Positions 1 to 64,000 of a DNA stretch of 64,000 nucleotides are shown here, piece after piece. Every line of letters begins with the position of its first letter. Position 1 is the stretch's first letter. The stretch is from Maricaulis alexandrii. Its GTDB lineage: Bacteria > Pseudomonadota > Alphaproteobacteria > Caulobacterales > Maricaulaceae. Below the pieces are notes generated by a model. It saw nothing but the letters and a program-made list of their open reading frames with translations, was not told where the DNA came from and ran no database searches. The position numbers were made by a program, and so were the translations under genes. The stretch lies in the NCBI RefSeq assembly GCF_005871165.1, contig NZ_SWKP01000006.1:200001-264000 (forward strand), given 5' to 3'.

Positions 1-1
1 G

Positions 2-76
2 GGCCATCCCGTCGAGGAGGGCGGCTTTTAAACCACCCTGTTTTGAAGTCAACCAAGCTTTTCAGTGTTTGTGCAG
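2..76 (+). repeat. Tandem degenerate repeat, copy 1, with terminator-like hairpin
   Basis: First of two copies of a roughly 75-bp sequence. The shared frame is GGCC, then CCCG-CGAGGAG, a G/C hairpin, a T-run, GAAGTCAA and finally TGTGCAG. Here the hairpin arms are GGGCGG (19-24) and CCACCC (33-38), followed by TTTT at 41-44. The arms differ from copy 2 but still nearly pair, which suggests selection on the fold. It may be the 3' end of an sRNA whose start lies left of the window. Confidence 0.45.
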
Positions 77-150
77 CGCGCCCCATCCGATTGAAATTTC
101 CGAAGAATTTCGACCGGCGCAGGATTTTCTAAGGCGCCTATGTAACACTG

Positions 151-237
151 GAAACCGGCTGGCTTCCCCTCTCCGTTCCGGCCCGTTTGAAGAGGCCCTC
201 CCGGCGAGGAGCGCGGTGTTTAGGCCGCGCCGTTTTT
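151..237 (+). ncRNA. Candidate small RNA ending in an intrinsic terminator
   Basis: A perfect 6-bp hairpin (GCGCGG 211-216, CCGCGC 225-230) is followed by TTTTT at 233-237, a classic intrinsic terminator with no gene upstream. A TATGTA box at 139-144 would place a start near 151 and give a transcript of about 87 nt. The transcript has pyrimidine-rich CTCC-type stretches like those of alphaproteobacterial trans-acting sRNAs. The family is not recognised, and both start and strand are inferred. Confidence 0.3.
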
Positions 238-269
238 GAAGTCAATCGACATTTCTCAGAGATGTGCAG
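194..269 (+). repeat. Tandem degenerate repeat, copy 2, with terminator hairpin
   Basis: Second copy of the 75-bp sequence seen at 2-76, with the same order of blocks (GGCC, CTCCCGGCGAGGAG, hairpin, T-run, GAAGTCAA, TGTGCAG). The hairpin arms are changed on both sides compared with copy 1, a compensatory pattern. The rest of 270-545 shows no convincing gene or structure. Confidence 0.45.
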
Positions 270-545
270 TTTGTAGTTCGGACCCGAAAAATCGGCGAAA
301 AATTTACTGCCCGGTGCGTTCGGTTTGAAGCACCGGTCTTCTCTGAAAAGACGACAAGACCTCGCATGATATAGAAACGACGCTGGTCCGCAAGGGCAAA
401 ACCGCTGCGGCAGCGCCGGTGTGAGCGGGGTTCTACAGGACGCCGCTCAGGACGCAACCCCCCTGCCCAGAGATTCCTGCAGAAGCTCGCAGCCGACACA
501 CGGGGAAGCCAATGAGAGCAGGCCTCCCCGTCTGCAGCAAATATG

Positions 546-974
546 TCATGAACGGATATAGGCGTGCAACGCAGCGGTTTCCGCTTCCATGTCTGCGATC
601 TTGGCTTTCACCACATCCCCAATGGAAACCAGCCCCAGCATGGTGGCCTTCTCCATGATGGGGACATGCCGGACCCGGCGGTCCGTCATCAGAACCATGA
701 GTTCATTGAGCCCGGTATCCAGGCGGGCCGTCACAAAGACCGAGGTCATGGCTTCGGACACCGGGCGGTCCAGCGCTGCAGCCCCGTGCAGGGCAACTTC
801 GCGGACAATATCCCGTTCGGACAGGACCGCGACCGGCCGCGCCTGACGGTCAACAACAACAACAGCACCAATCCCGTGCTCATCCAGGGTCCGAGACGCA
901 TCCCCCAGGCTCGCGGTCTCATGAAGGGTGACGACGTCATTCCCCTTTGTTCTGAGGATCGCTTCAACAATCAT
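546..974 (-). CDS. Tandem CBS-domain protein
   Basis: 142 residues made almost entirely of two CBS motifs. The first spans about residues 7-60, with GIGAVVVVDRQARPVAVLSERDIVRE, here quoted only in part: GIGAVVVVD and LSERDIVRE. The second spans about 72-132, with VRHVPIM and LVSIGDVVKAKI. Stand-alone CBS pairs bind adenosyl nucleotides and act as energy or redox sensors; the partner is unknown. The ATG start at 974 follows a purine-rich stretch. It is transcribed divergently from the DUF2157 gene. The family assignment is firm, the role open. Confidence 0.88.
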   Translation of the reverse strand: MIVEAILRTKGNDVVTLHETASLGDASRTLDEHGIGAVVVVDRQARPVAVLSERDIVREVALHGAAALDRPVSEAMTSVFVTARLDTGLNELMVLMTDRRVRHVPIMEKATMLGLVSIGDVVKAKIADMEAETAALHAYIRS

Positions 975-1167
975 GTCCAGCCCTCCCTTCGCTGCAGGCT
1001 GCCCGGCCTTCAGTCAGCCGGAACGGTTGCACGATAACACGAAAAGTCTGCGCACGGGACGAATTCGCGAAACCTTGGCGGGCCTGCCTGTGAATCAAGC
1101 TTTCATGGACAGGGCTTCCCGGCTCGGCCAACCTTTCCGGCAGGCGCGGTTAATCGGGAGGTCCGCA

Positions 1168-2469
1168 GTGGGATATCTGTCACGTCTCGGGAAGGATCTC
1201 GATCGCTGGATCGAGCAGGGCTGGGTCGACCCCGGCCGGCGGGACACCATTCTCGCTGATGCCGGCGCCCATCATCGTCACTGGACCGCCACGGGCGCAC
1301 TGACGATTCTCGGCGCGGTCCTGCTGGCCCTGTCGGCCCTCACCTTTGTGGCGGCAAACTGGGAGGGCATGCCGCGCCTGGCGAGATGCGGGGTTATCCT
1401 CATTCCGCTCTGGCTGTCCCTGGCCGGGGCCGGACAGGCCTTTGACCGGGGCGCCACGGCGCTGGGCCATGCCCTGGCCGTGCTGGGCGTCGCCTTGTTC
1501 GGTGTCGCCATTCTCCTGACCGCCCAGACCTTCAACCTGGCCTCCTATCGCAACACGGCCGTTCTGGTCTGGTGCCTGGCGGGCCTGGCCACAGCGATCA
1601 TCCTGCCCTCCCGTCCCGTCCTCATCCTGTCTGCCCTGCTCGGCGCACTCTGGGCCGGGCTGGAAATTGCCAATCCCTTCGTCACCGGCACGCTCTGGCT
1701 CTATCTGCCGCTGTGGCTGGCCAGCCTGGCACTCGCGATCCGGTTGGAATCGCGGGTGACAATCCACCTTCTGGCCTTCGCCCTGGTCCTGTGGGTCGGG
1801 CATGGCCTGGCCGAATACCGGGAGATGACCGATCTGGAACCCGCGATTCTTCAGGTCGCCGCCGTATTGGTCTTCGGCCTGCTCGCCCTGGGTGCGGCTC
1901 AGCTGCGGGACCGGAACGTGTTGGGCGGTGGCAGTCTGGCCGCCTGGCTGGCGGTGACCACGGCCGGCCTGGCCATCCTGATCCAGCCCGGCCTGTCCGA
2001 CCGCAATACGATGGGCGCTCTGGAAGAAGCCGGGCTTTACCTGCCCCTGGCACTCCCGGCTCTGCTCCTGATCGGGGCGCTGTCCGCCTGGCGGGTTCGC
2101 ACCGGCCGGATGCAGGCCCGGTCTGCGACCGGTCTGGGCATCGCAGCCTTGGCGCTTTTCGCCCTCCCCTTCGCCTACGGCACCGCATGGGACGGAATCG
2201 GGCTGCAAATCCTGTTGGGCGCCTGTCTCTATGCTGCCTGCGTGGTCCTGATTCTCGAAGGCAGCCGGACCGGGTCCCGGGCGGCGGGCGTGATCGGGAT
2301 CTGCGCCTTCATCGGTCAGACCCTCTATGTCTACTTCGAGACCTTCGGCGGCCTGCTGGACACCGCCCTCTTCTTCCTGGTGGGCGGGCTTATCCTGTTT
2401 GCCCTGGGATTCGGCCTGATGCGCTGGCAGCACCGACCGTCTCACGCCAACCGGGGAGATGCGTCATGA
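1168..2469 (+). CDS. DUF2157 multi-pass membrane protein
   Basis: A 433-residue protein. A short soluble N-terminus (DLDRWIEQGWVDPGRRDTIL) is typical of DUF2157, and is followed by about 12 hydrophobic helices from residue 45 to the end. I chose GTG 1168 because GGGAGG lies six bases upstream and the DUF2157 domain begins immediately after it; the frame stays open back into the CBS gene, but that part has no conservation signal. Its stop overlaps the next start (ATGA), so the two are translationally coupled, as usual for DUF2157/GDYXXLXY pairs. The function is unknown. Confidence 0.85.
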   Translation: MGYLSRLGKDLDRWIEQGWVDPGRRDTILADAGAHHRHWTATGALTILGAVLLALSALTFVAANWEGMPRLARCGVILIPLWLSLAGAGQAFDRGATALGHALAVLGVALFGVAILLTAQTFNLASYRNTAVLVWCLAGLATAIILPSRPVLILSALLGALWAGLEIANPFVTGTLWLYLPLWLASLALAIRLESRVTIHLLAFALVLWVGHGLAEYREMTDLEPAILQVAAVLVFGLLALGAAQLRDRNVLGGGSLAAWLAVTTAGLAILIQPGLSDRNTMGALEEAGLYLPLALPALLLIGALSAWRVRTGRMQARSATGLGIAALALFALPFAYGTAWDGIGLQILLGACLYAACVVLILEGSRTGSRAAGVIGICAFIGQTLYVYFETFGGLLDTALFFLVGGLILFALGFGLMRWQHRPSHANRGDAS

Positions 2470-3023
2470 GCCACACGCTTCGCCTCAGCCTGATCGGCGC
2501 CGTGATGACCGGATTCCTGGCTCTCATGCTGGGCCAGAACCTGATCCATCGCTCGCAGGGCACCGAAGTCCTGGTGCCGGTCGAAGGCTATGATCCGCGG
2601 GACATCCTCCTGGGGCATTACGCCAATATCCGCACACCGCTTCACCGGCTGGAGTCCGGGACGCTGGATGCCGGGGCCGGATTTGACCGCGGTGACCGGA
2701 TCTTCGTCCTGCTGGACACCGGCCCGACCGGTCATGTGACAGCCGGCGGCATCCAGGCCGAACGGCCGGAGGGTGGGCTCTACATGGAGGGGCGGGTGCG
2801 CTCGGACCATGTCGTGCCGGGCGATGTCTATCGGGTCGACTATAATATCGAGCGCTACTTCGCTTCGCAGGAACGGGCGTTGGCCCTGCAGGACCGCTTG
2901 CGCGAACGCAATGCGGACGGGGAGACCGGCGTCAGCCTGATCCTGGCCCTGAACCGCAATGGTGCGGCCCAGATCAAGGGGTTTGTGGTCGACGGTGAAC
3001 GGCGGGTAGACCGGGTCTGGTGA
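2466..3023 (+). CDS. GDYXXLXY-family membrane-anchored protein
   Basis: 185 residues with one N-terminal membrane helix (residues 7-24) and an outward domain. The family signature normally reads P-R-D-L-L-x-G-D-Y; here it is PRDILLGHYANI (about residues 44-55), so the family Asp is His. The start overlaps the stop of the DUF2157 gene by four bases, and the two probably form one membrane unit of unknown function. The stop is directly followed by the stop of the convergent rhomboid gene. Confidence 0.8.
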   Translation: MSHTLRLSLIGAVMTGFLALMLGQNLIHRSQGTEVLVPVEGYDPRDILLGHYANIRTPLHRLESGTLDAGAGFDRGDRIFVLLDTGPTGHVTAGGIQAERPEGGLYMEGRVRSDHVVPGDVYRVDYNIERYFASQERALALQDRLRERNADGETGVSLILALNRNGAAQIKGFVVDGERRVDRVW

Positions 3024-3665
3024 TCAGAACTCGCGCTCGGAGAAAAGGCCGAGCGCAATCGGCGTCAGGATGATTCCCGCCACAGTTCCCCCGATATGGC
3101 CCGCCCAGGCCAGCGGCACCGGAAAGGCCATGCCGGCAAAGGCCAGGATGATGTTGAGCCCAATCCAGGGCAGGGCCAGCCGGGCCATGCCCCGCCAACC
3201 GCCCATCACCCAGCCGGCTGCCGCGATCAGTCCGGAGACACCGGTCGAGGCGCCGCCCATCACCATGGGCTCTCCGGAATGGAGGAGAATCTGGGCCACC
3301 GCCCCGATCACCGAACAGGCGAAAAACAGGATCAGGAAACCCGCTGATCCCTTCACCCCGGTCCCGAAGGCCATGCCGACCGAACGTCCGGCACTGATCA
3401 GGATGGCCACATTCATGGCGATGTGCAGGAAGCCGAAATGGATGAAGACGTGCAAGAGATAGGGCGCGTAGGGGCCGAGCGGTTGTTGCGGGACCAGCTG
3501 GCCGGGTCCGGGTTCGATCAACACCGAGGCTGAAAATATCCAGCGGCCCACGTCCGGCAGAAGATATTCCGCACCCGCCACCAGCAGGATCCCCGTCGCC
3601 AGAATCAGGACGGCGGGTGGCATGGCATTGAAAACCGGGTCTCTGCGACCGTCCCGTAGCGGCAC
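3024..3665 (-). CDS. Rhomboid-family intramembrane serine protease
   Basis: About 213 residues and six membrane helices. The rhomboid core is visible: the TM2 motif HFGFLHIAMN, the nucleophile loop GASTGVSG (Ser of GVSG) and the partner His in GHIGGTVAG in the last helix. It should cleave transmembrane substrates within the lipid bilayer. I prefer GTG 3665, which has GGAGA six bases upstream; an in-frame GTG at 3701 would add 12 residues without a good ribosome site. It is convergent with the GDYXXLXY gene. The substrate is unknown. Confidence 0.88.
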   Translation of the reverse strand: MPLRDGRRDPVFNAMPPAVLILATGILLVAGAEYLLPDVGRWIFSASVLIEPGPGQLVPQQPLGPYAPYLLHVFIHFGFLHIAMNVAILISAGRSVGMAFGTGVKGSAGFLILFFACSVIGAVAQILLHSGEPMVMGGASTGVSGLIAAAGWVMGGWRGMARLALPWIGLNIILAFAGMAFPVPLAWAGHIGGTVAGIILTPIALGLFSEREF

Positions 3666-3826
3666 ACTTTCTCTCCACAAAAGCGTTCCGCCTTGGCCCA
3701 CCGGCCCTGCAGAACTCGTCTTTCAGGCGAATTCCCCCAACAGGGGAACAGGTTTAGCGCCCCTCACCTACTGGCACGCGCGTTGCAGTACGAGCGGTGA
3801 ATACGCGTCTAAAAGGACACGACGAC

Positions 3827-4258
3827 ATGACACTGCGCAAGCTCTCCATCACCGCCGGTTTCACCGTTGCGATGAGTCTGGCGGCCTCGGCGGCCCAGGC
3901 CCAACAGGTCGAGAGCACGGCAGGCTGGGAAATCCCGTACGGCCAGAGCACGACGGCGACGTCGGCCCAGGCCTGGTCCGGGGCCGGTGCCAGCGCCGGA
4001 GCAGCCGCCCGGTCGGAAGCCGGAAATCGCGTGATCATCGACGGGGTCATCCAGACCGGTGTCGGCGTCTCCACCCAGACCGGCCTGTTCGGCGGGGGTG
4101 TGGGCTCCAACGCAACGGCGATCGGCAACCAGCTGAACGTCAATGTCACCGGCCGGTACAACACCGTCATCGTCAATTCGACCCAAATCAATAATGGCGA
4201 CGTCAACGCCAACGCGAATGCCAACGGCAATGTGAGTAGTGCCAATGACCAAGACTAA
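3827..4258 (+). CDS. hfaA: Holdfast anchoring protein HfaA
   Basis: A 143-residue secreted protein with a Sec signal (about residues 1-25, cleavage after AAQA). The mature part is rich in Gly, Ala, Asn and Val and ends in the repeat-like NGDVNANANANGN. It is the first gene of a three-gene set whose second member is the CsgG-like HfaB, the arrangement of Caulobacter hfaABD. HfaA is a cell-surface polymer subunit that holds the adhesive holdfast to the envelope. ATG 3827 has AAAGGA nine bases upstream; an upstream GTG is unlikely. The last 14 bases overlap hfaB. Confidence 0.85.
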   Translation: MTLRKLSITAGFTVAMSLAASAAQAQQVESTAGWEIPYGQSTTATSAQAWSGAGASAGAAARSEAGNRVIIDGVIQTGVGVSTQTGLFGGGVGSNATAIGNQLNVNVTGRYNTVIVNSTQINNGDVNANANANGNVSSANDQD

Positions 4259-5258
4259 GATTCTGATGGCGACACTCGCCAGCGCGCTTGCGCTGACGGG
4301 CTGTGCGACCACCGCCCGCACGGGCGGATCGGACGGGCTCTACGCCCAGCCGATCGGTGGCGCACCGGTGACCGCCAATCCGACGCCTTATTCCGAAGCG
4401 CTGGTTTGCCTGGCCAATTATGCCCGGGAACACAATCTGCAATCGCCCCGCATCGCGGTTGGCCGACTGTCGGACTATACCGGCCGGTCCTCGCTGGAAG
4501 GCGGCGCGGCGATCACGCAGGGCGCATCCTTGATGGCGATCTCGGCCTTTGCCAAGGCGGGCGTCCGCCTGGTGGAGCGATTCGACACCTCCGTGTCGGA
4601 ACTGGAATTGCGCTATGCCAACAATTCGCTGATCGGCGATGACAATGGGCAACAACGTCAGATCCATGCGGCCTCCCTGCCCGGTTCGGACTATCATCTG
4701 GTCGGTGGCATCACCGAGCTGAACTATAACATCCGCTCCAACGGCGTGGATGTTCTGGCCGGTGACCGGATCGACAGTGACCCGACGGGCCTGTTCTCGC
4801 GCCGGGCCTGGGTGATGAATATCGGCCTGGACCTGCGTCTCAACGAGACCCGCACCATGGAGACGGTCGACGTCATCTCCTATCAGAAACAGATCATCGG
4901 CCGCGAAATCTCCGCCGGCGTGTTCGCCTTCTGGGACGAAGCCGTGATCGACATTTCCGGCGGCGGCCGTTCCCTGGAGCCGGTCCAGCTGGCCGTGCGC
5001 TCCGTGATTGAACGCGCCGTGCTGGAAATCTCGGCCCAACTCTATGGCGTCGATCCCGCCGCGGCCTGCGTCTATTCCGATCCGATCGGCGGCAGCATGA
5101 ATGGCGGCGGCCACACCAATTTCACCGGCGGCGTCAATGCCACCTCGACCTATGGCTCCCGGGAGACCTCGAATGTCCAAGCGCGCCAAACTGTTGATCG
5201 CGGGCATGATCGCCGCGACGAGCACGTGCGCAGCTACCTTCGCGGACGATACGACTGA
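4245..5258 (+). CDS. hfaB: HfaB, CsgG-family outer-membrane secretion lipoprotein
   Basis: A 337-residue CsgG/HfaB protein. The N-terminus is a lipoprotein signal (LALTGC, lipidated Cys20). The CsgG core follows: RIAVGRLSDYTGR, then GASLMAISAFAKAGVRLVERFD, given here as GASLMAISAF and VRLVERFD, then YHLVGGITELNYNI. By analogy with curli CsgG it forms an outer-membrane ring through which HfaA and HfaD reach the surface. ATG 4245 lies inside the end of hfaA; a GTG at 4239 is also possible. The C-terminal extension (after about residue 290) overlaps the start of hfaD by 86 bases. Confidence 0.9.
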   Translation: MTKTKILMATLASALALTGCATTARTGGSDGLYAQPIGGAPVTANPTPYSEALVCLANYAREHNLQSPRIAVGRLSDYTGRSSLEGGAAITQGASLMAISAFAKAGVRLVERFDTSVSELELRYANNSLIGDDNGQQRQIHAASLPGSDYHLVGGITELNYNIRSNGVDVLAGDRIDSDPTGLFSRRAWVMNIGLDLRLNETRTMETVDVISYQKQIIGREISAGVFAFWDEAVIDISGGGRSLEPVQLAVRSVIERAVLEISAQLYGVDPAAACVYSDPIGGSMNGGGHTNFTGGVNATSTYGSRETSNVQARQTVDRGHDRRDEHVRSYLRGRYD

Positions 5259-6411
5259 GATCCTGAACGGACAGCTCAACCTGGATGCCGCCATCAATGT
5301 GACGGCCCGGGGTGAGACCGATCAGGCCGCCGCTGCCACAATGACAGGCATCGGCTCCGCGAATGCGCTGACAGTGGATGTGGTGGAACACCACGACATC
5401 GAGTCGGAACAGACCTTTTCCGGCAGCGTCGACGTGCAGGCTGAAACCCGTGCGACCGCGATTGACGGCACCGCCATCACCACGGCGGCAGCCCAGGGCA
5501 ATTCGGTCAGCGTCATCAATGATAACGGCATGCATGCCGATGTGGGACAGACGGCGCTCGACGGCTCGACGGTCTCGGCATCGGCGCGGCTGGAGATCGA
5601 CTCCTACGCCATGAATTCGGTGACCACGGCGACGGCGACGGCCAATGCCTATGACGCCGTCAGCTATGGCGGTCACAATGAACTGGCCCTGCGCCAGGAC
5701 AGTGGTGCGGATGTCACCGCCGATTCCTATGTGCTCGCCGAGACCGGCGGGCTGGGCAACACCGCCAATATCATCGGCGCCGCCAACGGCAATTCCGCCC
5801 AGATCCAGGGCTATTATCTCGCCCCCGACCAGGTCGCCGATATCGACCAGGACAATCGCGGCGATGTGACGGCCCGCGCCGGCACGGACGCCGGTGGCGG
5901 GGCGATCTACACGACCGCCGTCTCCTCCGCGAACGGCAATTCGGCCTGGATGCAGAATGAATGGGGCTATGGCCACATCCAGGGCGAGCAGGACAATGAA
6001 GGCGACGTGACCGCCGAAACCGATGTCGCCATCGGCGATTTCGACATCGACCTGGTCAGCCTGTCGTCCGAGGGCGTCGGCAATTCCGCCATCATCTCCA
6101 ATATCGGTGCGGACGCCTATATGGGTGTCGACCAGACCAATAATGGTGTGGTGACGGCGACGACCAGCTTTGACGGCGGCACGGGCGGATCCGTGCTGGC
6201 CTCGGCCACGGCCTTTGGCAATGCCGCGACGACCTATGTGTGTTCGGAATGCGCCGTGACCGCCTATGGCAATACGAACCAGACGAATAATTCGGCCGTG
6301 AACGCCTATGTGACCGGCCGGATGAATACCGGCGGGGCCATGTCAGGGACCGCAACCGCGATCGGCAATTCGGCGACCTATCAATCGATCACGCCCAATT
6401 CGGGCAATTAG
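5173..6411 (+). CDS. hfaD: HfaD-like holdfast anchor, repetitive surface protein
   Basis: 412 residues: a Sec signal (MSKRAKLLIAGMIAATSTC to about residue 25), then a long repetitive chain of Asn/Ala/Thr/Asp-rich units. Recurring elements are GNS(A/V), QDN-x-GDVTA and QTNN, at spacings of about 20-45 residues, consistent with a beta-solenoid or fibrous adhesin. Its position after hfaA and hfaB and its size match HfaD, the large holdfast attachment subunit. ATG 5173 has GGGAG upstream and lies within hfaB. A strong terminator follows at 6449. Confidence 0.8.
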   Translation: MSKRAKLLIAGMIAATSTCAATFADDTTEILNGQLNLDAAINVTARGETDQAAAATMTGIGSANALTVDVVEHHDIESEQTFSGSVDVQAETRATAIDGTAITTAAAQGNSVSVINDNGMHADVGQTALDGSTVSASARLEIDSYAMNSVTTATATANAYDAVSYGGHNELALRQDSGADVTADSYVLAETGGLGNTANIIGAANGNSAQIQGYYLAPDQVADIDQDNRGDVTARAGTDAGGGAIYTTAVSSANGNSAWMQNEWGYGHIQGEQDNEGDVTAETDVAIGDFDIDLVSLSSEGVGNSAIISNIGADAYMGVDQTNNGVVTATTSFDGGTGGSVLASATAFGNAATTYVCSECAVTAYGNTNQTNNSAVNAYVTGRMNTGGAMSGTATAIGNSATYQSITPNSGN

Positions 6412-6448
6412 AGCCATCCACTGACCCAACTGGGGGCAAGGTGGACAA

Positions 6449-6486
6449 CCCCGGGCGCCGTGTTGTGGCGTCCGGGGTTTTCTTTT
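6449..6486 (+). terminator. Intrinsic terminator of the hfaABD operon
   Basis: An 11-bp stem (CCCCGGGCGCC 6449-6459 with GGCGTCCGGGG 6467-6477, one mismatch) and a 7-base loop are followed by TTTTCTTTT-like sequence to 6486. It is 38 bases after the hfaD stop and on the same strand. Confidence 0.85.
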
Positions 6487-6499
6487 GCCGGCACACCAA

Positions 6500-6824
6500 G
6501 AACGCCACGCGCTGTCACGCTGGCGGTATGAGGGGTGCGGGACGCCGTCCGGCATCGTCGCTAATGAATTTGTGAGTGACGCCGAAAGGCGTCCCGCACA
6601 CGGAGATTTCCTCCCGCCTCTCGACGGGTATTCAAGACCGGGTGGGTACAGGTTCCAACCCTTGGAACCAGCGGACCCCCTCGATAGCCGCTCCTTCCTT
6701 CCGGTGGTCAATCCGGATGTCCGAAACGCTCCGCTAACTCATCACCCCCGACCTGACCGGGCCGGGCCTCGAGTGGTGAAGAGGCGGGAGGTAGATTATG
6801 CGAGGCGGTTGGGGGTGGGGATAA
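6500..6824. other. Gene-poor stretch between hfaD and the NV-rich secreted protein
   Basis: No reading frame here has a credible start, ribosome site or protein family. Short inverted sequences occur (GCGGGACGCC and GGCGTCCCGC near 6538 and 6588), which look like another dispersed palindromic element. I see no RNA gene. Confidence 0.4.
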
Positions 6825-6959
6825 GTTTTCCTCCACCGCCGCGCGGCGGAGGTGTCCCGCAGGGACGGATGGGCCGGCGACGCCGGAAGTACGGCGATGA
6901 CGCGCCGCCCCTTCGACCCGATGCTGCGCATCGGCCCACTTCCCCATCAAATGGGGAAG
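6825..6959 (+). repeat. Dispersed ~140-bp modular palindromic repeat, copy A
   Basis: It starts at GTTTTCCTCC and ends at the palindrome CTTCCCCATC-AAATGGGGAAG. In between are a GGCGG/CCGCC hairpin, CCCGCAGGG, and the block GACGCGCCGCCCCTTCGACC. The same blocks occur in the same order, on the opposite strand, at 51412-51561. It is intergenic at both sites, so it looks like a non-coding mobile or REP-like element. Confidence 0.7.
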
Positions 6960-7018
6960 AAAAACACCCCCTCTCCCCGGGGAGAAGGAGGGCGCTGAGG
7001 CCAAGACGATCCACGCAC

Positions 7019-7049
7019 AAAAAAAGCCCCGGCTGTTTCCAGCCGGGGC
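7019..7049 (-). terminator. Intrinsic terminator of the NV-rich secreted protein gene
   Basis: A perfect 10-bp stem (GCCCCGGCTG 7026-7035 with CAGCCGGGGC 7040-7049) has a 4-base loop. On the minus strand it is followed by seven T residues (7025-7019). It sits 43 bases past the stop of the minus-strand gene. Confidence 0.88.
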
Positions 7050-7092
7050 AGGCATGCCGAGTGGCATGTGAGTGTGGTTGTTTGTTGAAGAC

Positions 7093-7971
7093 TCAGCGGT
7101 AACCGCCAACGCCACCGTCGAGCATCAATGTCATGGAAACGGTCTGGCGGCGTTCGCGTTCCACTTCGCGACGCATGCGCTCGGTATAATGCTCCTCGCG
7201 GCGCATATAGATGAGCTTCACACCCGGGCCGTGACGGCGCAGCAGGGAGCGTTCATTGCAATTGCGGCGCGGTTCCTGGGTCTGGCAGTAGAGGCGGCCA
7301 TCGGCACCATGGCGCAGGGCTTCCCCCTTGCGGCACATGATGGTCGGCGCTTCGGACCAGTCATATTCGCCATCGCGGACCCAGCCGATCGTGGTCTGCA
7401 TCGCCGTACCGGCCATACAACGATAGATCTCGCCTTCATAGGACCGGCCGACACGCTCATCGGCATCAACGCGGGACGCCGGATGCGGTGTTCCATTGTC
7501 ATCCACGCACACGGCCCGGACGACCCGCCATTCCTCGACCCAGCGGATGCGCTCTTCCTCATACCATTCGTATTCGGCTTCTTCCGCGACACCCACCACA
7601 TTGAGACCGGTAATGGCCGTGGCAGCCGGCGCGGTCGTCATCGGGGTGTAGGAGCCACCCCCGATAAAGGTGATGGCGCCGGCACCGGCTCGACTGGAAG
7701 CCCCGGCATTGGCCGTGGCATTGCTTGACGCGTCGACATTCACATTGGTGTTCACATTGACCCGCGTCGAGACATTCACGCCGACATTGATATTGCCGCC
7801 ATGGATGTTGACGTTCGGCACATTCACCGTGTGCCCCCCGCCATGATCACAGCAGGTGGTCGGCGGCGGTGGCGGTTCACAACACTGTGCCGATGCGACC
7901 GCGGGAACGGTCACAAAAGCAATCGCGGCTCCCGCCAGGGCGAGAAAAGCGTGCCGGGCTGATACGCGCAT
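7093..7971 (-). CDS. Secreted Asn/Val-repeat protein of unknown function
   Basis: 292 residues with a Sec signal peptide (MRVSARHAFLALAGAAIAFV..., cleavage after ASA). A Cys/Pro-rich linker (QCCEPPPPPTTCC) leads to an alternating stretch with VNVPNVNIHGGNINVGVNVS and then VNVNTNVNVDASSNATANAG, about residues 48-95. The C-terminal half has charged, Cys-containing sequence (VCVDDN, YRCMAG, MCRKGEA, YCQT), probably disulfide-bonded. ATG 7971 has AAGGAG eight bases upstream. I do not recognise a family. Its bias resembles the HfaA/HfaD anchors 3 kb away, so a surface or fibre role is possible but only inferred. Confidence 0.75.
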   Translation of the reverse strand: MRVSARHAFLALAGAAIAFVTVPAVASAQCCEPPPPPTTCCDHGGGHTVNVPNVNIHGGNINVGVNVSTRVNVNTNVNVDASSNATANAGASSRAGAGAITFIGGGSYTPMTTAPAATAITGLNVVGVAEEAEYEWYEEERIRWVEEWRVVRAVCVDDNGTPHPASRVDADERVGRSYEGEIYRCMAGTAMQTTIGWVRDGEYDWSEAPTIMCRKGEALRHGADGRLYCQTQEPRRNCNERSLLRRHGPGVKLIYMRREEHYTERMRREVERERRQTVSMTLMLDGGVGGYR

Positions 7972-8166
7972 GGGCTTGCTCCTTGGTCTTCCCCCCCTTC
8001 GTTGCAATCCGCATACCGTTTCGCGTGCCAGGAGTTCGCGCCTCCGGTGAATGCCCTGCAACCGGGTTCCCGCCGGGCGGGTATGGCCCCGAACTTGTAA
8101 TCCCGTCCCGCAACGCACCGGACCGGAACAGGCCGGTCATCTGGATGAGTTTTGGGAGCCCACGGG

Positions 8167-8727
8167 ATGCGCCACCCGCAAACACGAGCCCTGCATGCCT
8201 ATTGGCAGACCCGCCGTCAGGGCGGAGCCGCCCCGCTGCGGGCTGATATCGAGCCGCAGGATATCTCCGAGCTTCTGGGCTATGTCTTCATCCTGTGGCG
8301 GGCAGACAGCCAGCACCATATCTTCCGCCTGGCCGGCACGCATTTGTGCGACCTCTATAAAAGAGAGTTCCGGGACCAGAATTTCCTGACGCTGTGGCGC
8401 GGCCATGACCGCACCCATGTCCAGGCCGTTCTGGAAGCGTCCATTTCCGGTACATCGCCGGCCTCGATGATCGCCCGTGCCGTGTCGATGGATCAGCGTG
8501 AATTGCCCGTCGAGATCGCTTTCTTCCCGCTGCGCGGACCGAGCGGCGAGATCGACCGCATGCTGGGCCTGTTCCAACCGCTCGATTCGACCGAGGATCT
8601 CCGGGGCCGCCCTGTCATCCGGACCGCGCTGCGGGAAATCCATCCGCCGGCCCAACCGGCAACGATCTTCCCGGGCCTGGCCCAGTCCGATGCCAGCCTG
8701 GTGCAACGCGTCGCAAACGATCAGTAA
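8167..8727 (+). CDS. PAS_5 family sensory protein
   Basis: 186 residues covering one PAS-like fold: WRADSQHHIFRLAGTHLCDL, then FRDQNFLTLW, then VEIAFFPLRGPSGEIDRMLG. This matches the single-domain PAS_5 (PF07310) proteins common in Alphaproteobacteria. ATG 8167 has GGGAG eight bases upstream. These proteins lack an output domain, and the ligand and partner are unknown. The neighbouring PilZ gene hints at a link to signalling or motility, but no direct link is seen. Confidence 0.82.
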   Translation: MRHPQTRALHAYWQTRRQGGAAPLRADIEPQDISELLGYVFILWRADSQHHIFRLAGTHLCDLYKREFRDQNFLTLWRGHDRTHVQAVLEASISGTSPASMIARAVSMDQRELPVEIAFFPLRGPSGEIDRMLGLFQPLDSTEDLRGRPVIRTALREIHPPAQPATIFPGLAQSDASLVQRVANDQ

Positions 8728-8785
8728 TTGCAAGCCCTTCTTAACGCCTGCACGCTAACGTAGCCGGGTCAAGAAGGGTGTTGCC

Positions 8786-9409
8786 ATGCAAGACGAGCCT
8801 GGCCGTCTAGATCGCCGGAAGATCAGGATTGCAGCCCGGGGCTCGCAAGAGCGCCGCCGGCATGCCCGCGTCCCGCTGCAACTGCACGGCCGCTTCTGGT
8901 CCGAGGCCGCCGGCGAGAATGCCTGTCGCGTCATCGATATTTCGCCCGGTGGCGCCCGCGTCCTGTGCCGCATGCCGCCGCGCGAAGGCAGCCGAATCGT
9001 TTTGATGATTCCCGGACTGGGACGCGTGGAGGGCCAGATCGTCCGCCGCGAGGGTCAGGAATTCTCCGTCACCTTCATGACCACGGCCCGCAAACGCGAC
9101 AAGCTGGCCGACGCGATCACCTGGCGCTTCAACAAGGACCGGCTCGGCCTGGAAGAAGATCGTGCCGCACCCCGCAAACCAGGACGGGGCCGGGCACGCA
9201 TTCTCCTGTCGGATGGCGTAGTCATCCAGGCCAATGTGATCGACGTATCCGTCACCGGCGCTGGCTTTGAATGCCTGGAACGCCCCCGTGTGGGAGAGCG
9301 TCTGCGTGTCGGTGAGATGTCAGGACGTGTGGCGCGAATTCTGGACAATGGCTTCGCGGTCGTGTTCGATCCCCCCGAGGCCGAAGCCAACGACCCTGAA
9401 GCAGCCTGA
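8786..9409 (+). CDS. PilZ-domain protein with two PilZ-like modules
   Basis: 207 residues. The first module has the c-di-GMP binding signature: RRRHARVPL (RxxxR, about residues 23-31) and DISPGGAR (about 51-58). The second, about residues 115-195, repeats the fold with DVSVTGAGF but has no RxxxR arginine pair, so it is probably a non-binding pseudo-module. It is likely an effector coupling cyclic-di-GMP to surface behaviour, which fits a holdfast-forming organism. The exact target is unknown. Confidence 0.85.
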   Translation: MQDEPGRLDRRKIRIAARGSQERRRHARVPLQLHGRFWSEAAGENACRVIDISPGGARVLCRMPPREGSRIVLMIPGLGRVEGQIVRREGQEFSVTFMTTARKRDKLADAITWRFNKDRLGLEEDRAAPRKPGRGRARILLSDGVVIQANVIDVSVTGAGFECLERPRVGERLRVGEMSGRVARILDNGFAVVFDPPEAEANDPEAA

Positions 9410-9545
9410 TTAAAAGACGCGTTTTCAACCCCCTTGCGGTCACGCTTTCTCATTGCGGCCCAATTCTTGCCGTAGCTGAAAGCTAGACGTTAGAAGTTTG
9501 AGTGCGAAAGAGCCGTAAGAAATGCCTCGCGACGACGGAATCGCA

Positions 9546-10046
9546 ATGTCCTGGTTTGTAAAAGTCGAAGGCCGTGTTTACGGCCCCTATACGCCGCAGC
9601 AAATGCGCGCCTTCGTTGCCGAAGGGCGGATCGCTGCGCATTCGCAAGTCTCCGCCGAGCGGGATGGCGAATGGGCACAAGCCTCGGAAATTGATGAATT
9701 TAAAGAATGGCTTGGCCAGTCCGAAGACCGGCCGAAGCCTGAGAAGCGTGTCACGCCGGGCGCCCGTCCGGCCAATTTCGTGATCATTGCCGAACTGCAG
9801 CCGGACGTCGCGGCAGAGTTCCGCGATGCACTCTCCGCCTATGGCGATCTGGAGCCGATCACGTCCGGCACCTGGCTGCTGCGCGGGCCGACGACCTCGG
9901 CCGTCCTGCGCAATGAACTCAGTCACATTCTGGGACGCGATGACAAATTGCTGATCATTGATGCGTCCCATGATCGGGCAGCCTGGTTCAATCTGGGCCG
10001 GGAAGCCGACCAGAATATCCGCGAATTGTGGAGCCGCGCCCACTAG
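9546..10046 (+). CDS. GYF_2-domain protein
   Basis: 166 residues. The N-terminus (MSWFVKVEGRVYGPYTPQQM, ending near GEWAQASEI) is a GYF_2 (DUF4339) domain, usually a protein-interaction module of membrane or RDD proteins. The remainder (about residues 75-166) is soluble, with no family I recognise (NFVIIAELQPDVAAEF, DDKLLIIDAS). I chose ATG 9546 because the domain begins there; ATG 9522 would add eight residues. Confidence 0.75.
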   Translation: MSWFVKVEGRVYGPYTPQQMRAFVAEGRIAAHSQVSAERDGEWAQASEIDEFKEWLGQSEDRPKPEKRVTPGARPANFVIIAELQPDVAAEFRDALSAYGDLEPITSGTWLLRGPTTSAVLRNELSHILGRDDKLLIIDASHDRAAWFNLGREADQNIRELWSRAH

Positions 10047-10079
10047 GCCCGGCCCACACCGCCTTTTCTTTTTCCGGAT

Positions 10080-10610
10080 TCAATCGATACGGCGCAGCTG
10101 CGTGCTGTGCTTCTGCCAGTTCTCGACATAATGGTCGGCGGACGCGCGCAGCATGGCTTCGGTATCGTCATCCAGGGTGCGGATGACCCGGCCCGGCGAT
10201 CCCACGACCAGGGAATTGTCCGGGATTTCCTTGCCCTCGGTGATCAGGGCATGGGCGCCGATGATGCAGTTCTTCCCGATCTTGGCGCCATTGAGAATGG
10301 TGGACCCAATTCCGATCAGCGTGTTGTCGCCAATCGTGCAGCCATGCAGCATGACCTGGTGGCCGACGGTCACGCCCTCACCGATCGTCATCGGCCAGCC
10401 GATATCGGTGTGAAGCACGGATCCGTCCTGGATATTGGAATTCCTGCCGATGACGATCGGGTCATTGTCGCCGCGCACCACCGCGCCATACCAGACACTG
10501 GCGCCCTCCCCGAGCGTGACCCGGCCCATCACCTGGGCATCGGGGGCCACCCAGAATTTTCCTTCGCCCGGGGTCTGCGGCTCCGACTCACCCAATGCAT
10601 ACAAGGCCAT
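10080..10610 (-). CDS. Gamma-carbonic anhydrase family protein (left-handed beta-helix)
   Basis: 176 residues of hexapeptide repeats ([20 protein letters not shown], then [28 protein letters not shown]). His residues at [11 protein letters not shown] match the trimer-interface zinc ligands of the YrdA/PaaY/gamma-CA family. Members hydrate CO2 or have unknown activity. ATG 10610. It is a single gene, convergent with the GYF gene. Confidence 0.9.
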
Positions 10611-10858
10611 TCCTGTCTCCCACTTTATTTTCGTGAATTATTCGCGACGTACTCGTTCAGAACTTCTTCACCGGGTTAGAATGAGACTGTAACCGCGATT
10701 CGAAGACAGATCGTCCCGTTTCGCATCGGATGCACCCTTAGGGAGGCCCCGGGTAGACGGCATGACCGCACACCGACCCAGCCCGCCAGGATCCGGCGCC
10801 ACGCGCCCTGCGCCCTTCGAGTGCTCCGAACTGTCCCTGCAGCCCCGTCCTTTTTTCG

Positions 10859-10886
10859 CCCCTCGCCGCTTGGCCGAGGGGTTTTT
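10859..10886 (+). promoter_or_regulatory. Terminator-like hairpin in the phoH leader
   Basis: The stem CCCCTCG (10859-10865) with CGAGGGG (10875-10881) is followed by TTTTT (10882-10886). It ends six bases before the phoH ribosome site (TGGAGG 10892-10897). There is no recognised gene upstream on this strand: 10611-10858 appears non-coding. It could be an attenuator in a phoH leader or the terminator of an unseen short transcript. Confidence 0.55.
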
Positions 10887-10906
10887 CATGTGTGGAGGTT
10901 CCAGCC

Positions 10907-11671
10907 ATGGGTAAGCGTAACGTCAAACGTCGTCAGCGTGCCGGTGAGTTCAACACGGCGCACTATCAGGCCGAGGAAGACAAGGTCCGGGCCCTGTTCC
11001 CCGGCACAAGCTGGAGCCCTGACGAAAAAGAACCCATGCGCGACCAGCGCTTCATCAAGAATGTGAAACCGCGGTCTGACGGTCAGGCCGCCCTCATGAA
11101 GGCGATCGACGAGCACAATATGGTCATGGCGCTCGGCCCGGCCGGGACGGGCAAGACCTACCTGGCCGTCGCCAAAGGGGTGGAGGCCCTGGAATCAGGC
11201 TCGGTGAGCCGGATCGTCCTGTCCCGCCCCGCCGTCGAGGCCGGCGAATCGATCGGGTTCCTGCCCGGCGCCATGGAGGAAAAGCTCGCCCCCTATCTGC
11301 GGCCGCTCTACGACGCACTGGCCGACCGGCTGTCGCCGAAAAAGCTCAAACTCCTGATGGCGGAAGGCCTGATCGAGATTGCACCGATCGGCTATATGCG
11401 CGGCCGCACGCTGAACAATGCCTTCGTCGTGGTCGATGAGGCCCAGAACTGCACCTATACGCAGCTGAAAATGCTGCTGACCCGGCTGGGATGGAACTCG
11501 ACCATGGTCGTGACCGGCGACCCGGCCCAGTCCGATCTCCTGCCGGAAATGTCCGGCCTGGCCCAGATCGCGGAGAAAGTGGAGGCGCTGGACGATATCG
11601 CGGTCTGCCGCCTGGAGGCGAAGGACATCGTCCGCCACCCTCTGGTTGCGAGCATGCTGACGGTTCTCTAG
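10907..11671 (+). CDS. PhoH family P-loop protein
   Basis: 254 residues. The Walker A motif is GPAGTGKT (about residues 78-85) and the Walker B region VVVDEAQNCT (about 177-186), with TGDPAQSDL typical of PhoH/PhoH2 ATPases. The short N-terminus (KRNVKRRQRAGEF) is basic. PhoH proteins are linked to RNA metabolism and helicase/ribonuclease partners. ATG 10907 follows TGGAGG by eight bases. The leader hairpin just upstream may regulate it. The long PhoL form has an extra N-terminal domain that is absent here. Confidence 0.9.
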   Translation: MGKRNVKRRQRAGEFNTAHYQAEEDKVRALFPGTSWSPDEKEPMRDQRFIKNVKPRSDGQAALMKAIDEHNMVMALGPAGTGKTYLAVAKGVEALESGSVSRIVLSRPAVEAGESIGFLPGAMEEKLAPYLRPLYDALADRLSPKKLKLLMAEGLIEIAPIGYMRGRTLNNAFVVVDEAQNCTYTQLKMLLTRLGWNSTMVVTGDPAQSDLLPEMSGLAQIAEKVEALDDIAVCRLEAKDIVRHPLVASMLTVL

Positions 11672-11736
11672 GATCGCATCAGGATAGTCAGTCCGGAGCC
11701 TCTGGCAGGCTCCGGGCGCAACCCTGACCACTCGCC

Positions 11737-12123
11737 ATGCCCTATACCCGCAGCTTTGACGCCGAGGCTCGCCGCTTCGAGACGCGATTCTCCGGTGTTG
11801 TTCCGGTCGAGGAAATCATCCGGAACTACATGGAAATGATCCATTCGCCGGAATGGGGCCCGGATGTTGTTCGCCTGATCATCGTCGAATCGGGCGCCGA
11901 CCTGTCGGAGCTGACGATCGACGTCTTCCAGACCAAATTCGTCAAACTGCTCGAGGACACGGCCGAGATCGCCGGTCCGCCCAACAAGAATGCCTGGGTC
12001 ATCCAGTCGGACACCACCGTCCCGATCGCGGAAACCTGGGCACTGATGCCACGCGCGTCCGAGCTGGATGTTTTCGGCGTCTTCCGCACCAGAGCCGAGG
12101 CACTGGCCTGGCTGAAGCGCTGA
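11737..12123 (+). CDS. Hypothetical 128-residue soluble protein, SpoIIAA/STAS-like
   Basis: The protein starts MPYTRSFDAEARRFETRFSG and has alternating strands and helices (VRLIIVESGADLSEL, VFGVFRTRAEALAWL). This resembles small SpoIIAA-like/STAS alphaproteobacterial proteins. There are no catalytic motifs or membrane segments. It follows phoH by 65 bases on the same strand and may be cotranscribed. The fold is only a guess. Confidence 0.6.
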   Translation: MPYTRSFDAEARRFETRFSGVVPVEEIIRNYMEMIHSPEWGPDVVRLIIVESGADLSELTIDVFQTKFVKLLEDTAEIAGPPNKNAWVIQSDTTVPIAETWALMPRASELDVFGVFRTRAEALAWLKR

Positions 12124-12127
12124 GCTG

Positions 12128-12637
12128 TCAGTGGATGGTGACGCCCGGCGGCACATCCATGCGACGGAATTTCACAAGAATGCGCAGGGTCAGCGGGTGT
12201 TCCTTGGCCGGATCCAGGCCCAGCCGGATCATCTCGGCCCGCGCTCGCTCCTTCTTGCGCCGCGCGCGCAGATACTGGATCGCCACGAATCCGCCAATTG
12301 CGACATAGGCCACCAGATGCGCCACGCCGTACCAGTTGGGCAGGAAGAGCCAGACGCCCAGGGCGGCCACGATGGAAAAGATGATATCCACCGGCCAGCT
12401 CTCGGACGCAGTGAAAAAGCCCAGGACGGGGAAAATCTCGCGATCCACCTCGCCTTCCGGATCGATCTGCGTCAGCAGCGCCTCGAACTCCGCCGACTGA
12501 CGGGCATAGACCTGGTTGAGCGGAGTATCCTCGGTGATCGGATCGGCATGGGAGGGCCGGTCCCGATTGAGAATCAGGCAGGCGCGCATCAGCCATTCGG
12601 CATCCTGAAGCCGGCCATAGCCGCGAAATCCACTCAT
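12128..12637 (-). CDS. Hypothetical two-helix membrane protein
   Basis: 169 residues: a soluble N-terminal half (RLQDAEWLMRACLILNRD), a hydrophobic hairpin (about residues 82-125, IIFSIVAALGVWLFL and VAYVAIGGFVAIQYL) and a basic tail beginning RARRKKERARAEM. No family recognised. It lies three bases downstream of the osmoprotectant permease gene, so it is probably the last gene of that minus-strand operon. Whether it takes part in transport is unknown. Confidence 0.65.
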   Translation of the reverse strand: MSGFRGYGRLQDAEWLMRACLILNRDRPSHADPITEDTPLNQVYARQSAEFEALLTQIDPEGEVDREIFPVLGFFTASESWPVDIIFSIVAALGVWLFLPNWYGVAHLVAYVAIGGFVAIQYLRARRKKERARAEMIRLGLDPAKEHPLTLRILVKFRRMDVPPGVTIH

Positions 12638-12640
12638 CGC

Positions 12641-14197
12641 CTACTCCGAGATCACCCCGTCCAGCCAGGCGGCGGCCTGGGCCGGGGTCTGGCCGTCCAT
12701 GTCCACCCGGCGATTGGCCTCACGCATCAAGGTCGCGTCAATGGCACCGATCAGCGGCGCCAACGCATCAGCCAGCCCCGGACGCCGGGCGGCCTGCGGT
12801 GAGAGCAGGATGACCGCATCATAGGGCGGCAGCACGGCCAGCGGATCGTCCAGCACAGCCAGGTCAAACGCCGCGATTCGGCCATCAGTCGTGTAGGCGG
12901 TAATGACATCGACCTGCCCGTCCCGCACGGCCGTGTACATGAAGGTGGAATCCATGGACCGGGTCCGCATCGGCCCCAGCGCATAGGCATCCCGGGTCGC
13001 GGTCCATTCGGCCCGCGCGAACACTTCGGGGTCCCCGCCGATCTCCAGCTCACCGGCAATGGGAGCCAGATCGTCCAGACTGTCGACACCCAGCGCCTCG
13101 GCTCGGTCACGGCGCATGGCGAAGCCATAGGCGTTCTCGTAGCCGAGACGCCCCAGGGTCAGGATGCCATGCTCTTCCCAAAGCCAGGCGGACATTTGCG
13201 TGAACATGAGATGGCGCTCGACCGGTTCGGGCCGGTTCATCACTGTGGCCCAGATCGTGCCGGTGAAATCGACATAGACATCGATCTCACCCGTGCGCAC
13301 CGCATCGAATGCAATCGTCGAGCCCAGATTGTCGAGCCTCTCGCCCCGCGCGCCGGCCGATTCGAGGCGGCGCTGCATGAGCGCGGCGAGGATGTACTGC
13401 TCCGTATAGGACTTCGCCCCGACCACGACAGTCTCGCCGGCGATTCCCGGAGCGGCGGAGGCCTCGATTTGGTTGCTCGGCCCCGCCTCACCGGCCAGGC
13501 TGACATAGCGCGGCAGGATGGACGCGCCGATCAGGACGACGAGAAAGGCCCCCACCCCCAGCGCCAAGCCGCGACGGCGATCCCGGGCCGCCACTTCCAG
13601 CCAGCGGATCGCCTGGTCCAGCACAATCGCCAGGCCGGCGGCGAAGAGGCAGCCGAACAGGACGGACAGCCAGTTGCGGGTCTGCAGGCCGGCAAAGATG
13701 TAATTGCCCAGACTGGCTGCGCCGACCGGTGTCGCCAGCGTCGCCGCGCCCACGACCCAGACGGTCGCCGTGCGCAGACCGGCCACGATCACCGGCAGGG
13801 CCAGGGGCAATTCGACCTGCCAGAGGCGTTGCGCGTCGGTCATGCCGATTCCACGGGCCGCCTCGCGCAGATTCGGCTCTATTCCCTGAAGGCCCACGAT
13901 CGTGTTCCGCAGGATGGGCAGAAGGGAATAGAGCAGCAGCGCCAGGAAGGCCGGCCAGAATCCGATCATGCCGCCGAGCAAGGGCACCATGAGGGCCAAC
14001 AGGGCCAGACCGGGAATCGTCTGGATCACACTGGCGATGTTCAGGGTCACGGCTGACAGGCCGGGTCGCTGCGCGGCCACGATGCCGAGCGGGACTGACA
14101 CCGCGATTCCGCAGACCAGCGCGGTCATGGACAGGATCACATGCGCCGAAAGGAGATGCGGCAATTCGGCCAGGCGTTCGGCGAGATTCGCATTCAT
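12641..14197 (-). CDS. Osmoprotectant ABC transporter permease fused to substrate-binding domain
   Basis: 518 residues in two parts. Residues 1-210 are a ProW/OpuCB-type permease with five or six helices and the coupling loop EAARGIGMTDAQRLWQVELP. After an anchoring helix, residues 250-518 are an OpuAC/OpuCC-type binding protein (VVVGAKSYTEQYILAALMQ, then VDVYVDFTGTIWA with Tyr/Trp/Phe-rich pocket residues). Such fusions import glycine betaine, choline or carnitine under osmotic stress. Its start overlaps the stop of the ATPase gene by four bases. Confidence 0.9.
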   Translation of the reverse strand: MNANLAERLAELPHLLSAHVILSMTALVCGIAVSVPLGIVAAQRPGLSAVTLNIASVIQTIPGLALLALMVPLLGGMIGFWPAFLALLLYSLLPILRNTIVGLQGIEPNLREAARGIGMTDAQRLWQVELPLALPVIVAGLRTATVWVVGAATLATPVGAASLGNYIFAGLQTRNWLSVLFGCLFAAGLAIVLDQAIRWLEVAARDRRRGLALGVGAFLVVLIGASILPRYVSLAGEAGPSNQIEASAAPGIAGETVVVGAKSYTEQYILAALMQRRLESAGARGERLDNLGSTIAFDAVRTGEIDVYVDFTGTIWATVMNRPEPVERHLMFTQMSAWLWEEHGILTLGRLGYENAYGFAMRRDRAEALGVDSLDDLAPIAGELEIGGDPEVFARAEWTATRDAYALGPMRTRSMDSTFMYTAVRDGQVDVITAYTTDGRIAAFDLAVLDDPLAVLPPYDAVILLSPQAARRPGLADALAPLIGAIDATLMREANRRVDMDGQTPAQAAAWLDGVISE

Positions 14198-14973
14198 GCG
14201 CCCAGCTCCCGGATCGCGCGCATCTGGCGGCGCGGCGTTTCCAGCAGGCCGGAGACATAGTCACTGGCCGGCGCTTCGAGCAGATCGACCGGCGTGCCTT
14301 GCTGCAGGATCGCCCCGTCCTGCATGACAGCGATCTGATCGGCCATAATCAGCGCCTCTGCCATGTCATGCGTGACCATCACCGCGGAGAAACCCAGCCG
14401 GGCCTGCAAGTCCCGAAACTCCTGCTGCAGACTGTCCCGCGTGATCGGATCGAGCGCGGAAAAGGGTTCATCCATCAAGATCAGATCGGGTTCGCCCGCG
14501 AGGGCACGGGCAAAGCCGACGCGCTGGCGCTGTCCACCGGACAGTTCGGAGGGATAGCGGTCGGCATAGTCCCCGGCAGGCAGCCCCACCATGTCGAGCC
14601 ATTCGGCCACCCGCGCCCGCGTCCGGTCCGCGGACCAGCCCAGAAGCCCCGGAATGATCGCGACATTCTCCTGCACGGTGAGATGCGGAAACAGGCCATC
14701 GCCCTGCATGACCCAGCCGATCTGCCGGCGCAGCTGCACCGGATCCATTTCGGCCACATCCTCACCCTCGTACAAAATCAAACCGCCCGAAGCATCCTCC
14801 AGGCGGTTGATCAGTTTGAGCAATGTCGTCTTGCCGCAGCCGGACTCACCGGTGAGGGCCAGCAATTGGCCGCGCGGCAGGGCCAGCGACACATTCCGCA
14901 CGGCCTCGACCCCGCCCGGATAGGTCTTGCCGACCGAGCGGATGTCCAGGACAGGCGCGGCCGGATCGATCAA
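14194..14973 (-). CDS. Osmoprotectant ABC transporter ATP-binding protein
   Basis: 259 residues of an OpuCA/ProV-like ATPase without the C-terminal CBS domains. It has Walker A GESGCGKT (about residues 39-46), Q-loop WVMQGDG, signature LSGGQRQRV, Walker B LILMDEPFSALD and H-loop TH. It energises the fused permease/binding protein encoded directly downstream. The start overlaps the DUF3126 gene stop by four bases, so the transport genes sit in one minus-strand run with DUF3126. Confidence 0.93.
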   Translation of the reverse strand: MIDPAAPVLDIRSVGKTYPGGVEAVRNVSLALPRGQLLALTGESGCGKTTLLKLINRLEDASGGLILYEGEDVAEMDPVQLRRQIGWVMQGDGLFPHLTVQENVAIIPGLLGWSADRTRARVAEWLDMVGLPAGDYADRYPSELSGGQRQRVGFARALAGEPDLILMDEPFSALDPITRDSLQQEFRDLQARLGFSAVMVTHDMAEALIMADQIAVMQDGAILQQGTPVDLLEAPASDYVSGLLETPRRQMRAIRELGA

Positions 14974-15200
14974 AGATCTTCCAGGTCGATATCCAGGATG
15001 GTGATTTCGAAGGAGTAGGACGTCTCGCCTTCATCAATGATCTTGGAGACCACACCCAGGCATTCATCACCGATATGGATCTCGGCGCATTCATCCGGAC
15101 GGTTCCGGCACTGGACGACGAGTTCCGGGTTCAGTTTGGACTGAAGGAACATTTGGAGCTTGGCGGCTTCCAGGGGGGTCATGTTCTTGTTCACGGGCAA
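14970..15200 (-). CDS. DUF3126 family small protein
   Basis: A 76-residue protein (LEAAKLQMFLQSKLNPELVV, ISFEI-like tail YSFEITILDIDLEDL) matching DUF3126, a small alphaproteobacterial family usually found beside cysE, as here. The start may be ATG 15200 or the internal ATG six codons later. The function is unknown; the conserved neighbourhood suggests a link to cysteine synthesis. Confidence 0.88.
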   Translation of the reverse strand: MPVNKNMTPLEAAKLQMFLQSKLNPELVVQCRNRPDECAEIHIGDECLGVVSKIIDEGETSYSFEITILDIDLEDL

Positions 15201-15318
15201 GAGCCTCCGCTTGGGGGGATTCGAAGTTGGCCGTAACTAAGCCCATGGCAGGGGGGTGCGTCCAGTACAGGGCTGTCCCCTGCGCTGTGTCTTGCCACGG
15301 GAATCGGGATTTTCAGGC

Positions 15319-16143
15319 CTAGCCCGAGCCAGACGGCAGGCTCTGATCCATGGATTTCGCGGGTTCCTTGCAGCAATCGCCGACCACCTTGGCCGGAACG
15401 CCCGCCACGGTGCAGCCTTCCGGCACATCCTGGAGAACCACGGAACCGGCTGCGATCCGGGCCCCGTCACCGACATGGATATTGCCGAGAACCCGGGCAC
15501 CGGCACCGATCAGGACACCCTTGCCAATCTTCGGGTGGCGGTCCTGGTGGGCTGCGCCTGTCCCGCCGAGGGTCACCTCGTGCAGGATGGAACAATCATC
15601 CCCGATCACGGCGGTCTCACCGATCACGACCGACGTCGCGTGGTCGAACATGACGCCCTGCCCGATCCGGGCCGCCGGGTGGATGTCCAGACCGAAGCGT
15701 TCACCGACCCGGCTCTGCAGGTGGAAAGCCAGGGTCTGACGGCCCTCATTCCAGAGCCAGTGGGACACGCGGTGCGCCTGCAGGGCGTGGAAGCCCTTGA
15801 AATAGAGGAAGGGCTGCAACAGCGAGAGGCAGGCGGGATCGCGCTCATCCACGGCCATCATGTCGGCCGCGGCCTTGGCCACAATGGTGGGATCGCCTTC
15901 CAGCGCTTCCTCGGCCACGTCCCGGGCCAGCATCATGTCGAGCTGGGCGTCGGCCATCTTGGCAGCCAGCCGATAGGCCAGGGCGTGGGAAAACTCGTCA
16001 TGGCGCAAAATGGCGGCATTGAGGAAGCTCGCCAGGATCGGCTCTTCGGCCGCCGCGGAAGCCGCTTCAACCCGGAGCCGGGCCCAGAGGGAATCGACGC
16101 CGGTGCGTGCGCTTACCGTTTTTTCCGCAGATGTGACTGCCAT
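15319..16143 (-). CDS. cysE: Serine O-acetyltransferase
   Basis: 274 residues. The helical N-terminus ([36 protein letters not shown]) and the C-terminal left-handed beta-helix ([31 protein letters not shown]) are typical CysE. It makes O-acetyl-L-serine from serine and acetyl-CoA, the first step of cysteine synthesis. ATG 16143 has AAGGAG seven bases upstream; an ATG 20 codons earlier lies in the NUDIX gene and is unlikely. The C-terminal residues after the helix ([20 protein letters not shown]) would bind the CysK active site only if they ended in Ile, which they do not. Confidence 0.94.
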
Positions 16144-16159
16144 GGTCGTCTCCTTGCGC

Positions 16160-16750
16160 CTATCGGCCCAACATTGCGTTGGCGAGCGCTCGGTCCAGCT
16201 CACCTTCCTGGGCCATGTAGTATGCCCGCAGCAGCATCGCTACCGTCAAGGCGTCAGAAATAACGCCTTTGGACACGTCTTCGAGAGCGGCCCGGAACGG
16301 AACCTGCCGGGTTTCCAGCTCTTCCGTCCCTTCCGGTTCGGCTTCGCCCCGGGTCAATCCGGTGGCGAGATAGCCGATCGCCGCTTCGTCCGTGACGGAG
16401 TTGGACAAATCCATGCGCAGGATCTCGCGCCAATGCTCCGCCGACAGACCGGTTTCCTCTTTCAGCTCGCGCCGGGCGCTGAAAAGCGGGTCATCGGCCA
16501 GCGGGCCGCCGCCTTCCGGGATTTCCCAGCTGTAGCGGTCCTGGGGGAAGCGGTGCTGACCGACCAGCATGATGCTTCCGTCCTCGAAGACCGGCAGGAT
16601 CGCCATCGCCAGATTGGCGAAATTGACCACGCCATAGACGCCGGGCTTGCCGTCCGGACGGGTGACGTCATGCTCGGTCACCGCGATCCAGGGATTTTGA
16701 TAGGCCTGGCGCGTCTCATGGACGAGCCATGGCCCGCGCTTCCGGGCCAT
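16160..16750 (-). CDS. NUDIX hydrolase (ADP-ribose pyrophosphatase type)
   Basis: 196 residues. The Nudix box is [17 protein letters not shown] followed by KEETGL: it keeps RExxEExG, but the usual Glu at box position 7 is Asp. The WEIPEGGG segment before it is typical of ADP-ribose/nucleoside-diphosphate-sugar hydrolases. It is 16 bases upstream of cysE, in the same direction. The substrate is not determined. Confidence 0.88.
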
Positions 16751-16779
16751 GCCAGCCTCCGCACTTGCCTGTTTCGGCT

Positions 16780-19700
16780 CTAGGCCTGTTCGGCAAGGCC
16801 GGGCAAGCCCTTCGCCTTGTCGGCCGCCCGGCGCAGACTGTCGGCCAGCTTGCGCTTTTTCAGGGACAGCCGGGTCAGGAAGACGAAAGCGGACGGGGCG
16901 AAGACCAGGGCCAGCACGGCCGATCCCGCAACACCGCCGACCATGGCCGAGGCAAAGGGCAGCCAGAAGCTGTCACCGGACAGGAGGAGCGGCAGAAATC
17001 CTCCGATCGTGGTGAGGGTTGTCGACAGGATATGGCGCGAGGCGTCCATCACCACGCGGGTGACAGAACCGGTTTCCAATGCGATCGCGCCGGTATCATG
17101 ACGCAAGGCTGACAGCACTACGATGGACCCATTGATGGACAGTCCGACCAGCCCCATCGAGCCGACAATGGCATTGAACCCCATCGGCGTTCCGAACAGC
17201 CAGACCCCGAACAGGGCGAGGCCGACCGACAGGAAGGCGACGACGAAAATGATCCCGGCATAGCGGAACGCGTTGAAGGCCAGCACCACGGATCCGATCA
17301 TCAGGACCAGGAGCGGCAGGGCCGTGCCGAGCAGGTCGGCCATGGCATTGCCCCGCTCGGCGGCTTCACCGGCGATGCGGAGGTCATAACCCGGCGGCAG
17401 CTCGATCTCGGCCGCCTCCAGCGCGCTGAAGAAATGGTCGAGCGCCGGGGCCGGCAGGGTGAAGGGATCCAGATAGGCGTAGACCGTATTCACCCGCATG
17501 CCGTCCTCATGGGGAATTGTGGCGACCTGGGGGGAAAGGGTGACATCGCCGAGCGCTGCGACCGGTGAGGCCAGAATGTCAGCGCCCGGCGATGCCAGGG
17601 GGGACCCTGCCACGGAAGCCAGGCTCGCCCGCCGGTCATCTTGGGCAATAACCCGGACGGGGAGTTCTTCCGTGCCTTCCAACACACTGCCACCGATCAC
17701 ACCGTCAAAATCACCGCGCAGACGGTTGGCGAGGTCTGCGAGACGAACACCGGCGAGTTCGGCCGAAGCCTCATCCGCCATGACGCGTGCGACCGGCTCC
17801 CCCCGTTCCAGGAGGGCGAGCGTGTGGGTCACCGTTGGAGTGGTGGCGAGAATGCCGCGGATTTCATGGCCGAGCCGGTCCAGCTCGCCCAGTTCCGGCC
17901 CGACAATGATCAGTTCGATCGGCGCGGGGATGGGCGGCCCCTGCTCGAAAGGCAGGGTCAGAAAGCGCGCATCGGGGAATTCCTGCATCACGCGGCGTTG
18001 CAGGTCCGGCAGGATGCGGGCGGTGGCCTCGGCGCTTTCAGTGCGGACGAAGCCGGCAGCATAGTTCGGCGCGTCGGACCGGTTGCCGACGACATTGTAA
18101 TAAGTGCGCGGTGCACTCTCCCCGATAACCCAGCTGACCTGTTCGATCCCGTCATAGGACAGGATCAGTTCCCGGGCACGCTCGGCCTGGCGGCGGGTTT
18201 CCGCGATGGAGGCCGTGGACGGCAGTTCCAATTCCATCTGGAACATGTCGCGATCGGTCGGCGGGAAGAATTGCACCGGCAGGGTGGAGGCCGCGAAGAA
18301 GCCGGCCACCGGCAGGACCACGCCGGCCAGAAGCCCGATCCAGGGCCGCGCGCTGATCGTGTCGAGCAGGCGGCGATAGACCGGTCCGAACGGGCCGGCC
18401 CCCAGGCCATGACGCCAGAAACGGCGTGGCGCATGGACCAGGTCGGGATCATCGAACCAGGCGGCAAAGGCGCTGACCACGGTCAGGGCCAGAACCAGGG
18501 ACGAGGTGATCGCGAAGATCACGGAAATCCCGATCATGGAGATGAACTCGCCCGACGCGCCCGGCATCAGCGCGATCGGCGCGAAGGCGAAGACAGTCGT
18601 GGCCGTGGACGCCAGAAGCGGGGCAAACAGCAAACGGACCGAGGTTTCCAGCGCTGCGAGAGGCGCCTGCCCGCGCTGGCGCAAGAGGCGGTATTCATCC
18701 ACCACGACAATCGCATTATCGATCAGCAGGCCGAGCGCGACGACGAGGCCGGTCACCGACATCTGGTGCAGGGGCTCATCATAGAGGCGGATCAGGACGA
18801 GGACGGCCAGAACCGTCAGCGGCAGGGCCGACCCGACGATCAGCGCTGCGCGCCACCCCATCATGAAGAAGAGGACGGCAAAGACGATCAGGGCCGCCAC
18901 GGCCAGATCTCGGGCCAGACCGTGCAGGCGGTCATCGACATAATCGCCCTGTCGAAAGACCGTATCGACCCGCACGCCGGGGACGCTGTCGGCAAAGTCG
19001 GCGATCACCGTATCGGCGGCATCCGACCAATGGTCCACGCGAAGTTCGGGCTGGAGATAGGCGGCCACGAGCACCGAGCGGCGGCCATCGACCAGGGCGA
19101 GAGACCGCACCGGGTCGCGGGCATCCTTCACCACTGTTGCAATATCGGCCAGGCGGATGAAGGTCCCGTCCTCGGCCTGGCCGACGGGAATGTCCCGGAT
19201 CCGGTCCAGACTGTCGAATTCCCCGGCCACCTCGACAGACAGGTCGACGGCGCCGGCGCGCAATTCACCGGCCGGGGCCTTGGAATCCGCGCGGGCGGTG
19301 AGCTGCGCCAGATCGGTGATCGACAGCCCGAGGGCGGCGAGCTCATCCGGATCGGCTTCGACCCGGACTTCCTCTTCCACACCGCCGAAGACTTCGGTCT
19401 TTTCGGTGCCGGTCAGGTTTTGCAGACGCGCTTCCAACTCGTCCGCGAGACGCGTGAGGATGGCGGGATTTTCCGCGCCCTGCCCGTCCCAACTGAGGGC
19501 CACGATCATAGTGGCCGCGCCGACATATTGCCGCTCGACCTGCGACGGCAGGGCTTCGGCCGGCAATTGCGATTGCACGCCGGCCACGCGTTCCCGGATC
19601 AGCGTCCAGGCCTGATCGACTTCCGGCGGGGACAGGTCTTCGCGAACCTGCAGCGTAATCACGGAAATGCCGGAGCGGGAATTGGAACTGGTATCATCGA

Positions 19701-19923
19701 TCTCGGCGAGACCGTGGATGGCGTCCTCGATCGGTTCGGTCACCAGGGCTTCGACGCGCTCGGCGGACGCGCCCGGGAAGACGGTGACCACCGTGCCGAA
19801 GCGTTCGGTCAGCGACGGGTCTTCCTGGCGCCCCAGCGACATGAAGGCGCCCAGCCCTGCCGCGATCAGCAGGATCACGCTGAGCAAGGTCAGGCGTGGA
19901 AAGCGGTAGAAGAGCGTGCTCAT
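16780..19923 (-). CDS. RND efflux transporter permease subunit (AcrB/HAE family)
   Basis: 1047 residues, the full length for an RND pump. TM1 is at the N-terminus (LTLLSVILLIAAGLGAFMSL) and two large periplasmic loops are present. TM4 carries the proton-relay aspartates (GLLIDNAIVVVDE), and there is an FAPSAFVFLTRLSLKK end. The porter domain GxxGE-type segments fit HAE-type drug efflux rather than metal pumps. Its start overlaps the stop of the adaptor gene by four bases, and a TetR gene lies upstream. No outer-membrane factor gene is in the cluster, so it would use a TolC encoded elsewhere. Confidence 0.93.
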   Translation of the reverse strand: MSTLFYRFPRLTLLSVILLIAAGLGAFMSLGRQEDPSLTERFGTVVTVFPGASAERVEALVTEPIEDAIHGLAEIDDTSSNSRSGISVITLQVREDLSPPEVDQAWTLIRERVAGVQSQLPAEALPSQVERQYVGAATMIVALSWDGQGAENPAILTRLADELEARLQNLTGTEKTEVFGGVEEEVRVEADPDELAALGLSITDLAQLTARADSKAPAGELRAGAVDLSVEVAGEFDSLDRIRDIPVGQAEDGTFIRLADIATVVKDARDPVRSLALVDGRRSVLVAAYLQPELRVDHWSDAADTVIADFADSVPGVRVDTVFRQGDYVDDRLHGLARDLAVAALIVFAVLFFMMGWRAALIVGSALPLTVLAVLVLIRLYDEPLHQMSVTGLVVALGLLIDNAIVVVDEYRLLRQRGQAPLAALETSVRLLFAPLLASTATTVFAFAPIALMPGASGEFISMIGISVIFAITSSLVLALTVVSAFAAWFDDPDLVHAPRRFWRHGLGAGPFGPVYRRLLDTISARPWIGLLAGVVLPVAGFFAASTLPVQFFPPTDRDMFQMELELPSTASIAETRRQAERARELILSYDGIEQVSWVIGESAPRTYYNVVGNRSDAPNYAAGFVRTESAEATARILPDLQRRVMQEFPDARFLTLPFEQGPPIPAPIELIIVGPELGELDRLGHEIRGILATTPTVTHTLALLERGEPVARVMADEASAELAGVRLADLANRLRGDFDGVIGGSVLEGTEELPVRVIAQDDRRASLASVAGSPLASPGADILASPVAALGDVTLSPQVATIPHEDGMRVNTVYAYLDPFTLPAPALDHFFSALEAAEIELPPGYDLRIAGEAAERGNAMADLLGTALPLLVLMIGSVVLAFNAFRYAGIIFVVAFLSVGLALFGVWLFGTPMGFNAIVGSMGLVGLSINGSIVVLSALRHDTGAIALETGSVTRVVMDASRHILSTTLTTIGGFLPLLLSGDSFWLPFASAMVGGVAGSAVLALVFAPSAFVFLTRLSLKKRKLADSLRRAADKAKGLPGLAEQA

Positions 19924-21053
19924 TGGGCCCGGGCCTCGATTCGGGCCGGCACAACGGACTGGCCGGGTGTGACCCTCTGGATGCCGCCGGCGAGGATCAT
20001 TTCACCGGCATTGACGGCACCGCGGACGAAGGCGCGGTCAGTTTCGACGCGCAGGGCTTCCACCGGACGGGCCTCCAGGGCGTGGCCCTCGCCCTCTTGC
20101 GGCACCAGGACGTAGACAGACCAGAGACCCCGGCGGCCTTCAGCCAGCGCCTGGGTGGGTACCCAGAAACCGGCCTGTTCCATGGGCGTATCCAGCGAGA
20201 GCCGAATGACTTCACCGGCCGCAATGCCGCTGGCCTGATCCAGGTCGAAGACAACGGTGACGGTCCGCGATTGCCGGTCCACCACGCCTGTGGTGGCGCG
20301 GAAGCGGCCCGGCACACGGCCCGCAGGCGTCACGAAGTCCAGCACATCACCCATGCTGAGGCCGGCGGCGGTATCGCGCGGCAGGCCGACCCGGACTTCC
20401 AGCGCCCCGGCCTCGACCAGTTCGAGCAGAGCCTGTCCCGGTTGGGCGATGGCGCCCTCATCAGCAAAACGCGCCGTGATCACACCTTCGAACGGTGCCG
20501 TCAGGACCGACAAATCCCGCTGCACGCGCAAGGCGTCGGCGGCCGCGGCGGCCGCGTTCTGGCGGGCCTGGGCGGCGCGGGTCGAGGTGATGACCTCGTC
20601 AAAGCGCTGTTGCGAGATATGGCCGCGCTCGAGCAATTGGGCCTGGCGGTCCTGTGTGTCCTCGGCGAGTGCGGTCTGGGCGGCGGCTTCGGCGGTCTGG
20701 GCATCGGCGGCAATGATCTGGGCGTCCAGGGCCCGCGTATCCAACCGGGCCAGGACATCGCCGACCGCGACACGGTCGCCGACATCCACAGTCAGCGCAT
20801 CCAGACGGCCGGCCCGCTCAAAGCCAAGCGCGGTTTCGCGCCGGGCTGCGACAAGGCCGGGATAGAGGTCTTCCACGGCGAGACCGGCATCATAGTCCGC
20901 CTCGATCACGGAGACCGGCAGGGGCGGCGGGGGCGGCAGAGCCGAATTGGCTTCCGCCCGCAAGGTGGAGACACCGAATACAAGAATGGCCACACCGATT
21001 GCGGCACCCGCCACCATCGATCCGGCTCCCAGAGGTCGTTTGTATAGAGACAT
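19920..21053 (-). CDS. RND efflux periplasmic adaptor (HlyD/AcrA family)
   Basis: 377 residues: an N-terminal membrane anchor (GSMVAGAAIGVAILVFGV), a biotinyl-lipoyl half (GFERAGRLDALTVDVGDRVA, given in part), an alpha-helical hairpin rich in Ala/Gln (about residues 90-160, IIAADAQTAEAAAQTALAED), then beta-barrel and proximal domains. It joins the RND pump to an outer-membrane channel. I chose ATG 21053 because the signal anchor starts there; the frame extends 14 codons further upstream. Confidence 0.9.
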   Translation of the reverse strand: MSLYKRPLGAGSMVAGAAIGVAILVFGVSTLRAEANSALPPPPPLPVSVIEADYDAGLAVEDLYPGLVAARRETALGFERAGRLDALTVDVGDRVAVGDVLARLDTRALDAQIIAADAQTAEAAAQTALAEDTQDRQAQLLERGHISQQRFDEVITSTRAAQARQNAAAAAADALRVQRDLSVLTAPFEGVITARFADEGAIAQPGQALLELVEAGALEVRVGLPRDTAAGLSMGDVLDFVTPAGRVPGRFRATTGVVDRQSRTVTVVFDLDQASGIAAGEVIRLSLDTPMEQAGFWVPTQALAEGRRGLWSVYVLVPQEGEGHALEARPVEALRVETDRAFVRGAVNAGEMILAGGIQRVTPGQSVVPARIEARAQ

Positions 21054-21151
21054 GCCTGCACCCTCGCCTGTCAGATGCAGGGAGATGTAGGACACTGAAC
21101 GTCGTTTGAAAAGTGAACGCCGTTAAATTATTTTCGTATTCGCCTCATGCA

Positions 21152-21796
21152 TCAATTCATGAGACCCCGAATGATCATATCCGCATGGACATCGATCACC
21201 GAGTCCAAAGTGACATGCTCTGAGCCCGGAATGCCGTTCGGGAACTCGTCCAGGCAGACGATCAGCTGCGTCAGACCGTGCAGGCTGGCCCAGACGCTTT
21301 TGGCGAAGACCCGCGGATCTCCGGCCCGGAAATTGCCCTCCGCCTGACCTTGTTGGATCATTTCGACCAGGGCCGCCTCGGCCTCGAAGGCGACTTCCTT
21401 TTCCTCGTGCAGATGCGGCTTGGCCGTCACGGACGGCGCGAAAGCCATCATGTAGTGATTGGGCTCTTCCATGCCGGTTTCGATATAGGCCCGCATGCAG
21501 CGGGCGCAGAGCTGGGCAGTGCCGCCGCCCTCTTCCATCGCTTCATTGATGCGCGCCATCAGACGCTCAAAGAACATCTCGCGAATGGCCGTGAACAGGT
21601 CATCCTTGGAGGCAAAATACTTGTAGATGGCCGCCGGCGAGTAATCGATCGCCTCCGCCAGCCGCCGCATGGAGATCCCCTCTTCCCCATCGGTGGCAAA
21701 AATGGTTTCTGCGGCGTCGATGATCGCTTCGCGCACCTTGCGCCGACGACGGTCGGCCGGCGTGTCATCGACGTCCGTGCTTGCTTCAGCAGCCAT
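21152..21796 (-). CDS. TetR/AcrR family transcriptional regulator
   Basis: About 214 residues. The N-terminal helix-turn-helix reads AAETIFATDGEEGISMRRLA, then YSPAAIYKYFASKDDLFTAI, the TetR hallmark. The C-terminal ligand domain is less conserved (TetR_C-like, WASLHGLTQLIVCLDEFPNG). It lies upstream of the RND operon on the same strand, with a 98-base gap, and is the likely repressor of the pump. The start is ATG 21796; an in-frame GTG at 21805 is an alternative. Confidence 0.9.
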   Translation of the reverse strand: MAAEASTDVDDTPADRRRRKVREAIIDAAETIFATDGEEGISMRRLAEAIDYSPAAIYKYFASKDDLFTAIREMFFERLMARINEAMEEGGGTAQLCARCMRAYIETGMEEPNHYMMAFAPSVTAKPHLHEEKEVAFEAEAALVEMIQQGQAEGNFRAGDPRVFAKSVWASLHGLTQLIVCLDEFPNGIPGSEHVTLDSVIDVHADMIIRGLMN

Positions 21797-21903
21797 GTTT
21801 ATCACTCACTCCCCGGCTCGCATTTGAGCCTGCCCGTCACTAGGTATACCGATCACGGACTGAATTGGTCAAAACTGCCACACACTTCCGGGACAACCCT
21901 GTC

Positions 21904-22527
21904 ATGAATGATGAACCGACCCAGCTCGCTTTTCCCGCCCCTGGCGAACGCCTGGCGCCGCACCATGCCAATGCCGAGACCCTCGCCCTCTTGAGCCGGC
22001 GCCGGTCAACCGTGGCGCTGGCCATGAACGAGCCGGGACCGTCCGCGGAACAGGTCGATCAGCTGATCGCGATTGCCAGCCGGGTCCCCGATCACGGCAA
22101 GCTGGCCCCCTGGCGCTTCATCGTCTTCCAGGGCGAGGCCCGCACACGCTTCGGTCAGACCCTGGGCCAGGTGTTCAAGGCGAAAAATCCCGATGCGAGC
22201 GATGAACAAGTGGCTTTCGAGGCGGGCCGGTTCGAACGGGCCCCGCTGGTCATCGCCGTGATTTCCTCGGTCACCGAGAACCACAAGATCCCGGAATGGG
22301 AGCAGGTCCTGTCGTCGGGAGCCGCCTGCCAGAACCTGCTGATTGCCGCCTCGGCCATGGGTTTCGGCGCCCAGTGGCTGACGGAATGGTATGCCTTTGA
22401 TGCGGATGTGAACGCCGAACTCGGTCTGGGACCGAGCGAGCGGATCGCCGGCTATCTCTATGTCGGTTCGGCCGAGGACGAGCCGGTGGAACGCGTCCGC
22501 CCGGCCGCGCGCGTCGATCACTGGTAG
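21904..22527 (+). CDS. Nitroreductase family protein (YdjA-like)
   Basis: 207 residues. The FMN-binding signature is SRRRSTVALAM (Arg trio, about residues 30-40), with PDHGKLAPWRFIVFQG and GAACQNLLIAASAMGFGAQW typical of the YdjA subgroup. It should be an FMN-dependent NAD(P)H oxidoreductase acting on nitro or quinone compounds. ATG 21904 was preferred to a TTG 13 codons upstream. It is divergent from the TetR gene; the 107 bases between may hold its promoter. Confidence 0.88.
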   Translation: MNDEPTQLAFPAPGERLAPHHANAETLALLSRRRSTVALAMNEPGPSAEQVDQLIAIASRVPDHGKLAPWRFIVFQGEARTRFGQTLGQVFKAKNPDASDEQVAFEAGRFERAPLVIAVISSVTENHKIPEWEQVLSSGAACQNLLIAASAMGFGAQWLTEWYAFDADVNAELGLGPSERIAGYLYVGSAEDEPVERVRPAARVDHW

Positions 22528-22972
22528 GACGAGACCGCCCCGTTTTCGGCAAGGTGAGCAATTCCAAGGCGATACACGAACCCCGTTCACGTAGAACCGG
22601 ACAGACTGCCCCTCATATTTCATGCAGATTGGCCGTTTGCGGCCCGGGATTTCGTTAAGCCGCCTGCCGGCATCCTGGCTGGCTCCGGCCGCTGGCACGA
22701 GGGGCACAACCTCACATCCAACAGGACGGCAGTCCAATTTGGCGTTTGCCGCCAAAGATTTGCAAAAAAGCCGCGCCCTTTATGCCAAGGACTGCAAATT
22801 TACATTTCGAATTTTTCCGTAATTTAACGGCGTCGAATTTCCTACTCAAATATAAACACTTGCGCATGTCATATAACTGTAACTCCCGCCGCTGACCCGG
22901 CATCAGCCTCCGCCTTAGTTAATCACATCCGGCCCCTTTCAGGCACGAGGGTCGCCGGTGAAGGAGACAGGC
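22528..22972. other. AT-richer non-coding stretch upstream of the chemoreceptor
   Basis: 445 bases with no supported gene. AT content rises at 22780-22880, which could hold the chemoreceptor promoter, but no box is clear enough to name. AAGGAG at 22960-22965 is the ribosome site for the next gene. Confidence 0.4.
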
Positions 22973-24937
22973 ATGCGAGGGCTCAAAGGGCTTCCAGTTT
23001 ATTTTCGCGTCGGCATTCTGGGCGGGCTGATCGGTTTCACCCTGATCTCCCTGGCCGCCACCCTGTGGTATTCGGATCGCGCCACGAGCGCGGCCCTCGA
23101 ACGCCAGCAGAATTTCGCCCAGATCGAGCGGCTGGCGCTGGAAGTCGAGATCGGTGCCCTGCAGATGCGCCGGCGTGAGAAGGATTTCCTTCTGCGCCAG
23201 GAGACCCGCTATTTTGACGCCTATCTGGCCGATGCGGCACAGGTCTCGGCCCATCTCGAAGAGATCAGCGATCTGGATGCCCCGGCCGAGATCAATGCCG
23301 CCATCGAGCACCTCGTCGAAGCCATGCCACTGCATGAGCGCACCTTCGCCAGCGTGGTCGAGGAACAGACGCGTCTGGGCCTCTCCCATGACACCGGCCT
23401 GCAAGGCGAACTGCGCAGCGCGGTCCACAATGTGGAAGAGCGCCTGGAAAGCTTTGGCGATGCCGAACTGACTGTGCTCATGCTGATGATGCGCCGGCAC
23501 GAGAAGGACTTCATGCTTCGCGGCAGCGCCCGATACATCGACAGTTTCGACCAGCGCCAGACCGAGTTCGCAGACCTGCTGGCTCAGCGTGACTATTCTG
23601 ATCGCGACAAGGCGGACATCACGGCCCTGATGGCCGACTATGCAAGCGGCTTCCACGCCTGGGCAGAAGGCGAACTGGCAAAGCAGGACACCGTGTCCGA
23701 GCTCAGCGCAATCTTCGCCACGATGGAACCGGATTTCGACACGATCATGAACCGGGCGCGCCAGGAAGGCCGGGCTGCCAGCACCGCCCTACAGTCGGAT
23801 CGCCAGCAGATTCGCGTCCTGACCATGAGCATTGTCGGCGGCATCGCCGTGATCGCCGGCCTGCTGTGCTGGCTGGTGAGCCGCTCCATTGCCCAACCGG
23901 TCAATGACCTGACGCACGCCATGGGCGATCTGGCCAATGGCCAGACGGACCAGACCATCCCGGCCACCGACCAGGGCGGTGAAATCGGCCAGATGGCGAA
24001 GGCTGTGGTCTTCTTCCAGAAGAGCCTGATCGAAGTGGAACGCCTGCGGGCCGAACAGGCCGAAGCCGATGCCCGCGCAGCTGAAGAGAAGCGGCGCATC
24101 ATGAATGAGATGGCGGATGAGTTCGACGCTTCGGTCGGCTCTATCGCCGAGGATGTCGCCAGAGCGGCCGTGAACATGATCGCCGTTTCGGACCAGCTGC
24201 GCTCGACGGCGGCCCAATCGGACGAACGATCCGCCATCGTGGCCAGCGCCGCCGAGGAAACCTCCGCCAATACCCAGGCTGTGGCCTCGGCTGCCGAGGA
24301 GCTCACCAGCTCGATCCGCGAGATCACGCGTCAGGTGAATGAATCCCAGGGTCTGACCGGTGATGCAGTGCAGGAAGCCGGCGTCACGCGGGAAACCATG
24401 TCCGGCCTGTCCGAAGCGGTCACCAAGATCGGCACGGTGGTCACCCTGATCCAGTCCATCGCCGAGCAGACCAATCTTCTCGCGCTCAACGCCACGATCG
24501 AAGCCTCGCGCGCCGGCGATGCCGGCAAGGGCTTCGCGGTGGTCGCATCCGAAGTGAAGGCGCTGGCCGACCAGACGGCCCGGGCCACACACGAAATCGC
24601 CGACCAGATCGATGCCATCCAGAGCTCTGGTGACCGGGCCGTGACGGCCATCTCCTCGATGACCGGCCTGATCGACAAGGTCTCCGAAAGCACGACAGCC
24701 ATTGCGTCGGCCATCGAGCAGCAGGATGCCGCCGCCCGCGAGATTGCCAACAGCGTCTCCCAGGCCGCCGCCGGGACCAGCCAGGTCACGGAAAGCATCG
24801 CCGCCCTCTCGGGCAATGTCCGGGAAACCGATGAAGGCGCGGCCAGCGTTCTGCAAGCAGCCCGCGGCGTTTCAGGCGACACGGATCGCCTGAAATCAGC
24901 GCTCGCCAGCTTCCTCGAACAGATCCGTGCCGCCTAA
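22973..24937 (+). CDS. Methyl-accepting chemotaxis protein with HBM sensor domain
   Basis: 654 residues. TM1 is at about residues 11-32. The periplasmic part carries the helical bimodular (HBM) signature twice: [11 protein letters not shown] (about 66-76) and [11 protein letters not shown] (about 173-183). TM2 is about 285-303 and HAMP about 304-358. The signalling tip contains [20 protein letters not shown] and [23 protein letters not shown] receptors such as Pseudomonas McpS sense organic acids. ATG 22973 has AAGGAG six bases upstream. There is no C-terminal CheR-docking pentapeptide. The porin gene follows 18 bases later. Confidence 0.93.
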
Positions 24938-24955
24938 GACGACAGGACACCCCCA

Positions 24956-26149
24956 ATGCGCAAATCCATCTCTCTTCTGGCGCTCGCCCTGGGCGCCTGT
25001 CTGACCCCGTCCGCCCTGGCTCAGGACAATGGCTGGGATCGCCTGGCCGAGTATCAACGCGTGCCGTCCTGGCAGAGCGAAGACGGCGAGTTTTCCATCA
25101 AGCTGCGCGGCCGGGTCTTCTACGATCTGGCGGACGTGGACTGGTCGAGCCCGAATGGCGGTGGTCAAGGCGATCGGGACGAGTTCCGCACTGCCCGTCT
25201 GGGCGTGCAGGGCCAGTATGGCGATTTCAAATTCGTCGCCGAGTTCGACTTTTCCAGTGCCGACAACAAGCCCAATGACGTGTTCGTCCAGTACGCCAGC
25301 CCGGTCGGCAATGTCCGCTTTGGCCATTTCAAGACGATGAACTCGCTCGACGAGCAGACCTCCTCGCGTCACATCACCTTCATGGAGCGCGGCCTGTCGA
25401 CCGATCTGTTCGGCCTGGACCGCCGGATCGGACTGGCCTGGTTCTGGTCGAACGAAACGGTCTACGCGGCGGCCGGCGTGTTCGGCGCGCCCATGGACGA
25501 CAATTTCCGCTTTGCCGAACGCGATGACAGCCGGGCTCTCGCGGCCCGCATCGCCTGGTCCGACGAAATCGGCGATACACGCCTGCACCTGGGCGGCTCC
25601 TGGCGCCGGCTGGATCATGACCAGGGCCTGCGGGTCCGCGCCTACCCGCAGGCGCATCTGTCCAACCGCTTCCGCGCGGCCGACTACCGCCCGGGCTCGG
25701 CCCTGGGCGAGGCCGACCGGTCCGACTATTTCGGCCTGGAAGCCGCTGCGGTCCGCGGCCCCTTCCACGCCCAGGGCGAGCTGAGCCGCCTGCAGATCGA
25801 TGGTCCGGCCGGCGATCCGGCCTTTGACAGCGCTTACGTTCAGGCCGGCTGGTTCCTCACCGGTGAGAGCCGCAATTATTCCATGTCCAAGGCCGCCTTC
25901 GACCGGACCCGTCCGGCGCGCTCACTGCGCGAGGGCGGTCCGGGCGCTTGGGAAATCGCCGCGCGTCACGACGTGACCGATATGAGCGATGCCAATCTGG
26001 GTCACTACCGGGCCACGAGTGTCGGCGTGAACTGGTACCCGCTCGATCATGTCCGCGTGACGGCCAATTATGTTACTGCGGAACTGGACGCCCCGGCCTT
26101 CAGCGAAACCAGCGATACGCTGCAAATGCGCCTGCAGTTCGACTTCTAG
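24956..26149 (+). CDS. Phosphate-selective porin O/P family outer-membrane protein
   Basis: 397 residues. A Sec signal (cleaved after ALAQ, about residue 23) is followed by an OprP/OprO-type start (GEFSIKLRGRVFYDLADVDW) and alternating beta-strands to a terminal Phe (MRLQFDF), the outer-membrane insertion signal. Family members form 16-stranded channels for phosphate or pyrophosphate, but many alphaproteobacterial members have unknown substrates. It lies 18 bases after the chemoreceptor, so the two probably share a transcript. Confidence 0.88.
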   Translation: MRKSISLLALALGACLTPSALAQDNGWDRLAEYQRVPSWQSEDGEFSIKLRGRVFYDLADVDWSSPNGGGQGDRDEFRTARLGVQGQYGDFKFVAEFDFSSADNKPNDVFVQYASPVGNVRFGHFKTMNSLDEQTSSRHITFMERGLSTDLFGLDRRIGLAWFWSNETVYAAAGVFGAPMDDNFRFAERDDSRALAARIAWSDEIGDTRLHLGGSWRRLDHDQGLRVRAYPQAHLSNRFRAADYRPGSALGEADRSDYFGLEAAAVRGPFHAQGELSRLQIDGPAGDPAFDSAYVQAGWFLTGESRNYSMSKAAFDRTRPARSLREGGPGAWEIAARHDVTDMSDANLGHYRATSVGVNWYPLDHVRVTANYVTAELDAPAFSETSDTLQMRLQFDF

Positions 26150-26164
26150 AGATCATAAATCCCA

Positions 26165-26189
26165 TCTGCCCGTTCACTCGCCGGGCAGA
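26165..26189 (+). terminator. Hairpin after the porin gene
   Basis: Perfect 8-bp stem TCTGCCCG (26165-26172) and CGGGCAGA (26182-26189), 15 bases after the porin stop. The downstream sequence is only weakly T-rich (CACCTTTC), so it may be a weak or protein-assisted terminator, possibly serving both strands because queF converges here. Confidence 0.5.
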
Positions 26190-26240
26190 CACCTTTCAGC
26201 GGGCGCGCCTTCACGGGTGCGTCCGTCTTGTTTGGGGGGC

Positions 26241-26702
26241 TCAGCCGCGGCCGCGATATCCGGGCACGTCCTGCTCCGGGATCCAGACACCCTTGGGCGG
26301 CTCGCCGGTGGCGAAGAAGACGTCGATGGGGATGCCGCCGCGCGGATACCAATAACCGCCAATGCGCAGCCAGACCGGATCCAGTTCCTTCACCAGGCGC
26401 TGGCCGATGCCGGTCGTGCAGGCTTCGTGGAAGGCCCCGTGATTGCGGAAACTGCCCAGATAGAGCTTGAGCGACTTGCTCTCCACGATCCACTGGTCCG
26501 GCACATAATCGATCACCAGATGAGCGAAGTCCGGCGCGCCGGTCACCGGGCAGAGCGAGGTGAATTCCGGGCAGACGAAGCGCGTCATGTAGGGCGCGTC
26601 ACACGGGTTCGCGACCCGCTCCAGCTCGGCGGTCTCGGGATTGTCGGGCAGCGGTGTCGAGGCACCGAGCTGACCCAGAGCGTCATAGCGATTGTCGGTC
26701 AT
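26241..26702 (-). CDS. queF: NADPH-dependent 7-cyano-7-deazaguanine reductase
   Basis: 153 residues, the short YkvM-type QueF. The catalytic Cys is in [16 protein letters not shown] (Cys and Asp, about residues 49-60). The QueF motif [20 protein letters not shown] is complete. It reduces preQ0 to preQ1 in queuosine synthesis for tRNA wobble modification. No other que genes are nearby. Confidence 0.96.
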
Positions 26703-26840
26703 GGCGGGGAGTTAGCGGCGAATACGCTGGCTGGCAAGACGGAGGACCGCCTCTCCGGTATCAACACACGCCCAACCCAATAAGTTGACCCCTGCTGCAA
26801 AGCAATTTTAGGTTAATTTCAGTCATCTTCGGGGCGCCAG

Positions 26841-27488
26841 ATGAAAACCGTTCGATCCATCACAGCGATGCTCGCGATATGCGGCTCTGTAGCGGGTTGT
26901 GCTACCAACACAGAGCCAAGTGTTTCAGGGCACACCGAGCAAGATTACTATGTCGGGCAGCTTCGAATACTGGCAGGCGAAACTTGTCCGGACATGGCGG
27001 TGGCCGCAGACGGCACACCGCTCCCGATTGCGCGGTATCAGGAACTGTTCCTGATTTTCGGGACCCGCTACGGCGGCGATGGGCGGACGACATTTGCCGT
27101 TCCCAATCTGAGCAGTGCCTCGCTCATGGGGGCGGGCACGTCGCAAAGCGGTATCGATTATCCCTTGTTCGGCACGGGAGGGCGCGCAGAGGCAACTCGA
27201 ATGTTGCCCCGGCACTCCCATACTTTCTCAGCCAGCAGTTCCCAGGCCAACACCAGCGAACCCCAAGAGAACATACTTCCCACGTCCGCCTCCACGGAAA
27301 ACATAGATCGTTACGCCTCAAGAATGGGGAGTTTCCAGGAACGCAGTTTCGCAATCGAGGCGATGAGTACGGCAGGCGATCCAGACTGGGAGACGGTAAG
27401 CCTGTACCAGCCCGTCATGGCTCAAATCATTTGCATCCAGGCGTTTGGGGTCATGCCCGACTCATCACTGCTGGAGGCCGGGCAATGA
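26841..27488 (+). CDS. Tail-collar domain lipoprotein
   Basis: 215 residues. The lipoprotein signal ends in SVAGC (Cys20). The rest is one phage tail collar-like domain: VGQLRILAGETCPDMAVAAD, G-R-TTFAVPNL in place of the usual DLRGR, and PRHSHTF. Non-phage members of this family (MdpB-like) are exported in many bacteria. Its stop overlaps the next start (ATGA), and no phage genes are near. The function is unknown. Confidence 0.75.
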   Translation: MKTVRSITAMLAICGSVAGCATNTEPSVSGHTEQDYYVGQLRILAGETCPDMAVAADGTPLPIARYQELFLIFGTRYGGDGRTTFAVPNLSSASLMGAGTSQSGIDYPLFGTGGRAEATRMLPRHSHTFSASSSQANTSEPQENILPTSASTENIDRYASRMGSFQERSFAIEAMSTAGDPDWETVSLYQPVMAQIICIQAFGVMPDSSLLEAGQ

Positions 27489-28816
27489 CACTGTTTCACT
27501 CTCCTGTTCCGGGGCCCCCTACGCAGGCCAAGCCACTGCGCGCTCGGGCTGCCGTTCTGGCCGCGGCTCTCTCTGCTCTCTTCGCCCTGCCCGGGATTGC
27601 ACAAGGTCAGGTCAATCCTGTCATCGGCCAAATCCAATATTTTCCTTATGCCTGCCCGCCGAACTACACGCTGGCAGACGGTCGAATGATCGATTTGAAC
27701 CAGAATCCAGAATTCACCCAGCTACAGCAAGTCATCGGCAACTCTTTCGGTACAAACGGTGACAATGTCCTGCTGCCGGATCTTCGTGGACGCTTTGTCG
27801 AGCAAGCCTTTATCGGAGAGGACGCAAGGGAGGGCTCCGACAGCTTTGCTTCTGTGAGCGGACGCTCGAACGTTCAAGTCGACGCGAACAACGTGCCGGC
27901 GCACACGCACCGTGTACTTGCAAATACCCAGTCCGCCGACTCTCCCACCCCTCAAGAGAACACCTTTGCCGTGCCTGTTCCGGCCATCGAAGCCTACACG
28001 AGCGACATGTCCGGCACACTCACGACATTGAACGCAGAAACTGTCGCAGGCGCGGGCGACCCCGGCTACGACATCGTCCACCCCTATTTCAACTTCAATG
28101 CCTGCATCGCCTATGGCGGTGAAATGCCTGATTTGGGCGGGGCAATACGAGAACAAAGTGTCGGCACGAACGGTCCGGACCGGTCGCCGGATGCCTCCGG
28201 CATCGTAGCGCGAGTGCAAGCCTGGTTGGATGGCGATGTGCCGAGAGAGCCCGGTGAGCAATGCTATTCGGGGAACACGCCGGCGAGCGGCTACGGCGCC
28301 GGGGAGTATCTCATTTTCACGAATCTGGATTGCCCGTCATTCACGCGGGTGGCGAATGGCCGCTCACTCTACACCGCAACAGCCATGTGCCTGGACTGGT
28401 ATATCCAGAATATTTACGGTCCGCCCAGTCATGACCCGTCACAGCTTTATCTGCCGGATTTGACACGCCGCGTTCCGGTCGGGATAGACCCGGCAAACGC
28501 CCGCTATGCTGGCACTCAGTTCGGACAATCGGAAATCAGTCTGAGCGACGCCCAGCTGCGCGCCCATGCGCACTTCCTGCAAGCCAGTGCAAACGAACCC
28601 GATACGGGCTCGCCCGACGACGCGTTCATTCCCAGCTTCAGCGAGAACAGCCCGGTCGTCGTCTACGCCGATCCCGTCAATCTACTGCCCATGAATGCCC
28701 AGATTTTGGGTCAAACCGGTGAAGCGGAACCCATCCCACTCAAAGCCGAAACCATTGCCCTGAATTACTGCCTTGTCGTCGACGGCTATCCAATCGTCGA
28801 CAATCCCAATCCCTGA
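27485..28816 (+). CDS. Exported protein with two tail-collar domains
   Basis: 443 residues with a Sec signal (cleaved near AQGQ, about residue 39). Domain 1 (about 42-215) has the collar signature: IGQIQYFPYACPPNYTLADG, LLPDLRGRF and VPAHTHRV. Domain 2 (about 260-440) repeats it in degenerate form: GEYLIFTNLDCPSFTRVANG, LYLPDLTRRVPVG and LRAHAHF. Each domain keeps a Cys pair. ATG 27485 overlaps the upstream lipoprotein gene by four bases, so the two form a coupled cell-surface set with three collar domains. There are no known partners. Confidence 0.75.
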   Translation: MTLFHSPVPGPPTQAKPLRARAAVLAAALSALFALPGIAQGQVNPVIGQIQYFPYACPPNYTLADGRMIDLNQNPEFTQLQQVIGNSFGTNGDNVLLPDLRGRFVEQAFIGEDAREGSDSFASVSGRSNVQVDANNVPAHTHRVLANTQSADSPTPQENTFAVPVPAIEAYTSDMSGTLTTLNAETVAGAGDPGYDIVHPYFNFNACIAYGGEMPDLGGAIREQSVGTNGPDRSPDASGIVARVQAWLDGDVPREPGEQCYSGNTPASGYGAGEYLIFTNLDCPSFTRVANGRSLYTATAMCLDWYIQNIYGPPSHDPSQLYLPDLTRRVPVGIDPANARYAGTQFGQSEISLSDAQLRAHAHFLQASANEPDTGSPDDAFIPSFSENSPVVVYADPVNLLPMNAQILGQTGEAEPIPLKAETIALNYCLVVDGYPIVDNPNP

Positions 28817-28826
28817 CACAGCGCCC

Positions 28827-29315
28827 CTAGACACCTTCGGCCACATCCACCGTGTCCGGGACAGGCATCGTCGTGCGGGAGAAGACGCGGCGGATGGTGA
28901 AGCTGGAATGCAGGCGGGCGACGCCGGGCAGGCCTGACAGGACTTCCCGGTGGACGCGCTCGTAATCATTGGCATCCCGGACGAGCACGCGAATGAGGTA
29001 ATCCGCCTCGCCGCTCATCAGATAGCATTCCATGACTTCCGGGACCTCTTCCACGGCCCCTTCGAAGGCCACCAGGGTCTCGCGTTTCTGGTTGTCGAGC
29101 GTCACCTGGACATAAACCGTGATGCCGCGGCCCAACGCCTTTTCCGATAGAATGGCGACATAGCGGTCGATCACGCCCGCCTGCTCCAGCGCCTTCACCC
29201 GGCGATGGCAGGCCGAGGCCGACAGGCCGACGCGTTCCGCCAATTCCGCGTTCGTCAGCCGCCCACGCTCCTGAAGCTCGGTCAGGATGGAGATATCGAC
29301 ACTATCAAGCCGCAA
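28827..29315 (-). CDS. Lrp/AsnC family transcriptional regulator
   Basis: 162 residues. The N-terminal HTH has LDSVDISILTELQERGRLTN and LSASACHRRVKALEQAGVI; the C-terminal RAM ligand-binding domain has VTLDNQKRETLVAFE and YLMSGEADYLIRVLVRDAND. I chose a TTG start at 29315: GGGGAG lies six bases upstream and the Lrp fold begins at MRLDS. It is divergent from alanine dehydrogenase across 205 bases, the usual AldR/ald layout, so it probably controls ald in response to alanine or another amino acid. Confidence 0.9.
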   Translation of the reverse strand: MRLDSVDISILTELQERGRLTNAELAERVGLSASACHRRVKALEQAGVIDRYVAILSEKALGRGITVYVQVTLDNQKRETLVAFEGAVEEVPEVMECYLMSGEADYLIRVLVRDANDYERVHREVLSGLPGVARLHSSFTIRRVFSRTTMPVPDTVDVAEGV

Positions 29316-29520
29316 GACACACTCTCCCCAATAATTACGGTTTGGCAGCAGATCATTCTGGATTTGCTGCAATGGTTCGTATATACGTCGCCATCAACAT
29401 CGAATGGTGCACGATAATTCACACCAAACGATGCGGGTTGTCAATTTCGTTCGCGTCAGGAAGTCCGGATCGAAGGATTCCGCATATTCCTCCCGCGACC
29501 AAGCCAAATGAGAAACAATC
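29316..29520. promoter_or_regulatory. Shared control region of the Lrp regulator and ald
   Basis: 205-base divergent intergenic region, AT-rich around 29335-29430. Lrp-type sites are expected here from gene order, but no box is distinct enough to call. Confidence 0.4.
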
Positions 29521-30639
29521 ATGCGTATCGGGGTCCCCAAGGAAATCAAGGTCCGGGAATATCGCGTCGGCCTGACGCCCAATTCCGTCACCGAATTCGT
29601 GCGCCACGGCCATGAAGTCTTCGTCCAGTCGACCGCCGGCGACGGCATCGGTTTCTCCGACGAGATGTATGAGGCCGCCGGCGCCACGATCGTGCCGGAC
29701 GCGGCGGCCGCCTTTGAAAAGGGCGAGCTGATCGTGAAGGTGAAAGAGCCCCAGCCGTCGGAAACGGCGATGCTGAAGCCGCACCACACGCTCTACACCT
29801 ATCTCCACCTGGCCGCCGATGCCGTCCAGGCCGAGGGCCTGCGCAAGGCCGGCTGCCTGTCGATCGCCTATGAGACGGTAACCGACAATGATGGCCGCCT
29901 CCCCCTGCTCACGCCGATGAGCCAGGTCGCCGGCCGCATGTCGGTTTCGGTGGCAGCCCACTGCCTGATGAAGGCCCAGGGTGGCCGCGGCCTGATGCTG
30001 GGCGGCGTGCCAGGCGTCCTGCCGGCCAAGGTCGTGATCATCGGCGGCGGTGTCGCGGGGACCCATGCGGCGGAAATGGCCATTGGCGCCCGCGCCGATG
30101 TCACCGTGTTCGACCGCTCCAACAAGCGCCTGGCCGAACTGGACGAGCAATTCTCCGGCGCCGTGAAGACCGCCTACTCCACCGCCGCGGCGCTGGAACA
30201 GGCCGTCAAGGACGCTGATGTGGTGATCGGGGCTGTGCTGATCCCGGGGGCTGCCGCGCCGAAACTGGTCACGCGCGACACGCTGAAGGAGATGAAGGAC
30301 GGCGCCGTGCTCGTCGACATCGCGATCGACCAGGGCGGGTGTTTCGAGACCTCCAAGGCGACCACGCATGATGACCCGACCTATGTGATCGACAATGTCG
30401 TGCACTATTGCGTCGCCAACATGCCGGGCGCCTATGCCCGCACCTCCACCCTGGCGCTGAACAACGCCACCCTGCCGCTGGGCCTGGAGATCGCCAACAA
30501 GGGTCCCAAACAGGCGCTGAACGACAATCCGCACCTGGCGCGCGGCCTGAACACGGCCGAAGGCGAGATCTGCTACAAGCCGGTCGCAGACGATCTCAAA
30601 ATGCCCTACGTCAAGCCGGACTGGCTGACCTCGATCTGA
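29521..30639 (+). CDS. ald: Alanine dehydrogenase
   Basis: 372 residues. The N-terminus is MRIGVPKEIKVREYRVGLTP, with the substrate Arg/Lys residues. The catalytic His is in HHTLYTYLHLA. The NAD-binding Rossmann motif is GGGVAGTHAAEMAIGARADV, and IAIDQGGCFETS completes the family signature. It interconverts L-alanine with pyruvate and ammonia using NAD. It is monocistronic and probably controlled by the divergent Lrp-type regulator. Confidence 0.97.
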   Translation: MRIGVPKEIKVREYRVGLTPNSVTEFVRHGHEVFVQSTAGDGIGFSDEMYEAAGATIVPDAAAAFEKGELIVKVKEPQPSETAMLKPHHTLYTYLHLAADAVQAEGLRKAGCLSIAYETVTDNDGRLPLLTPMSQVAGRMSVSVAAHCLMKAQGGRGLMLGGVPGVLPAKVVIIGGGVAGTHAAEMAIGARADVTVFDRSNKRLAELDEQFSGAVKTAYSTAAALEQAVKDADVVIGAVLIPGAAAPKLVTRDTLKEMKDGAVLVDIAIDQGGCFETSKATTHDDPTYVIDNVVHYCVANMPGAYARTSTLALNNATLPLGLEIANKGPKQALNDNPHLARGLNTAEGEICYKPVADDLKMPYVKPDWLTSI

Positions 30640-30815
30640 TCATTCGCGGATCGTGGAAATTGTCAGCGGGCGGAGCGTTTTTTAACCTCCGCCCGTTTTC
30701 GTATCCAACTGAATGCGTTACGACGTCTACTTGTCACAAGAATCGGTCAGACATGACCGATGGGGAGGCCGCTTGGCGGCTAGGCGACAGCTGACGACAA
30801 GCGGGACGGTAGAGT

Positions 30816-31472
30816 TTGGCACGCTACGATCTGGTCATTTTCGATTTTGACGGCACGCTCGCCGACAGTCTCACCTGGTTCCGGACGGAGTTGGGCGATC
30901 TGGTCGACAAGCACGGCCTGCCGCCGATCGATGGCGAACGCGCCGAAGCCCTGCGCGACCTGACGCCCAAGCAGATCATGAGCGAGCTGAACATCCCGGC
31001 CTGGAAAATCCCCTTCCTTGCGGCCGATGTCCGCGCCCGCGCCGCCGAGAATGTCGACAAGATCCATCTGTTCGACGGCATCCGCGCCATGATCCGGGAC
31101 CTGTCCGCCCAGGGCATCACGCTGGCAGTCGTCTCCTCCAATGGCGAAACTGCCGTCAGGGCCGTGCTGGGCGAGGATTTGTGCCAGCATTTCAGGATTT
31201 TCGCCTGCGGCGCGGCGCTGTTCGGCAAGGCCTCCGTTTTCCGCAAGGTGATCAAGAAGGCGGGCACAACGCCGGCGCGCACGCTGAGCATCGGCGATGA
31301 AGTCCGCGACATCGAAGCCGCCCGCGAAACCGGTTGCGTTGCCGCTGCGGTGAATTGGGGCTTCGCGACGGAAGCCGTGCTGCAAGCGCAGGGCCCGGAC
31401 GTGATGTTCCGCGATGCCAACGAGATCGCCGCTTTCGCCCAGGCCGAGATCAGCGAAGCCCGCCAGGCCTGA
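30816..31472 (+). CDS. HAD-family hydrolase (phosphoglycolate-phosphatase-like)
   Basis: 218 residues. HAD motif I is FDFDGTLADS (nucleophile Asp, about residues 9-18), motif II is VVSSNGE, the Lys is in FRKVIKKAG and motif IV is SIGDEVRDIEAA. The helical cap between motifs I and II is of the C1 type. It starts with TTG 30816 after GGACGGTAGAG; no ATG fits before motif I. It likely removes phosphate from a small metabolite; the substrate is unknown. Confidence 0.9.
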   Translation: MARYDLVIFDFDGTLADSLTWFRTELGDLVDKHGLPPIDGERAEALRDLTPKQIMSELNIPAWKIPFLAADVRARAAENVDKIHLFDGIRAMIRDLSAQGITLAVVSSNGETAVRAVLGEDLCQHFRIFACGAALFGKASVFRKVIKKAGTTPARTLSIGDEVRDIEAARETGCVAAAVNWGFATEAVLQAQGPDVMFRDANEIAAFAQAEISEARQA

Positions 31473-31491
31473 CCCCAAGATCAGCACCCGC

Positions 31492-31525
31492 AAAAAAGGC
31501 CGGCTCCTCGCGGAACCGGCCTTTT
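31492..31525 (+). terminator. Bidirectional intrinsic terminator
   Basis: GGCCGGCTCC (31498-31507) pairs with GGAACCGGCC (31512-31521), with TTTT after it on the plus strand and six A residues before it, which are a T-run on the minus strand. It sits between the convergent HAD and nitronate monooxygenase genes and can stop both. Confidence 0.88.
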
Positions 31526-31548
31526 GCTGTGTCGGTCAGGCTCTGCGA

Positions 31549-32511
31549 CTAGCCGCAAAGGCGCGCCTTGGCGGCGTCGTACTCGGCGGAGAGCTGGGCG
31601 ATGTATTCGGCGGCCGGGCGGATTTTCTGGACCGAACCGATGCCCTGGCCGGAGCCCCAGATGTCTTTCCAGGCCTTCGCCTTGGACCCGCCGCCGGAGC
31701 CGAAATCCATCTTGGACGGATCGCTTTCCGGCAGATTGTCCGGGTCCAGACCGGCGTCGATGATCGACTTCTTCAGGTAATTGCCGTGCACGCCGGTGAA
31801 GAGGTTGGAATAGACGATGTCCTCAGCGGAACTCTCCACGATGGCCTGTTTGTAGGCCTCTTCGGCGCGGGCCTCTTCGGTCGCGATGAAGGCAGAGCCG
31901 ATATAGGCATAGTCGGCGCCCATGGCCTGGGCCGCCAGCACGCCGCCGCCGGTCGAGATCGAACCGGAGCACAGGATCGGACCGTCAAACCAGGACCGGG
32001 TTTCCGCGATGAAGCCGAAGGGCGAGAGCGCCCCGGCATGGCCGCCGGCGCCGGCGGCGACGCAGATCAGGCCGGTCGCGCCCTTCTCGATCGCCTTGTG
32101 GGCAAATTTCTGGTTGATCACATCGTGCAGGGAAATGCCGCCCCAGCCCTTCACGGCCTGGTTCACATCCTCGCGCGCGCCAAGCGAGGTGATGACGACC
32201 GGCACCTTGTACTTCTCGCACAGGGCCATGTCCTCTTCGAGCCGCTGGTTGGAGCGGTGCACGATCTGGTTCACGGCGAAGGGTGCGGCCGGCGCATCCG
32301 GATTGGCGCGGTTATAGCTTTCCAGCTCGGAGGTGATCTGGTCGAGCCATTCATCCAGCTGGCTGACCGGACGGGCATTGAGCGCCGGGAAGGAGCCGAC
32401 AATGCCGGCCTTGCACTGGGCCAGGACCAGGTCCGGATTGGAAATGATGAAAAGCGGCGAGCCGAAAACGGGCAGGCGCAGCTTGCCCTTCAGGATATCG
32501 GGTTCGGACAT
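31549..32511 (-). CDS. Nitronate monooxygenase / 2-nitropropane dioxygenase family
   Basis: 320 residues in a TIM-barrel with FMN-binding features: LPVFGSPLFIISNPDLVLAQ, GATGLICVAAGAGGHAG and the phosphate loop GSISTGGGVLAAQAMGADYA (catalytic His in GGHAG). The family oxidises alkyl nitronates. ATG 32511 has AAGGGGA upstream; the 24 extra codons above it are unlikely to be translated. Confidence 0.9.
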   Translation of the reverse strand: MSEPDILKGKLRLPVFGSPLFIISNPDLVLAQCKAGIVGSFPALNARPVSQLDEWLDQITSELESYNRANPDAPAAPFAVNQIVHRSNQRLEEDMALCEKYKVPVVITSLGAREDVNQAVKGWGGISLHDVINQKFAHKAIEKGATGLICVAAGAGGHAGALSPFGFIAETRSWFDGPILCSGSISTGGGVLAAQAMGADYAYIGSAFIATEEARAEEAYKQAIVESSAEDIVYSNLFTGVHGNYLKKSIIDAGLDPDNLPESDPSKMDFGSGGGSKAKAWKDIWGSGQGIGSVQKIRPAAEYIAQLSAEYDAAKARLCG

Positions 32512-32658
32512 GTTTTTCCCCTTCTTGGCGTGACCAGCCCTGCATGTGCTTCTGGTGGCGTCGTGCAGGCAAACCGTGTTCACCGGGACGTTAGAGGGGG
32601 CGGTATGGGATGTCGAGCAGGCGATGAAGTGACGTATAGGGCAATTTGCGGCGGGGCT

Positions 32659-33279
32659 TCAGACCACGTCCCCATCCGGCGGCGCGTCGACATGGGCCCA
32701 CATGTAGAGGGCGAGCCAGGAGCGGTAGGGTTTGAACATCTGCGCCGTGCGGACCGTCTTGCGGCGTTTGGAGGTGAGGCGCTCCAGCGTCTTTCGGGCG
32801 GCAACATCGCCATCGGGCCAGATGTCCGGTTCGCCGAAATAGAACATGTTCATCATGTCTGCCGTCCACTGGCCTACACCCCAGATCGAAGTCAGGCGTG
32901 CAGTGCGTTCCGGCACGCTGAGGGCGCGGAGCTCCTCGGTGTCGAGCCCGACCGTGCGGTGCGTGTCGGCAATGGTGATGATGGTCTTCGTCTTGGCCCC
33001 GGAGAGGCCACAGCCGCGCAAGCACGCCGTATTGCCCTCATGGAAGTGATCCAGTAGCGGCACACCACCGGCACTCTCCTCCACGCGGGACCAGATGCTG
33101 CGGGCGGCCTTCACGGAGATCTGCTGTCCGGCAATGGCGCGGCAGAGATATTCGGGAAAGCCCTGATCATCCCGCCGGGGAAATTCCAACGGACCCAGGC
33201 GCGTCAGCGCAGCGTGGAGGTCCGGGAAGAGCGGCTCGGCGGCGTCGAGCAAATGGGTATGGACAGCACGGTGCGGCAT
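32659..33279 (-). CDS. DNA-3-methyladenine glycosylase, AlkA-like (HhH-GPD)
   Basis: 206 residues. The helix-hairpin-helix is LTSIWGVGQWTADMMNMFYF (about residues 129-148) and the catalytic Asp is in DIWPDGDVAARK (about 153-164), as in AlkA. The N-terminal half (FPEYLCRAIAGQQISVKAAR) is the conserved helical HhH-GPD part; the AlkA N-terminal beta domain is absent, so this is the short form. It excises alkylated purines from DNA for base-excision repair. Confidence 0.9.
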   Translation of the reverse strand: MPHRAVHTHLLDAAEPLFPDLHAALTRLGPLEFPRRDDQGFPEYLCRAIAGQQISVKAARSIWSRVEESAGGVPLLDHFHEGNTACLRGCGLSGAKTKTIITIADTHRTVGLDTEELRALSVPERTARLTSIWGVGQWTADMMNMFYFGEPDIWPDGDVAARKTLERLTSKRRKTVRTAQMFKPYRSWLALYMWAHVDAPPDGDVV

Positions 33280-33371
33280 GCCCCCACGCTAGCCCCGCCC
33301 TGCCCGCTTGCCCAGTGAAAGGGTGATTTGCCGCATGGCTTGCCCACAGGCGGGGTGCTAGAGGCCGGTTG

Positions 33372-33782
33372 ATGTTGTCGGATCTGAGATATGCGCGTGG
33401 GCTGTTCGCCCAATGCCTGCTCGCCCTGGCCCTGATTGCGGCCAGCGTGCATTCGGCCATTCCGCAGGGCTATATGCTCGATCGCGGCGAGGATGGCCGG
33501 CTGGCCGTCGTCTTCTGTACCGGTGAAGGCAGCGCAACCCGCTGGGTTGAACTGGAAACCGGCGAAGTCAGCGACACCGCCCATGGCACGACGGACAAGG
33601 ATGATCCGCGTCCGCCCTGCACTGCCGCAATGGCCGCCGCCGATGCGCCCCTCGTCGAGATCGCGACCTGGGTGCCCCGCCTGTCGCAGGCACGCGCGCC
33701 CGCGCCGCAAGCCATCCGGCACAATGGTGCGGTCCTGCGGGACCGGCTGCCGCCGGCCCGCGCTCCACCCGCCACGCTCTGA
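33372..33782 (+). CDS. DUF2946-like exported protein beside the copper receptor
   Basis: 136 residues. An N-terminal hydrophobic signal or anchor (about residues 12-30, FAQCLLALALIAASVHS) precedes the IPQGYMLD and VVFCTGEGS motifs. These fit the IPxGxM and xxCT-x-G pattern of DUF2946, a short family often found next to TonB-dependent copper receptors, as here. It lacks a His-rich tail. The family call is moderate, the copper link is inferred from its neighbour. Confidence 0.65.
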   Translation: MLSDLRYARGLFAQCLLALALIAASVHSAIPQGYMLDRGEDGRLAVVFCTGEGSATRWVELETGEVSDTAHGTTDKDDPRPPCTAAMAAADAPLVEIATWVPRLSQARAPAPQAIRHNGAVLRDRLPPARAPPATL

Positions 33783-33850
33783 ATTCCCAAACCCGTTTGT
33801 GAATCAATGACCCGCAGCCCGACGCGCTGCGGGCTTCGGAGCGTATCCCC

Positions 33851-35944
33851 ATGTCCAAAATCTTTTTGCCGGCCAGCCTGGCCGTGCTGTCCCTGTCTGC
33901 CAGCCCGGTCGCCCTGGCCCAGACCAGCCCGCTGACCGATGTCATCACCGTGACCGGCCAGCGCAGCGCGCTGACACAGACCCAATCCGTTTCGCCAGAC
34001 AGCGAACCGGTCGTCGCCGGCGCCGACACCACCGCCCTGATCGCACGCCTGCCGGGCGCGGCCTCGATCGGCAATGGCGTCCTGTCGGGCCAAGTCCAGT
34101 ATCGCGGCCTTTTCGGAGACCGGCTGAATATCCGCATCAATGGCCAGAGCTTTGCCTCCGGTGGTCCCAATCTGATGGACCCGCCCCTGCACTATGCGCC
34201 GGTGCCGCTGATCGAACGGATCGAAGTGGACCGGGGTGTCAGCCCGGTCAACGCCGGCCCGGGCCTGGCGGGCGGCCTGGATGCGGTCCTGAAATCCTCG
34301 CGCTTCGGCGAAGGCGCGGATTTTGAAACGGGTTACGACCTGACCCTGGCGGCCCACAGCGCCGATGAGAGCTACGCCGCGGGCGGACTGGTCAGCCTGG
34401 CCAATGCGAGCTGGCGCTTCCACGTGCTGGGATCGCAGGAAGCCGGCGGCGACCGGGAAACGCCCTATGGCACGATCGGCGGGTCCGAGCATGAGCGCCG
34501 TGTCTTCGGACTGGGCGGCGGCTGGCAGTCCGGCGGCCATGAGCTGGCGCTGGACATTCGCCGGTCCGAGACCGGGCCGTCCGGCAATCCGCCCTTCCCG
34601 ATGGATATCCGCTATTTCGACACCGACATGGCGCAGCTGCGCTATCGCGGTGAGTTCGACACGGTGCGGCTGGAGCTGGGTGCCGGCTGGAGCGATGTGG
34701 ACCATGCCATGAACAATTACGATCTGCGTCCGGCTCCGGCGATGATGCGCTGGCGCGAAACCTATGCGCAGGCCCAGACCCGGACCCTGTCGGCCGCACT
34801 GGCGACGGAGGCTATGGGTGGCGAGCTGCGCGTCGGTCTGGATCACCGGGCCGCCGATCACAGCGTCACCATCACCAATCCGGCCAATTCCGCCTTCTTC
34901 CTGACCTCCTTCCCGGACATCGAAATGGAACGGACCGGCGGGTTCGTGGAATGGGCAGGTGCGCTGCCTTCCGGCTGGCAGGGCGAGCTGGGCCTGCGGG
35001 TGGATCACCACACGGCCGGAGCCGGACTGGCCACGACCGGGGCCGCAGCACCGGCCATGCCGGGCATGCTGGCCATGGCGTTCAACCAGACTGACCGGAG
35101 CTGGGAGGATGACACGCTGGATGCGGTCGTCCGCCTGTGGCGTCCGCTCAATGACAGCGCCACATTGCGCGTGACCCTGGCCCGCAAGACCCGCGCACCG
35201 GGCTATGTGGAGCGTTTTGCCTGGCTGCCGACACCGGCCAGTGGCGGTCTGGCCGATGGCAATACCTATGTCGGCGATACGGACCTTGAAGCCGAGACCG
35301 CCTGGATCGGCGAGATCGGGCTGGATTGGGCGAGTGAGCGCGCCTATGCCCGCCCCACCCTCTTCATCCGCCGGATCGAGAACTACATCCAGGGCGTCCC
35401 CTTTGACGCCACACCCGGCCTGATCGACACGCCGGTGGAAATGGTCTCTGCGATGAATGGCGATCCGACGCCGCTGCGCTTCGGCAATGTCGAGGCGGAA
35501 CTCTACGGGCTGGACGCCGATTTCGGCTATCGGGTCGATGCCCATTGGCGTGTGGACGGGACGCTGTCCTGGGTGCGCGGGGAGCGCCGCGATATCGACG
35601 ACAATCTCTATCGCGTCGCGCCGCCCAATCTGCGGGTCGGTGTGAGCTATGATGCGTCGGTCTGGAGCGCGACCCTGGAAACGCTGGCGACCGCCGAGCA
35701 GGACCGGGTCTCGCTGTCCAATGGCGAGCAGGCGACGCCGGGTCAGGTCCTGCTCAATGCCTATGCCCGCTGGGATATCCGCGAGGGTGTCAGCCTCTCG
35801 GCCGGGATCGAGAATATTCTCGACCAGGCCTGGCGAGACCATCTGGCCGGGTATAACCGCAATGCCGGCTCCGACATTGCCCTGGGCGAACGCCTGCCGG
35901 GCAATGAGCGTTCCCTGGGCGTGCGGATCAGCATCCGGGGCTAG
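33851..35944 (+). CDS. TonB-dependent receptor of the OprC-like copper type
   Basis: 697 residues. A Sec signal (to ALAQ, about residue 24) is followed by the TonB-box/plug region (LIARLPGAASIGNGV, QYRGLFGDRLNIRINGQ) and a long beta-barrel to the C-terminus. The plug motif GGPNLMDPPLHYAPVPLIER is characteristic of the TonB-copper group. Pseudomonas OprC binds copper with CxxxM and HxM; here the Cys is Gly (G105, M109) while HAM (285-287) is kept. DUF2946 precedes it and a PepSY gene follows. Confidence 0.85.
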   Translation: MSKIFLPASLAVLSLSASPVALAQTSPLTDVITVTGQRSALTQTQSVSPDSEPVVAGADTTALIARLPGAASIGNGVLSGQVQYRGLFGDRLNIRINGQSFASGGPNLMDPPLHYAPVPLIERIEVDRGVSPVNAGPGLAGGLDAVLKSSRFGEGADFETGYDLTLAAHSADESYAAGGLVSLANASWRFHVLGSQEAGGDRETPYGTIGGSEHERRVFGLGGGWQSGGHELALDIRRSETGPSGNPPFPMDIRYFDTDMAQLRYRGEFDTVRLELGAGWSDVDHAMNNYDLRPAPAMMRWRETYAQAQTRTLSAALATEAMGGELRVGLDHRAADHSVTITNPANSAFFLTSFPDIEMERTGGFVEWAGALPSGWQGELGLRVDHHTAGAGLATTGAAAPAMPGMLAMAFNQTDRSWEDDTLDAVVRLWRPLNDSATLRVTLARKTRAPGYVERFAWLPTPASGGLADGNTYVGDTDLEAETAWIGEIGLDWASERAYARPTLFIRRIENYIQGVPFDATPGLIDTPVEMVSAMNGDPTPLRFGNVEAELYGLDADFGYRVDAHWRVDGTLSWVRGERRDIDDNLYRVAPPNLRVGVSYDASVWSATLETLATAEQDRVSLSNGEQATPGQVLLNAYARWDIREGVSLSAGIENILDQAWRDHLAGYNRNAGSDIALGERLPGNERSLGVRISIRG

Positions 35945-36006
35945 CCTGAGAACGGCCACCGCGGCTAGGGTCGCGGTGGCCGTTTCGGCTTTTCGGGGGA
36001 GATCGC

Positions 36007-36714
36007 ATGAAACTGTTTCGATTGATGGGTCAGATCCATCTCTGGCTGGGCCTGGTTGTCGGCGTCCAGGTGATGCTGTGGCTGGTCTCCGGCCTGATCA
36101 TGGTGCTGTGGGACATCGAGACAGTGCGCGGCGAGCATTTGCGCACGCCTGTGCAGGAAGCCGCGATCAACTGGGCCGAGGACGCCCTGCCCCTGGCCAA
36201 TGTGCTGGCGACGCAGACCTCCCCGGTAACCGATGCGACGACCGGCTGGCTGGCCGGTGAACCGGTCTGGCGCCTGACCACCGAAAACGGCCCCGCCATG
36301 GTGGATGCCCGTACCGGCGCCGACCTCACCCCGGTCTCCGAAGACCTGGCCCGCCAGATCGCTCTCTTCCGCTATGCCGGGAATGGCGGGTTGATCGCGC
36401 AGGACCGTCTGGACAATCCGCCGCGCGAAGCCGGGCTGGGCGTGCCTGCCTGGCGTTTCGAGTTTGGCCCGGAGGATCCGGCGACCTTCTATATCAATTC
36501 CCAGACCGGCGAGCTGCGCGCCGTCCGAACCACGCTCTGGCGTGTCTACGACTTCTTCTGGGGCCTGCACATCATGGACTGGGACACCCGGGAAAACTTC
36601 AATTCCTGGTGGATCAAGATGTTCGCAGCCGTGTCGATCGTGTTCGGCCTGGCCGGAGTTGTGCTGACGTTTTACCGGCTGAAATGGATGATGCCGCGGA
36701 AGCGGCGGGGTTAG
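36007..36714 (+). CDS. PepSY-associated membrane protein
   Basis: 235 residues: an N-terminal helix (LMGQIHLWLGLVVGVQVMLW, about residues 5-38), a periplasmic region with PepSY-like sequence (FYINSQTGELRAVRTT), then FFWGLHIMDWDTRENFNSWW and a second helix (about 201-222) with a basic end (MMPRKRRG). Such proteins accompany TonB receptors and are thought to reduce or help release bound metal. It follows the copper receptor by 62 bases, so it probably forms one operon. Confidence 0.8.
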   Translation: MKLFRLMGQIHLWLGLVVGVQVMLWLVSGLIMVLWDIETVRGEHLRTPVQEAAINWAEDALPLANVLATQTSPVTDATTGWLAGEPVWRLTTENGPAMVDARTGADLTPVSEDLARQIALFRYAGNGGLIAQDRLDNPPREAGLGVPAWRFEFGPEDPATFYINSQTGELRAVRTTLWRVYDFFWGLHIMDWDTRENFNSWWIKMFAAVSIVFGLAGVVLTFYRLKWMMPRKRRG

Positions 36715-36715
36715 T

Positions 36716-37057
36716 CTATTTGGATCGACGTCCCGTCGTCGTGGTTGCCTTCATGTCAGGCGATAATTTGTATTCGAACCCGTGAAAATCGGTCGCAAAA
36801 TAGGATTTCATGCCGCTGTCGAGCAAGCCGCCCGCAATCTCTACCGACAGGGATACAATGTAATTTTCCACGTCGGTCTTGTAGGGGAGCGTGTAAGAAA
36901 CTCGCCATAAAGCCCCGTCAGGGCCTTCCACTTCAAGGTTGCGGATGTTGATGCCATCCGAGCCAACCCCTGCCATATCCGGGTTCAACACCCGGATGAT
37001 ATTCCCGTTGTCGGCAACGCAGTGCTCGCCGACCGAGTATATTTTCCGCCGCTTCAT
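36716..37057 (-). CDS. Hypothetical 113-residue protein
   Basis: A soluble protein with strands such as IYSVGEHCVADNGNIIRVL and WRVSYTLPYKTDVENYIVSL. The ATG at 37057 has AAAGGGG eight bases upstream; an in-frame upstream start lacks a ribosome site. No family recognised. It lies just outside the island boundary, converging with the PepSY gene. Confidence 0.55.
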   Translation of the reverse strand: MKRRKIYSVGEHCVADNGNIIRVLNPDMAGVGSDGINIRNLEVEGPDGALWRVSYTLPYKTDVENYIVSLSVEIAGGLLDSGMKSYFATDFHGFEYKLSPDMKATTTTGRRSK

Positions 37058-37210
37058 CCTAGTCGCCCCTTTGGCTGAACTTAACACCGCCAATCAGGAC
37101 GCAAGTTTCTTACGAGCCCGCCGGGCTCGCAAGCGCGACTGCGCGCCGGCGCCTGATGCGCCGCCCCATCGGATGCGTTCGCGCAGCGAACTGCCGTGAG
37201 ATCAAAAACC

Positions 37211-37267
37211 TGGTGCGGGCGGCCGGACTTGAACCGGCATGACCTTGCGGCCGACAGATTTTAAGTC
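37211..37267 (-). pseudogene. 3' half of a split tRNA-Leu(UAA) gene (attR)
   Basis: Minus-strand order: GACTTAAAATC (anticodon loop), TGTCGGCCGCAAGGTCATG (stem and long variable arm), GCCGG-TTCAAGT-CCGGC (T-arm), CGCCCGC and A-CCA. The acceptor strand CGCCCGC pairs with GCGGGCG at 51327-51333, and TCTGT pairs with GCAGA there, so the 5' half of this gene is 14 kb away. It has no 5' half or promoter of its own. Confidence 0.85.
37257..37267 (-). repeat. attR core, 11-bp direct repeat
   Basis: GACTTAAAATC on the minus strand, identical to 51293-51303. It contains the UAA anticodon loop (CTTAAAA) of tRNA-Leu, so crossover took place in the anticodon loop. Confidence 0.85.
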
Positions 37268-37563
37268 GTATACATCAAGACATAAACCGTTGTTTTTAGG
37301 TGATTATTTTAGATATACTTTAGTATTGTGTACGAAAATGTGTTCAAATTGACAGCTTTGGCGACCTCACCGAGTTGTGAGTGTGTGCACACCCGTCAGA
37401 CCGGAATTATCCGCTCCGAACGGTAACTCTTTGATAACCAGACAATCGATCGAAAAAGTCTGTCGATGGGTACGAAGTGCGTATCCGCCTAGATAGCAAA
37501 AGCTGGAAGGCCGGCGCACGCCATTTTCGGGACCGAGCAGATAGATGCACATATGTGCACAGC
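37268..37563. other. AT-rich right end of the island without a supported gene
   Basis: 296 bases beyond the attR core. Short frames here have no ribosome site or family. The sequence directly inside the core would form one arm of attP. Confidence 0.5.
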
Positions 37564-38475
37564 CTATTTCCAACGCATACCTTGATCTGACGCGAGGAGC
37601 CTCGCGTCATCGTCGTCGGCCTCCTCATCGAAACCGCCGCGTGGTTCATCGCCAAAATGGAGCAGCGACAGGGCGAAATCGAAACGGTCAGCGAACAACA
37701 CCAGTTCTTCGCACCCCTCCTTGGGAAACCAGACACCTGGCGCGTGAGCCATACTAGTCGTTTGATCGATCACAACGGCACGGTCGGCTGCCGGTGAACT
37801 TTCCGGTAATGGCACCGGCGGCACGCCTCGCGTTTTAATGTAGAGCCTAGATCGTAGTGCCGGCCGACTTGGTTTTGCCCAAAGCACGAAGCCATCAGTC
37901 GACGCAACGAGCAACGACCTTTTCGACGTGTACTCAAGCCATCTCAGGATGGCTGCCGTCAACGACACGTCGTATCGCGACGCACATGCACCGATGTCGT
38001 CAAAGGTTGGCGCTACATCTGCTGGAAGCTGACCGCGAAAATCATCGAGCGGCATTAGCAAATTTGCGGCGAACAAATTCGCCTCAGATTCAATTTTCGC
38101 ATACTCGCTATCCCAGCGGGTCATATCCCGCTGGCTACACTCTCGCCCGTCTGGAAATTGCTTTCGATGGACCAGGTAGTGGCCGAATTCATGCGCTAAG
38201 GTGAAGTTGACCCTGCTCGGCACTTCGATGCCATCATTGTAAAAGATCCCCCAGCCAGTCTTGCCACGATCGCGAGGCGCAGGCGCTAGCATGCCTTCGA
38301 ACCCATCAAGGCGCCCAGGCTTGATCAGCGTGATGGCATCATCGGGATATATCTGTTTGGAATATTCCTTTGCCACATCGATAACAGGGACGGGAAACCG
38401 ACCGTCCTTCAGCACTTCATTGAGTACCAGCGTTATATCAAATGCCCAGCGTGTCGGAGAACGCTCCCTAGTCAT
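37564..38475 (-). CDS. ImmA/IrrE-family metallo-endopeptidase
   Basis: 303 residues. The zinc motif HEFGHYLVH (about residues 90-98) and a second acidic ligand region (SEANLFAANLLMP) define the ImmA/IrrE (DUF955) family. In ICEBs1-type elements ImmA cleaves the cognate XRE repressor after DNA damage or quorum signals. The ATG overlaps the repressor gene stop by four bases. The C-terminal extension (about 185-303) is longer than in classic ImmA and may sense a signal; it ends in an acidic EEADDDD stretch. Confidence 0.9.
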   Translation of the reverse strand: MTRERSPTRWAFDITLVLNEVLKDGRFPVPVIDVAKEYSKQIYPDDAITLIKPGRLDGFEGMLAPAPRDRGKTGWGIFYNDGIEVPSRVNFTLAHEFGHYLVHRKQFPDGRECSQRDMTRWDSEYAKIESEANLFAANLLMPLDDFRGQLPADVAPTFDDIGACASRYDVSLTAAILRWLEYTSKRSLLVASTDGFVLWAKPSRPALRSRLYIKTRGVPPVPLPESSPAADRAVVIDQTTSMAHAPGVWFPKEGCEELVLFADRFDFALSLLHFGDEPRGGFDEEADDDDARLLASDQGMRWK

Positions 38476-38786
38476 TCATCATCGTCCCAGACTTGGACCA
38501 TGCGCCGCAACATCTCTTTCTTTTCCTTATCGAGCTTCTGGAAATTGCGATAGAAATTCGCATCGGTCGCATCCTCTTCCGCCTGCTCGCCAATCAGATA
38601 AGTGATGGTAACGCCGAGCTTGTCAGCAATCTTCGAGAGCTTGTCCGCGGACGGCCGCGGCGGTGCCTTGTTCTCCAGCTCCCATATATAACTTTTGCTC
38701 GATCCGGTCAGCTCAGCAAGCTGATCTAAGGTTAGGCCGCGCTTTTTTCGCAACTCTTTAATTCGAGCACCCAGGTCCCCTGCCAT
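38472..38786 (-). CDS. XRE-family repressor (ImmR-like)
   Basis: 104 residues: a cro/C1 HTH at about residues 8-62 (IKELRKKRGLTLDQLAELTG, SSKSYIWELENK), then a charged linker and helical tail. ATG 38786 has AAGGAG nine bases upstream. It is coupled to the ImmA protease gene and divergent from the cargo genes. The two identical operators at 38801 and 38855 are its likely sites, giving autorepression and control of the DUF2188/ubiquitin-like operon. Confidence 0.9.
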   Translation of the reverse strand: MAGDLGARIKELRKKRGLTLDQLAELTGSSKSYIWELENKAPPRPSADKLSKIADKLGVTITYLIGEQAEEDATDANFYRNFQKLDKEKKEMLRRMVQVWDDDE

Positions 38787-38800
38787 AGCGCTATCTCCTT

Positions 38801-38816
38801 GTTCGTTTTTCCGAAC
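38801..38816. promoter_or_regulatory. Operator 1 for the XRE repressor
   Basis: GTTCG-N6-CGAAC palindrome located 15 bases upstream of the repressor start. An identical half-site pair with the same spacer length occurs at 38855-38870. Confidence 0.65.
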
Positions 38817-38825
38817 ATTATCACC

Positions 38826-38854
38826 TTGACTTCCGAATATCAATGAATTATGTT
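38826..38854 (+). promoter_or_regulatory. Promoter of the DUF2188/ubiquitin-like operon
   Basis: TTGACT (38826-38831), 17 bases, TATGTT (38849-38854). The second operator begins one base after the -10 box, so bound repressor would block initiation. Confidence 0.55.
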
Positions 38855-38870
38855 GTTCGGTATAGCGAAC
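38855..38870. promoter_or_regulatory. Operator 2 for the XRE repressor
   Basis: GTTCG-N6-CGAAC palindrome directly downstream of the plus-strand -10 box, 54 bases from the identical operator 1. Confidence 0.65.
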
Positions 38871-38913
38871 TTTTTGTGCGCATAAAATGAACCAATAACT
38901 ACGGAGATAGATA

Positions 38914-39147
38914 ATGAGTAAAGGGCCCAAGTCCCACCACATCGTTCCAAACCCGAACGGGGGATGGGACGTCAAAGGAGGTGGCGCGCAACGCGCAAGT
39001 AGCCACCATGACACGAAACAAGAAGCGGTTAGCCGTGGACGCGAGATCAGTCGCAACCAGGGTAGTGAGCTTCGCATCCACAACAAGGATGGACGGATTG
39101 CCCAGAGCGATAGCCACGGCAACGATCCGTATCCGCCTAAAGGTTAG
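38914..39147 (+). CDS. DUF2188-domain small protein
   Basis: 77 residues. HHIVPNPNGGWDVKGGGAQR, HDTKQEAVSRGREISRNQ and ELRIHNKDGRIAQSDSHGND form the complete DUF2188 fold, a small basic domain of unknown function common in accessory loci. ATG 38914. It is the first gene after the repressed promoter, 18 bases upstream of the ubiquitin-like gene. Confidence 0.88.
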   Translation: MSKGPKSHHIVPNPNGGWDVKGGGAQRASSHHDTKQEAVSRGREISRNQGSELRIHNKDGRIAQSDSHGNDPYPPKG

Positions 39148-39165
39148 AGCAGAAGGAACACCAGA

Positions 39166-39426
39166 ATGAAAAACGAAAAGAAACCGAACAAGGAACTCTC
39201 GATCGTCGTCAACGGTCGCGAGAAGACAGTGAGCGGGAAAACAATCTCATCTGATGAGCTTGTTGAGCTCGCATTCGACAATCCGCCGACCGGCGAATTC
39301 ATTTGTTTCACCATCACCTATCGTAAGGGGCACGGCAACAAGCCGGACGGCAATCTGGCGGAAGGAGAAATGGTGAAGGTCAAAAAAGGTATGATCTTCA
39401 ATGTCACAGCAACTGATAAGTCGTAG
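39166..39426 (+). CDS. Multiubiquitin-domain (ubiquitin-like) protein
   Basis: 86 residues with one beta-grasp multiubiquitin domain (PF14452): LSIVVNGREKTVSGKTISSD, ELVELAFDNPPTGEF and EGEMVKVKKGMIFNVT. It has only one copy, where many relatives have several. The C-terminus (FNVTATDKS) lacks the Gly-Gly of eukaryotic ubiquitin, so it either needs processing or is not conjugated by a terminal Gly. Its 3' end overlaps the E1 gene by 26 bases. Confidence 0.85.
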   Translation: MKNEKKPNKELSIVVNGREKTVSGKTISSDELVELAFDNPPTGEFICFTITYRKGHGNKPDGNLAEGEMVKVKKGMIFNVTATDKS

Positions 39427-40588
39427 CGCAGATCTACGAAAACTCTTTGATGATGGGTACGAAGTATCCATCGTGTCGGGCCATCTTGTCGTCAGCAATG
39501 TGCCCTATGTCGCCGGTGACAAAACCATAAGGCGCGGCACGCTTGTTTCCGTTCTCGATCTCGCGGGCGATCAAACGGCGCAACCCAGCACTCATGTAAT
39601 GAAATTCGCGGGTGAGCACCCGTGCGACAAAGACGGCTGTGCTTTAAAAAACATGGTCCACAGCACAACTCGTGAAAACCTTGGGGACGGCCTCGTCGTT
39701 GAACGAACCTTCTCATGCAAGCCCACCGGCACTGGTCGCTACGCAGATTACTACGAGAAAATGACGACTTATGCGGCGATGATTTCCGGACCAGCGGAAG
39801 CCATCGATCCGACAGTCACCGCGCGCACTTTTGCGGTAATAGAACCGAGCGATGAAGACTCGCCATTCAATTACATCGACACCGCTTCAAGCCGCGCTGG
39901 AGTTGCTGGGATTGTAGAGAAACTGAAGCTTTCGAAAATCGCTATTGTTGGCCTAGGCGGTACGGGAGCGTACATCCTTGATCTTGTTGCCAAGACGCCC
40001 GTCCGCGAAATTCATTTGATTGATGGTGACGAGTTCATCCAGCACAACGCCTTTAGGGCGCCGGGCGCTATTACCGTCGAACAGCTGCGAAAACGGCTCA
40101 AGAAGGTGGAACACCTGGCGGACACCTATGGCTCGATGCGGAAAGGTATCGTTCCTCACCCGGAGTATTTGTCGGTCGAGAATTTGGCGCTCCTTGATGG
40201 CATGGACTTTGTGTTCGTTGCGATCGACAAAGGCGAATTAAAGGGCGCAATCGCCGAAAAGCTCGAAGCGGATGGAATCCCCTTCATCGACGTCGGAATG
40301 GGCATCAGTATTGTGGACGACGCTCTTTTTGGCGTCGTTCGCACGACCACCAGCTCGCCCAATCAGCGGTCTCATTTCACGACCTGTGTAAACACCGGCG
40401 CAACCGACGTTGATGATGCGTATCGGCAAAACATTCAGATTGCTGATCTGAATGCGTTGAATGCTTCGCTGGCGGTTATTCGGTGGAAGAAACTTTTCGG
40501 ATTTTACGGGGATCTGGAGCGGGAGCACCAATCCAATTTCACAATCGACGGCAACGTCATAACGAACAGCCATTTCCATGAAGAATAA
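39401..40588 (+). CDS. DUF6791/ThiF-family E1-like activating enzyme
   Basis: 395 residues. Residues 1-150 match the DUF6791 N-terminal domain found on such enzymes (HVMKFAGEHPCDKDG, DYYEKMTTYAAMIS). The ThiF domain follows: GLGGTGAYILDLVAKTPVRE (nucleotide loop), IDGDEFIQHNAFRAPGA (acidic and Arg residues for ATP) and FTTCVNTGATD (candidate catalytic Cys, about residue 325). It should adenylate the upstream ubiquitin-like protein. It overlaps both neighbouring genes. Confidence 0.88.
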   Translation: MSQQLISRSADLRKLFDDGYEVSIVSGHLVVSNVPYVAGDKTIRRGTLVSVLDLAGDQTAQPSTHVMKFAGEHPCDKDGCALKNMVHSTTRENLGDGLVVERTFSCKPTGTGRYADYYEKMTTYAAMISGPAEAIDPTVTARTFAVIEPSDEDSPFNYIDTASSRAGVAGIVEKLKLSKIAIVGLGGTGAYILDLVAKTPVREIHLIDGDEFIQHNAFRAPGAITVEQLRKRLKKVEHLADTYGSMRKGIVPHPEYLSVENLALLDGMDFVFVAIDKGELKGAIAEKLEADGIPFIDVGMGISIVDDALFGVVRTTTSSPNQRSHFTTCVNTGATDVDDAYRQNIQIADLNALNASLAVIRWKKLFGFYGDLEREHQSNFTIDGNVITNSHFHEE

Positions 40589-40970
40589 GCAAATCAAACA
40601 CGAGTTCGTTGATGCGATCCCAGAGGCGATCGAACCTGGGACATTGTATGTTTCAGTCGAATTTGCCACCGCAGTTCATCTTTGTGAGTGCGGTTGCGGC
40701 CTTGAAGTCGTCACACCGCTTAGCCGGACAGACTGGAAGCTGGTCTACGATGGTGAAACAGTTTCGCTTCACCCGTCTATTGGCAATTGGAGCTTCCCAT
40801 GTCGTTCGCACTACTGGATCCGCGATGGACAGGTGCAGTGGGCTGGCGACATGCACAATCAGCAAATAACTCAGATTCGACAGACCGACAGGAAAAAGAA
40901 AACGGAAGGAATCGAGTCCACGAGCTGGCTCCAGCGCACTTGGGCATTCGTCCGCGGATTATTCCACTAA
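40578..40970 (+). CDS. DUF6527-family zinc-binding-like protein
   Basis: 130 residues. HLCECGCGLEVVTPLS and NWSFPCRSHYWIRDG give a CxCxC...CxxH set suited to one metal site. DUF6527 members are repeatedly found beside multiubiquitin and ThiF genes, as here, so it likely acts as an E3-like or substrate-binding component. A C-terminal amphipathic segment (WLQRTWAFVRGLFH) could touch membranes. It overlaps the E1 stop by 11 bases. Confidence 0.82.
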   Translation: MKNKQIKHEFVDAIPEAIEPGTLYVSVEFATAVHLCECGCGLEVVTPLSRTDWKLVYDGETVSLHPSIGNWSFPCRSHYWIRDGQVQWAGDMHNQQITQIRQTDRKKKTEGIESTSWLQRTWAFVRGLFH

Positions 40971-41033
40971 CTTCCGTCACCATTCCCTTGGTGAGACACA
41001 CCGGCATTCCCTCGGAGCCGACGCCTTCCCAGC

Positions 41034-41093
41034 AACACCGAGCGCAGCGGAGGGCATACCCCCTTGCGGGGTTGCCGGAGCGAGCACGGTGTT
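41034..41093. terminator. Long imperfect inverted repeat between convergent operons
   Basis: AACACCG (41034-41040) pairs with CGGTGTT (41087-41093) around a G/C-rich inner stem (CCCCC-TTGC-GGGG near 41059-41071). It lies between the DUF6527 and AbiEii stops and likely acts as a shared terminator. It resembles an integron attC site in outline but lacks a matching left core. Confidence 0.45.
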
Positions 41094-42012
41094 AGGCTTG
41101 CTCATCTTGCTCCATGCCAAGTTTCTCCGCGAGCGCTTGATATTGCGCAGCGTGCTTTTGAGGGTTTGCTTCTTTGAGTTTCTCAAGGTTCTGCAACTTG
41201 AACTGAACCGCCGGGAAACGTTGAAAGTCGTAGATTGACCAGTCGGGCTGACCGCTCTTCAGACTGAGAAGGAACGCCTTGTCCGATCCCTTCAACGCGT
41301 TTTGGACAACGCTGATGAGTTCATCGCGGGTTGCTTCAAAGTCGTCGTAGGAGAACTCTTCTACGGTCATCCCATCAAAATGGTTGGCCATAGCATCGCG
41401 CTGATCGATCAAGTTTGGAAACAGGACTTCGTGGAAGGGACGATTTGAGCTTGCGAGCATCAGAACGAAGCCCTCTCTAATATCGTCCGAGAACCCTTCG
41501 TTATCGAGCAAATAGCGAACATCAAACAGGTCGCGCGGATGTTGACGGTCTAGTGCCGCACAGATTTTGCCACCGTAGAGCTGCCCTAGCGAAACCATCG
41601 GAACTGCGCAGAACGCGTCAAACATTTCTTGGGCAGCGTCGCACAGCGGCATTGTGACCGGAGGCGATAGAACGCCGCGCCCGATTTGATTGACCTCAAG
41701 TTTGATCTTCGCACCGTCGTGCGAGATCAACAGTTTTAAAATGTCATCACGCGGTTCGATGCGAACGCCTGCAAGTATGCCCTCGACACGACCTTTGATC
41801 CGCCCGAGTGCTGCGCGGATCTCCGCGAACGAGGTTTGGCGATCTTGGATCGGCACATAGGTCAGATCGATATCAACCGACAACCGTGGCATGTCTCGCA
41901 CGAATAAATTGATGGCCGTGCCGCCATGCAAGGCAAAGCACTCCTCCTTCGCCACCTCCGGAAGGACGCTGAGCAACAATCGAACCTGATCTTGGTAGAC
42001 TTTACTCTGCAT
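41092..42012 (-). CDS. AbiEii-type nucleotidyltransferase toxin
   Basis: 306 residues. The DNA polymerase-beta-like nucleotidyltransferase core is LHGGTAINLFVRDMPRLSVD with IDLTY (GG...SVDIDL, about residues 29-51), typical of AbiEii/AbiGii. These toxins modify tRNA or other RNA and arrest growth, giving phage resistance by abortive infection. The ATG lies 11 bases inside the end of the antitoxin gene. Length and motifs are intact. Confidence 0.9.
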   Translation of the reverse strand: MQSKVYQDQVRLLLSVLPEVAKEECFALHGGTAINLFVRDMPRLSVDIDLTYVPIQDRQTSFAEIRAALGRIKGRVEGILAGVRIEPRDDILKLLISHDGAKIKLEVNQIGRGVLSPPVTMPLCDAAQEMFDAFCAVPMVSLGQLYGGKICAALDRQHPRDLFDVRYLLDNEGFSDDIREGFVLMLASSNRPFHEVLFPNLIDQRDAMANHFDGMTVEEFSYDDFEATRDELISVVQNALKGSDKAFLLSLKSGQPDWSIYDFQRFPAVQFKLQNLEKLKEANPQKHAAQYQALAEKLGMEQDEQA

Positions 42013-42775
42013 CGATCGCCAGCGCTCTTGGTACGGTTATTAGGTAGGTTGCGTCGTAGACACCATCATTGACGATGCGGCGTTTCCCACTGCCCAGGTC
42101 AACGCGATCTAGCTTGAGATAGTTCAGCCAATCATGGCCTGCCTTGTTCGCCATGAAGAGAAAAAGGCGCTTCACCTTGATCGACCCACACGCCTCAAGG
42201 AGCTTTTGAACCTGCGCCGGCCGGAGATTGTTTAGCCCCTCCATGACCTCGTAACATTCAACCAGGTCCTGGTCTTTAGGCGCAAGATATAGGCACTCCA
42301 TGAGAGCCCTCGCCGCCCCCGAGACCTTGAGCGTAAATGCCTTGTGTTCCAGTTCTACCAATCCGAGTTCTGGCGGTAGAAACTTGGAGGCATGAAAATC
42401 GATTTTTGCTCCCCAATCATGGTTCTTGAACCAGGTTGGTAGAGCCTCACCATCTGCGCCGAAGAGAACGGCCCGTTTGGTCGAAAACTCGAGGTAGTGC
42501 GCATTGCGGGTGAGGTTTAAGGCCGTCCGACCACCTGGATGTATTGACGAACCGAGTTGAGTTTGGAGCGCATAGAGCGCCCCGAGGTAATCAACCTCAT
42601 CTCCCGCTCTCTTGAGAACTCTATTGCCTAGAGCCTCCAACCAACCATTCTCTCTGTATCGCTGCTGTAGCGAGGGACCATATCCCCGCTTTTTCAACCA
42701 AGCTGAGAGCATCACGACACCAGCCGGCACGTCACTCAAAAGTTGGTTTATTTTTGTCGCGCTTCTTACACTCAT
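42002..42775 (-). CDS. AbiEi-type antitoxin and repressor
   Basis: 257 residues. The N-terminal winged helix is LKKRGYGPSLQQRYRENGWL; the C-terminal antitoxin domain follows. AbiEi partners neutralise AbiEii indirectly (type IV) and repress their own operon through inverted repeats. Matching inverted repeats are at 42774-42846, directly upstream. It is translationally coupled to the toxin gene (11-base overlap). Confidence 0.87.
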   Translation of the reverse strand: MSVRSATKINQLLSDVPAGVVMLSAWLKKRGYGPSLQQRYRENGWLEALGNRVLKRAGDEVDYLGALYALQTQLGSSIHPGGRTALNLTRNAHYLEFSTKRAVLFGADGEALPTWFKNHDWGAKIDFHASKFLPPELGLVELEHKAFTLKVSGAARALMECLYLAPKDQDLVECYEVMEGLNNLRPAQVQKLLEACGSIKVKRLFLFMANKAGHDWLNYLKLDRVDLGSGKRRIVNDGVYDATYLITVPRALAIDAE

Positions 42776-42846
42776 GGTGTAAGTTTACGGCATTTATTAA
42801 ACCACCACAACCCAATAGTTTAATTTTCCCCTCAAACTCACACCAT
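42774..42846. promoter_or_regulatory. Inverted repeats for AbiEi autorepression
   Basis: ATGGTGTAAGTTTA at 42774-42787 and its near-inverse CTCAAACTCACACCAT at 42831-42846 flank the antitoxin start. Paired inverted repeats in this position are the known AbiEi operator layout. Confidence 0.6.
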
Positions 42847-42909
42847 AAGTGTATGTTTGAGATAAATTTCAAACCGAACGGTCAATCCACAACCACTCGA
42901 CATAAACAA

Positions 42910-43140
42910 TCAGCCGGTATGGCAAGCTGGGCAACAATGGGCACAGCCATCGATGTCTGAGGCATTGGCTGGAAACTTCCGCTTAGCCTCGGCTTTCGCA
43001 GGGCCGCACGTCTCGTAATAACCGATGTGAATTCTGTTTTCAGGATTTGGCAAATAGCTGCAGGTGGAGACGTTGTGAACCTCGTAATTTCCACCAGCCG
43101 CCGCGCTCTGCTTGTTCTTATTCAAAATGTATTCCGCCAC
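42910..43140 (-). CDS. Small Cys-rich hypothetical protein
   Basis: 76 residues. The sequence has STCSYLPNPENRIHIGYYET, CGPAKAEAKRKFP and GCAHCCPACHT, i.e. seven Cys and several His. Similar small proteins with CSYLPNPENRIHxG and a CCPxCHT end are common in accessory regions. GTG 43140 has GGAGC five bases upstream. A perfect 8-bp inverted repeat (GCGTGACG-TG-CGTCACGC, 43192-43209) lies upstream. The function is unknown; metal binding is plausible. Confidence 0.65.
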   Translation of the reverse strand: MAEYILNKNKQSAAAGGNYEVHNVSTCSYLPNPENRIHIGYYETCGPAKAEAKRKFPANASDIDGCAHCCPACHTG

Positions 43141-43211
43141 AATCAGCTCCCTCGAAAAACCGCGCAGCCATACCATGACATTTCTGAGGTGAGCGTGACG
43201 TGCGTCACGCC

Positions 43212-44129
43212 TTAGCGCTCGCGATCATCATCGTCGCGATCACGCCCACGCCGACGGCTTAGCCGGCGATCTATTTCTTCTTGTTCTTCTACATGAAGAA
43301 GAAGGTCCCCACGACGAATGGGGCCACCGGACTTCTTCCGCTCCGCCTCATAGCTCTTCCAGTCACCGAAGCGCGCTTCGAGCATAGCCAACCGATGCCT
43401 CTTGCCCCCGACCTGGGAGAGTTTGGCAAAGCCTTTCCCGTCGCTGAAGATCAATCCTTGGCCCTTGCCATGGATACCAAGCCCACGCTCGGAAACCCGA
43501 TCTTCAAGATCATTCCATGAGGACGCTTCATCGAAGTGCGGCCGAATGAACTGGCGCAACTCACCGATCTTGTCCTTGCCCCAGGCGACAAGCGCATTGA
43601 CGTCAAATCCGCCTTCAGCCCGTTTCTTCAAACGCTCCCCAAAGCTCAACACACGGGAGAGCCTTCCAGGAACCTCCTGTAGGCCTAACTCCCTCTCTTG
43701 GGTTTTGAGAGAGCGTTCAAGGCGGGTCTTGTAGCGCCACTTTGGCCAGGCCTTGCCGGTTTCCGGATGCACCCGATTAACCATCACATGGAGATGCGGG
43801 TGCTCCGTATCGTTGTGACAGACGATGACCGACTGATGCTCCGATAAACCGAGATCTGAGAGCGTTTGATCTGCGACGCCCGCCATGGCGTCGGGCTCGA
43901 GCTGCTCGTCTACTGGCCAACTAACAGAAAAATGAAAGACGGGATCTTGGACCCGTCGCGACATCCGCGCCGTGGCACGCATCATCGCAGGATATGTGTC
44001 CGGATCGGTTGTCGGCAGATTGCGCGCCTCTGCCCACTCGACCCTCTCAGGTCGATCGCCACGCTGCCCCGTGGCGAGGTATCGGGCGAGGCCGCCAAAG
44101 CCGGTTCCGGTCTGAGCTTCTCCGATCAC
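43212..44129 (-). CDS. MobA/VirD2-type relaxase
   Basis: 305 residues. The relaxase motif III is HPHLHVMVNRVHPETGKAWP (HxH...N, about residues 88-107), with RTxx-like ARYLATGQRGD near the N-terminus holding a candidate Tyr. It starts at GTG 44129, nine bases after the mobC stop; the frame is open much further upstream but only within mobC. It is short: relaxases usually carry a long C-terminal helicase or primase region, absent here, so the protein is a minimal nicking enzyme. Confidence 0.85.
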   Translation of the reverse strand: MIGEAQTGTGFGGLARYLATGQRGDRPERVEWAEARNLPTTDPDTYPAMMRATARMSRRVQDPVFHFSVSWPVDEQLEPDAMAGVADQTLSDLGLSEHQSVIVCHNDTEHPHLHVMVNRVHPETGKAWPKWRYKTRLERSLKTQERELGLQEVPGRLSRVLSFGERLKKRAEGGFDVNALVAWGKDKIGELRQFIRPHFDEASSWNDLEDRVSERGLGIHGKGQGLIFSDGKGFAKLSQVGGKRHRLAMLEARFGDWKSYEAERKKSGGPIRRGDLLLHVEEQEEIDRRLSRRRGRDRDDDDRER

Positions 44130-44137
44130 AAGAAAGC

Positions 44138-44467
44138 TCAGCTGAGCCGGCGCACAGCGGACAGGACGGCGTCCAGGGTTGCGTGTACCGCGGGAGCGGA
44201 TACCACGAAGCCGGCGTTGGCCTGCTTTGCAAGCTGATTGAGATTGTTCCCAATCGAGGTCAGTTGGCGAATGGCATCCGCTGTGACGCGTGCAGGTTTC
44301 GCTTGGGGACGAGCCCCCAACGCACATGCACGCACGAAGGCCGCACGGGTCTGATCGCAAGTCTCCGCCGCCTCGTTTATGGCCGCCAACTCAGTTGGCG
44401 TGACATAGACGTCGATCCTCTCGGATCGAACCTCGGCGCGTGACTTTCGATGACCCTTTGGCGGCAT
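44138..44467 (-). CDS. mobC: MobC-family relaxosome accessory protein
   Basis: 109 residues. The N-terminal ribbon-helix-helix (VYVTPTELAAINEAAETCDQ) and the MobC signature (TSIGNNLNQLAKQANAG) match plasmid mobilisation MobC proteins, which open oriT DNA for the relaxase. It is followed by the relaxase nine bases later. The ATG is at 44467. Confidence 0.9.
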   Translation of the reverse strand: MPPKGHRKSRAEVRSERIDVYVTPTELAAINEAAETCDQTRAAFVRACALGARPQAKPARVTADAIRQLTSIGNNLNQLAKQANAGFVVSAPAVHATLDAVLSAVRRLS

Positions 44468-44943
44468 TCGTTAAGCCCTCCTGGCACTTGAAGGACAAGC
44501 AGGATATGCCTTGAGGACACACTTTGTGTGGTCTGAATGGTATACATGTAACGGAGCATTTTTGCCCGTATACATCCTGCTTGCTCTCGCCCAAGTCGAT
44601 CTCATCCGCGGAAGCATACTCCAGGTTGAAACGCCGAGCTATAGCACAACCGACACATGTGACGTTGCACCGATGCTTCACCCCAAACACCGTGGCACAT
44701 GTGTCACGAGGGCCTGACGCGTCCCCACTTGGGGACTCTAGGAAGGCCGTCGCCAAGAAGCCGTCACAAGACGGATTCTTCTTCAAGAAGTGGGAGACAC
44801 AATTGGCCGGGTTAAGGCCAATTTGGATCACGCTTCAGGCCGCAGGCCCAAAGGGTGGGTAAGGGTGGGATAGCGTCAGCGTCTCGCCCCTCCTAAGGGG
44901 CGAGCAGTCTCGAACTCGTGATCGCTCTACGGCCCAGAACGCC
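44468..44943. other. Non-coding region with candidate origin of transfer
   Basis: It lies upstream of mobC and holds AAGCAGGAT (44497-44505) and its inverse ATCCTGCTT (44574-44582). The ATCCTGC sequence fits the nick-site consensus of MOBP-type plasmids. A second perfect inverted repeat, CTCGCCCCT-CCTA-AGGGGCGAG, lies around 44883-44904. No supported gene. oriT is inferred from position and motif. Confidence 0.5.
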
Positions 44944-44974
44944 TTGCATCTGTAGTAACTACAGATGTTATTGT
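44944..44974 (+). promoter_or_regulatory. MerR-type operator/promoter 1
   Basis: TTGCAT (44944-44949), 19 bases, TATTGT (44969-44974). The spacer is the palindrome CTGTAGTAACTACAG (44950-44964). A 19-base spacer is the MerR hallmark. The same palindrome with one base changed lies at 46771-46785. Confidence 0.7.
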
Positions 44975-44980
44975 GGCGTT

Positions 44981-45346
44981 ATGTCAGTAGCGGGTACAGA
45001 TCAAGGTTGGCTCTCAAGAGCGCTTTCGAGCGGCGGCGTGCTCGGCGGCTTCGCCGCTTTCGTAGGCGCGTCGTGTTGCGTCATCCCGATAATGCTTGTG
45101 CACTTCGGGGTCGCGAGTGGATTGGTCGCGAAGCTTGGCTGGTTCGCGCGCTGGCAACCTTACTTCTTCTGGACATCTGCGGGATTGCTCGCCGTTGCGG
45201 CGTCCTATGCAATATGGCGCGGCCAAGCATCGAGATCTTTTTGGATCTGGTGGGTGATCGGAACAACGTTCCTCATCGCCGCATTCATCCTGCCGCAGTA
45301 CGAGTTCAAACTTCAAAGTTGGGTTTTGGATTGGACGCGGAGGTAA
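44981..45346 (+). CDS. MerT-like mercuric ion membrane transporter
   Basis: 121 residues and three helices. The first helix carries the vicinal Cys pair in GFAAFVGASCCVIPIMLVHF, the Hg2+ relay of MerT. ATG 44981 starts about seven bases after the -10 box, so the message may be leaderless. It lies at the head of operon 1 with a membrane protein and a MerR regulator. Confidence 0.82.
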   Translation: MSVAGTDQGWLSRALSSGGVLGGFAAFVGASCCVIPIMLVHFGVASGLVAKLGWFARWQPYFFWTSAGLLAVAASYAIWRGQASRSFWIWWVIGTTFLIAAFILPQYEFKLQSWVLDWTRR

Positions 45347-45347
45347 C

Positions 45348-45890
45348 ATGGCAGACGCTAAACCGACGTTCCGTTTCGACGACGCTGGCACAATTCCACC
45401 GCCAGGGTGGATCGGTCGTGCTGCTCGCGCGCTCTTTGGCTACGGCTCACTTTATTGGGTCTATCAGATTGTGAGTTTTGGCGACGTTGGCGCGCTTACC
45501 AATCTCTCCGTGATTGGATTTACGCTCTTCGCATTGCAGCTCATTCCCTACACGGTGAACATTGGCTTCGGCATTAAGCTATCGTTCTGGCCACGCCTCC
45601 TTGCAGCGCTGGGCATCGCAGCGGCCGCCTATTTGGGTTGGCAATCAACCGGTGAAGTCGCGTCATCATCGCTCTGGAACGCGATCGCGATATTGAACAT
45701 CTATGTCTACGGGCATCTTGGGATATCGTTCGTGCTCGCGGCGATCTTCGCGACGGCCGGCTGCGAGATGCGGGCTCTCCCGATTTTGATTGGTCGGCTG
45801 GCCGGGCGCCGCGCACGTGATCACTATTGCCCGGGCCCAATCCGGGCCATCGACAACTGGGAACGCAAGCGGTTTGGTCAAAAACCCTAG
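45348..45890 (+). CDS. Hypothetical membrane protein of mer operon 1
   Basis: 180 residues and four or five helices from about residue 24 (ARALFGYGSLYWVYQIV, LTNLSVIGFTLFALQLIPYT). The C-terminal segments GCEMRALPILIGRLAGR and DHYCPGPIRAIDNWE hold two Cys. It starts one base after the merT-like gene and lies before merR, so it is probably cotranscribed. It is not a standard mer family (not MerC, MerF or MerE in length or motif). Possibly a thiol-bearing helper of uptake. Confidence 0.65.
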   Translation: MADAKPTFRFDDAGTIPPPGWIGRAARALFGYGSLYWVYQIVSFGDVGALTNLSVIGFTLFALQLIPYTVNIGFGIKLSFWPRLLAALGIAAAAYLGWQSTGEVASSSLWNAIAILNIYVYGHLGISFVLAAIFATAGCEMRALPILIGRLAGRRARDHYCPGPIRAIDNWERKRFGQKP

Positions 45891-45921
45891 ACTGAGCGCA
45901 GCAACAAACCGAGACGACTTG

Positions 45922-46365
45922 ATGAACATCACCCGCGGTAAACTCGCCAAACTCACGGGCTGCCATCTAGAGACTGTGCGGTACTATGAGAGCATCGGCC
46001 TCATGCCCGAACCTGCTCGTGCGGCAAATGGGTTTCGAACCTATTCGGATGACGATGTTCGACGGCTCAAGTTTTTGATGCGCGCACGCGATCTCGGATT
46101 TGCTGTCGCCGAGGTCCAGAACCTCCTCAGCTTGGTCGACAACAACGCCTATAGCTGTGGTCAGGTGCGAGATATAACTCTCGACCACTTGGCATCGGTG
46201 CGTAAGAAAATTGCGGACCTAAAACGTCTAGAAAGTGTTCTTGGTGACATGGCCTCACAGTGCGACGGCGGTGTCGTGCCGGAATGCCCGATAGTTGATG
46301 CTCTCTACGACTTCGCGCCGGAGGACTTATCAGCATCGACTTGGAGTAACGCGTCCAGAACGTGA
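45922..46365 (+). CDS. merR: MerR-family regulator (mercury type), copy 1
   Basis: 147 residues. The HTH is MNITRGKLAKLTGCHLETVR and YYESIGLMPEPARAANGFRT. Three Cys match the Hg site pattern: Cys in AYSCGQ and the pair in QCDGGVVPECPIVDALY, eight residues apart. It ends operon 1 and overlaps the opposing second MerR gene by 61 bases. ATG 45922. The likely operator is the CTGTAGT palindrome upstream of the operon. Confidence 0.85.
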   Translation: MNITRGKLAKLTGCHLETVRYYESIGLMPEPARAANGFRTYSDDDVRRLKFLMRARDLGFAVAEVQNLLSLVDNNAYSCGQVRDITLDHLASVRKKIADLKRLESVLGDMASQCDGGVVPECPIVDALYDFAPEDLSASTWSNASRT

Positions 46366-46757
46366 CAGCCGGCGTTCGGTTCAATTGAGCACTTTCTGGC
46401 CGCCGCGCGCAGCGTGGACGCGACTGATTTCAGTTCCGCTATACGCCCTTCGACCACCTCAATATGGGCGTTGATCTCGCTAGCAACCGCCTGGCACTGG
46501 CCAGAATGGTCGCGCTCCAAACGCAGCAGCGCACGACATTGGTTCAGCGAGAACCCTAGATCTCGGAATTGTCTGATGAAGGTCAGAACCGCGATGTGGC
46601 GGCGGTCGTAAAGTCGGTATCCGTTTTCTGCGCGGCGAGGCGCAGGCAGCACGCCCTGAGTTTCGTAGTAGCGAATGGTTTCTGCGTGGCAGCCGGTGAG
46701 ACGTGCAAGCTCGCCTCTCGTAAGTGCCTTCACGCGAGCGTGTGTTTTCGTGTTCAT
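46305..46757 (-). CDS. merR: MerR-family regulator (mercury type), copy 2
   Basis: 150 residues. The HTH is TRGELARLTGCHAETIRYYE and RAENGYRLYDRRHIAV. Hg-type Cys residues are SGQCQA and the pair in KCSIEPNAGCHVLDALL, again eight apart. It is divergent from merT copy 2 across the operator at 46771. Its 3' end overlaps copy 1 tail-to-tail. The divergence between copies suggests separate acquisition rather than recent duplication. Confidence 0.87.
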   Translation of the reverse strand: MNTKTHARVKALTRGELARLTGCHAETIRYYETQGVLPAPRRAENGYRLYDRRHIAVLTFIRQFRDLGFSLNQCRALLRLERDHSGQCQAVASEINAHIEVVEGRIAELKSVASTLRAAARKCSIEPNAGCHVLDALLQVDADKSSGAKS

Positions 46758-46764
46758 TTTCTCC

Positions 46765-46795
46765 TTGAGTCTGTAGTCACTACAGGGATTAGCCT
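46765..46795 (+). promoter_or_regulatory. MerR-type operator/promoter 2
   Basis: TTGAGT (46765-46770), 19 bases, TAGCCT (46790-46795), with the palindrome CTGTAGTCACTACAG (46771-46785) as spacer. It serves the merT-merP-merA set on the plus strand and lies next to the divergent merR. Confidence 0.7.
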
Positions 46796-46827
46796 AGTTG
46801 AAAATCGAGGAATGAGCAAGAAAACGA

Positions 46828-47214
46828 ATGACCGAAATCGAACAATCGAGCGACCAAACACCAGCCCCCCGTCAAAAACGAGGCTGGCTCGCAGCGGGAG
46901 GCATTATCGGCGCCATTGTGGCGTCATCCTGCTGCATCTTGCCTTTGGTGTTGGTACTCGCCGGCGTCAGTGGCGCGTGGATCGGGTCGCTCACCGCGCT
47001 CGATCCGTACAAGCCCTACTTCATAGTGGTGACGCTGGCCTTTATCGGCGCGGGATTTTGGCACGTCTATTTCAAGTCTGAGCCACCATGCGAAGACGGC
47101 TCATATTGCGCAAAACCCCAATCCAACATCATCACCCAAATCGCCCTCTGGGTCGGCTTGGCGATCGTTCTGCTCGCCGCAACGATCGACTGGTGGGCCC
47201 CATTTTTTTACTAG
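46828..47214 (+). CDS. merT: Mercuric ion transporter MerT
   Basis: 128 residues and three helices. The first carries the paired Cys motif IVASSCCILPLVLVLAGVSG, and KSEPPCEDGSYCAKP in the cytoplasmic loop holds the second Cys pair. MerT moves Hg2+ received from MerP into the cytosol for reduction. ATG 46828 lies 33 bases after the -10 box. It leads the merT-merP-merA cluster. Confidence 0.93.
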   Translation: MTEIEQSSDQTPAPRQKRGWLAAGGIIGAIVASSCCILPLVLVLAGVSGAWIGSLTALDPYKPYFIVVTLAFIGAGFWHVYFKSEPPCEDGSYCAKPQSNIITQIALWVGLAIVLLAATIDWWAPFFY

Positions 47215-47224
47215 GAGACACACA

Positions 47225-47602
47225 ATGAAACGAACATCCACCGTAATACTATCCGTAGCCCTGCTCGGTATCGCAGGAGCCGGTTTGTCGGCATTCAATT
47301 ATGCGCCGTCAGAGACATCAGCAAAGACGAATATAGTCGTTGCTCAAACAGAAACCGCTACATTCGACATCGAGAACATGACGTGTGCGACCTGCCCGAT
47401 CACAGTTCGGACTGCGATGAGCCGTGTTGAAGGCGTGGATTCGGTTGAAGTGGACTTCGAAACCAAGACCGCAATTGTTCGATTTGATCCGAGTGTGACA
47501 ACTGCAGCGCTTGTTGGTCAGGCATCCACCGATGCTGGTTATCCCGCACATGCCTCCAACGCCGAAGATGCCGACCATTCCGAAGCAGAACATCAACACT
47601 AA
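47225..47602 (+). CDS. merP: Periplasmic mercury-binding protein MerP
   Basis: 125 residues: a Sec signal (about 1-21), a longer linker than usual, and the heavy-metal-associated domain with MTCATCPITVRTAMSRVEGV (Cys pair, about residues 56-59). A His/acidic tail (AEDADHSEAEHQH) may add metal binding. It captures Hg2+ in the periplasm for MerT. It lies 10 bases after merT. Confidence 0.93.
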   Translation: MKRTSTVILSVALLGIAGAGLSAFNYAPSETSAKTNIVVAQTETATFDIENMTCATCPITVRTAMSRVEGVDSVEVDFETKTAIVRFDPSVTTAALVGQASTDAGYPAHASNAEDADHSEAEHQH

Positions 47603-47641
47603 AAGCGCCGCCAGATCACTGGTCAGACGGAGAAGTCACGA

Positions 47642-48307
47642 ATGAAAGATTGCTGCTCAGATGGGAACAATGGCGAATACGACATCGCCGTTGTTGGCGC
47701 CGGGTCCGCTGGATTCTCGGCGGCGATCACCGCCGCCGAAGCTGGCGCGCGCGTGGCGATAATCGGTCACGGAACGATTGGCGGCACATGCGTAAACGTT
47801 GGCTGCGTGCCATCGAAGGCCCTGATCCGCGCTATGGAAGCGGCGCACTCAGGCGCTGCTGCCCGCAGGTTTGCGGGTGTGTCCGTGGCATCCAGGGTCG
47901 ATGACTGGCCAGCGGTCCAGGCGCAAAAAGACGCACTTGTTTCGGGTCTTCGTGACAAAAAATACGAAGCCTTGCTGCCCGAATACGAAAATATCGACTA
48001 CATCGAAACGAAAGCTCCTGCCCGCCTAGTAGAGGGCGGTGTTGCTTTCGACGGGCGGGCAATACGCGCTGCGAAGATCATCATTGCTACTGGCTCTTCC
48101 AGCAGCATCCCGCCGATCCCTGGCATCGAAAACGTTCAAACACTAGATTCGACCAGTGCGCTCGAACTAGATCGGCTGCCAGAGAGCATGGTGGTTATCG
48201 GCGGTGGCGTCATCGGGTGTGAACTCGGACAAATGTTTGCCCGCGCCGGTGTGCACGTAACGATCTGCTGTCGCACGCGCCTGAAAGAACATGCCCCGGC
48301 TCAATAG
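47642..48307 (+). pseudogene. merA: Truncated mercuric reductase MerA (N-terminal part)
   Basis: 221 residues against about 460 or more in complete MerA. Present are the FAD loop VVGAGSAGFSAAITAAEAGA, the redox Cys pair GGTCVNVGCVPSKALIRAM and the second Rossmann loop VVIGGGVIGCELGQMFARAG. The alignment-like region ends after about residue 212; ten unrelated residues (TRLKEHAPAQ) lead to the stop. The dimerisation domain and C-terminal Cys pair are gone, so it cannot reduce Hg2+. The break probably came from a deletion next to the minus-strand gene at 48301. Confidence 0.88.
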
Positions 48308-48606
48308 CACTGCTTGCGTGGCGATCTCGCCAGGTCTAGCCATTCCGACCAGTGAATGTCCTGGATGTCGGCCACACCCCATTTGCGGAGGACCAGCTCG
48401 GCAAGAAACGCCCGAACACTGGTTGTGAAATCGGCGACGAGCTCCTTGCTCCGCCGTTCACTCTCCGCATCTTTCAGTTTGACGGTCAGCTGCCAATCCG
48501 GTTTCGCCTTGGAAGGCTCCAGCCAGACATCGACGCTCCAGTGGCCTCGATGGTTGATATAGATCCGTCTTGTGGCCCCTTTGGCCGGCCATGCCCGTAG
48601 TTTCAT
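48301..48606 (-). CDS. Hypothetical 101-residue protein
   Basis: It starts MKLRAWPAKGATRRIYINHR and contains WSVDVWLEPSKAKPDWQLTV and AFLAELVLRKWGVADIQDIH. No family recognised. Small proteins like this occur near ArdA in mobile elements, and it lies 93 bases downstream of ardA. Its end overlaps the truncated merA by seven bases. Confidence 0.6.
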   Translation of the reverse strand: MKLRAWPAKGATRRIYINHRGHWSVDVWLEPSKAKPDWQLTVKLKDAESERRSKELVADFTTSVRAFLAELVLRKWGVADIQDIHWSEWLDLARSPRKQCY

Positions 48607-48699
48607 GTTGCAGTCTCCACCCTGTTGTCACGGCCTTATGGCCGGGGCCAAAACCGGAAGATGGAGAAAACAAACGTCCGACATTTGCGGCGGTGGGGG

Positions 48700-49218
48700 C
48701 TATTGCCCCCAGAAGATGTGAACCTCCTCGAACCCTTCGGTGACGGTTTCGATTTCTCCACCGAGCTGAAGTGACCGGGCCATGGCATCGTAGTCGATGT
48801 AATACGCGAGCTGTTCCGGAATCTCGTACCACTGCTCAACATATTCTTCCGCAAATGCAGCCCCTGAGGTGTATGTGCCGCTGTAGCGCTCCAGCATCGT
48901 GCGCGCGTCTTCAAGGTCTCCTGAGACGTGTTCGAGCACCAACGCGCCGAGGCCCTGGTGTTCCTCGACAAAGAGCGCCAGTTCATGGGCTCGTGCCAAT
49001 CCGGCGTATTCGCCGATGTCGGCACCGCCGAAACCTTCATAGTCGTGGATGGCATATTCTTCGGCATCCGAGATTGGGGACGCTTCGAGCATCGCGTTTA
49101 CTTGGTCCTGGATACGCTCCAGATCGTCGGTGGCATCGATCCAGGAGCCGTGCAGATAGCCGTTATTGTAGGCCGCCAAGCAGGCAACGTAGATGCGGGG
49201 TTCAAAGCCGGTAGTCAT
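48700..49218 (-). CDS. ardA: ArdA antirestriction protein
   Basis: 172 residues. The start (PRIYVACLAAYNNGYLHGSW), the acidic body (DAEEYAIHDYEGFGGADIGE) and the C-terminal FAEEYVEQWYEIPEQLAYYI are typical of ArdA. This DNA mimic inhibits type I restriction enzymes and protects the element on entry into a new host. Length matches full-length ArdA. The ATG is at 49218. Confidence 0.92.
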   Translation of the reverse strand: MTTGFEPRIYVACLAAYNNGYLHGSWIDATDDLERIQDQVNAMLEASPISDAEEYAIHDYEGFGGADIGEYAGLARAHELALFVEEHQGLGALVLEHVSGDLEDARTMLERYSGTYTSGAAFAEEYVEQWYEIPEQLAYYIDYDAMARSLQLGGEIETVTEGFEEVHIFWGQ

Positions 49219-49515
49219 TGATCTGTCTCCTGTTCGAGACCGTGTTCATTCACGGCCTGTTGGAGAGCGATCGGCTGCGTTCGGGAGAGCGGCGCACCTC
49301 GTCAGAGGCGTCCCGTAGGAGAGACGCTGGCGGGGATGTTTCTTGGATGGGCGGGGAAATGTGCGCAGCTCATGGCGAAGAAACCTCCCCACAAGCGTTG
49401 CGCCAAGCGAACCCGGCGCAGCAGGTTTCCAAAACAAGGCCCGTGAAAACGGTCAGACCGGAGCGGATCAGCGCCGGTGTTCCCCGGAACGAACCTGGAG
49501 AGCGGGCAACAAGGG
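49219..49515. other. Non-coding stretch between ardA and tRNA-Leu
   Basis: 297 bases with no supported gene or clear signal. The ardA promoter and the 3' flank of the tRNA should lie here. Confidence 0.4.
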
Positions 49516-49866
49516 TGGTGCGGACGGAGGGACTCGAACCCTCATGACCTTGCGGTCGACGGATTTTCTTACCTGCTACGGCTTTCGCCGCCACTCGCTT
49601 TCCAGGATGCAGCATCCCGCGAGTGTTTGGGGTCTGGACTATCCCTTCGTCGTACTTCGAGCATGCCTCGAAGCCTTAGACGCCGCCCGTCTAGTCTCTA
49701 CACCTTCCCCGAGCTTTTTAGGGCCTAGGGCTTGGCTCGGGATTAGCTTGGGGCGAGTGCTCGCCCTTTAGCCTTCCCCGAATTTGAGCGGTTCTACGTC
49801 CAGGGTTTCCCCTGGCGCACTCAAATTGCTTAAGTCCGTTGCGTCTACCAATTCCGCCACGTCCGC
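49516..49866 (-). tRNA. tRNA-Leu(UAA) interrupted by a group I intron
   Basis: Exon 1 (49866-49832, 35 nt) starts GCGGACG-TG-GCGGAATTGGTAGACGC and ends ACGGACTT. Exon 2 (49567-49516, 52 nt) starts AAAATCCGT and has the long variable arm, T-arm GAGGG-TTCGAGT-CCCTC, CGTCCGC, A and encoded CCA. Spliced, this gives an 87-nt class II tRNA with stem ACGGA/TCCGT and loop CTTAAAA, anticodon UAA. All stems pair. The intron sits between anticodon bases 34 and 35. Confidence 0.93.
49568..49831 (-). ncRNA. Group I intron (tRNA-Leu type)
   Basis: 264 nt, ending in G next to exon 2. Visible core elements on the minus strand: a CCAGGG-GAAA-CCCTGG hairpin, AATCCCGAGCCAAG (Q), AAGGTGTAGAGACTAGACGG (R) and GACGAAGGGATAGTCC (S), close to cyanobacterial tRNA-Leu introns (IC3 class). 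There is no open reading frame, so no homing endonuclease. Confidence 0.9.
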
Positions 49867-49930
49867 ACGCGCGGCTGGAATCCAACCGCGCTGACTGATT
49901 ACCAGATGTGGTTCCGGGAACAAGCCAACG

Positions 49931-51130
49931 TCAGCGTTGGCGCTTCTTCTTTTCCTCGACGGGTTTGTGCTTTTTCACACGGCGCACATTCACGGCCGCC
50001 GCATTGATGCTGGTTTTGATGTGGGCGGCGTAGTGTTTCTCGATCATCTCAACGCTGGTTCGGCAGTTTTTCGCGACCTGATAGATGTCGGCCCCTTCCA
50101 TGAGACGGAAGCAGATGTAGCTGTGGCGCAGACTGTAGGCCGTCCGCCGATTGCCATCTCGGTCGAACTTGAGCCCCTCCTCGTCGAGGATCGTGTTCAA
50201 AAGCGTCAGGTGCGACTGCGGAAACACCAGATCCGTCGGTTCAGGGTCGTTGCGCTTCACCAATCGCTGAAACGGCCTGACAGCCCCCGGCATACTCTTA
50301 CAGAACCCAACCCCTCGCTTGCCGCGAACCTCGATCTCCAGGATCGTTTCATCGGTATCGTAGTCCTCGACGATCGCCACATCCCGATATTGGAGTTTGT
50401 AGGCTTCATCTGGGCGAAGACCGGTGTTGGCCATGAAGAGGACAAAGTCATGCAGCTGGGCGGTTTCCCACTCGTAGCGCTTGCCCTTGTTCTCACCCGC
50501 TCGTCTTCGGGTAGCCTTGTAGAGCTGCTCGTACTCCTCTTGGGAGAACCACGCGCGGTGCCGCACTTTCCGCGCAGTTTCATACGGCATCGACAAGTCC
50601 GGCAAATGCGTCAGCCAACCATGCCGAATGGCCGTCTTTAGAACCTGCCTCAGGCAGACAATCTCCTGGTGGATGGTGCTCGGAGCCGGCGGGCCATAAT
50701 TTTTATTTTCACGCCCAAACCGCGCCACCGAGTTTGTCTGACGATATATGCGGTATTCCTGAACCTTTCCGCCCGTGATTTCGGACAGTCCCATGTCACC
50801 GAAATAAGGAACGAGGTAGTTTTTCAGCCGACGCTTATGTCCACCGACATAGACCGGGCTTCGTGTGCCGCCGGTGATGATCTCGAACTCTTGTTCGAAC
50901 TGCCTGGCGGCGTGCTTGAAGGTTTTTTCGTTTTTGAGCTCGCCTACCCGCGCCTTTCCACAAAGCGTCAGGTACCAGTCTTCGGCGAACTCTTTAGCGA
51001 GCGACAGGCTCTCTTCCTTGGTGGTTTTCCGATAGTTCTTCCCATCGAACCGGGCCGCACACTGCCAATGCGGTGTGCCGGGCCTCTGATAGAGCCGAAC
51101 TTTGCCACCTAAAATCTTGTGAACGGCCAT
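49931..51130 (-). CDS. Tyrosine integrase of the island
   Basis: 399 residues: N-terminal arm- and core-binding part, then the catalytic domain with Arg in MANTGLRPDEAYKLQYRDV, the SLRHSYICFRL box and the nucleophile Tyr in IEKHYAAHIKTS (about residue 375). The protein is encoded next to attL and directed away from it. It is the enzyme for recombination at the tRNA-Leu anticodon core. A basic tail (RRVKKHKPVEEKKKRQR) follows. No excisionase gene was recognised nearby. Confidence 0.93.
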   Translation of the reverse strand: MAVHKILGGKVRLYQRPGTPHWQCAARFDGKNYRKTTKEESLSLAKEFAEDWYLTLCGKARVGELKNEKTFKHAARQFEQEFEIITGGTRSPVYVGGHKRRLKNYLVPYFGDMGLSEITGGKVQEYRIYRQTNSVARFGRENKNYGPPAPSTIHQEIVCLRQVLKTAIRHGWLTHLPDLSMPYETARKVRHRAWFSQEEYEQLYKATRRRAGENKGKRYEWETAQLHDFVLFMANTGLRPDEAYKLQYRDVAIVEDYDTDETILEIEVRGKRGVGFCKSMPGAVRPFQRLVKRNDPEPTDLVFPQSHLTLLNTILDEEGLKFDRDGNRRTAYSLRHSYICFRLMEGADIYQVAKNCRTSVEMIEKHYAAHIKTSINAAAVNVRRVKKHKPVEEKKKRQR

Positions 51131-51256
51131 TATCGCCGCTCCTGCGGGGCTCTCCCGTCAATGAGTGTGTTTTTGTGCATCATTTGTGCACGGTATCACA
51201 GGCAGATATCTGGAACCAGAGAAATATTGAAAACCTTTGTAATACAAAGATTTGAA

Positions 51257-51333
51257 TGGTGCCCATGGCCAGACTCGAACTGGCACTGGAAGGATTTTAA
51301 GTCTGCTGCGTCTACCAATTCCGCCACGCCCGC
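51257..51333 (-). tRNA. Chimeric tRNA-Leu-like gene at attL (5' half native, 3' half element-derived)
   Basis: Positions 51333-51293 are the native 5' half: GCGGGCG-TG-GCGGAATTGGTAGACGC, then GCAGACTTAAAATC. The rest (CTTCCAGTGCCAGTTCGAGT... to CCA) comes from the element. The T-arm is sound, but the acceptor pairs badly (GCGGGCG with CATGGGC), the anticodon stem has two mismatches, and the long Leu variable arm is missing. It is probably not a working tRNA, though automated tools may call it one. Confidence 0.7.
51293..51303 (-). repeat. attL core, 11-bp direct repeat
   Basis: GACTTAAAATC on the minus strand, identical to the attR core at 37257-37267; it spans the tRNA anticodon loop. Confidence 0.85.
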
Positions 51334-51411
51334 GGCTGGTGTGCGGGGCGATCCTACACGCCTTCGGGGGCGGGGCCAGAGGGTTGGGCAGGTTTGGCAA
51401 CAGCCCGGTTT

Positions 51412-51561
51412 CTTCCCCATTTGATGGGGAAGTGGGCCGGTGCAAAGCACCGGGTCGAAGGGGCGGCGCGTCAGCGCCGAATTCCGCCTTCGCTCCGCTC
51501 TGGCGGCCCCTCCGTCTCGCCCTGCGGGCGATCCACCTCCCCACAACGTGGGGAGGAAAAC
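51412..51561 (-). repeat. Dispersed ~140-bp modular palindromic repeat, copy B
   Basis: Reads on the minus strand in the same block order as 6825-6959: GTTTTCCTCC, an inner hairpin, CCCGCAGGG, a GC-hairpin region, GACGCGCCGCCCCTTCGACC, and the end palindrome CTTCCCCATC-AAATGGGGAAG. It lies between the attL tRNA and the stop of the VWA gene. Confidence 0.7.
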
Positions 51562-53259
51562 CTACGGCTTGGTCACGTCTTCCGAGAGCGCTTGGGCGCG
51601 TTCGACAAGGTCGATGAATTCGGCGCGGTAGCCGAATTCATCCTCCCCCAGCGCGCTGGAGGCGGCGCCAATGACGCTGTCGAAACTGTAGTCTTCGGCC
51701 AGATAGGGATCGCCGCGCAGGAGTTGGGAGAAACCGGCGACGGAGACGGAGAAGCGGACCTCGGTGTCGGCATCCATGAAGCGTTCCACCGCGTCGGCAT
51801 CGGTGACGGTCCGTTCCATCAAGATGCTGTCATCCTCGCCCGGCTCCTTGTAGCGCAGGCGGACAAGGCCGAATTCGCCGGACAGGTCGGCGGCGGGCTC
51901 GCCGGTTCCGCCATAGCGCAGCGGATCCATCAGCACGCCTTCAGAACCGGGCGCCGCGATCTCATAGATGGCGGTGACGGCATGGCCGGAACCAACCTCG
52001 CCGGCATCCACGGCATCATTGTTGAAATCGGCCCGGTCCAGCAGACGCGTCTCATAGCCGATCAGCCGGTATTCCGCGACGCGGGCCGGATTGAACTCGA
52101 CCTGGATTTTCACATCATTGGCGATCGGGAAGAGCGAGGAGAAGCTCTCCTCGACCAGCATGCGGCGCGCCTCGCGGCGGCTGTCGATATAGCCGGCCGT
52201 GCCATTGCCGGCCTGGGCGATGGTCTGCATGAGCTGGTCGTTGTAATTGCCCCGCCCGAAGCCCATCACGGAGAGATAGATGCCGCTCTCGCGCTGGCGG
52301 GCGACATAGTCTTCCAGGCTTTCATCGCGGGTCACGCCGACATTGAAATCACCATCGGTGAGCAGCATGACGCGATTGACCGCGTCCTCGTCGAAATTCT
52401 GTCGGGCGAAATCATAGGCCAGGGCCAGACCGGCTCCGCCTGCCGTGGAGCCGCCCGCGCTGAGACGGTCGAGGGCTTCATGGATGCGGTGGCTGTCGCG
52501 GGCCCGGGTCGGTTCCAGAACGGCACCGGCCGCGCCGGCATAGACAACGATGGAGACCGTGTCGTCCGGCTCCAGCTCATCAACCAGCATGTGCATCGCC
52601 TGGACGGCGAGCGGCAGCTTGTCCGGCGAGCTCATCGAACCGGAGACATCGATCAGGAAGACCAGATTGGCGCGCGGGCGCTCGTCCGGAATGATCTCGA
52701 AACCCTGAATGCCGACATGCATGAGCTGGGTGTTGGCGTTCCAGGGATTGGGGGTGACCGTGACATGCGTGGCGAAGGGTTCTTCTGGGCCATCCGGCAG
52801 GGCATAGTCATAGTCGAAATAATTGATCATCTCCTCGATGCGAATGGCATCGGAGGGCGGCAGGCGATCACCATCCATCAGATAATCGCGCACCACGGCA
52901 TAGCTGGCCGTGTCGACATCGATGGAGAAGGTGGAGACGGGTTCGTCAGCGGTGGAGATGACCGGGTTGGCGTCGACGTCCTCATAGCGTTCGCGGTCTT
53001 CTGGTTCCGGTTGGCCGACAATGACGGGCGGGCGGGGACTGGTCCTGCCCAAGCTGCTTGTTTCGAGGGCTGAACTGGAGGCCATCGCTCTTTCGGCACT
53101 TCTCAACATGTCCATGGACGGAGGTGGCGGAGGCGGCGGTGAAGGGACCGGCTGGTAGGCGTCTTCCGCAGCCTCCCGGTCTCGATGATCTTCGAGTGTG
53201 GCTGTACAGCCGGCGACGACCAGGCCGATGGCGCTGGCCAGCAAGAGTGCCCGTTTCAT
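51562..53259 (-). CDS. VWA-domain lipoprotein (YfbK-like)
   Basis: 565 residues. The lipoprotein signal ends VVAGC (Cys18). A Pro-rich linker (SPPPPPPPS) precedes the von Willebrand factor A domain with MIDAS DVSGSMSS (about residues 215-222) and Thr/Asp in LLTDGDFNVGV. A DUF3520-type C-terminal domain follows. Such surface VWA proteins bind ligands through a divalent cation; targets are unknown. The gene is monocistronic, just outside the island. Confidence 0.87.
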   Translation of the reverse strand: MKRALLLASAIGLVVAGCTATLEDHRDREAAEDAYQPVPSPPPPPPPSMDMLRSAERAMASSSALETSSLGRTSPRPPVIVGQPEPEDRERYEDVDANPVISTADEPVSTFSIDVDTASYAVVRDYLMDGDRLPPSDAIRIEEMINYFDYDYALPDGPEEPFATHVTVTPNPWNANTQLMHVGIQGFEIIPDERPRANLVFLIDVSGSMSSPDKLPLAVQAMHMLVDELEPDDTVSIVVYAGAAGAVLEPTRARDSHRIHEALDRLSAGGSTAGGAGLALAYDFARQNFDEDAVNRVMLLTDGDFNVGVTRDESLEDYVARQRESGIYLSVMGFGRGNYNDQLMQTIAQAGNGTAGYIDSRREARRMLVEESFSSLFPIANDVKIQVEFNPARVAEYRLIGYETRLLDRADFNNDAVDAGEVGSGHAVTAIYEIAAPGSEGVLMDPLRYGGTGEPAADLSGEFGLVRLRYKEPGEDDSILMERTVTDADAVERFMDADTEVRFSVSVAGFSQLLRGDPYLAEDYSFDSVIGAASSALGEDEFGYRAEFIDLVERAQALSEDVTKP

Positions 53260-53554
53260 GGCCTCTCCCCTTCCCTTTGATGTCCCTCAATTGCGACCGT
53301 GGGTGGGAAAGTTTGCGGAGAGAAGACGAAATCAGGGCGATTTGGGGGCGTCCTTGTCTCTCCTCGCCCTTGATGGGCGCTGAGGAGCCCAAGAACAGTC
53401 TGGGGGACTGGTCGACGTGACGAAGGACCGCGCATATGCGCGGTGGGGTGGGCGACCCGGCAAACAAACGGGTCCCTCCGTGATTCACCCCTTCCGTCCC
53501 GCATTCGCCGGACACCTTCCCCATCGAGGGGAAGGATGGCCGATGGTGCAGCTC
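53260..53554. other. Non-coding stretch upstream of the VWA gene
   Basis: 295 bases. A short palindrome CCTTCCCC-ATCGA-GGGGAAGG (about 53516-53537) resembles the end of the 140-bp repeats at 6.8 and 51.4 kb. GCGCATATGCGC (53429-53440) is another palindrome. No gene supported. Confidence 0.45.
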
Positions 53555-54337
53555 CTAATCCTCCGGATCGACCCGCGGCACATAGCCCAGATCGCTGACC
53601 ATGTTTGTCAGGGCGTCGATGACGCCGTCCAGGGCGGCGCTGTCGGTGGAGCGGGCGACGAGGTGGGTGCCGCGTTTGATCTTCCCGTCCTTCACTTCCA
53701 TGAAATACGGGTAGGAACCGAGCGAGACATTGGGGTTCTCGTCCTGGAGTGTGCCCAGCGCCTCGGCGATCTCGCCCTCGCGCAGATTGTCGCCCTTCAC
53801 GGAGCGGGACAGGGTGACAGCCCCCTTTTCCAGACGGTGCGCGATATCCTCCAGCATGCCGCGGCAGATGGCGGGCACACCGGCCATGGTGAAGACATTC
53901 TCCGTCTGGAAGCCCGGCGCACCGGAGACCGGATTGTCGATCAGGCTGGAACCGTCCGGGATGCGCGCCATGCGCTTGCGGCTCTCGGTGACCGGCGTCT
54001 GGGTCTTGGCATACCAGTGTTCGATGATCTCCAGCGCATCGTCGCGGACATCGATGCCCATGCCGAAAGCCTTGGCGATGCTGTCAGCGGTGATGTCATC
54101 ATGGGTCGGGCCGATCCCGCCCGTGGTGAAGACATAATCGGTCTTGGCCCGCAGCGTGTTCACCGCCTCGACGATCTCGTCCTCGATATCCGGCACGACG
54201 CGGCATTCCACGACATTGATACCAAGCGGGGCCAGGAAACGGGCGATCTGCTGGAGATTCTTGTCCTGGGTACGTCCGGACAGGACTTCATCCCCGATCA
54301 GGAGGACGGAAGCTGTTACCCGTTTCGTTTCGGCCAT
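53555..54337 (-). CDS. CinA-type MoCF/competence-damage domain protein
   Basis: 260 residues matching the N-terminal MoCF_biosynth part of CinA: LLIGDEVLSGRTQDKNLQQI, YVFTTGGIGPTHDDITADSI and NPVSGAPGFQTENVFTMAGV. The deamidase (CinA C-terminal) domain is absent, as in many stand-alone proteins. A pyrophosphatase role on ADP-ribose or NMN-linked compounds is possible. The ATG is at 54337, divergent from sfsA. Confidence 0.9.
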   Translation of the reverse strand: MAETKRVTASVLLIGDEVLSGRTQDKNLQQIARFLAPLGINVVECRVVPDIEDEIVEAVNTLRAKTDYVFTTGGIGPTHDDITADSIAKAFGMGIDVRDDALEIIEHWYAKTQTPVTESRKRMARIPDGSSLIDNPVSGAPGFQTENVFTMAGVPAICRGMLEDIAHRLEKGAVTLSRSVKGDNLREGEIAEALGTLQDENPNVSLGSYPYFMEVKDGKIKRGTHLVARSTDSAALDGVIDALTNMVSDLGYVPRVDPED

Positions 54338-54402
54338 GTGATTTACCCCTCAAACGACATCCGAACCCGGGTATATGAGGCGAAAGCCAAGAAGTCCAAG
54401 CC

Positions 54403-55104
54403 ATGAAATTTCCGACCGAACTCATCCCCGGCCAGCTGGTCAAACGCTATAAGCGCTTCTTCGCCGATGTGGTGCTGGACAGCGGCGAGACCGTGACCGC
54501 CCATTGCGCCAATACGGGTGCCATGACCGGGATCAAGGAGCCGGGCCTGAAGGTCTGGCTGTCCAGATCCGACAATCCCAAGCGCAAGCTGAAATACACA
54601 TGGGAACTGGTGGAGGCCGAGGGCACGATCATCGGTGCCCTGCCCAATACCGCCAATGCCCTGGCCGAAGAAGCCGTGAAGGCCGGCGTGATCAGCGAAT
54701 TGACCGGCTATGACAGCCTTCGCCGCGAAGTGAAATACGGCGAGAATTCCCGCATCGACCTTCTGCTGGAAAGCGAGGGCCGGCCCGCCTGCTGGGTGGA
54801 GGTGAAGAATGTCCACTGGCAGCGCGGTATCGGCATTGCGGAATTCCCCGACGGCGTGACCAGCCGCGGCGCCAAGCATCTGGGCGAGCTGAGCAATCAG
54901 GTCGCGGATGGCCACCGGGCCGTGCAGCTCTTCATCGTCCAGCGCAATGACTGCCACACCCTGCGCCCGGCCGAGGATACCGATCCGGTCTATGCCCAAG
55001 CGCTGCGCGATGCGGCCAGGGCCGGGGTGGACGTGCTGGCCTATGCCTGTGATGTGTCGACAGATGGCATCGTGGTCACAAAGCCGATGACGGTGGAGCT
55101 CTAG
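54403..55104 (+). CDS. sfsA: SfsA DNA/RNA nuclease family protein
   Basis: 233 residues. The OB-like N-terminus KFPTELIPGQLVKRYKRFFA and the nuclease-like core SRIDLLLESEGRPACWVEVK, then VTSRGAKHLGELSNQ, are complete SfsA features, with the Asp-Glu-Lys set of PD-(D/E)XK enzymes. SfsA was first described as a maltose-gene stimulator. It is followed by the thioesterase gene after four bases. Confidence 0.93.
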   Translation: MKFPTELIPGQLVKRYKRFFADVVLDSGETVTAHCANTGAMTGIKEPGLKVWLSRSDNPKRKLKYTWELVEAEGTIIGALPNTANALAEEAVKAGVISELTGYDSLRREVKYGENSRIDLLLESEGRPACWVEVKNVHWQRGIGIAEFPDGVTSRGAKHLGELSNQVADGHRAVQLFIVQRNDCHTLRPAEDTDPVYAQALRDAARAGVDVLAYACDVSTDGIVVTKPMTVEL

Positions 55105-55108
55105 AGAC

Positions 55109-55573
55109 ATGGCCAACAGCGAGTGGGACCTCCCCTCCCCCTATATCCACCGCGTGACGGTGACCGAGGCCGCCATGGATGCCTTCGGGCACGCCAATAA
55201 TGCGCGCTATCTGGAATGGGCCGACGAAGCGGCGTGGACGCACTGGTTTTCCAAGGGCTATTCGATGGAGGCTTGCGGGGACGAGGATCGCGGCATCGCC
55301 ATCATCCGGACCGAGGCGGACTATCTGGGTCATGTCCATGTCGGCGACGAGCTGGACTGCGCCGTCTGGATCACCCGGTCGGACCGGCGCCTGCGCGCCG
55401 AACGGCGCTATCAGTTCCGCCGGGTCAGCGACGGTGCGACCGTTTTCCGCGCACTGACGAAAGTTGTGTGTTTTCAGCTCTCCACGGGACGACCGGCGCG
55501 GATGACACCGATTTTCCAGGAGCATTACTCGGTTTTGCCCGAGGTCGCCGAAGCCCTGGCCGCTGCTGATTAA
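55109..55573 (+). CDS. Acyl-CoA thioesterase (hot-dog fold)
   Basis: 154 residues with the 4HBT-like hot-dog fold. The catalytic loop is AMDAFGHANNARYLEWADEA (conserved Asp of DxxGHxNN). These enzymes cleave acyl-CoA thioesters. It is four bases after sfsA, so likely cotranscribed. The substrate is unknown. Confidence 0.88.
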   Translation: MANSEWDLPSPYIHRVTVTEAAMDAFGHANNARYLEWADEAAWTHWFSKGYSMEACGDEDRGIAIIRTEADYLGHVHVGDELDCAVWITRSDRRLRAERRYQFRRVSDGATVFRALTKVVCFQLSTGRPARMTPIFQEHYSVLPEVAEALAAAD

Positions 55574-55650
55574 TCTCCCGTAACATTGTGCCTCCGCCTT
55601 CCGGGCCTATAGTCCGCGAAGTTTTTGACACCTCTTTGGGGGAGGCCTTG

Positions 55651-57327
55651 ATGAAGTATCTGGTTCCGGCCCTGGCCGGCCTCGCGCTCGCTGCCTGCCA
55701 GCCCGACACGGCTGAAACGACGACTGACGCGCCCTTCGTGCCCGATGTGAGCGCGACGAATATCGAAGCGCATATCCGTTTCCTGGCATCCGATTACATG
55801 CAAGGCCGCGATGCCGGTTCGGACGGCTACGAGATTGCCGCCAATTATGTCGCCTCGCAGATGCGCCTTCTGGGCCTGGAACCGGCCGGCGATGATGGTC
55901 ATTATTTCGCGGACGTCCCGATGCAGGATGTCACCGCCGATGCCAGCTATAATCAGATGGTGTTCGACGGCGAGACCTTCACCCAGGGCAATTCGGTCCT
56001 GATCTCGACCAATCCGTCGCTCCTGGAATCCGAAGTCACGGGCGAGCTCGTCTTTGTCGGCCATGGCATTTCCGCCGCCAATCGTGGCCATGACGACTAT
56101 GCCGGCCTGGATGTCGAAGGGAAGATTGTCGTCGTGATGGGCGGTGTCCCGGATGCGGTCTTTGAAGGCCTCAGCGAAGAACGCGCCCACCACGGATCCG
56201 GCACGACCAAACGCAATGTCGCGGCGGCCCATGGCGCGATCGGCATGATCGGCCTGACCAGCTGGTCCGACGAACGTCTCGCGGGCATCGCCGAGAATTA
56301 TGGCGACCGGCCCAGCACGCGCCTGACGGCCGCCACCGGCCCGTCCGGCTATGACGATGTCCGGGTCTCAGCCAATGTCAGCACCGAACTCGCCGCGCGC
56401 CTGTTTGAAGGGGCGGAGATGAGCCTGGAAGAGGTTCGGGCCGCGATGGAGGGCGAGGAGGCCACCTATCCGCGCTTTGACCTGCCCCATACGGTCACCC
56501 TGCGCCAGCGCACCCTGTCGGAACCCTTCACGGACCCGAATGTGGTCGGCATGATCCGCGGTTCGGACCCGGAACTGGCCGATGAATACGTCGTCCTGAC
56601 CGCCCATTTGGACCATATCGGCCATGTCGATGATGACATGCGCGCCGGCGGTGCCTGCCGATCCTCCGATGATGAGGACGCGATCTGCAATGGCGCCGTC
56701 GACAATGCCTCGGGCGTCTCGATCATGCTGGAAACGGCCCGCACCTTCCTGGAAGAAGGCACGCCGCGCCGTTCGATCCTCTTTGTGGCCCTGGCCGCCG
56801 AAGAGAAGGGCCTGCTGGGTTCGGAGCACTTTGCCCGCAACCCGACCGTTCCGGCCGACCAGATCGTCGCCAATGTGAATTTGGACATGCCGGTGATCGT
56901 GTATGATTTCGCCGACGTGGTCGCCTTTGGCTCCAACCACTCCAATCTGGGCCCGATCGCCACTCGCGCAGCCGCCCGTCTCGGCATCCAGGTCAGTGAA
57001 GATCCGCTGCCGGAACAATCGCTCTTCGTGCGCTCGGACCACTATAATTTCGTGCGCCAGGGCGTGCCGTCGCTCTTCCTGATGACCGGCTTCTCCTCGC
57101 CGGATCCGCGTTGGGATGAGGGGGAAGGCTTCATGGGCTTCCTCAACACGCACTACCATACCCAGACCGATCAGCTGGATGGTGAGTTGGAAGTCCTGTT
57201 CGACCAGGGCGCCAAATTCGCCAATATCAACTACATGATCGCCCGGGAAATCGCGGACAGTGACGAGCTGCCGGCCTGGAATGAAGACAGCTTCTTCGGA
57301 AACCTGTTCGGCCGCGACGCCGACTGA
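55651..57327 (+). CDS. M28-family zinc aminopeptidase lipoprotein with PA domain
   Basis: 558 residues. The lipoprotein signal ends LALAAC (Cys16). A PA domain is inserted at about 110-220. The zinc ligands are visible: TAHLDHIGHVDDD (His/Asp), GAVDNASGVSIM (bridging Asp), AAEEKGLLGSEHF (Glu pair), NLDMPV (Asp) and RSDHYNF (His). It should release amino acids from peptides in the periplasm. ATG 55651 has GGGGGAGG upstream; the frame runs 21 codons further. A terminator follows. Confidence 0.92.
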   Translation: MKYLVPALAGLALAACQPDTAETTTDAPFVPDVSATNIEAHIRFLASDYMQGRDAGSDGYEIAANYVASQMRLLGLEPAGDDGHYFADVPMQDVTADASYNQMVFDGETFTQGNSVLISTNPSLLESEVTGELVFVGHGISAANRGHDDYAGLDVEGKIVVVMGGVPDAVFEGLSEERAHHGSGTTKRNVAAAHGAIGMIGLTSWSDERLAGIAENYGDRPSTRLTAATGPSGYDDVRVSANVSTELAARLFEGAEMSLEEVRAAMEGEEATYPRFDLPHTVTLRQRTLSEPFTDPNVVGMIRGSDPELADEYVVLTAHLDHIGHVDDDMRAGGACRSSDDEDAICNGAVDNASGVSIMLETARTFLEEGTPRRSILFVALAAEEKGLLGSEHFARNPTVPADQIVANVNLDMPVIVYDFADVVAFGSNHSNLGPIATRAAARLGIQVSEDPLPEQSLFVRSDHYNFVRQGVPSLFLMTGFSSPDPRWDEGEGFMGFLNTHYHTQTDQLDGELEVLFDQGAKFANINYMIAREIADSDELPAWNEDSFFGNLFGRDAD

Positions 57328-57354
57328 CCAAACCGCGGAAACAACAAAATGCAG

Positions 57355-57385
57355 GCGCGCGCCGTTCCAAACGGCGCGCGCTTTT
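57355..57385 (+). terminator. Intrinsic terminator after the M28 peptidase gene
   Basis: Perfect 11-bp stem (GCGCGCGCCGT 57355-57365 with ACGGCGCGCGC 57371-57381) then TTTT. It ends seven bases before the map ATG, so map may need its own promoter or read-through. Confidence 0.85.
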
Positions 57386-57391
57386 GTATAT

Positions 57392-58255
57392 ATGGGTCAA
57401 ACGAGGACCAATGCTTTGACCACTGCCTATGAAATCGTGAGTGACGAAACGGCCGCTTCCGCCCCGCGCGATGGCCGGATCAAACTGCATGGACCGGAAG
57501 GTTTTGCGGGCATGCGCAAAGCGGGCCGGCTGGCTGCGGAAATCCTCGACATGCTGGCCGCCGAAGTGAAGCCGGGTGTCACGACCGAATACCTGGACAA
57601 GCTGGCCCGCGAGTATGCGTTCGATCACGGCTCCACTCCGGCGACGCTGTTCTATCGCGGCTATCGCCACTCGCTGTGCACTTCGATCAATCATGTGGTC
57701 TGCCACGGCATTCCCGGCCCGAAACCGCTGAAGAATGGCGATATCGTCAATATCGATGTCACCGTCGTGGTCGATGGCTGGCACGGTGATACCAGCCGCA
57801 TGTACATTGCTGGCGAACCCAAGCGGAAAGCGGAAATCCTGGTCGACACGACCTATGAGGCCATGATGGCCGGCATCAATGCCGTAAAACCGGGTGTCAC
57901 CCTGGGCACGATCGGCGCGATCATCCAGGAATACGCCGAGGCCCGCCGCTGCTCGATCGTGCGCGATTTCTGCGGCCATGGGCTGGGCCAGAACTTCCAT
58001 GACAGCCCGAACGTCCTGCACTTCGGCACCCATGGCGAAGGTCCGGAACTAAAGCCGGGCATGTTCTTCACCATCGAGCCCATGCTCAATCTGGGCCGGC
58101 CGGATGTGAAGGTCCTGTCCGATGGCTGGACGGCGGTAACGCGGGACAAGTCCCTCTCCGCCCAGTTCGAGCATTCCGTGGGCGTGACCGAGGACGGGGT
58201 GGAGATCTTCACGACCTCGCCCAAGGGCCTGCACAAACCCCCATACGATATCTGA
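57392..58255 (+). CDS. map: Methionine aminopeptidase, type I
   Basis: About 287 residues. The pita-bread fold metal ligands are seen in NIDVTVVVDGWHGDTSRMYI (two Asp), GHGLG-QNFHDSPNV (His), FTIEPML (Glu) and QFEHSVGVTEDG (Glu). It removes the initiator Met from new proteins. The start is ATG 57392 or TTG 57416, which has GAGG upstream; the domain begins well after both. Confidence 0.94.
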   Translation: MGQTRTNALTTAYEIVSDETAASAPRDGRIKLHGPEGFAGMRKAGRLAAEILDMLAAEVKPGVTTEYLDKLAREYAFDHGSTPATLFYRGYRHSLCTSINHVVCHGIPGPKPLKNGDIVNIDVTVVVDGWHGDTSRMYIAGEPKRKAEILVDTTYEAMMAGINAVKPGVTLGTIGAIIQEYAEARRCSIVRDFCGHGLGQNFHDSPNVLHFGTHGEGPELKPGMFFTIEPMLNLGRPDVKVLSDGWTAVTRDKSLSAQFEHSVGVTEDGVEIFTTSPKGLHKPPYDI

Positions 58256-58258
58256 TCC

Positions 58259-58939
58259 ATGGCCGAGCTCGCGCCGCATACAGGCCATCGGGACCGGCTG
58301 CGCGAAAAACTAACCTCAGCGGGTGGCCTGGCGCTTCACGATTATGAGCTGCTGGAACTTTACCTCTTCCGCTGCATCCCCCGGCGCGACACCAAGCCCA
58401 TCGCCAAGGATTTGATCGCCCGCTTCGGCGATCTGGGCGGGGTGGCCTCGGCCCCGATCGAGCAATTGGTGGAAGTGAAAGGCGTCTCGGAAAAGACAGC
58501 CGCAGAACTCAAGCTGATAAAGGCGCTGTCGGAACGCCTGGCGCGCGAACAGGTGATGGGACGGACAGTCATCGCTTCCTGGTCGGCGCTGATCAATTAC
58601 TGCCGCACGGCCATGCAGCACGCCACGACGGAAGAGTTCCGCGTGCTCTTCCTGGACCGCAAGAACAAGCTGATCGCCGATGAGGTCCTGGGCCGGGGCA
58701 CGATCGATCATGCCCCGGTCTATCCCCGCGAAGTCGTCAAACGCGCCCTCGCCCATGAGGCCTCTGCCCTGATCCTGGTGCACAATCACCCCTCCGGTGA
58801 TGCCACGCCGAGCCAGGCCGATATCGAGATGACCCGCTCCCTGATGGAAATCTGTCAGCCCTTCGAAATCGTGGTCCACGACCATCTCGTGATCGGCCGG
58901 GAGAATACGGCGAGTTTCAAGACGTTGGGGTTGATGTAA
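58259..58939 (+). CDS. radC: RadC-family JAB-domain protein
   Basis: 226 residues. A UPF0758 helix-hairpin-helix half (IEQLVEVKGVSEKTAAELKL) is followed by the RadC/JAB domain with the metal motif LVHNHPSGDATPSQADIEMT (HxHx7SxxD). RadC has no proven role in DNA repair despite its name. It starts three bases after map and precedes the amidohydrolase, so it may share their transcript. Confidence 0.93.
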   Translation: MAELAPHTGHRDRLREKLTSAGGLALHDYELLELYLFRCIPRRDTKPIAKDLIARFGDLGGVASAPIEQLVEVKGVSEKTAAELKLIKALSERLAREQVMGRTVIASWSALINYCRTAMQHATTEEFRVLFLDRKNKLIADEVLGRGTIDHAPVYPREVVKRALAHEASALILVHNHPSGDATPSQADIEMTRSLMEICQPFEIVVHDHLVIGRENTASFKTLGLM

Positions 58940-58948
58940 GTTGGCGGG

Positions 58949-60733
58949 ATGAAACGCTTTCTCCTCGGTCTCGCCGGTCTTCTCTCGCTTCTCATCGGTG
59001 TCTTCACCGGTCTCGCCCATACGCCGCAATCCCCACGGGAGCTGGTTTTCCTGAACGGGGAAATCCGGACGACGTCCGGGCCCGGGATCGTGGAGGCGAT
59101 GCATGTGCGCGACGGGCGGATCGTGGCGCTGGGGTCGCGGGATGAGGTGTTGGCGCACGCGCCCTGGCTGACGGCGCGGGTGGATCTGGACGGCGGCACG
59201 ATGACCCCGGGTCTGATCGAGCCGCACACGCATCCGCTGGCCTCGGCCCTCCTCTCCACGACGATTGATATTTCCGGCACGCGTTACGAGACGCGCGATG
59301 AGATCATCGCCGCGATCGCGGAGGGTGTCGCGCACCCTGGCCCCTCGCCCTGGACGGTCGCCTTCGGTTGGGATCCGGTCATGCTGGACGGGCTGAGCCC
59401 GCCGAGCCTGGAGGAGCTGAACGCCCTCTCGCCGGACCGCCCGCTGGTGATCCTGACCCAGATGATGCACGAGGCCTTCGCCAATAGCGCCGCGCTGCAA
59501 GCGGCCGGGATCACACGCGAAACGCCGGATCCGCATGATGGCTATTTCGAGCGGGATGAGGCCGGCGCGCTGACCGGACGCCTGGTCGAAGTGAACGCTG
59601 TGCGGGCGCTGATGGATGCCATTCCCGGCGCGTCGGATGCCGCCCTCACCTGGCTGCTGGCGGCGGAATATGACCGCTATGCGCGGGCGGGCTACACCAC
59701 GATCGGGGTCGCCTCCCTGGTCGGCCGGGCCGATGATCCGCTGGGCGTGCTGCACGCCGTGGCAGGCGGCGAGACGCCCTCCCTCAACACCGTGCTCTAC
59801 ACGGCGCCGGAGGATGCAGAGCGCGGCCGCACCCTGTTCCAGAATGTGGACCCGGTCCCGGCGATCCGCCGCTTTGCCGGCATCAAGATGTGGGTGGATG
59901 GCTCGCCCTTCACCGGCGGGGCGGCGACCGCAGAGCCCTATGAAGACACGGATTTCAACCAGACTATCCTGCATCTGGAGAGCGGCTGGGTGGCGCCCTT
60001 ATCCATGCCGGAGGACGAGATCCGCGCCCTCACCCTGGCGGCCCATCAGCGCGGCGAGCAGGTCGCCTTCCATGCCCAGGGCGAACGCGCGGTACAAGTG
60101 GCGCTGGACGCCATCGCCCAGGCCCGGGCCCAGGCGCCCGGCCAGACCCCGATGCACCGGATGGAACACCTCGCCCTGATCACGCCGGAACAGATCGATC
60201 TGGCCAACAACCTTCAGGTTTCGCTGGGCTTTTTCCCGGACCATATCGGCAATTACGGGCACAGGCTGACCGACATGTTCGGACCGGACCGCGCCCGCCG
60301 CTACATGCCGATTGCCCAGGCGGTGGAGCGGGACAGTGCGGTGACAATCCATGGCGACCATCCCGCGTCCGCGATTGATGCCATGCGGGTGATGGCCCTG
60401 CCGGTCCACCGCATGACACGCTCGGATGAAGCCCTGGGCCGCGCCATCGACGCGCAAACATCGCTTATTTTAATGTCACGCCATGCCGCCCGTCAGCTCG
60501 AACTCGACGACGAGATCGGCACGCTGGAGATCGGCAAGCGCGCCGACCTGACCTGGTTCGATCGCGATCCGGTCGCGGCCATCGAGGCCGGCGAGCGGGC
60601 CGAGGTAATCGGGACCTGGGTCTCCGGCCGCCGAATCGACACGCGGCCTTGGTCACTGAGGCATCTGCGCCTTGCCCTCGCGGCATTGTGGGGCCAGATC
60701 ACGCTTTCAACCCCGAACGAGACCGAGGACTAG
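58949..60733 (+). CDS. Membrane-anchored metal-dependent amidohydrolase (YtcJ-like)
   Basis: 594 residues: an N-terminal signal or anchor helix (about 3-22, FLLGLAGLLSLLIGVFTGLA), then an amidohydrolase barrel. GTMTPGLIEPHTHPLASALL gives the HxH metal site, KMWVDGSPFTGG the lysine position, AFHAQGERAV and VTIHGDHPASAIDAMRVM further His ligands. The YtcJ group acts on N-acyl or cyclic amides; the substrate is unknown. It is followed directly by threonine synthase. Confidence 0.88.
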   Translation: MKRFLLGLAGLLSLLIGVFTGLAHTPQSPRELVFLNGEIRTTSGPGIVEAMHVRDGRIVALGSRDEVLAHAPWLTARVDLDGGTMTPGLIEPHTHPLASALLSTTIDISGTRYETRDEIIAAIAEGVAHPGPSPWTVAFGWDPVMLDGLSPPSLEELNALSPDRPLVILTQMMHEAFANSAALQAAGITRETPDPHDGYFERDEAGALTGRLVEVNAVRALMDAIPGASDAALTWLLAAEYDRYARAGYTTIGVASLVGRADDPLGVLHAVAGGETPSLNTVLYTAPEDAERGRTLFQNVDPVPAIRRFAGIKMWVDGSPFTGGAATAEPYEDTDFNQTILHLESGWVAPLSMPEDEIRALTLAAHQRGEQVAFHAQGERAVQVALDAIAQARAQAPGQTPMHRMEHLALITPEQIDLANNLQVSLGFFPDHIGNYGHRLTDMFGPDRARRYMPIAQAVERDSAVTIHGDHPASAIDAMRVMALPVHRMTRSDEALGRAIDAQTSLILMSRHAARQLELDDEIGTLEIGKRADLTWFDRDPVAAIEAGERAEVIGTWVSGRRIDTRPWSLRHLRLALAALWGQITLSTPNETED

Positions 60734-61957
60734 ATGCAAAAACGCGCCAATTATTTCACCCATCTGGAATGCTCGGAGACCGGGGAGCGTTACGAGCCGG
60801 ATCAGCCGCACAATCTGTCCAAGGCCGGCAAGCCGCTTCTGGCCCGCTATGACCTGGAGAAGATGAAGGCGGAGAATGATCGCGGTGCGATCTGGGCGCG
60901 CGGCGGCGGGTTCTGGAAATGGCGCGAGCTGCTGCCGGTCGCCAATGATGTGGATGTGTGCGCCCTGGGCGAGGTGGATACGCCGCTGATCGATGTGCCC
61001 GCCACGGGCAAGGCCTCTGGAGCGACGGGCAAGGTCTGGGTGAAGGATGAGGGGCGCCTGCCGACCGGCTCGTTCAAGGCGCGCGGCCTCGCCCTGGCCG
61101 TCGCCATGGCCCACTCTTTCGGCATCAAGCGCCTGGCCATGCCGACAAACGGCAATGCCGGCGCGGCCATGTCCGCCTATGCCAGCCGGATGGGGATGGA
61201 GAGCTATTGCTTCGCCCCCGAGGACACGCCGGAGGCCAATCTTCGCGAGATGGCGCTGCAGGGCGCCAAGGTCTTCAAGGTCAACGGCTTCATCCATCAT
61301 TGCGGCGCCCTGGTGGGCGAAGGCAAGGACAAGATGGGCTGGTTCGATGTCTCCACCCTCAAGGAGCCCTACCGGATCGAGGGCAAGAAGACGATGGGCC
61401 TGGAACTCGCCGCCCAGCTGGGCTGGCGCGTGCCGGATGCGATCTTCTACCCGACCGGCGGCGGTACCGGCCTGATCGGCATGTGGAAGGCCTTCGACGA
61501 GATGGAAAAGCTCGGCTGGATCGGATCCGAACGCCCGAAAATGTTCGCCGTCCAGGCCGAAGGCTGTGCGCCGATCGTGAAGGCTTACGAGGACGGCGCC
61601 CGCCATGCCGAGGAATGGCTGGACGCCAAGACCGCCGCCATGGGCATTCGCGTGCCCAAGGCGATCGGTGATTTCCTGATCCTCGACGCCGTCCGCGACA
61701 GCGGCGGCGCGGCCCTGGCGGTATCGGAAACCGCCATCGAAACCGCCCGGACCCGCTGCGCCCGGGAAGATGGCCTCCTCCTCTGCCCCGAAGGCGCTGC
61801 GACGCTGGCCGCGATGGAAAAGGCGATGGATGACGGTCTGGTGGAACGGGACGCGGAATGCGTGCTGTTCAATTGCGGGTCGGGGCTGAAATACGCGATG
61901 CCGGATGGAGCGGTGACGCTGGACCGGCATGGTGAGGTGGATTGGGGGGCGATGTAG
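60734..61957 (+). CDS. Threonine synthase
   Basis: 407 residues. The PLP lysine is in LPTGSFKARGLALAVAMAHS (about residue 110), with the phosphate loop PTGGGTGLIGMWKAFDEM and GNAGAAMSAYA. The N-terminal FTHLECSETGERYEPDQPHN is the usual lead-in for this group. It makes threonine from O-phosphohomoserine. It starts at the base after the amidohydrolase stop. Confidence 0.88.
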   Translation: MQKRANYFTHLECSETGERYEPDQPHNLSKAGKPLLARYDLEKMKAENDRGAIWARGGGFWKWRELLPVANDVDVCALGEVDTPLIDVPATGKASGATGKVWVKDEGRLPTGSFKARGLALAVAMAHSFGIKRLAMPTNGNAGAAMSAYASRMGMESYCFAPEDTPEANLREMALQGAKVFKVNGFIHHCGALVGEGKDKMGWFDVSTLKEPYRIEGKKTMGLELAAQLGWRVPDAIFYPTGGGTGLIGMWKAFDEMEKLGWIGSERPKMFAVQAEGCAPIVKAYEDGARHAEEWLDAKTAAMGIRVPKAIGDFLILDAVRDSGGAALAVSETAIETARTRCAREDGLLLCPEGAATLAAMEKAMDDGLVERDAECVLFNCGSGLKYAMPDGAVTLDRHGEVDWGAM

Positions 61958-61966
61958 CTCCGCATA

Positions 61967-61993
61967 GGGACATGTACCTTCGGTACGTGTCCC
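61967..61993. repeat. REP palindrome 1
   Basis: Arms GGGACATGTACC and GGTACGTGTCCC around a 3-base TTC loop. It lies 10 bases after the threonine synthase stop and may also terminate transcription. It is one of three near-identical palindromes around the RAYT gene. Confidence 0.75.
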
Positions 61994-62019
61994 GGGGAAT
62001 ACCCGCCAAAAACTCATCC

Positions 62020-62046
62020 GGGACAGGTACCAGAGGTACATGTCCC
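62020..62046. repeat. REP palindrome 2
   Basis: Arms GGGACAGGTACC and GGTACATGTCCC around AGA. It directly abuts the RAYT stop codon. Confidence 0.75.
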
Positions 62047-62579
62047 TATCCAGCATAGGGGTCGATGGCGTGGAGGTATTCGTTCCAGTCCCCGATGCGA
62101 TCCTGCATGGGGGCGACGCGAACCAGGTCATCATCCATCCCGGCGAGATGAGCGTGAACGCTGGACCAGCGCCAATCCTCGGCGCGGGTTACAAGTCCGG
62201 CCCGGATCGGGTTGAATTCGATATAGCGACAGGCGGCAAACAGACGCGGCTCGTCCATCGGAGAGGACTTGAAACGTCCTTGCCAGAGCAGGCCGGCACT
62301 TTGGGCCCCACGATTGAAGTACTGCGTGTAGAGCCGGTGGGTTCGGCCAACAACCCGCGACAAGCCCAGTTCGTCCTCAGGAACCAGGACCAGATGGACG
62401 TGATTGGGCATGAGGCAGTAGGCCCAGCATTGGACGTTCTCTGCCCGGCAGGATTCTGCCAGGAGGGCGAGGTAATGAGCGTAATCGTCATCCGAGAAGA
62501 AGACCTGCTGCCGGCGGTTACCGCGCTGCGTCACGTGGTGTGGGGCGCCGGGATGGATGATGCGGGCGGATCTTGGCAT
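62046..62579 (-). CDS. REP-associated tyrosine transposase (RAYT)
   Basis: 177 residues. It starts MPRSARIIHPGAPHHVTQRG (the HHV/T-QRG core), has YCLMPNHVHLVL (HxH metal pair) and WQGRFKSSPMDEP, and keeps RYIEFNPIRAGLV, all hallmarks of the Y1_Tnp/RAYT family. RAYTs move or maintain flanking REP palindromes, which are present on both sides. It is convergent with threonine synthase. The ATG at 62579 has no clear ribosome site. Confidence 0.93.
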   Translation of the reverse strand: MPRSARIIHPGAPHHVTQRGNRRQQVFFSDDDYAHYLALLAESCRAENVQCWAYCLMPNHVHLVLVPEDELGLSRVVGRTHRLYTQYFNRGAQSAGLLWQGRFKSSPMDEPRLFAACRYIEFNPIRAGLVTRAEDWRWSSVHAHLAGMDDDLVRVAPMQDRIGDWNEYLHAIDPYAG

Positions 62580-62658
62580 TAGGACAAGAGGATTGAGCAA
62601 CACTCTCTTTATAGGCGCACCAAGCATCAAATACAATTTCAAGTAAATTGCTCTTTCC

Positions 62659-62685
62659 GGGACACGTACCGGAGGTACATGTCCC
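62659..62685. repeat. REP palindrome 3
   Basis: Arms GGGACACGTACC and GGTACATGTCCC around GGA. It lies 80 bases upstream of the RAYT start, before purB. Confidence 0.75.
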
Positions 62686-62762
62686 TCGGCAGGTGCTCTT
62701 GACCTTCCGGTGCTTTCAGAGCATCCCCCGCGCTTCATTCCTGTGAAACGCGGAGCCCGCAC

Positions 62763-64000
62763 ATGATCCCCCGCTATACCCGTCCGGAAATGGCCGCCAT
62801 CTGGTCGGACCAGAACAAGTACAAGATCTGGTATCTGATCGAGGCGCACGCGACGGAGAAGCTGGCGGAGCTGGGTGTGGTGCCGCAATCGGCGGTCGAG
62901 GCTGTATGGAAAGCCAAGGACGTCGAGTTTGACGTGGCGCGGATCGATGAGATCGAGCGGGAAGTGAAGCATGATGTCATCGCCTTCCTGACCCATCTGG
63001 CCGAGCATGTCGGCGAGGAAAGCCGTTTCGTCCACCAGGGCCTGACCTCGTCGGACGTGCTGGACACCTGCCTCGCCGTGCAGATGAAACAATCCGCCGA
63101 CCTGCTTCTGGTCGGGATGGACCGGGTGCTGGCGGCGCTGAAGAAGCGCGCCGAAGAGCACAAATACACCGCCTGTATCGGCCGCTCGCACGGCATCCAT
63201 GCCGAGCCGACGACGATGGGTTTGAAGTTTGCCCGCTTCTATGCCGAGTTCGACCGCAATCGCGAACGCCTGGTGCGGGCCCGTGACGAGATCGCGACCT
63301 GCGCGATCTCCGGCGCGATCGGCACCTTTGCCAATGTCGACCCGTCCGTGGAAGAGCATGTCGCCGAACAAATGGGTCTCTCGGTGGAGCCGGTCTCCAC
63401 CCAGGTCATCCCGCGCGACCGCCACGCCAATTATTTCGCCGTGCTGGGCCTGATCGCCTCGGCCATCGAGAATATCGCCATTGAAGTGCGCCATCTGCAG
63501 CGCTCCGAAGTCCGTGAGGCCCAGGAGTATTTCTCCCCGGGCCAGAAGGGTTCCTCGGCCATGCCGCACAAGCGCAATCCGATCCTGACGGAAAACCTGA
63601 CCGGCCAGGCGCGCCTGGTGCGCTCCGCCGTCGTGCCGGCGATGGAGAATGTGGCGCTGTGGCATGAGCGGGACATTTCCCACTCCTCCGTCGAGCGCGG
63701 CATCGGCCCGGACGCCAATGTCCATCTCGACTTCGCCCTGCACCGTACGGCCGGAATGATCGAGGGCCTGATCGTGCATGCCGACCGCTGCGCGGAAAAC
63801 CTCAACGCCTATGGCGGCATCCACAATTCCCAGCGTGTCCTTCTGGCCCTGACCCAGGCCGGTGCCTCCCGCGAGGACAGCTATCGCCTGGTCCAGCGCA
63901 ACGGCATGAAGACCTGGGATGAGGGCGGCATGCTGGTCGACCACCTCAAGGCCGATGAGGGTGTCACTGCCCTGCTCTCCAACGAGCAGATCGAGGCCTG
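62763..64000 (+). CDS. purB: Adenylosuccinate lyase (3' end outside the window)
   Basis: 412 residues visible. The fumarase-superfamily motifs are present: GRSHGIHAEPTTMGLKFARF (first His region), LTSSDVLDTCLA, and the signature GSSAMPHKRNPILTENLTGQ. It cleaves adenylosuccinate to AMP and SAICAR to AICAR in purine synthesis. ATG 62763. The frame is open to the last base. Confidence 0.96.
   Translation, partial: MIPRYTRPEMAAIWSDQNKYKIWYLIEAHATEKLAELGVVPQSAVEAVWKAKDVEFDVARIDEIEREVKHDVIAFLTHLAEHVGEESRFVHQGLTSSDVLDTCLAVQMKQSADLLLVGMDRVLAALKKRAEEHKYTACIGRSHGIHAEPTTMGLKFARFYAEFDRNRERLVRARDEIATCAISGAIGTFANVDPSVEEHVAEQMGLSVEPVSTQVIPRDRHANYFAVLGLIASAIENIAIEVRHLQRSEVREAQEYFSPGQKGSSAMPHKRNPILTENLTGQARLVRSAVVPAMENVALWHERDISHSSVERGIGPDANVHLDFALHRTAGMIEGLIVHADRCAENLNAYGGIHNSQRVLLALTQAGASREDSYRLVQRNGMKTWDEGGMLVDHLKADEGVTALLSNEQIEA

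What the first reader, a model, noticed from the sequence alone, without database searches (positions are those of the whole stretch)
37211..51333. An integrative element cuts a tRNA-Leu(UAA) gene in two and brings an intron-bearing replacement
Seen: 11-bp repeats (37257-37267, 51293-51303) lie in the anticodon loop of a tRNA-Leu whose 5' half (51333 inward) and 3' half (37256 to 37211) join into a perfect 87-nt tRNA. Inside the element at 49516-49866 is a second complete tRNA-Leu(UAA) whose anticodon loop, the attachment core, is interrupted by a group I intron. Inference: the element kills the host tRNA on insertion, supplies a substitute, and the intron hides that substitute from its own integrase. 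This would be an addiction-like or self-immune insertion strategy, since loss by faulty excision would cost an essential tRNA if no other UAA-reading copy exists. I know of no description of this exact arrangement.
Basis: partly seen in the sequence, partly recalled or inferred. Interest (0 to 1): 0.93.

Follow-up and report, generated by a model that had tools for sequence, protein, structure and literature searches.

The report
Mobile element swaps host tRNA gene
A mobile DNA element cuts a bacterium's gene for one leucine tRNA in two and supplies a whole substitute, here with a self-splicing intron that breaks up the very site the element's integrase uses; the same arrangement occurs in other bacteria and offers a route by which tRNA introns spread.

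Summary
A 14.0-kb element (37257-51303) splits a tRNA-Leu(UAA) gene in its anticodon loop. A same-genus genome has the empty site: an identical 87-nt gene between roughly 91-92% identical flanks. The only whole UAA gene found in this 12-contig genome is the element's own copy, interrupted by a group I intron.

The arrangement recurs. Of 81 integrase relatives fetched, 46 restore a non-Leu tRNA. Those that split tRNA-Leu(UAA) carry a whole intron-bearing tRNA-Leu(UAA) in 12 of 15 cases, in Alphaproteobacteria and Acidobacteria; some were predicted before being looked for. All 12 have the 11-base crossover core broken by the intron; three intronless replacements have it altered by 2-3 substitutions, one lineage by 1. 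Elements with ruined integrases still keep the tRNA, so the host inherits an intron-bearing gene.

Precise excision would restore the host gene, so 'addiction' is conditional. Splicing, charging, excision and essentiality are untested. My searches found no bacterial description; the nearest idea is archaeal (PMC3293823).

The parts
51293..51333 (-). 5' half of the split host tRNA-Leu(UAA) gene (nt 1-41, including the att core)
   Evidence: 100% identical to nt 1-41 of the intact gene in G001 and G004
37211..37256 (-). Displaced 3' half of the host tRNA-Leu(UAA) gene, with encoded CCA
51293..51303 (-). att repeat beside the integrase (11 bp, anticodon loop and two bases on each side)
   Evidence: Direct reading
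37257..37267 (-). att repeat at the far end (11 bp)
   Evidence: Direct reading
51257..51292 (-). Relic tRNA 3' end carried by the element beside the att core; does not restore the tRNA. 90% identical over its last 31 nt to the host's tRNA-Leu(CAA) 3' end, variable arm cut short
   Evidence: similar segments in L043, L044, G006, G091
49931..51130 (-). Tyrosine recombinase (integrase), 399 aa
   Evidence: PF13102 21.2 bits, just under its cut-off of 22.3; 55-70% identical to the 80 relatives kept, several annotated as tyrosine-type or site-specific integrase in plasmids; 86% identical to G006 over 267 aa
49516..49866 (-). Replacement tRNA-Leu(UAA) gene: 5' exon 49832-49866, group I intron 49568-49831, 3' exon 49516-49567
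48700..49218 (-). ArdA antirestriction protein
   Evidence: PF07275, 143.6 bits
43212..44360 (-). MobA/VirD2-like relaxase: the element looks mobilizable
   Evidence: PF03432, 105.2 bits
44138..44467 (-). MobC/NikA-like mobilisation protein
   Evidence: PF21983, PF05713
41092..42775 (-). AbiEii (41092-42012) and AbiEi (42002-42775) pair
   Evidence: PF08843, PF11459, PF17194
39166..40970 (+). Multiubiquitin / DUF6791-ThiF / DUF6527 gene cluster
   Evidence: PF14452, PF20590, PF00899, PF20137
46305..48307 (.). Mercury-type genes: MerR, MerT, a heavy-metal-binding (MerP-like) protein and a 221-aa N-terminal flavoprotein (MerA-like) fragment
37564..39122 (-). IrrE-type peptidase and HTH regulator at the far end
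   Evidence: PF06114, PF01381

Best explanation
A mobilizable integrative element with a tyrosine integrase inserts into the anticodon loop of the host's tRNA-Leu(UAA) gene. Unlike ordinary tRNA-targeting elements it does not carry a matching gene end that restores the target; the host gene is left in two pieces and the element supplies a complete tRNA-Leu(UAA) gene about 65 bp behind its integrase (shown at sequence level). The replacement contains a group I intron between U34 and A35 (shown). Inferred: the RNA splices to a normal tRNA; at the DNA level the intron breaks the 11-bp crossover core (GACTTAAAATC) that the spliced exons would otherwise contain, so the integrase cannot recombine the element's own att sites with its own tRNA and cut itself up. 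Inferred history: relatives restore their target; a shift of target to tRNA-Leu left a useless tRNA-Leu(CAA)-like end in attP and was made viable by recruiting a whole tRNA. When the integrase or a host half decays, the host depends on the element's gene for good, and an intron-less tRNA gene has been exchanged for an intron-bearing one.
For: Empty site with identical gene and contiguous flanks in G001. No other UAA gene: 42 Rfam tRNA matches, 41 typed by ARAGORN with Leu only as CAA, UAG, CAG, GAG, the 42nd being the chimera; one RF00028 match. Recurrence: of 81 fetched integrase relatives 46 have an intact non-Leu tRNA directly upstream (restoration), and 1 of these 46 has any other whole tRNA within 800 nt downstream (2 held less than 800 nt); UAA-splitting elements of this family have an intron-bearing UAA gene in 12 of 15. 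Prediction tests: UAA seen split in G078, G079, G082, intron then found in G078 and G079, not in G082; intron plus integrase in G181, G091, G462, G196, split 5' half then found in 3 of 4, and a mutated one by eye in G196. 23 chosen genomes: 24 UAA anticodon arms = 16 split 5' halves, 6 displaced 3' halves, 1 non-tRNA, and 1 whole gene (G010's replacement). Function: 288 of 289 acceptor, anticodon and T-stem pairs in 17 intron-bearing tRNAs, 7 of 17 positions covarying; 13 aligned introns with 24 of 57 predicted pairs covarying and an invariant core. Core broken: 12 of 12 by intron; L042 (3 changes), L054 (2), G021 (2) by substitution.
Against: No experiment. Three of 15 UAA-splitting cases lack a found replacement: G006 (190 contigs, halves at contig ends), and L083 and L086, whose bins hold an intact UAA gene. 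L045/L046 differ from their att core at only 1 of 11 bases, and their target is unknown. G010, with a different integrase, has an intron-less replacement whose core is unchanged, so masking is not always needed. Intron-bearing tRNA-Leu genes without a detected element also exist (10 of 17 in the class sample), so the intron may be old and merely captured. The cloverleaf count is biased because ARAGORN selects genes that fold. Genomes are mostly drafts or MAGs.
Confidence: 0.8

Rival explanations
1. Whole-gene replacement is real, but the intron has no protective role: the element took up the tRNA-Leu(UAA) gene that was at hand, and that gene already had an intron, or the intron is itself a selfish rider.
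For: Intron-bearing tRNA-Leu-type genes with no detected integrase of this family or split half are common (10 of 17 in the class sample; 8 of the 10 examined with at least 5 kb on each side, 2 with 1.5 kb). G010's replacement is intron-less with an unchanged core.
Against: Within this integrase family the intron-less replacements are not core-identical: L042, L054 and G021 carry 2-3 changes in the anticodon-arm core, L045/L046 1. An intron or a changed core in all of these is what self-protection predicts.
Confidence: 0.3
2. The tRNA is ordinary cargo (such as the codon-supply tRNAs of phages) and its pairing with a broken host gene is coincidence.
For: Mobile elements often carry tRNAs (recalled). 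Intron-bearing tRNA-Leu genes also lie on plasmids without a split gene in view (L306, L307).
Against: Same anticodon as the broken gene, same place behind the integrase, and replacement in 12 of 15 UAA-splitting against 2 of 13 CAA-splitting elements (Fisher p = 0.002, not corrected for kinship) and 1 of 46 restoring ones.
Confidence: 0.05
3. The split gene still works: the 5' half joined to the element's tRNA-like 3' end is a functional chimeric tRNA, or the halves are joined in trans.
For: The 3' segment keeps a T-arm and CCA in five alphaproteobacterial elements, with paired T-stem changes (GCCAG/CTGGC, GTCAG/CTGAC, GCGGG/CCCGC, ACCAG/CTGGT); Rfam gives the chimera 34.1 bits.
Against: ARAGORN finds no tRNA in it; the acceptor strands GCGGGCG and CATGGGC do not pair properly and the variable arm needed for a leucine tRNA is missing (direct reading).
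Confidence: 0.04
4. Assembly or binning artefact.
For: The genome is a 12-contig draft lacking some tRNAs (no Ile-GAU or Ala-UGC found).
Against: The element lies inside one 558,629-base contig; a clean empty site exists in G001; the same structure occurs in many independent assemblies, including single-contig G010 and the 3.74-Mb contig of G091.
Confidence: 0.01

Closest known systems
tRNA-targeting genomic islands with tyrosine integrases (Islander; PMC4383910, passages read)
   Same: Tyrosine integrase beside att; crossover in the anticodon loop, a listed sub-site; direct-repeat ends; empty site in relatives.
   Different: Those islands are described as restoring the target from an end fragment in attP, leaving one whole gene and one fragment. 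Here the target stays broken and a whole, different gene is brought, with an intron.
Archaeal intron transfer at a tRNA-Thr locus in Caldiarchaeum (PMC3293823, passages read)
   Same: A recombinase-bearing insertion next to a tRNA fragment and an intron-containing tRNA; the authors propose a mobile element brought the intron and that this could bar further integration.
   Different: Archaeal protein-spliced introns carried within attP and acquired by recombination at the target itself, one locus; here a separate whole gene with a self-splicing group I intron, found in many genomes of two bacterial phyla.
Group I intron of tRNA-Leu(UAA) in cyanobacteria and plastids (PMC4033280, passages; PMC4476775, start of abstract)
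   Same: Same tRNA and, as far as I recall, the same insertion site (after U34).
   Different: There a resident, largely vertically inherited gene; here carried by an integrative element that destroys the host's own gene.
IStrons, group I intron plus insertion sequence (PMC4227781, start of abstract)
   Same: A self-splicing intron makes a mobile element tolerable.
   Different: In IStrons the intron is part of the transposing unit; here it sits inside a cargo tRNA.

Membership tests
tRNA-targeting tyrosine-integrase element | Integrase gene beside one att end | tested here: met
   49931-51130 ends 163 bp from the att repeat; relatives annotated as tyrosine-type recombinase. Pfam match only just below cut-off
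tRNA-targeting tyrosine-integrase element | Direct repeat at the ends, inside a tRNA gene | tested here: met
   11 bp in the anticodon loop
tRNA-targeting tyrosine-integrase element | Empty site in relatives | tested here: met
   G001/L124
tRNA-targeting tyrosine-integrase element | attP fragment restores the target gene | tested here: not met
   The 3' segment 51257-51292 does not fit the host 5' half; ARAGORN finds no tRNA
tRNA-targeting tyrosine-integrase element | Excision as a circle | not testable with these tools
   Needs PCR or reads
Integrative mobilizable element | Relaxase/mobilisation genes, no conjugation apparatus | tested here: inconclusive
   Relaxase and MobC/NikA found; the 20 proteins scanned include 18 of the element and showed no conjugation-apparatus family, but not every ORF was scanned
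Group I intron | Conserved catalytic core | tested here: met
   RF00028 53 bits, cut-off 50; core invariant in 13 aligned introns
Group I intron | U at the 5' splice site facing a guide sequence, and a final G | tested here: met
   ACTT before the intron, GAGTGC guide and last base G in 17 of 17; the rule itself is recalled
Group I intron | Self-splicing | not testable with these tools
   Needs RNA
Archaeal attP-borne intron (Sugahara model) | Intron lies in the attP-derived part of the rebuilt target gene | tested here: not met
   The intron lies in a separate gene 1.4 kb inside the element

The most novel reading that the evidence does not exclude
A class of integrative elements works by exchanging a host tRNA gene instead of repairing it, and the group I intron is kept as a self-immunity device: it splits the integrase's crossover core in DNA while leaving the RNA product unchanged. 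Such elements are vectors that turn intron-less tRNA-Leu(UAA) genes into intron-bearing ones across phyla; after the integrase decays the intron gene stays as the host's resident copy, so some of the 'resident' tRNA-Leu introns of Proteobacteria and Acidobacteria are footprints of past invasions.
Probability: 0.55. Interest if true: 0.92.

Novelty: new variant of a known kind. Interest (0 to 1): 0.86.

Why it matters
tRNA genes are standard landing sites, and the textbook rule is that the island restores the gene. These elements break that rule and exchange a core translation gene, tying the host's decoding to a mobile element. That gives a concrete function for a group I intron (hiding a site from its carrier's own integrase), a mechanism for horizontal spread of tRNA introns in bacteria, and a natural experiment: UAA-splitting elements mostly bring a replacement, CAA-splitting ones mostly do not, as expected if UUG can still be read by tRNA-Leu(UAA) while UUA cannot be read otherwise (wobble rule recalled).

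Tried and rejected
I first took the 51257-51292 segment for a class I tRNA end, which would have explained failure at long-armed leucine tRNAs; the best match is in fact the host's tRNA-Leu(CAA) 3' end with a shortened variable arm, so I dropped that idea. I first read G221 as a decayed element; a displaced 3' half 15.2 kb away shows a bounded island, with no integrase seen in the parts looked at. dS between the window and G006 integrases came out saturated, so no ratio is given (dN 0.098; the misaligned attempt is discarded). The integrase had no match in the phage collection, and 24 partial or full relatives in plasmids; H1 and H2 showed no tRNA or core nearby. Of the 9 viral contigs with the intron core motif, ARAGORN recognised an intron-bearing tRNA in 2 (L288, L290) and none showed this integrase. 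The far ends of the CAA-splitting acidobacterial elements were not traced, so lack of a replacement is shown only for the held flank (1.7 to 10 kb) and for CAA genes with an unchanged arm; G081 and G082 hold a second, whole tRNA-Leu(CAA) of another type.
Full report
OBSERVATION. The halves join to a perfect 87-nt tRNA-Leu(UAA). The intron is a group I intron (RF00028, 53 bits, cut-off 50), 264 nt, between GACTT and AAAATC. Its best match among the host tRNA loci is tRNA-Leu(CAA), 90% over 31 nt.

EMPTY SITE. Among 18 same-genus genomes, 15 have a full-length match of at least 90% to the 87-nt gene. The exceptions are G006 and G010, whose genes are split, and G012 (65% complete). In G001 the gene is identical; 1,271 nt of upstream flank is 92% and 714 nt of downstream flank 91% identical, and both adjoin the tRNA. 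The other relatives matched one flank or neither beyond the tRNA in the 1.5 kb held on each side.

SOLE COPY. In the window's genome Rfam found 42 tRNAs; ARAGORN typed 41, with leucine isoacceptors CAA, UAG, CAG and GAG only; the 42nd is the chimera. There is one group I intron. A pattern for an uninterrupted UAA arm finds only the split 5' half. The assembly is a draft and lacks Ile-GAU and Ala-UGC, so a missed copy is possible but unlikely.

RECURRENCE. The integrase search returned 80 genome loci and one viral locus with a full-length relative. Of these 81, 46 have an intact non-Leu tRNA (Met, Phe, Lys, Arg, Trp, Asn or Gln) just upstream of the integrase, the usual restoration. In a quick tree of 83 integrases, 26 rows form one group (SH-aLRT 89, not starred); 22 of them have a tRNA-Leu 5' half upstream, three (L045, L046, L054) have a whole tRNA-Leu behind the integrase but no recognised half, and L048 is unclear. 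The other 11 rows are undetermined, several cut by contig ends.

UAA AGAINST CAA. I count 15 UAA-splitting cases in this integrase family: the window, G006, L041, L043, L044, L052, L064, L083, L086, L090, G078, G079, G091, G181, G462. Twelve have an intron-bearing tRNA-Leu(UAA). In 10 it lies directly behind the integrase (behind its remnant in G078), in L044 about 4.7 kb on, on the other strand, and for L043 (Oricola) near the end of another contig. Not found: G006 (halves on separate contigs of a 190-contig draft), L083 and L086 (bins with an intact UAA gene). Of 13 CAA-splitting cases, L042 and G021 have a whole CAA replacement and 11 acidobacterial ones show none in the held flank. Fisher's test gives p = 0.002, but many rows are close kin, so it is only a guide. 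By wobble (recalled), UUG can still be read by tRNA-Leu(UAA) if the CAA tRNA is lost, while UUA has no other reader.

PREDICTIONS. One search showed UAA split in G078, G079 and G082; one search then found a group I intron in G078 and G079 but not G082. In a sample of 385 alphaproteobacterial genomes 23 hold the intron core motif; 17 of the 23 loci have a tRNA-Leu-type 5' exon (ARAGORN of them Leu(UAA)) and the rest look like tRNA-Arg or similar. Five of the 17 (window included) have this integrase directly upstream and one (G447) about 1.9 kb upstream. For the four new ones I fetched the upstream DNA: a split UAA 5' half stands before the integrase in G181, G091 and G462, and in G196 a mutated one can be read before a broken integrase. 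G221 has a split 5' half and the intron gene about 200 nt on without this integrase. In the remaining 10 no element was seen.

SOLE UAA COPY IN THE RELATIVES. In 23 chosen genomes (the window's own and relatives with a split gene or intron) an uninterrupted UAA arm was sought. The 24 matches are 16 split 5' halves, 6 displaced 3' halves at far ends (G069, G072, G078, G079, G082, G221), one non-tRNA match, and one whole gene, which is G010's replacement. Twenty of the 23 have an intron-bearing tRNA-Leu(UAA) (in G065 cut by a contig end), G010 has an intron-less one, and G006 and G082 have none found. The pattern could miss odd D-loops. In the acidobacterial elements the far end also repeats part of the D-arm: about 33 nt in Edaphobacter (L189), whose element is about 33 kb long.

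FUNCTIONAL STATE. In 17 intron-bearing tRNAs 288 of 289 acceptor, anticodon and T-stem pairs form, and 7 of 17 positions show two-sided changes; this is biased towards folding genes because ARAGORN found them. Thirteen introns align with an invariant core and 24 of 57 predicted pairs with two-sided changes. All 17 have ACTT before the intron, GAGTGC within it and a final G.

MASKING. In each of the 17, the exons would join to GACTTAAAATC, exactly the window's att core; the intron splits it. Intron-less replacements of this integrase family differ from their own att core: L042 by 3 of 11 bases, L054 by 2, G021 by 2, L045/L046 by 1. G010's element, with an unrelated-looking integrase (PF00589; no tblastn match to the window's integrase), carries an intron-less replacement with an unchanged core, so masking is not universal.

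DECAY. G078: split 5' half, integrase with an internal deletion, intact intron tRNA. G081: integrase leader and C-terminal stub, intact intron tRNA, no UAA 5' half found. G196: broken integrase, mutated 5' half, intact intron tRNA. This is what dependence predicts: the tRNA is kept while the rest rots. In the window both halves are perfect, so the insertion looks recent or still reversible.

LITERATURE. Searches in an open-access library found no bacterial case. Islander describes restoration as the rule (passages). The archaeal review repeats this and cites Sugahara 2012 for intron transfer by an archaeal element (passages). Subscription papers are not covered.

LIMITS. No RNA, no excision data and no essentiality test; UUA is rare in the host (0 of 1761 codons in four neighbouring genes).

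Noticed in passing
L306:4001-4298 (LC257589.1, E. coli plasmid): A 298-nt group I intron-bearing tRNA-like gene (ARAGORN reads the anticodon oddly) lies beside tmrB and aac(3)-II; 1274 plasmid records, mostly Enterobacteriaceae, match part of the window's intron tRNA at 60-80% identity.
   Followed up: partly
L307:3001-3291: A conjugative Bradyrhizobium plasmid carries an intron-bearing tRNA-Leu(UAA) with no annotated gene under it.
   Followed up: partly
L257:19071-19158 and L144:937-2010: G010 (same genus, single contig): a roughly 38-kb element with a different tyrosine integrase splits the same tRNA-Leu(UAA) gene and carries its own intron-less replacement 10 nt from the far att site.
   Followed up: partly
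L151/L253, L201, L296: G052, G065 and G221: a split UAA 5' half is followed after about 145-200 nt by an intron-bearing tRNA-Leu(UAA), with none of this integrase family between; in G221 a displaced 3' half lies 15.2 kb on.
   Followed up: partly
L250:5653-5974: A group I intron in a tRNA that ARAGORN reads as Thr(GGU) in G062.
   Followed up: no
L192, L193 and L202, L203: G072 and G068: a split tRNA-Leu(UAG) 5' half with a whole tRNA-Leu(UAG) about 15.7 kb and 1.85 kb downstream.
   Followed up: no
window 51257-51292, and L043, L044, L146, L293: The useless tRNA 3' end in attP keeps a paired T-stem through compensatory changes in five alphaproteobacterial elements; why it stays paired is unexplained.
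   Followed up: partly
window 39166-40970: A multiubiquitin, DUF6791-ThiF and DUF6527 gene cluster in the element, possibly a ubiquitin-like defence system (the function is a guess).
   Followed up: no
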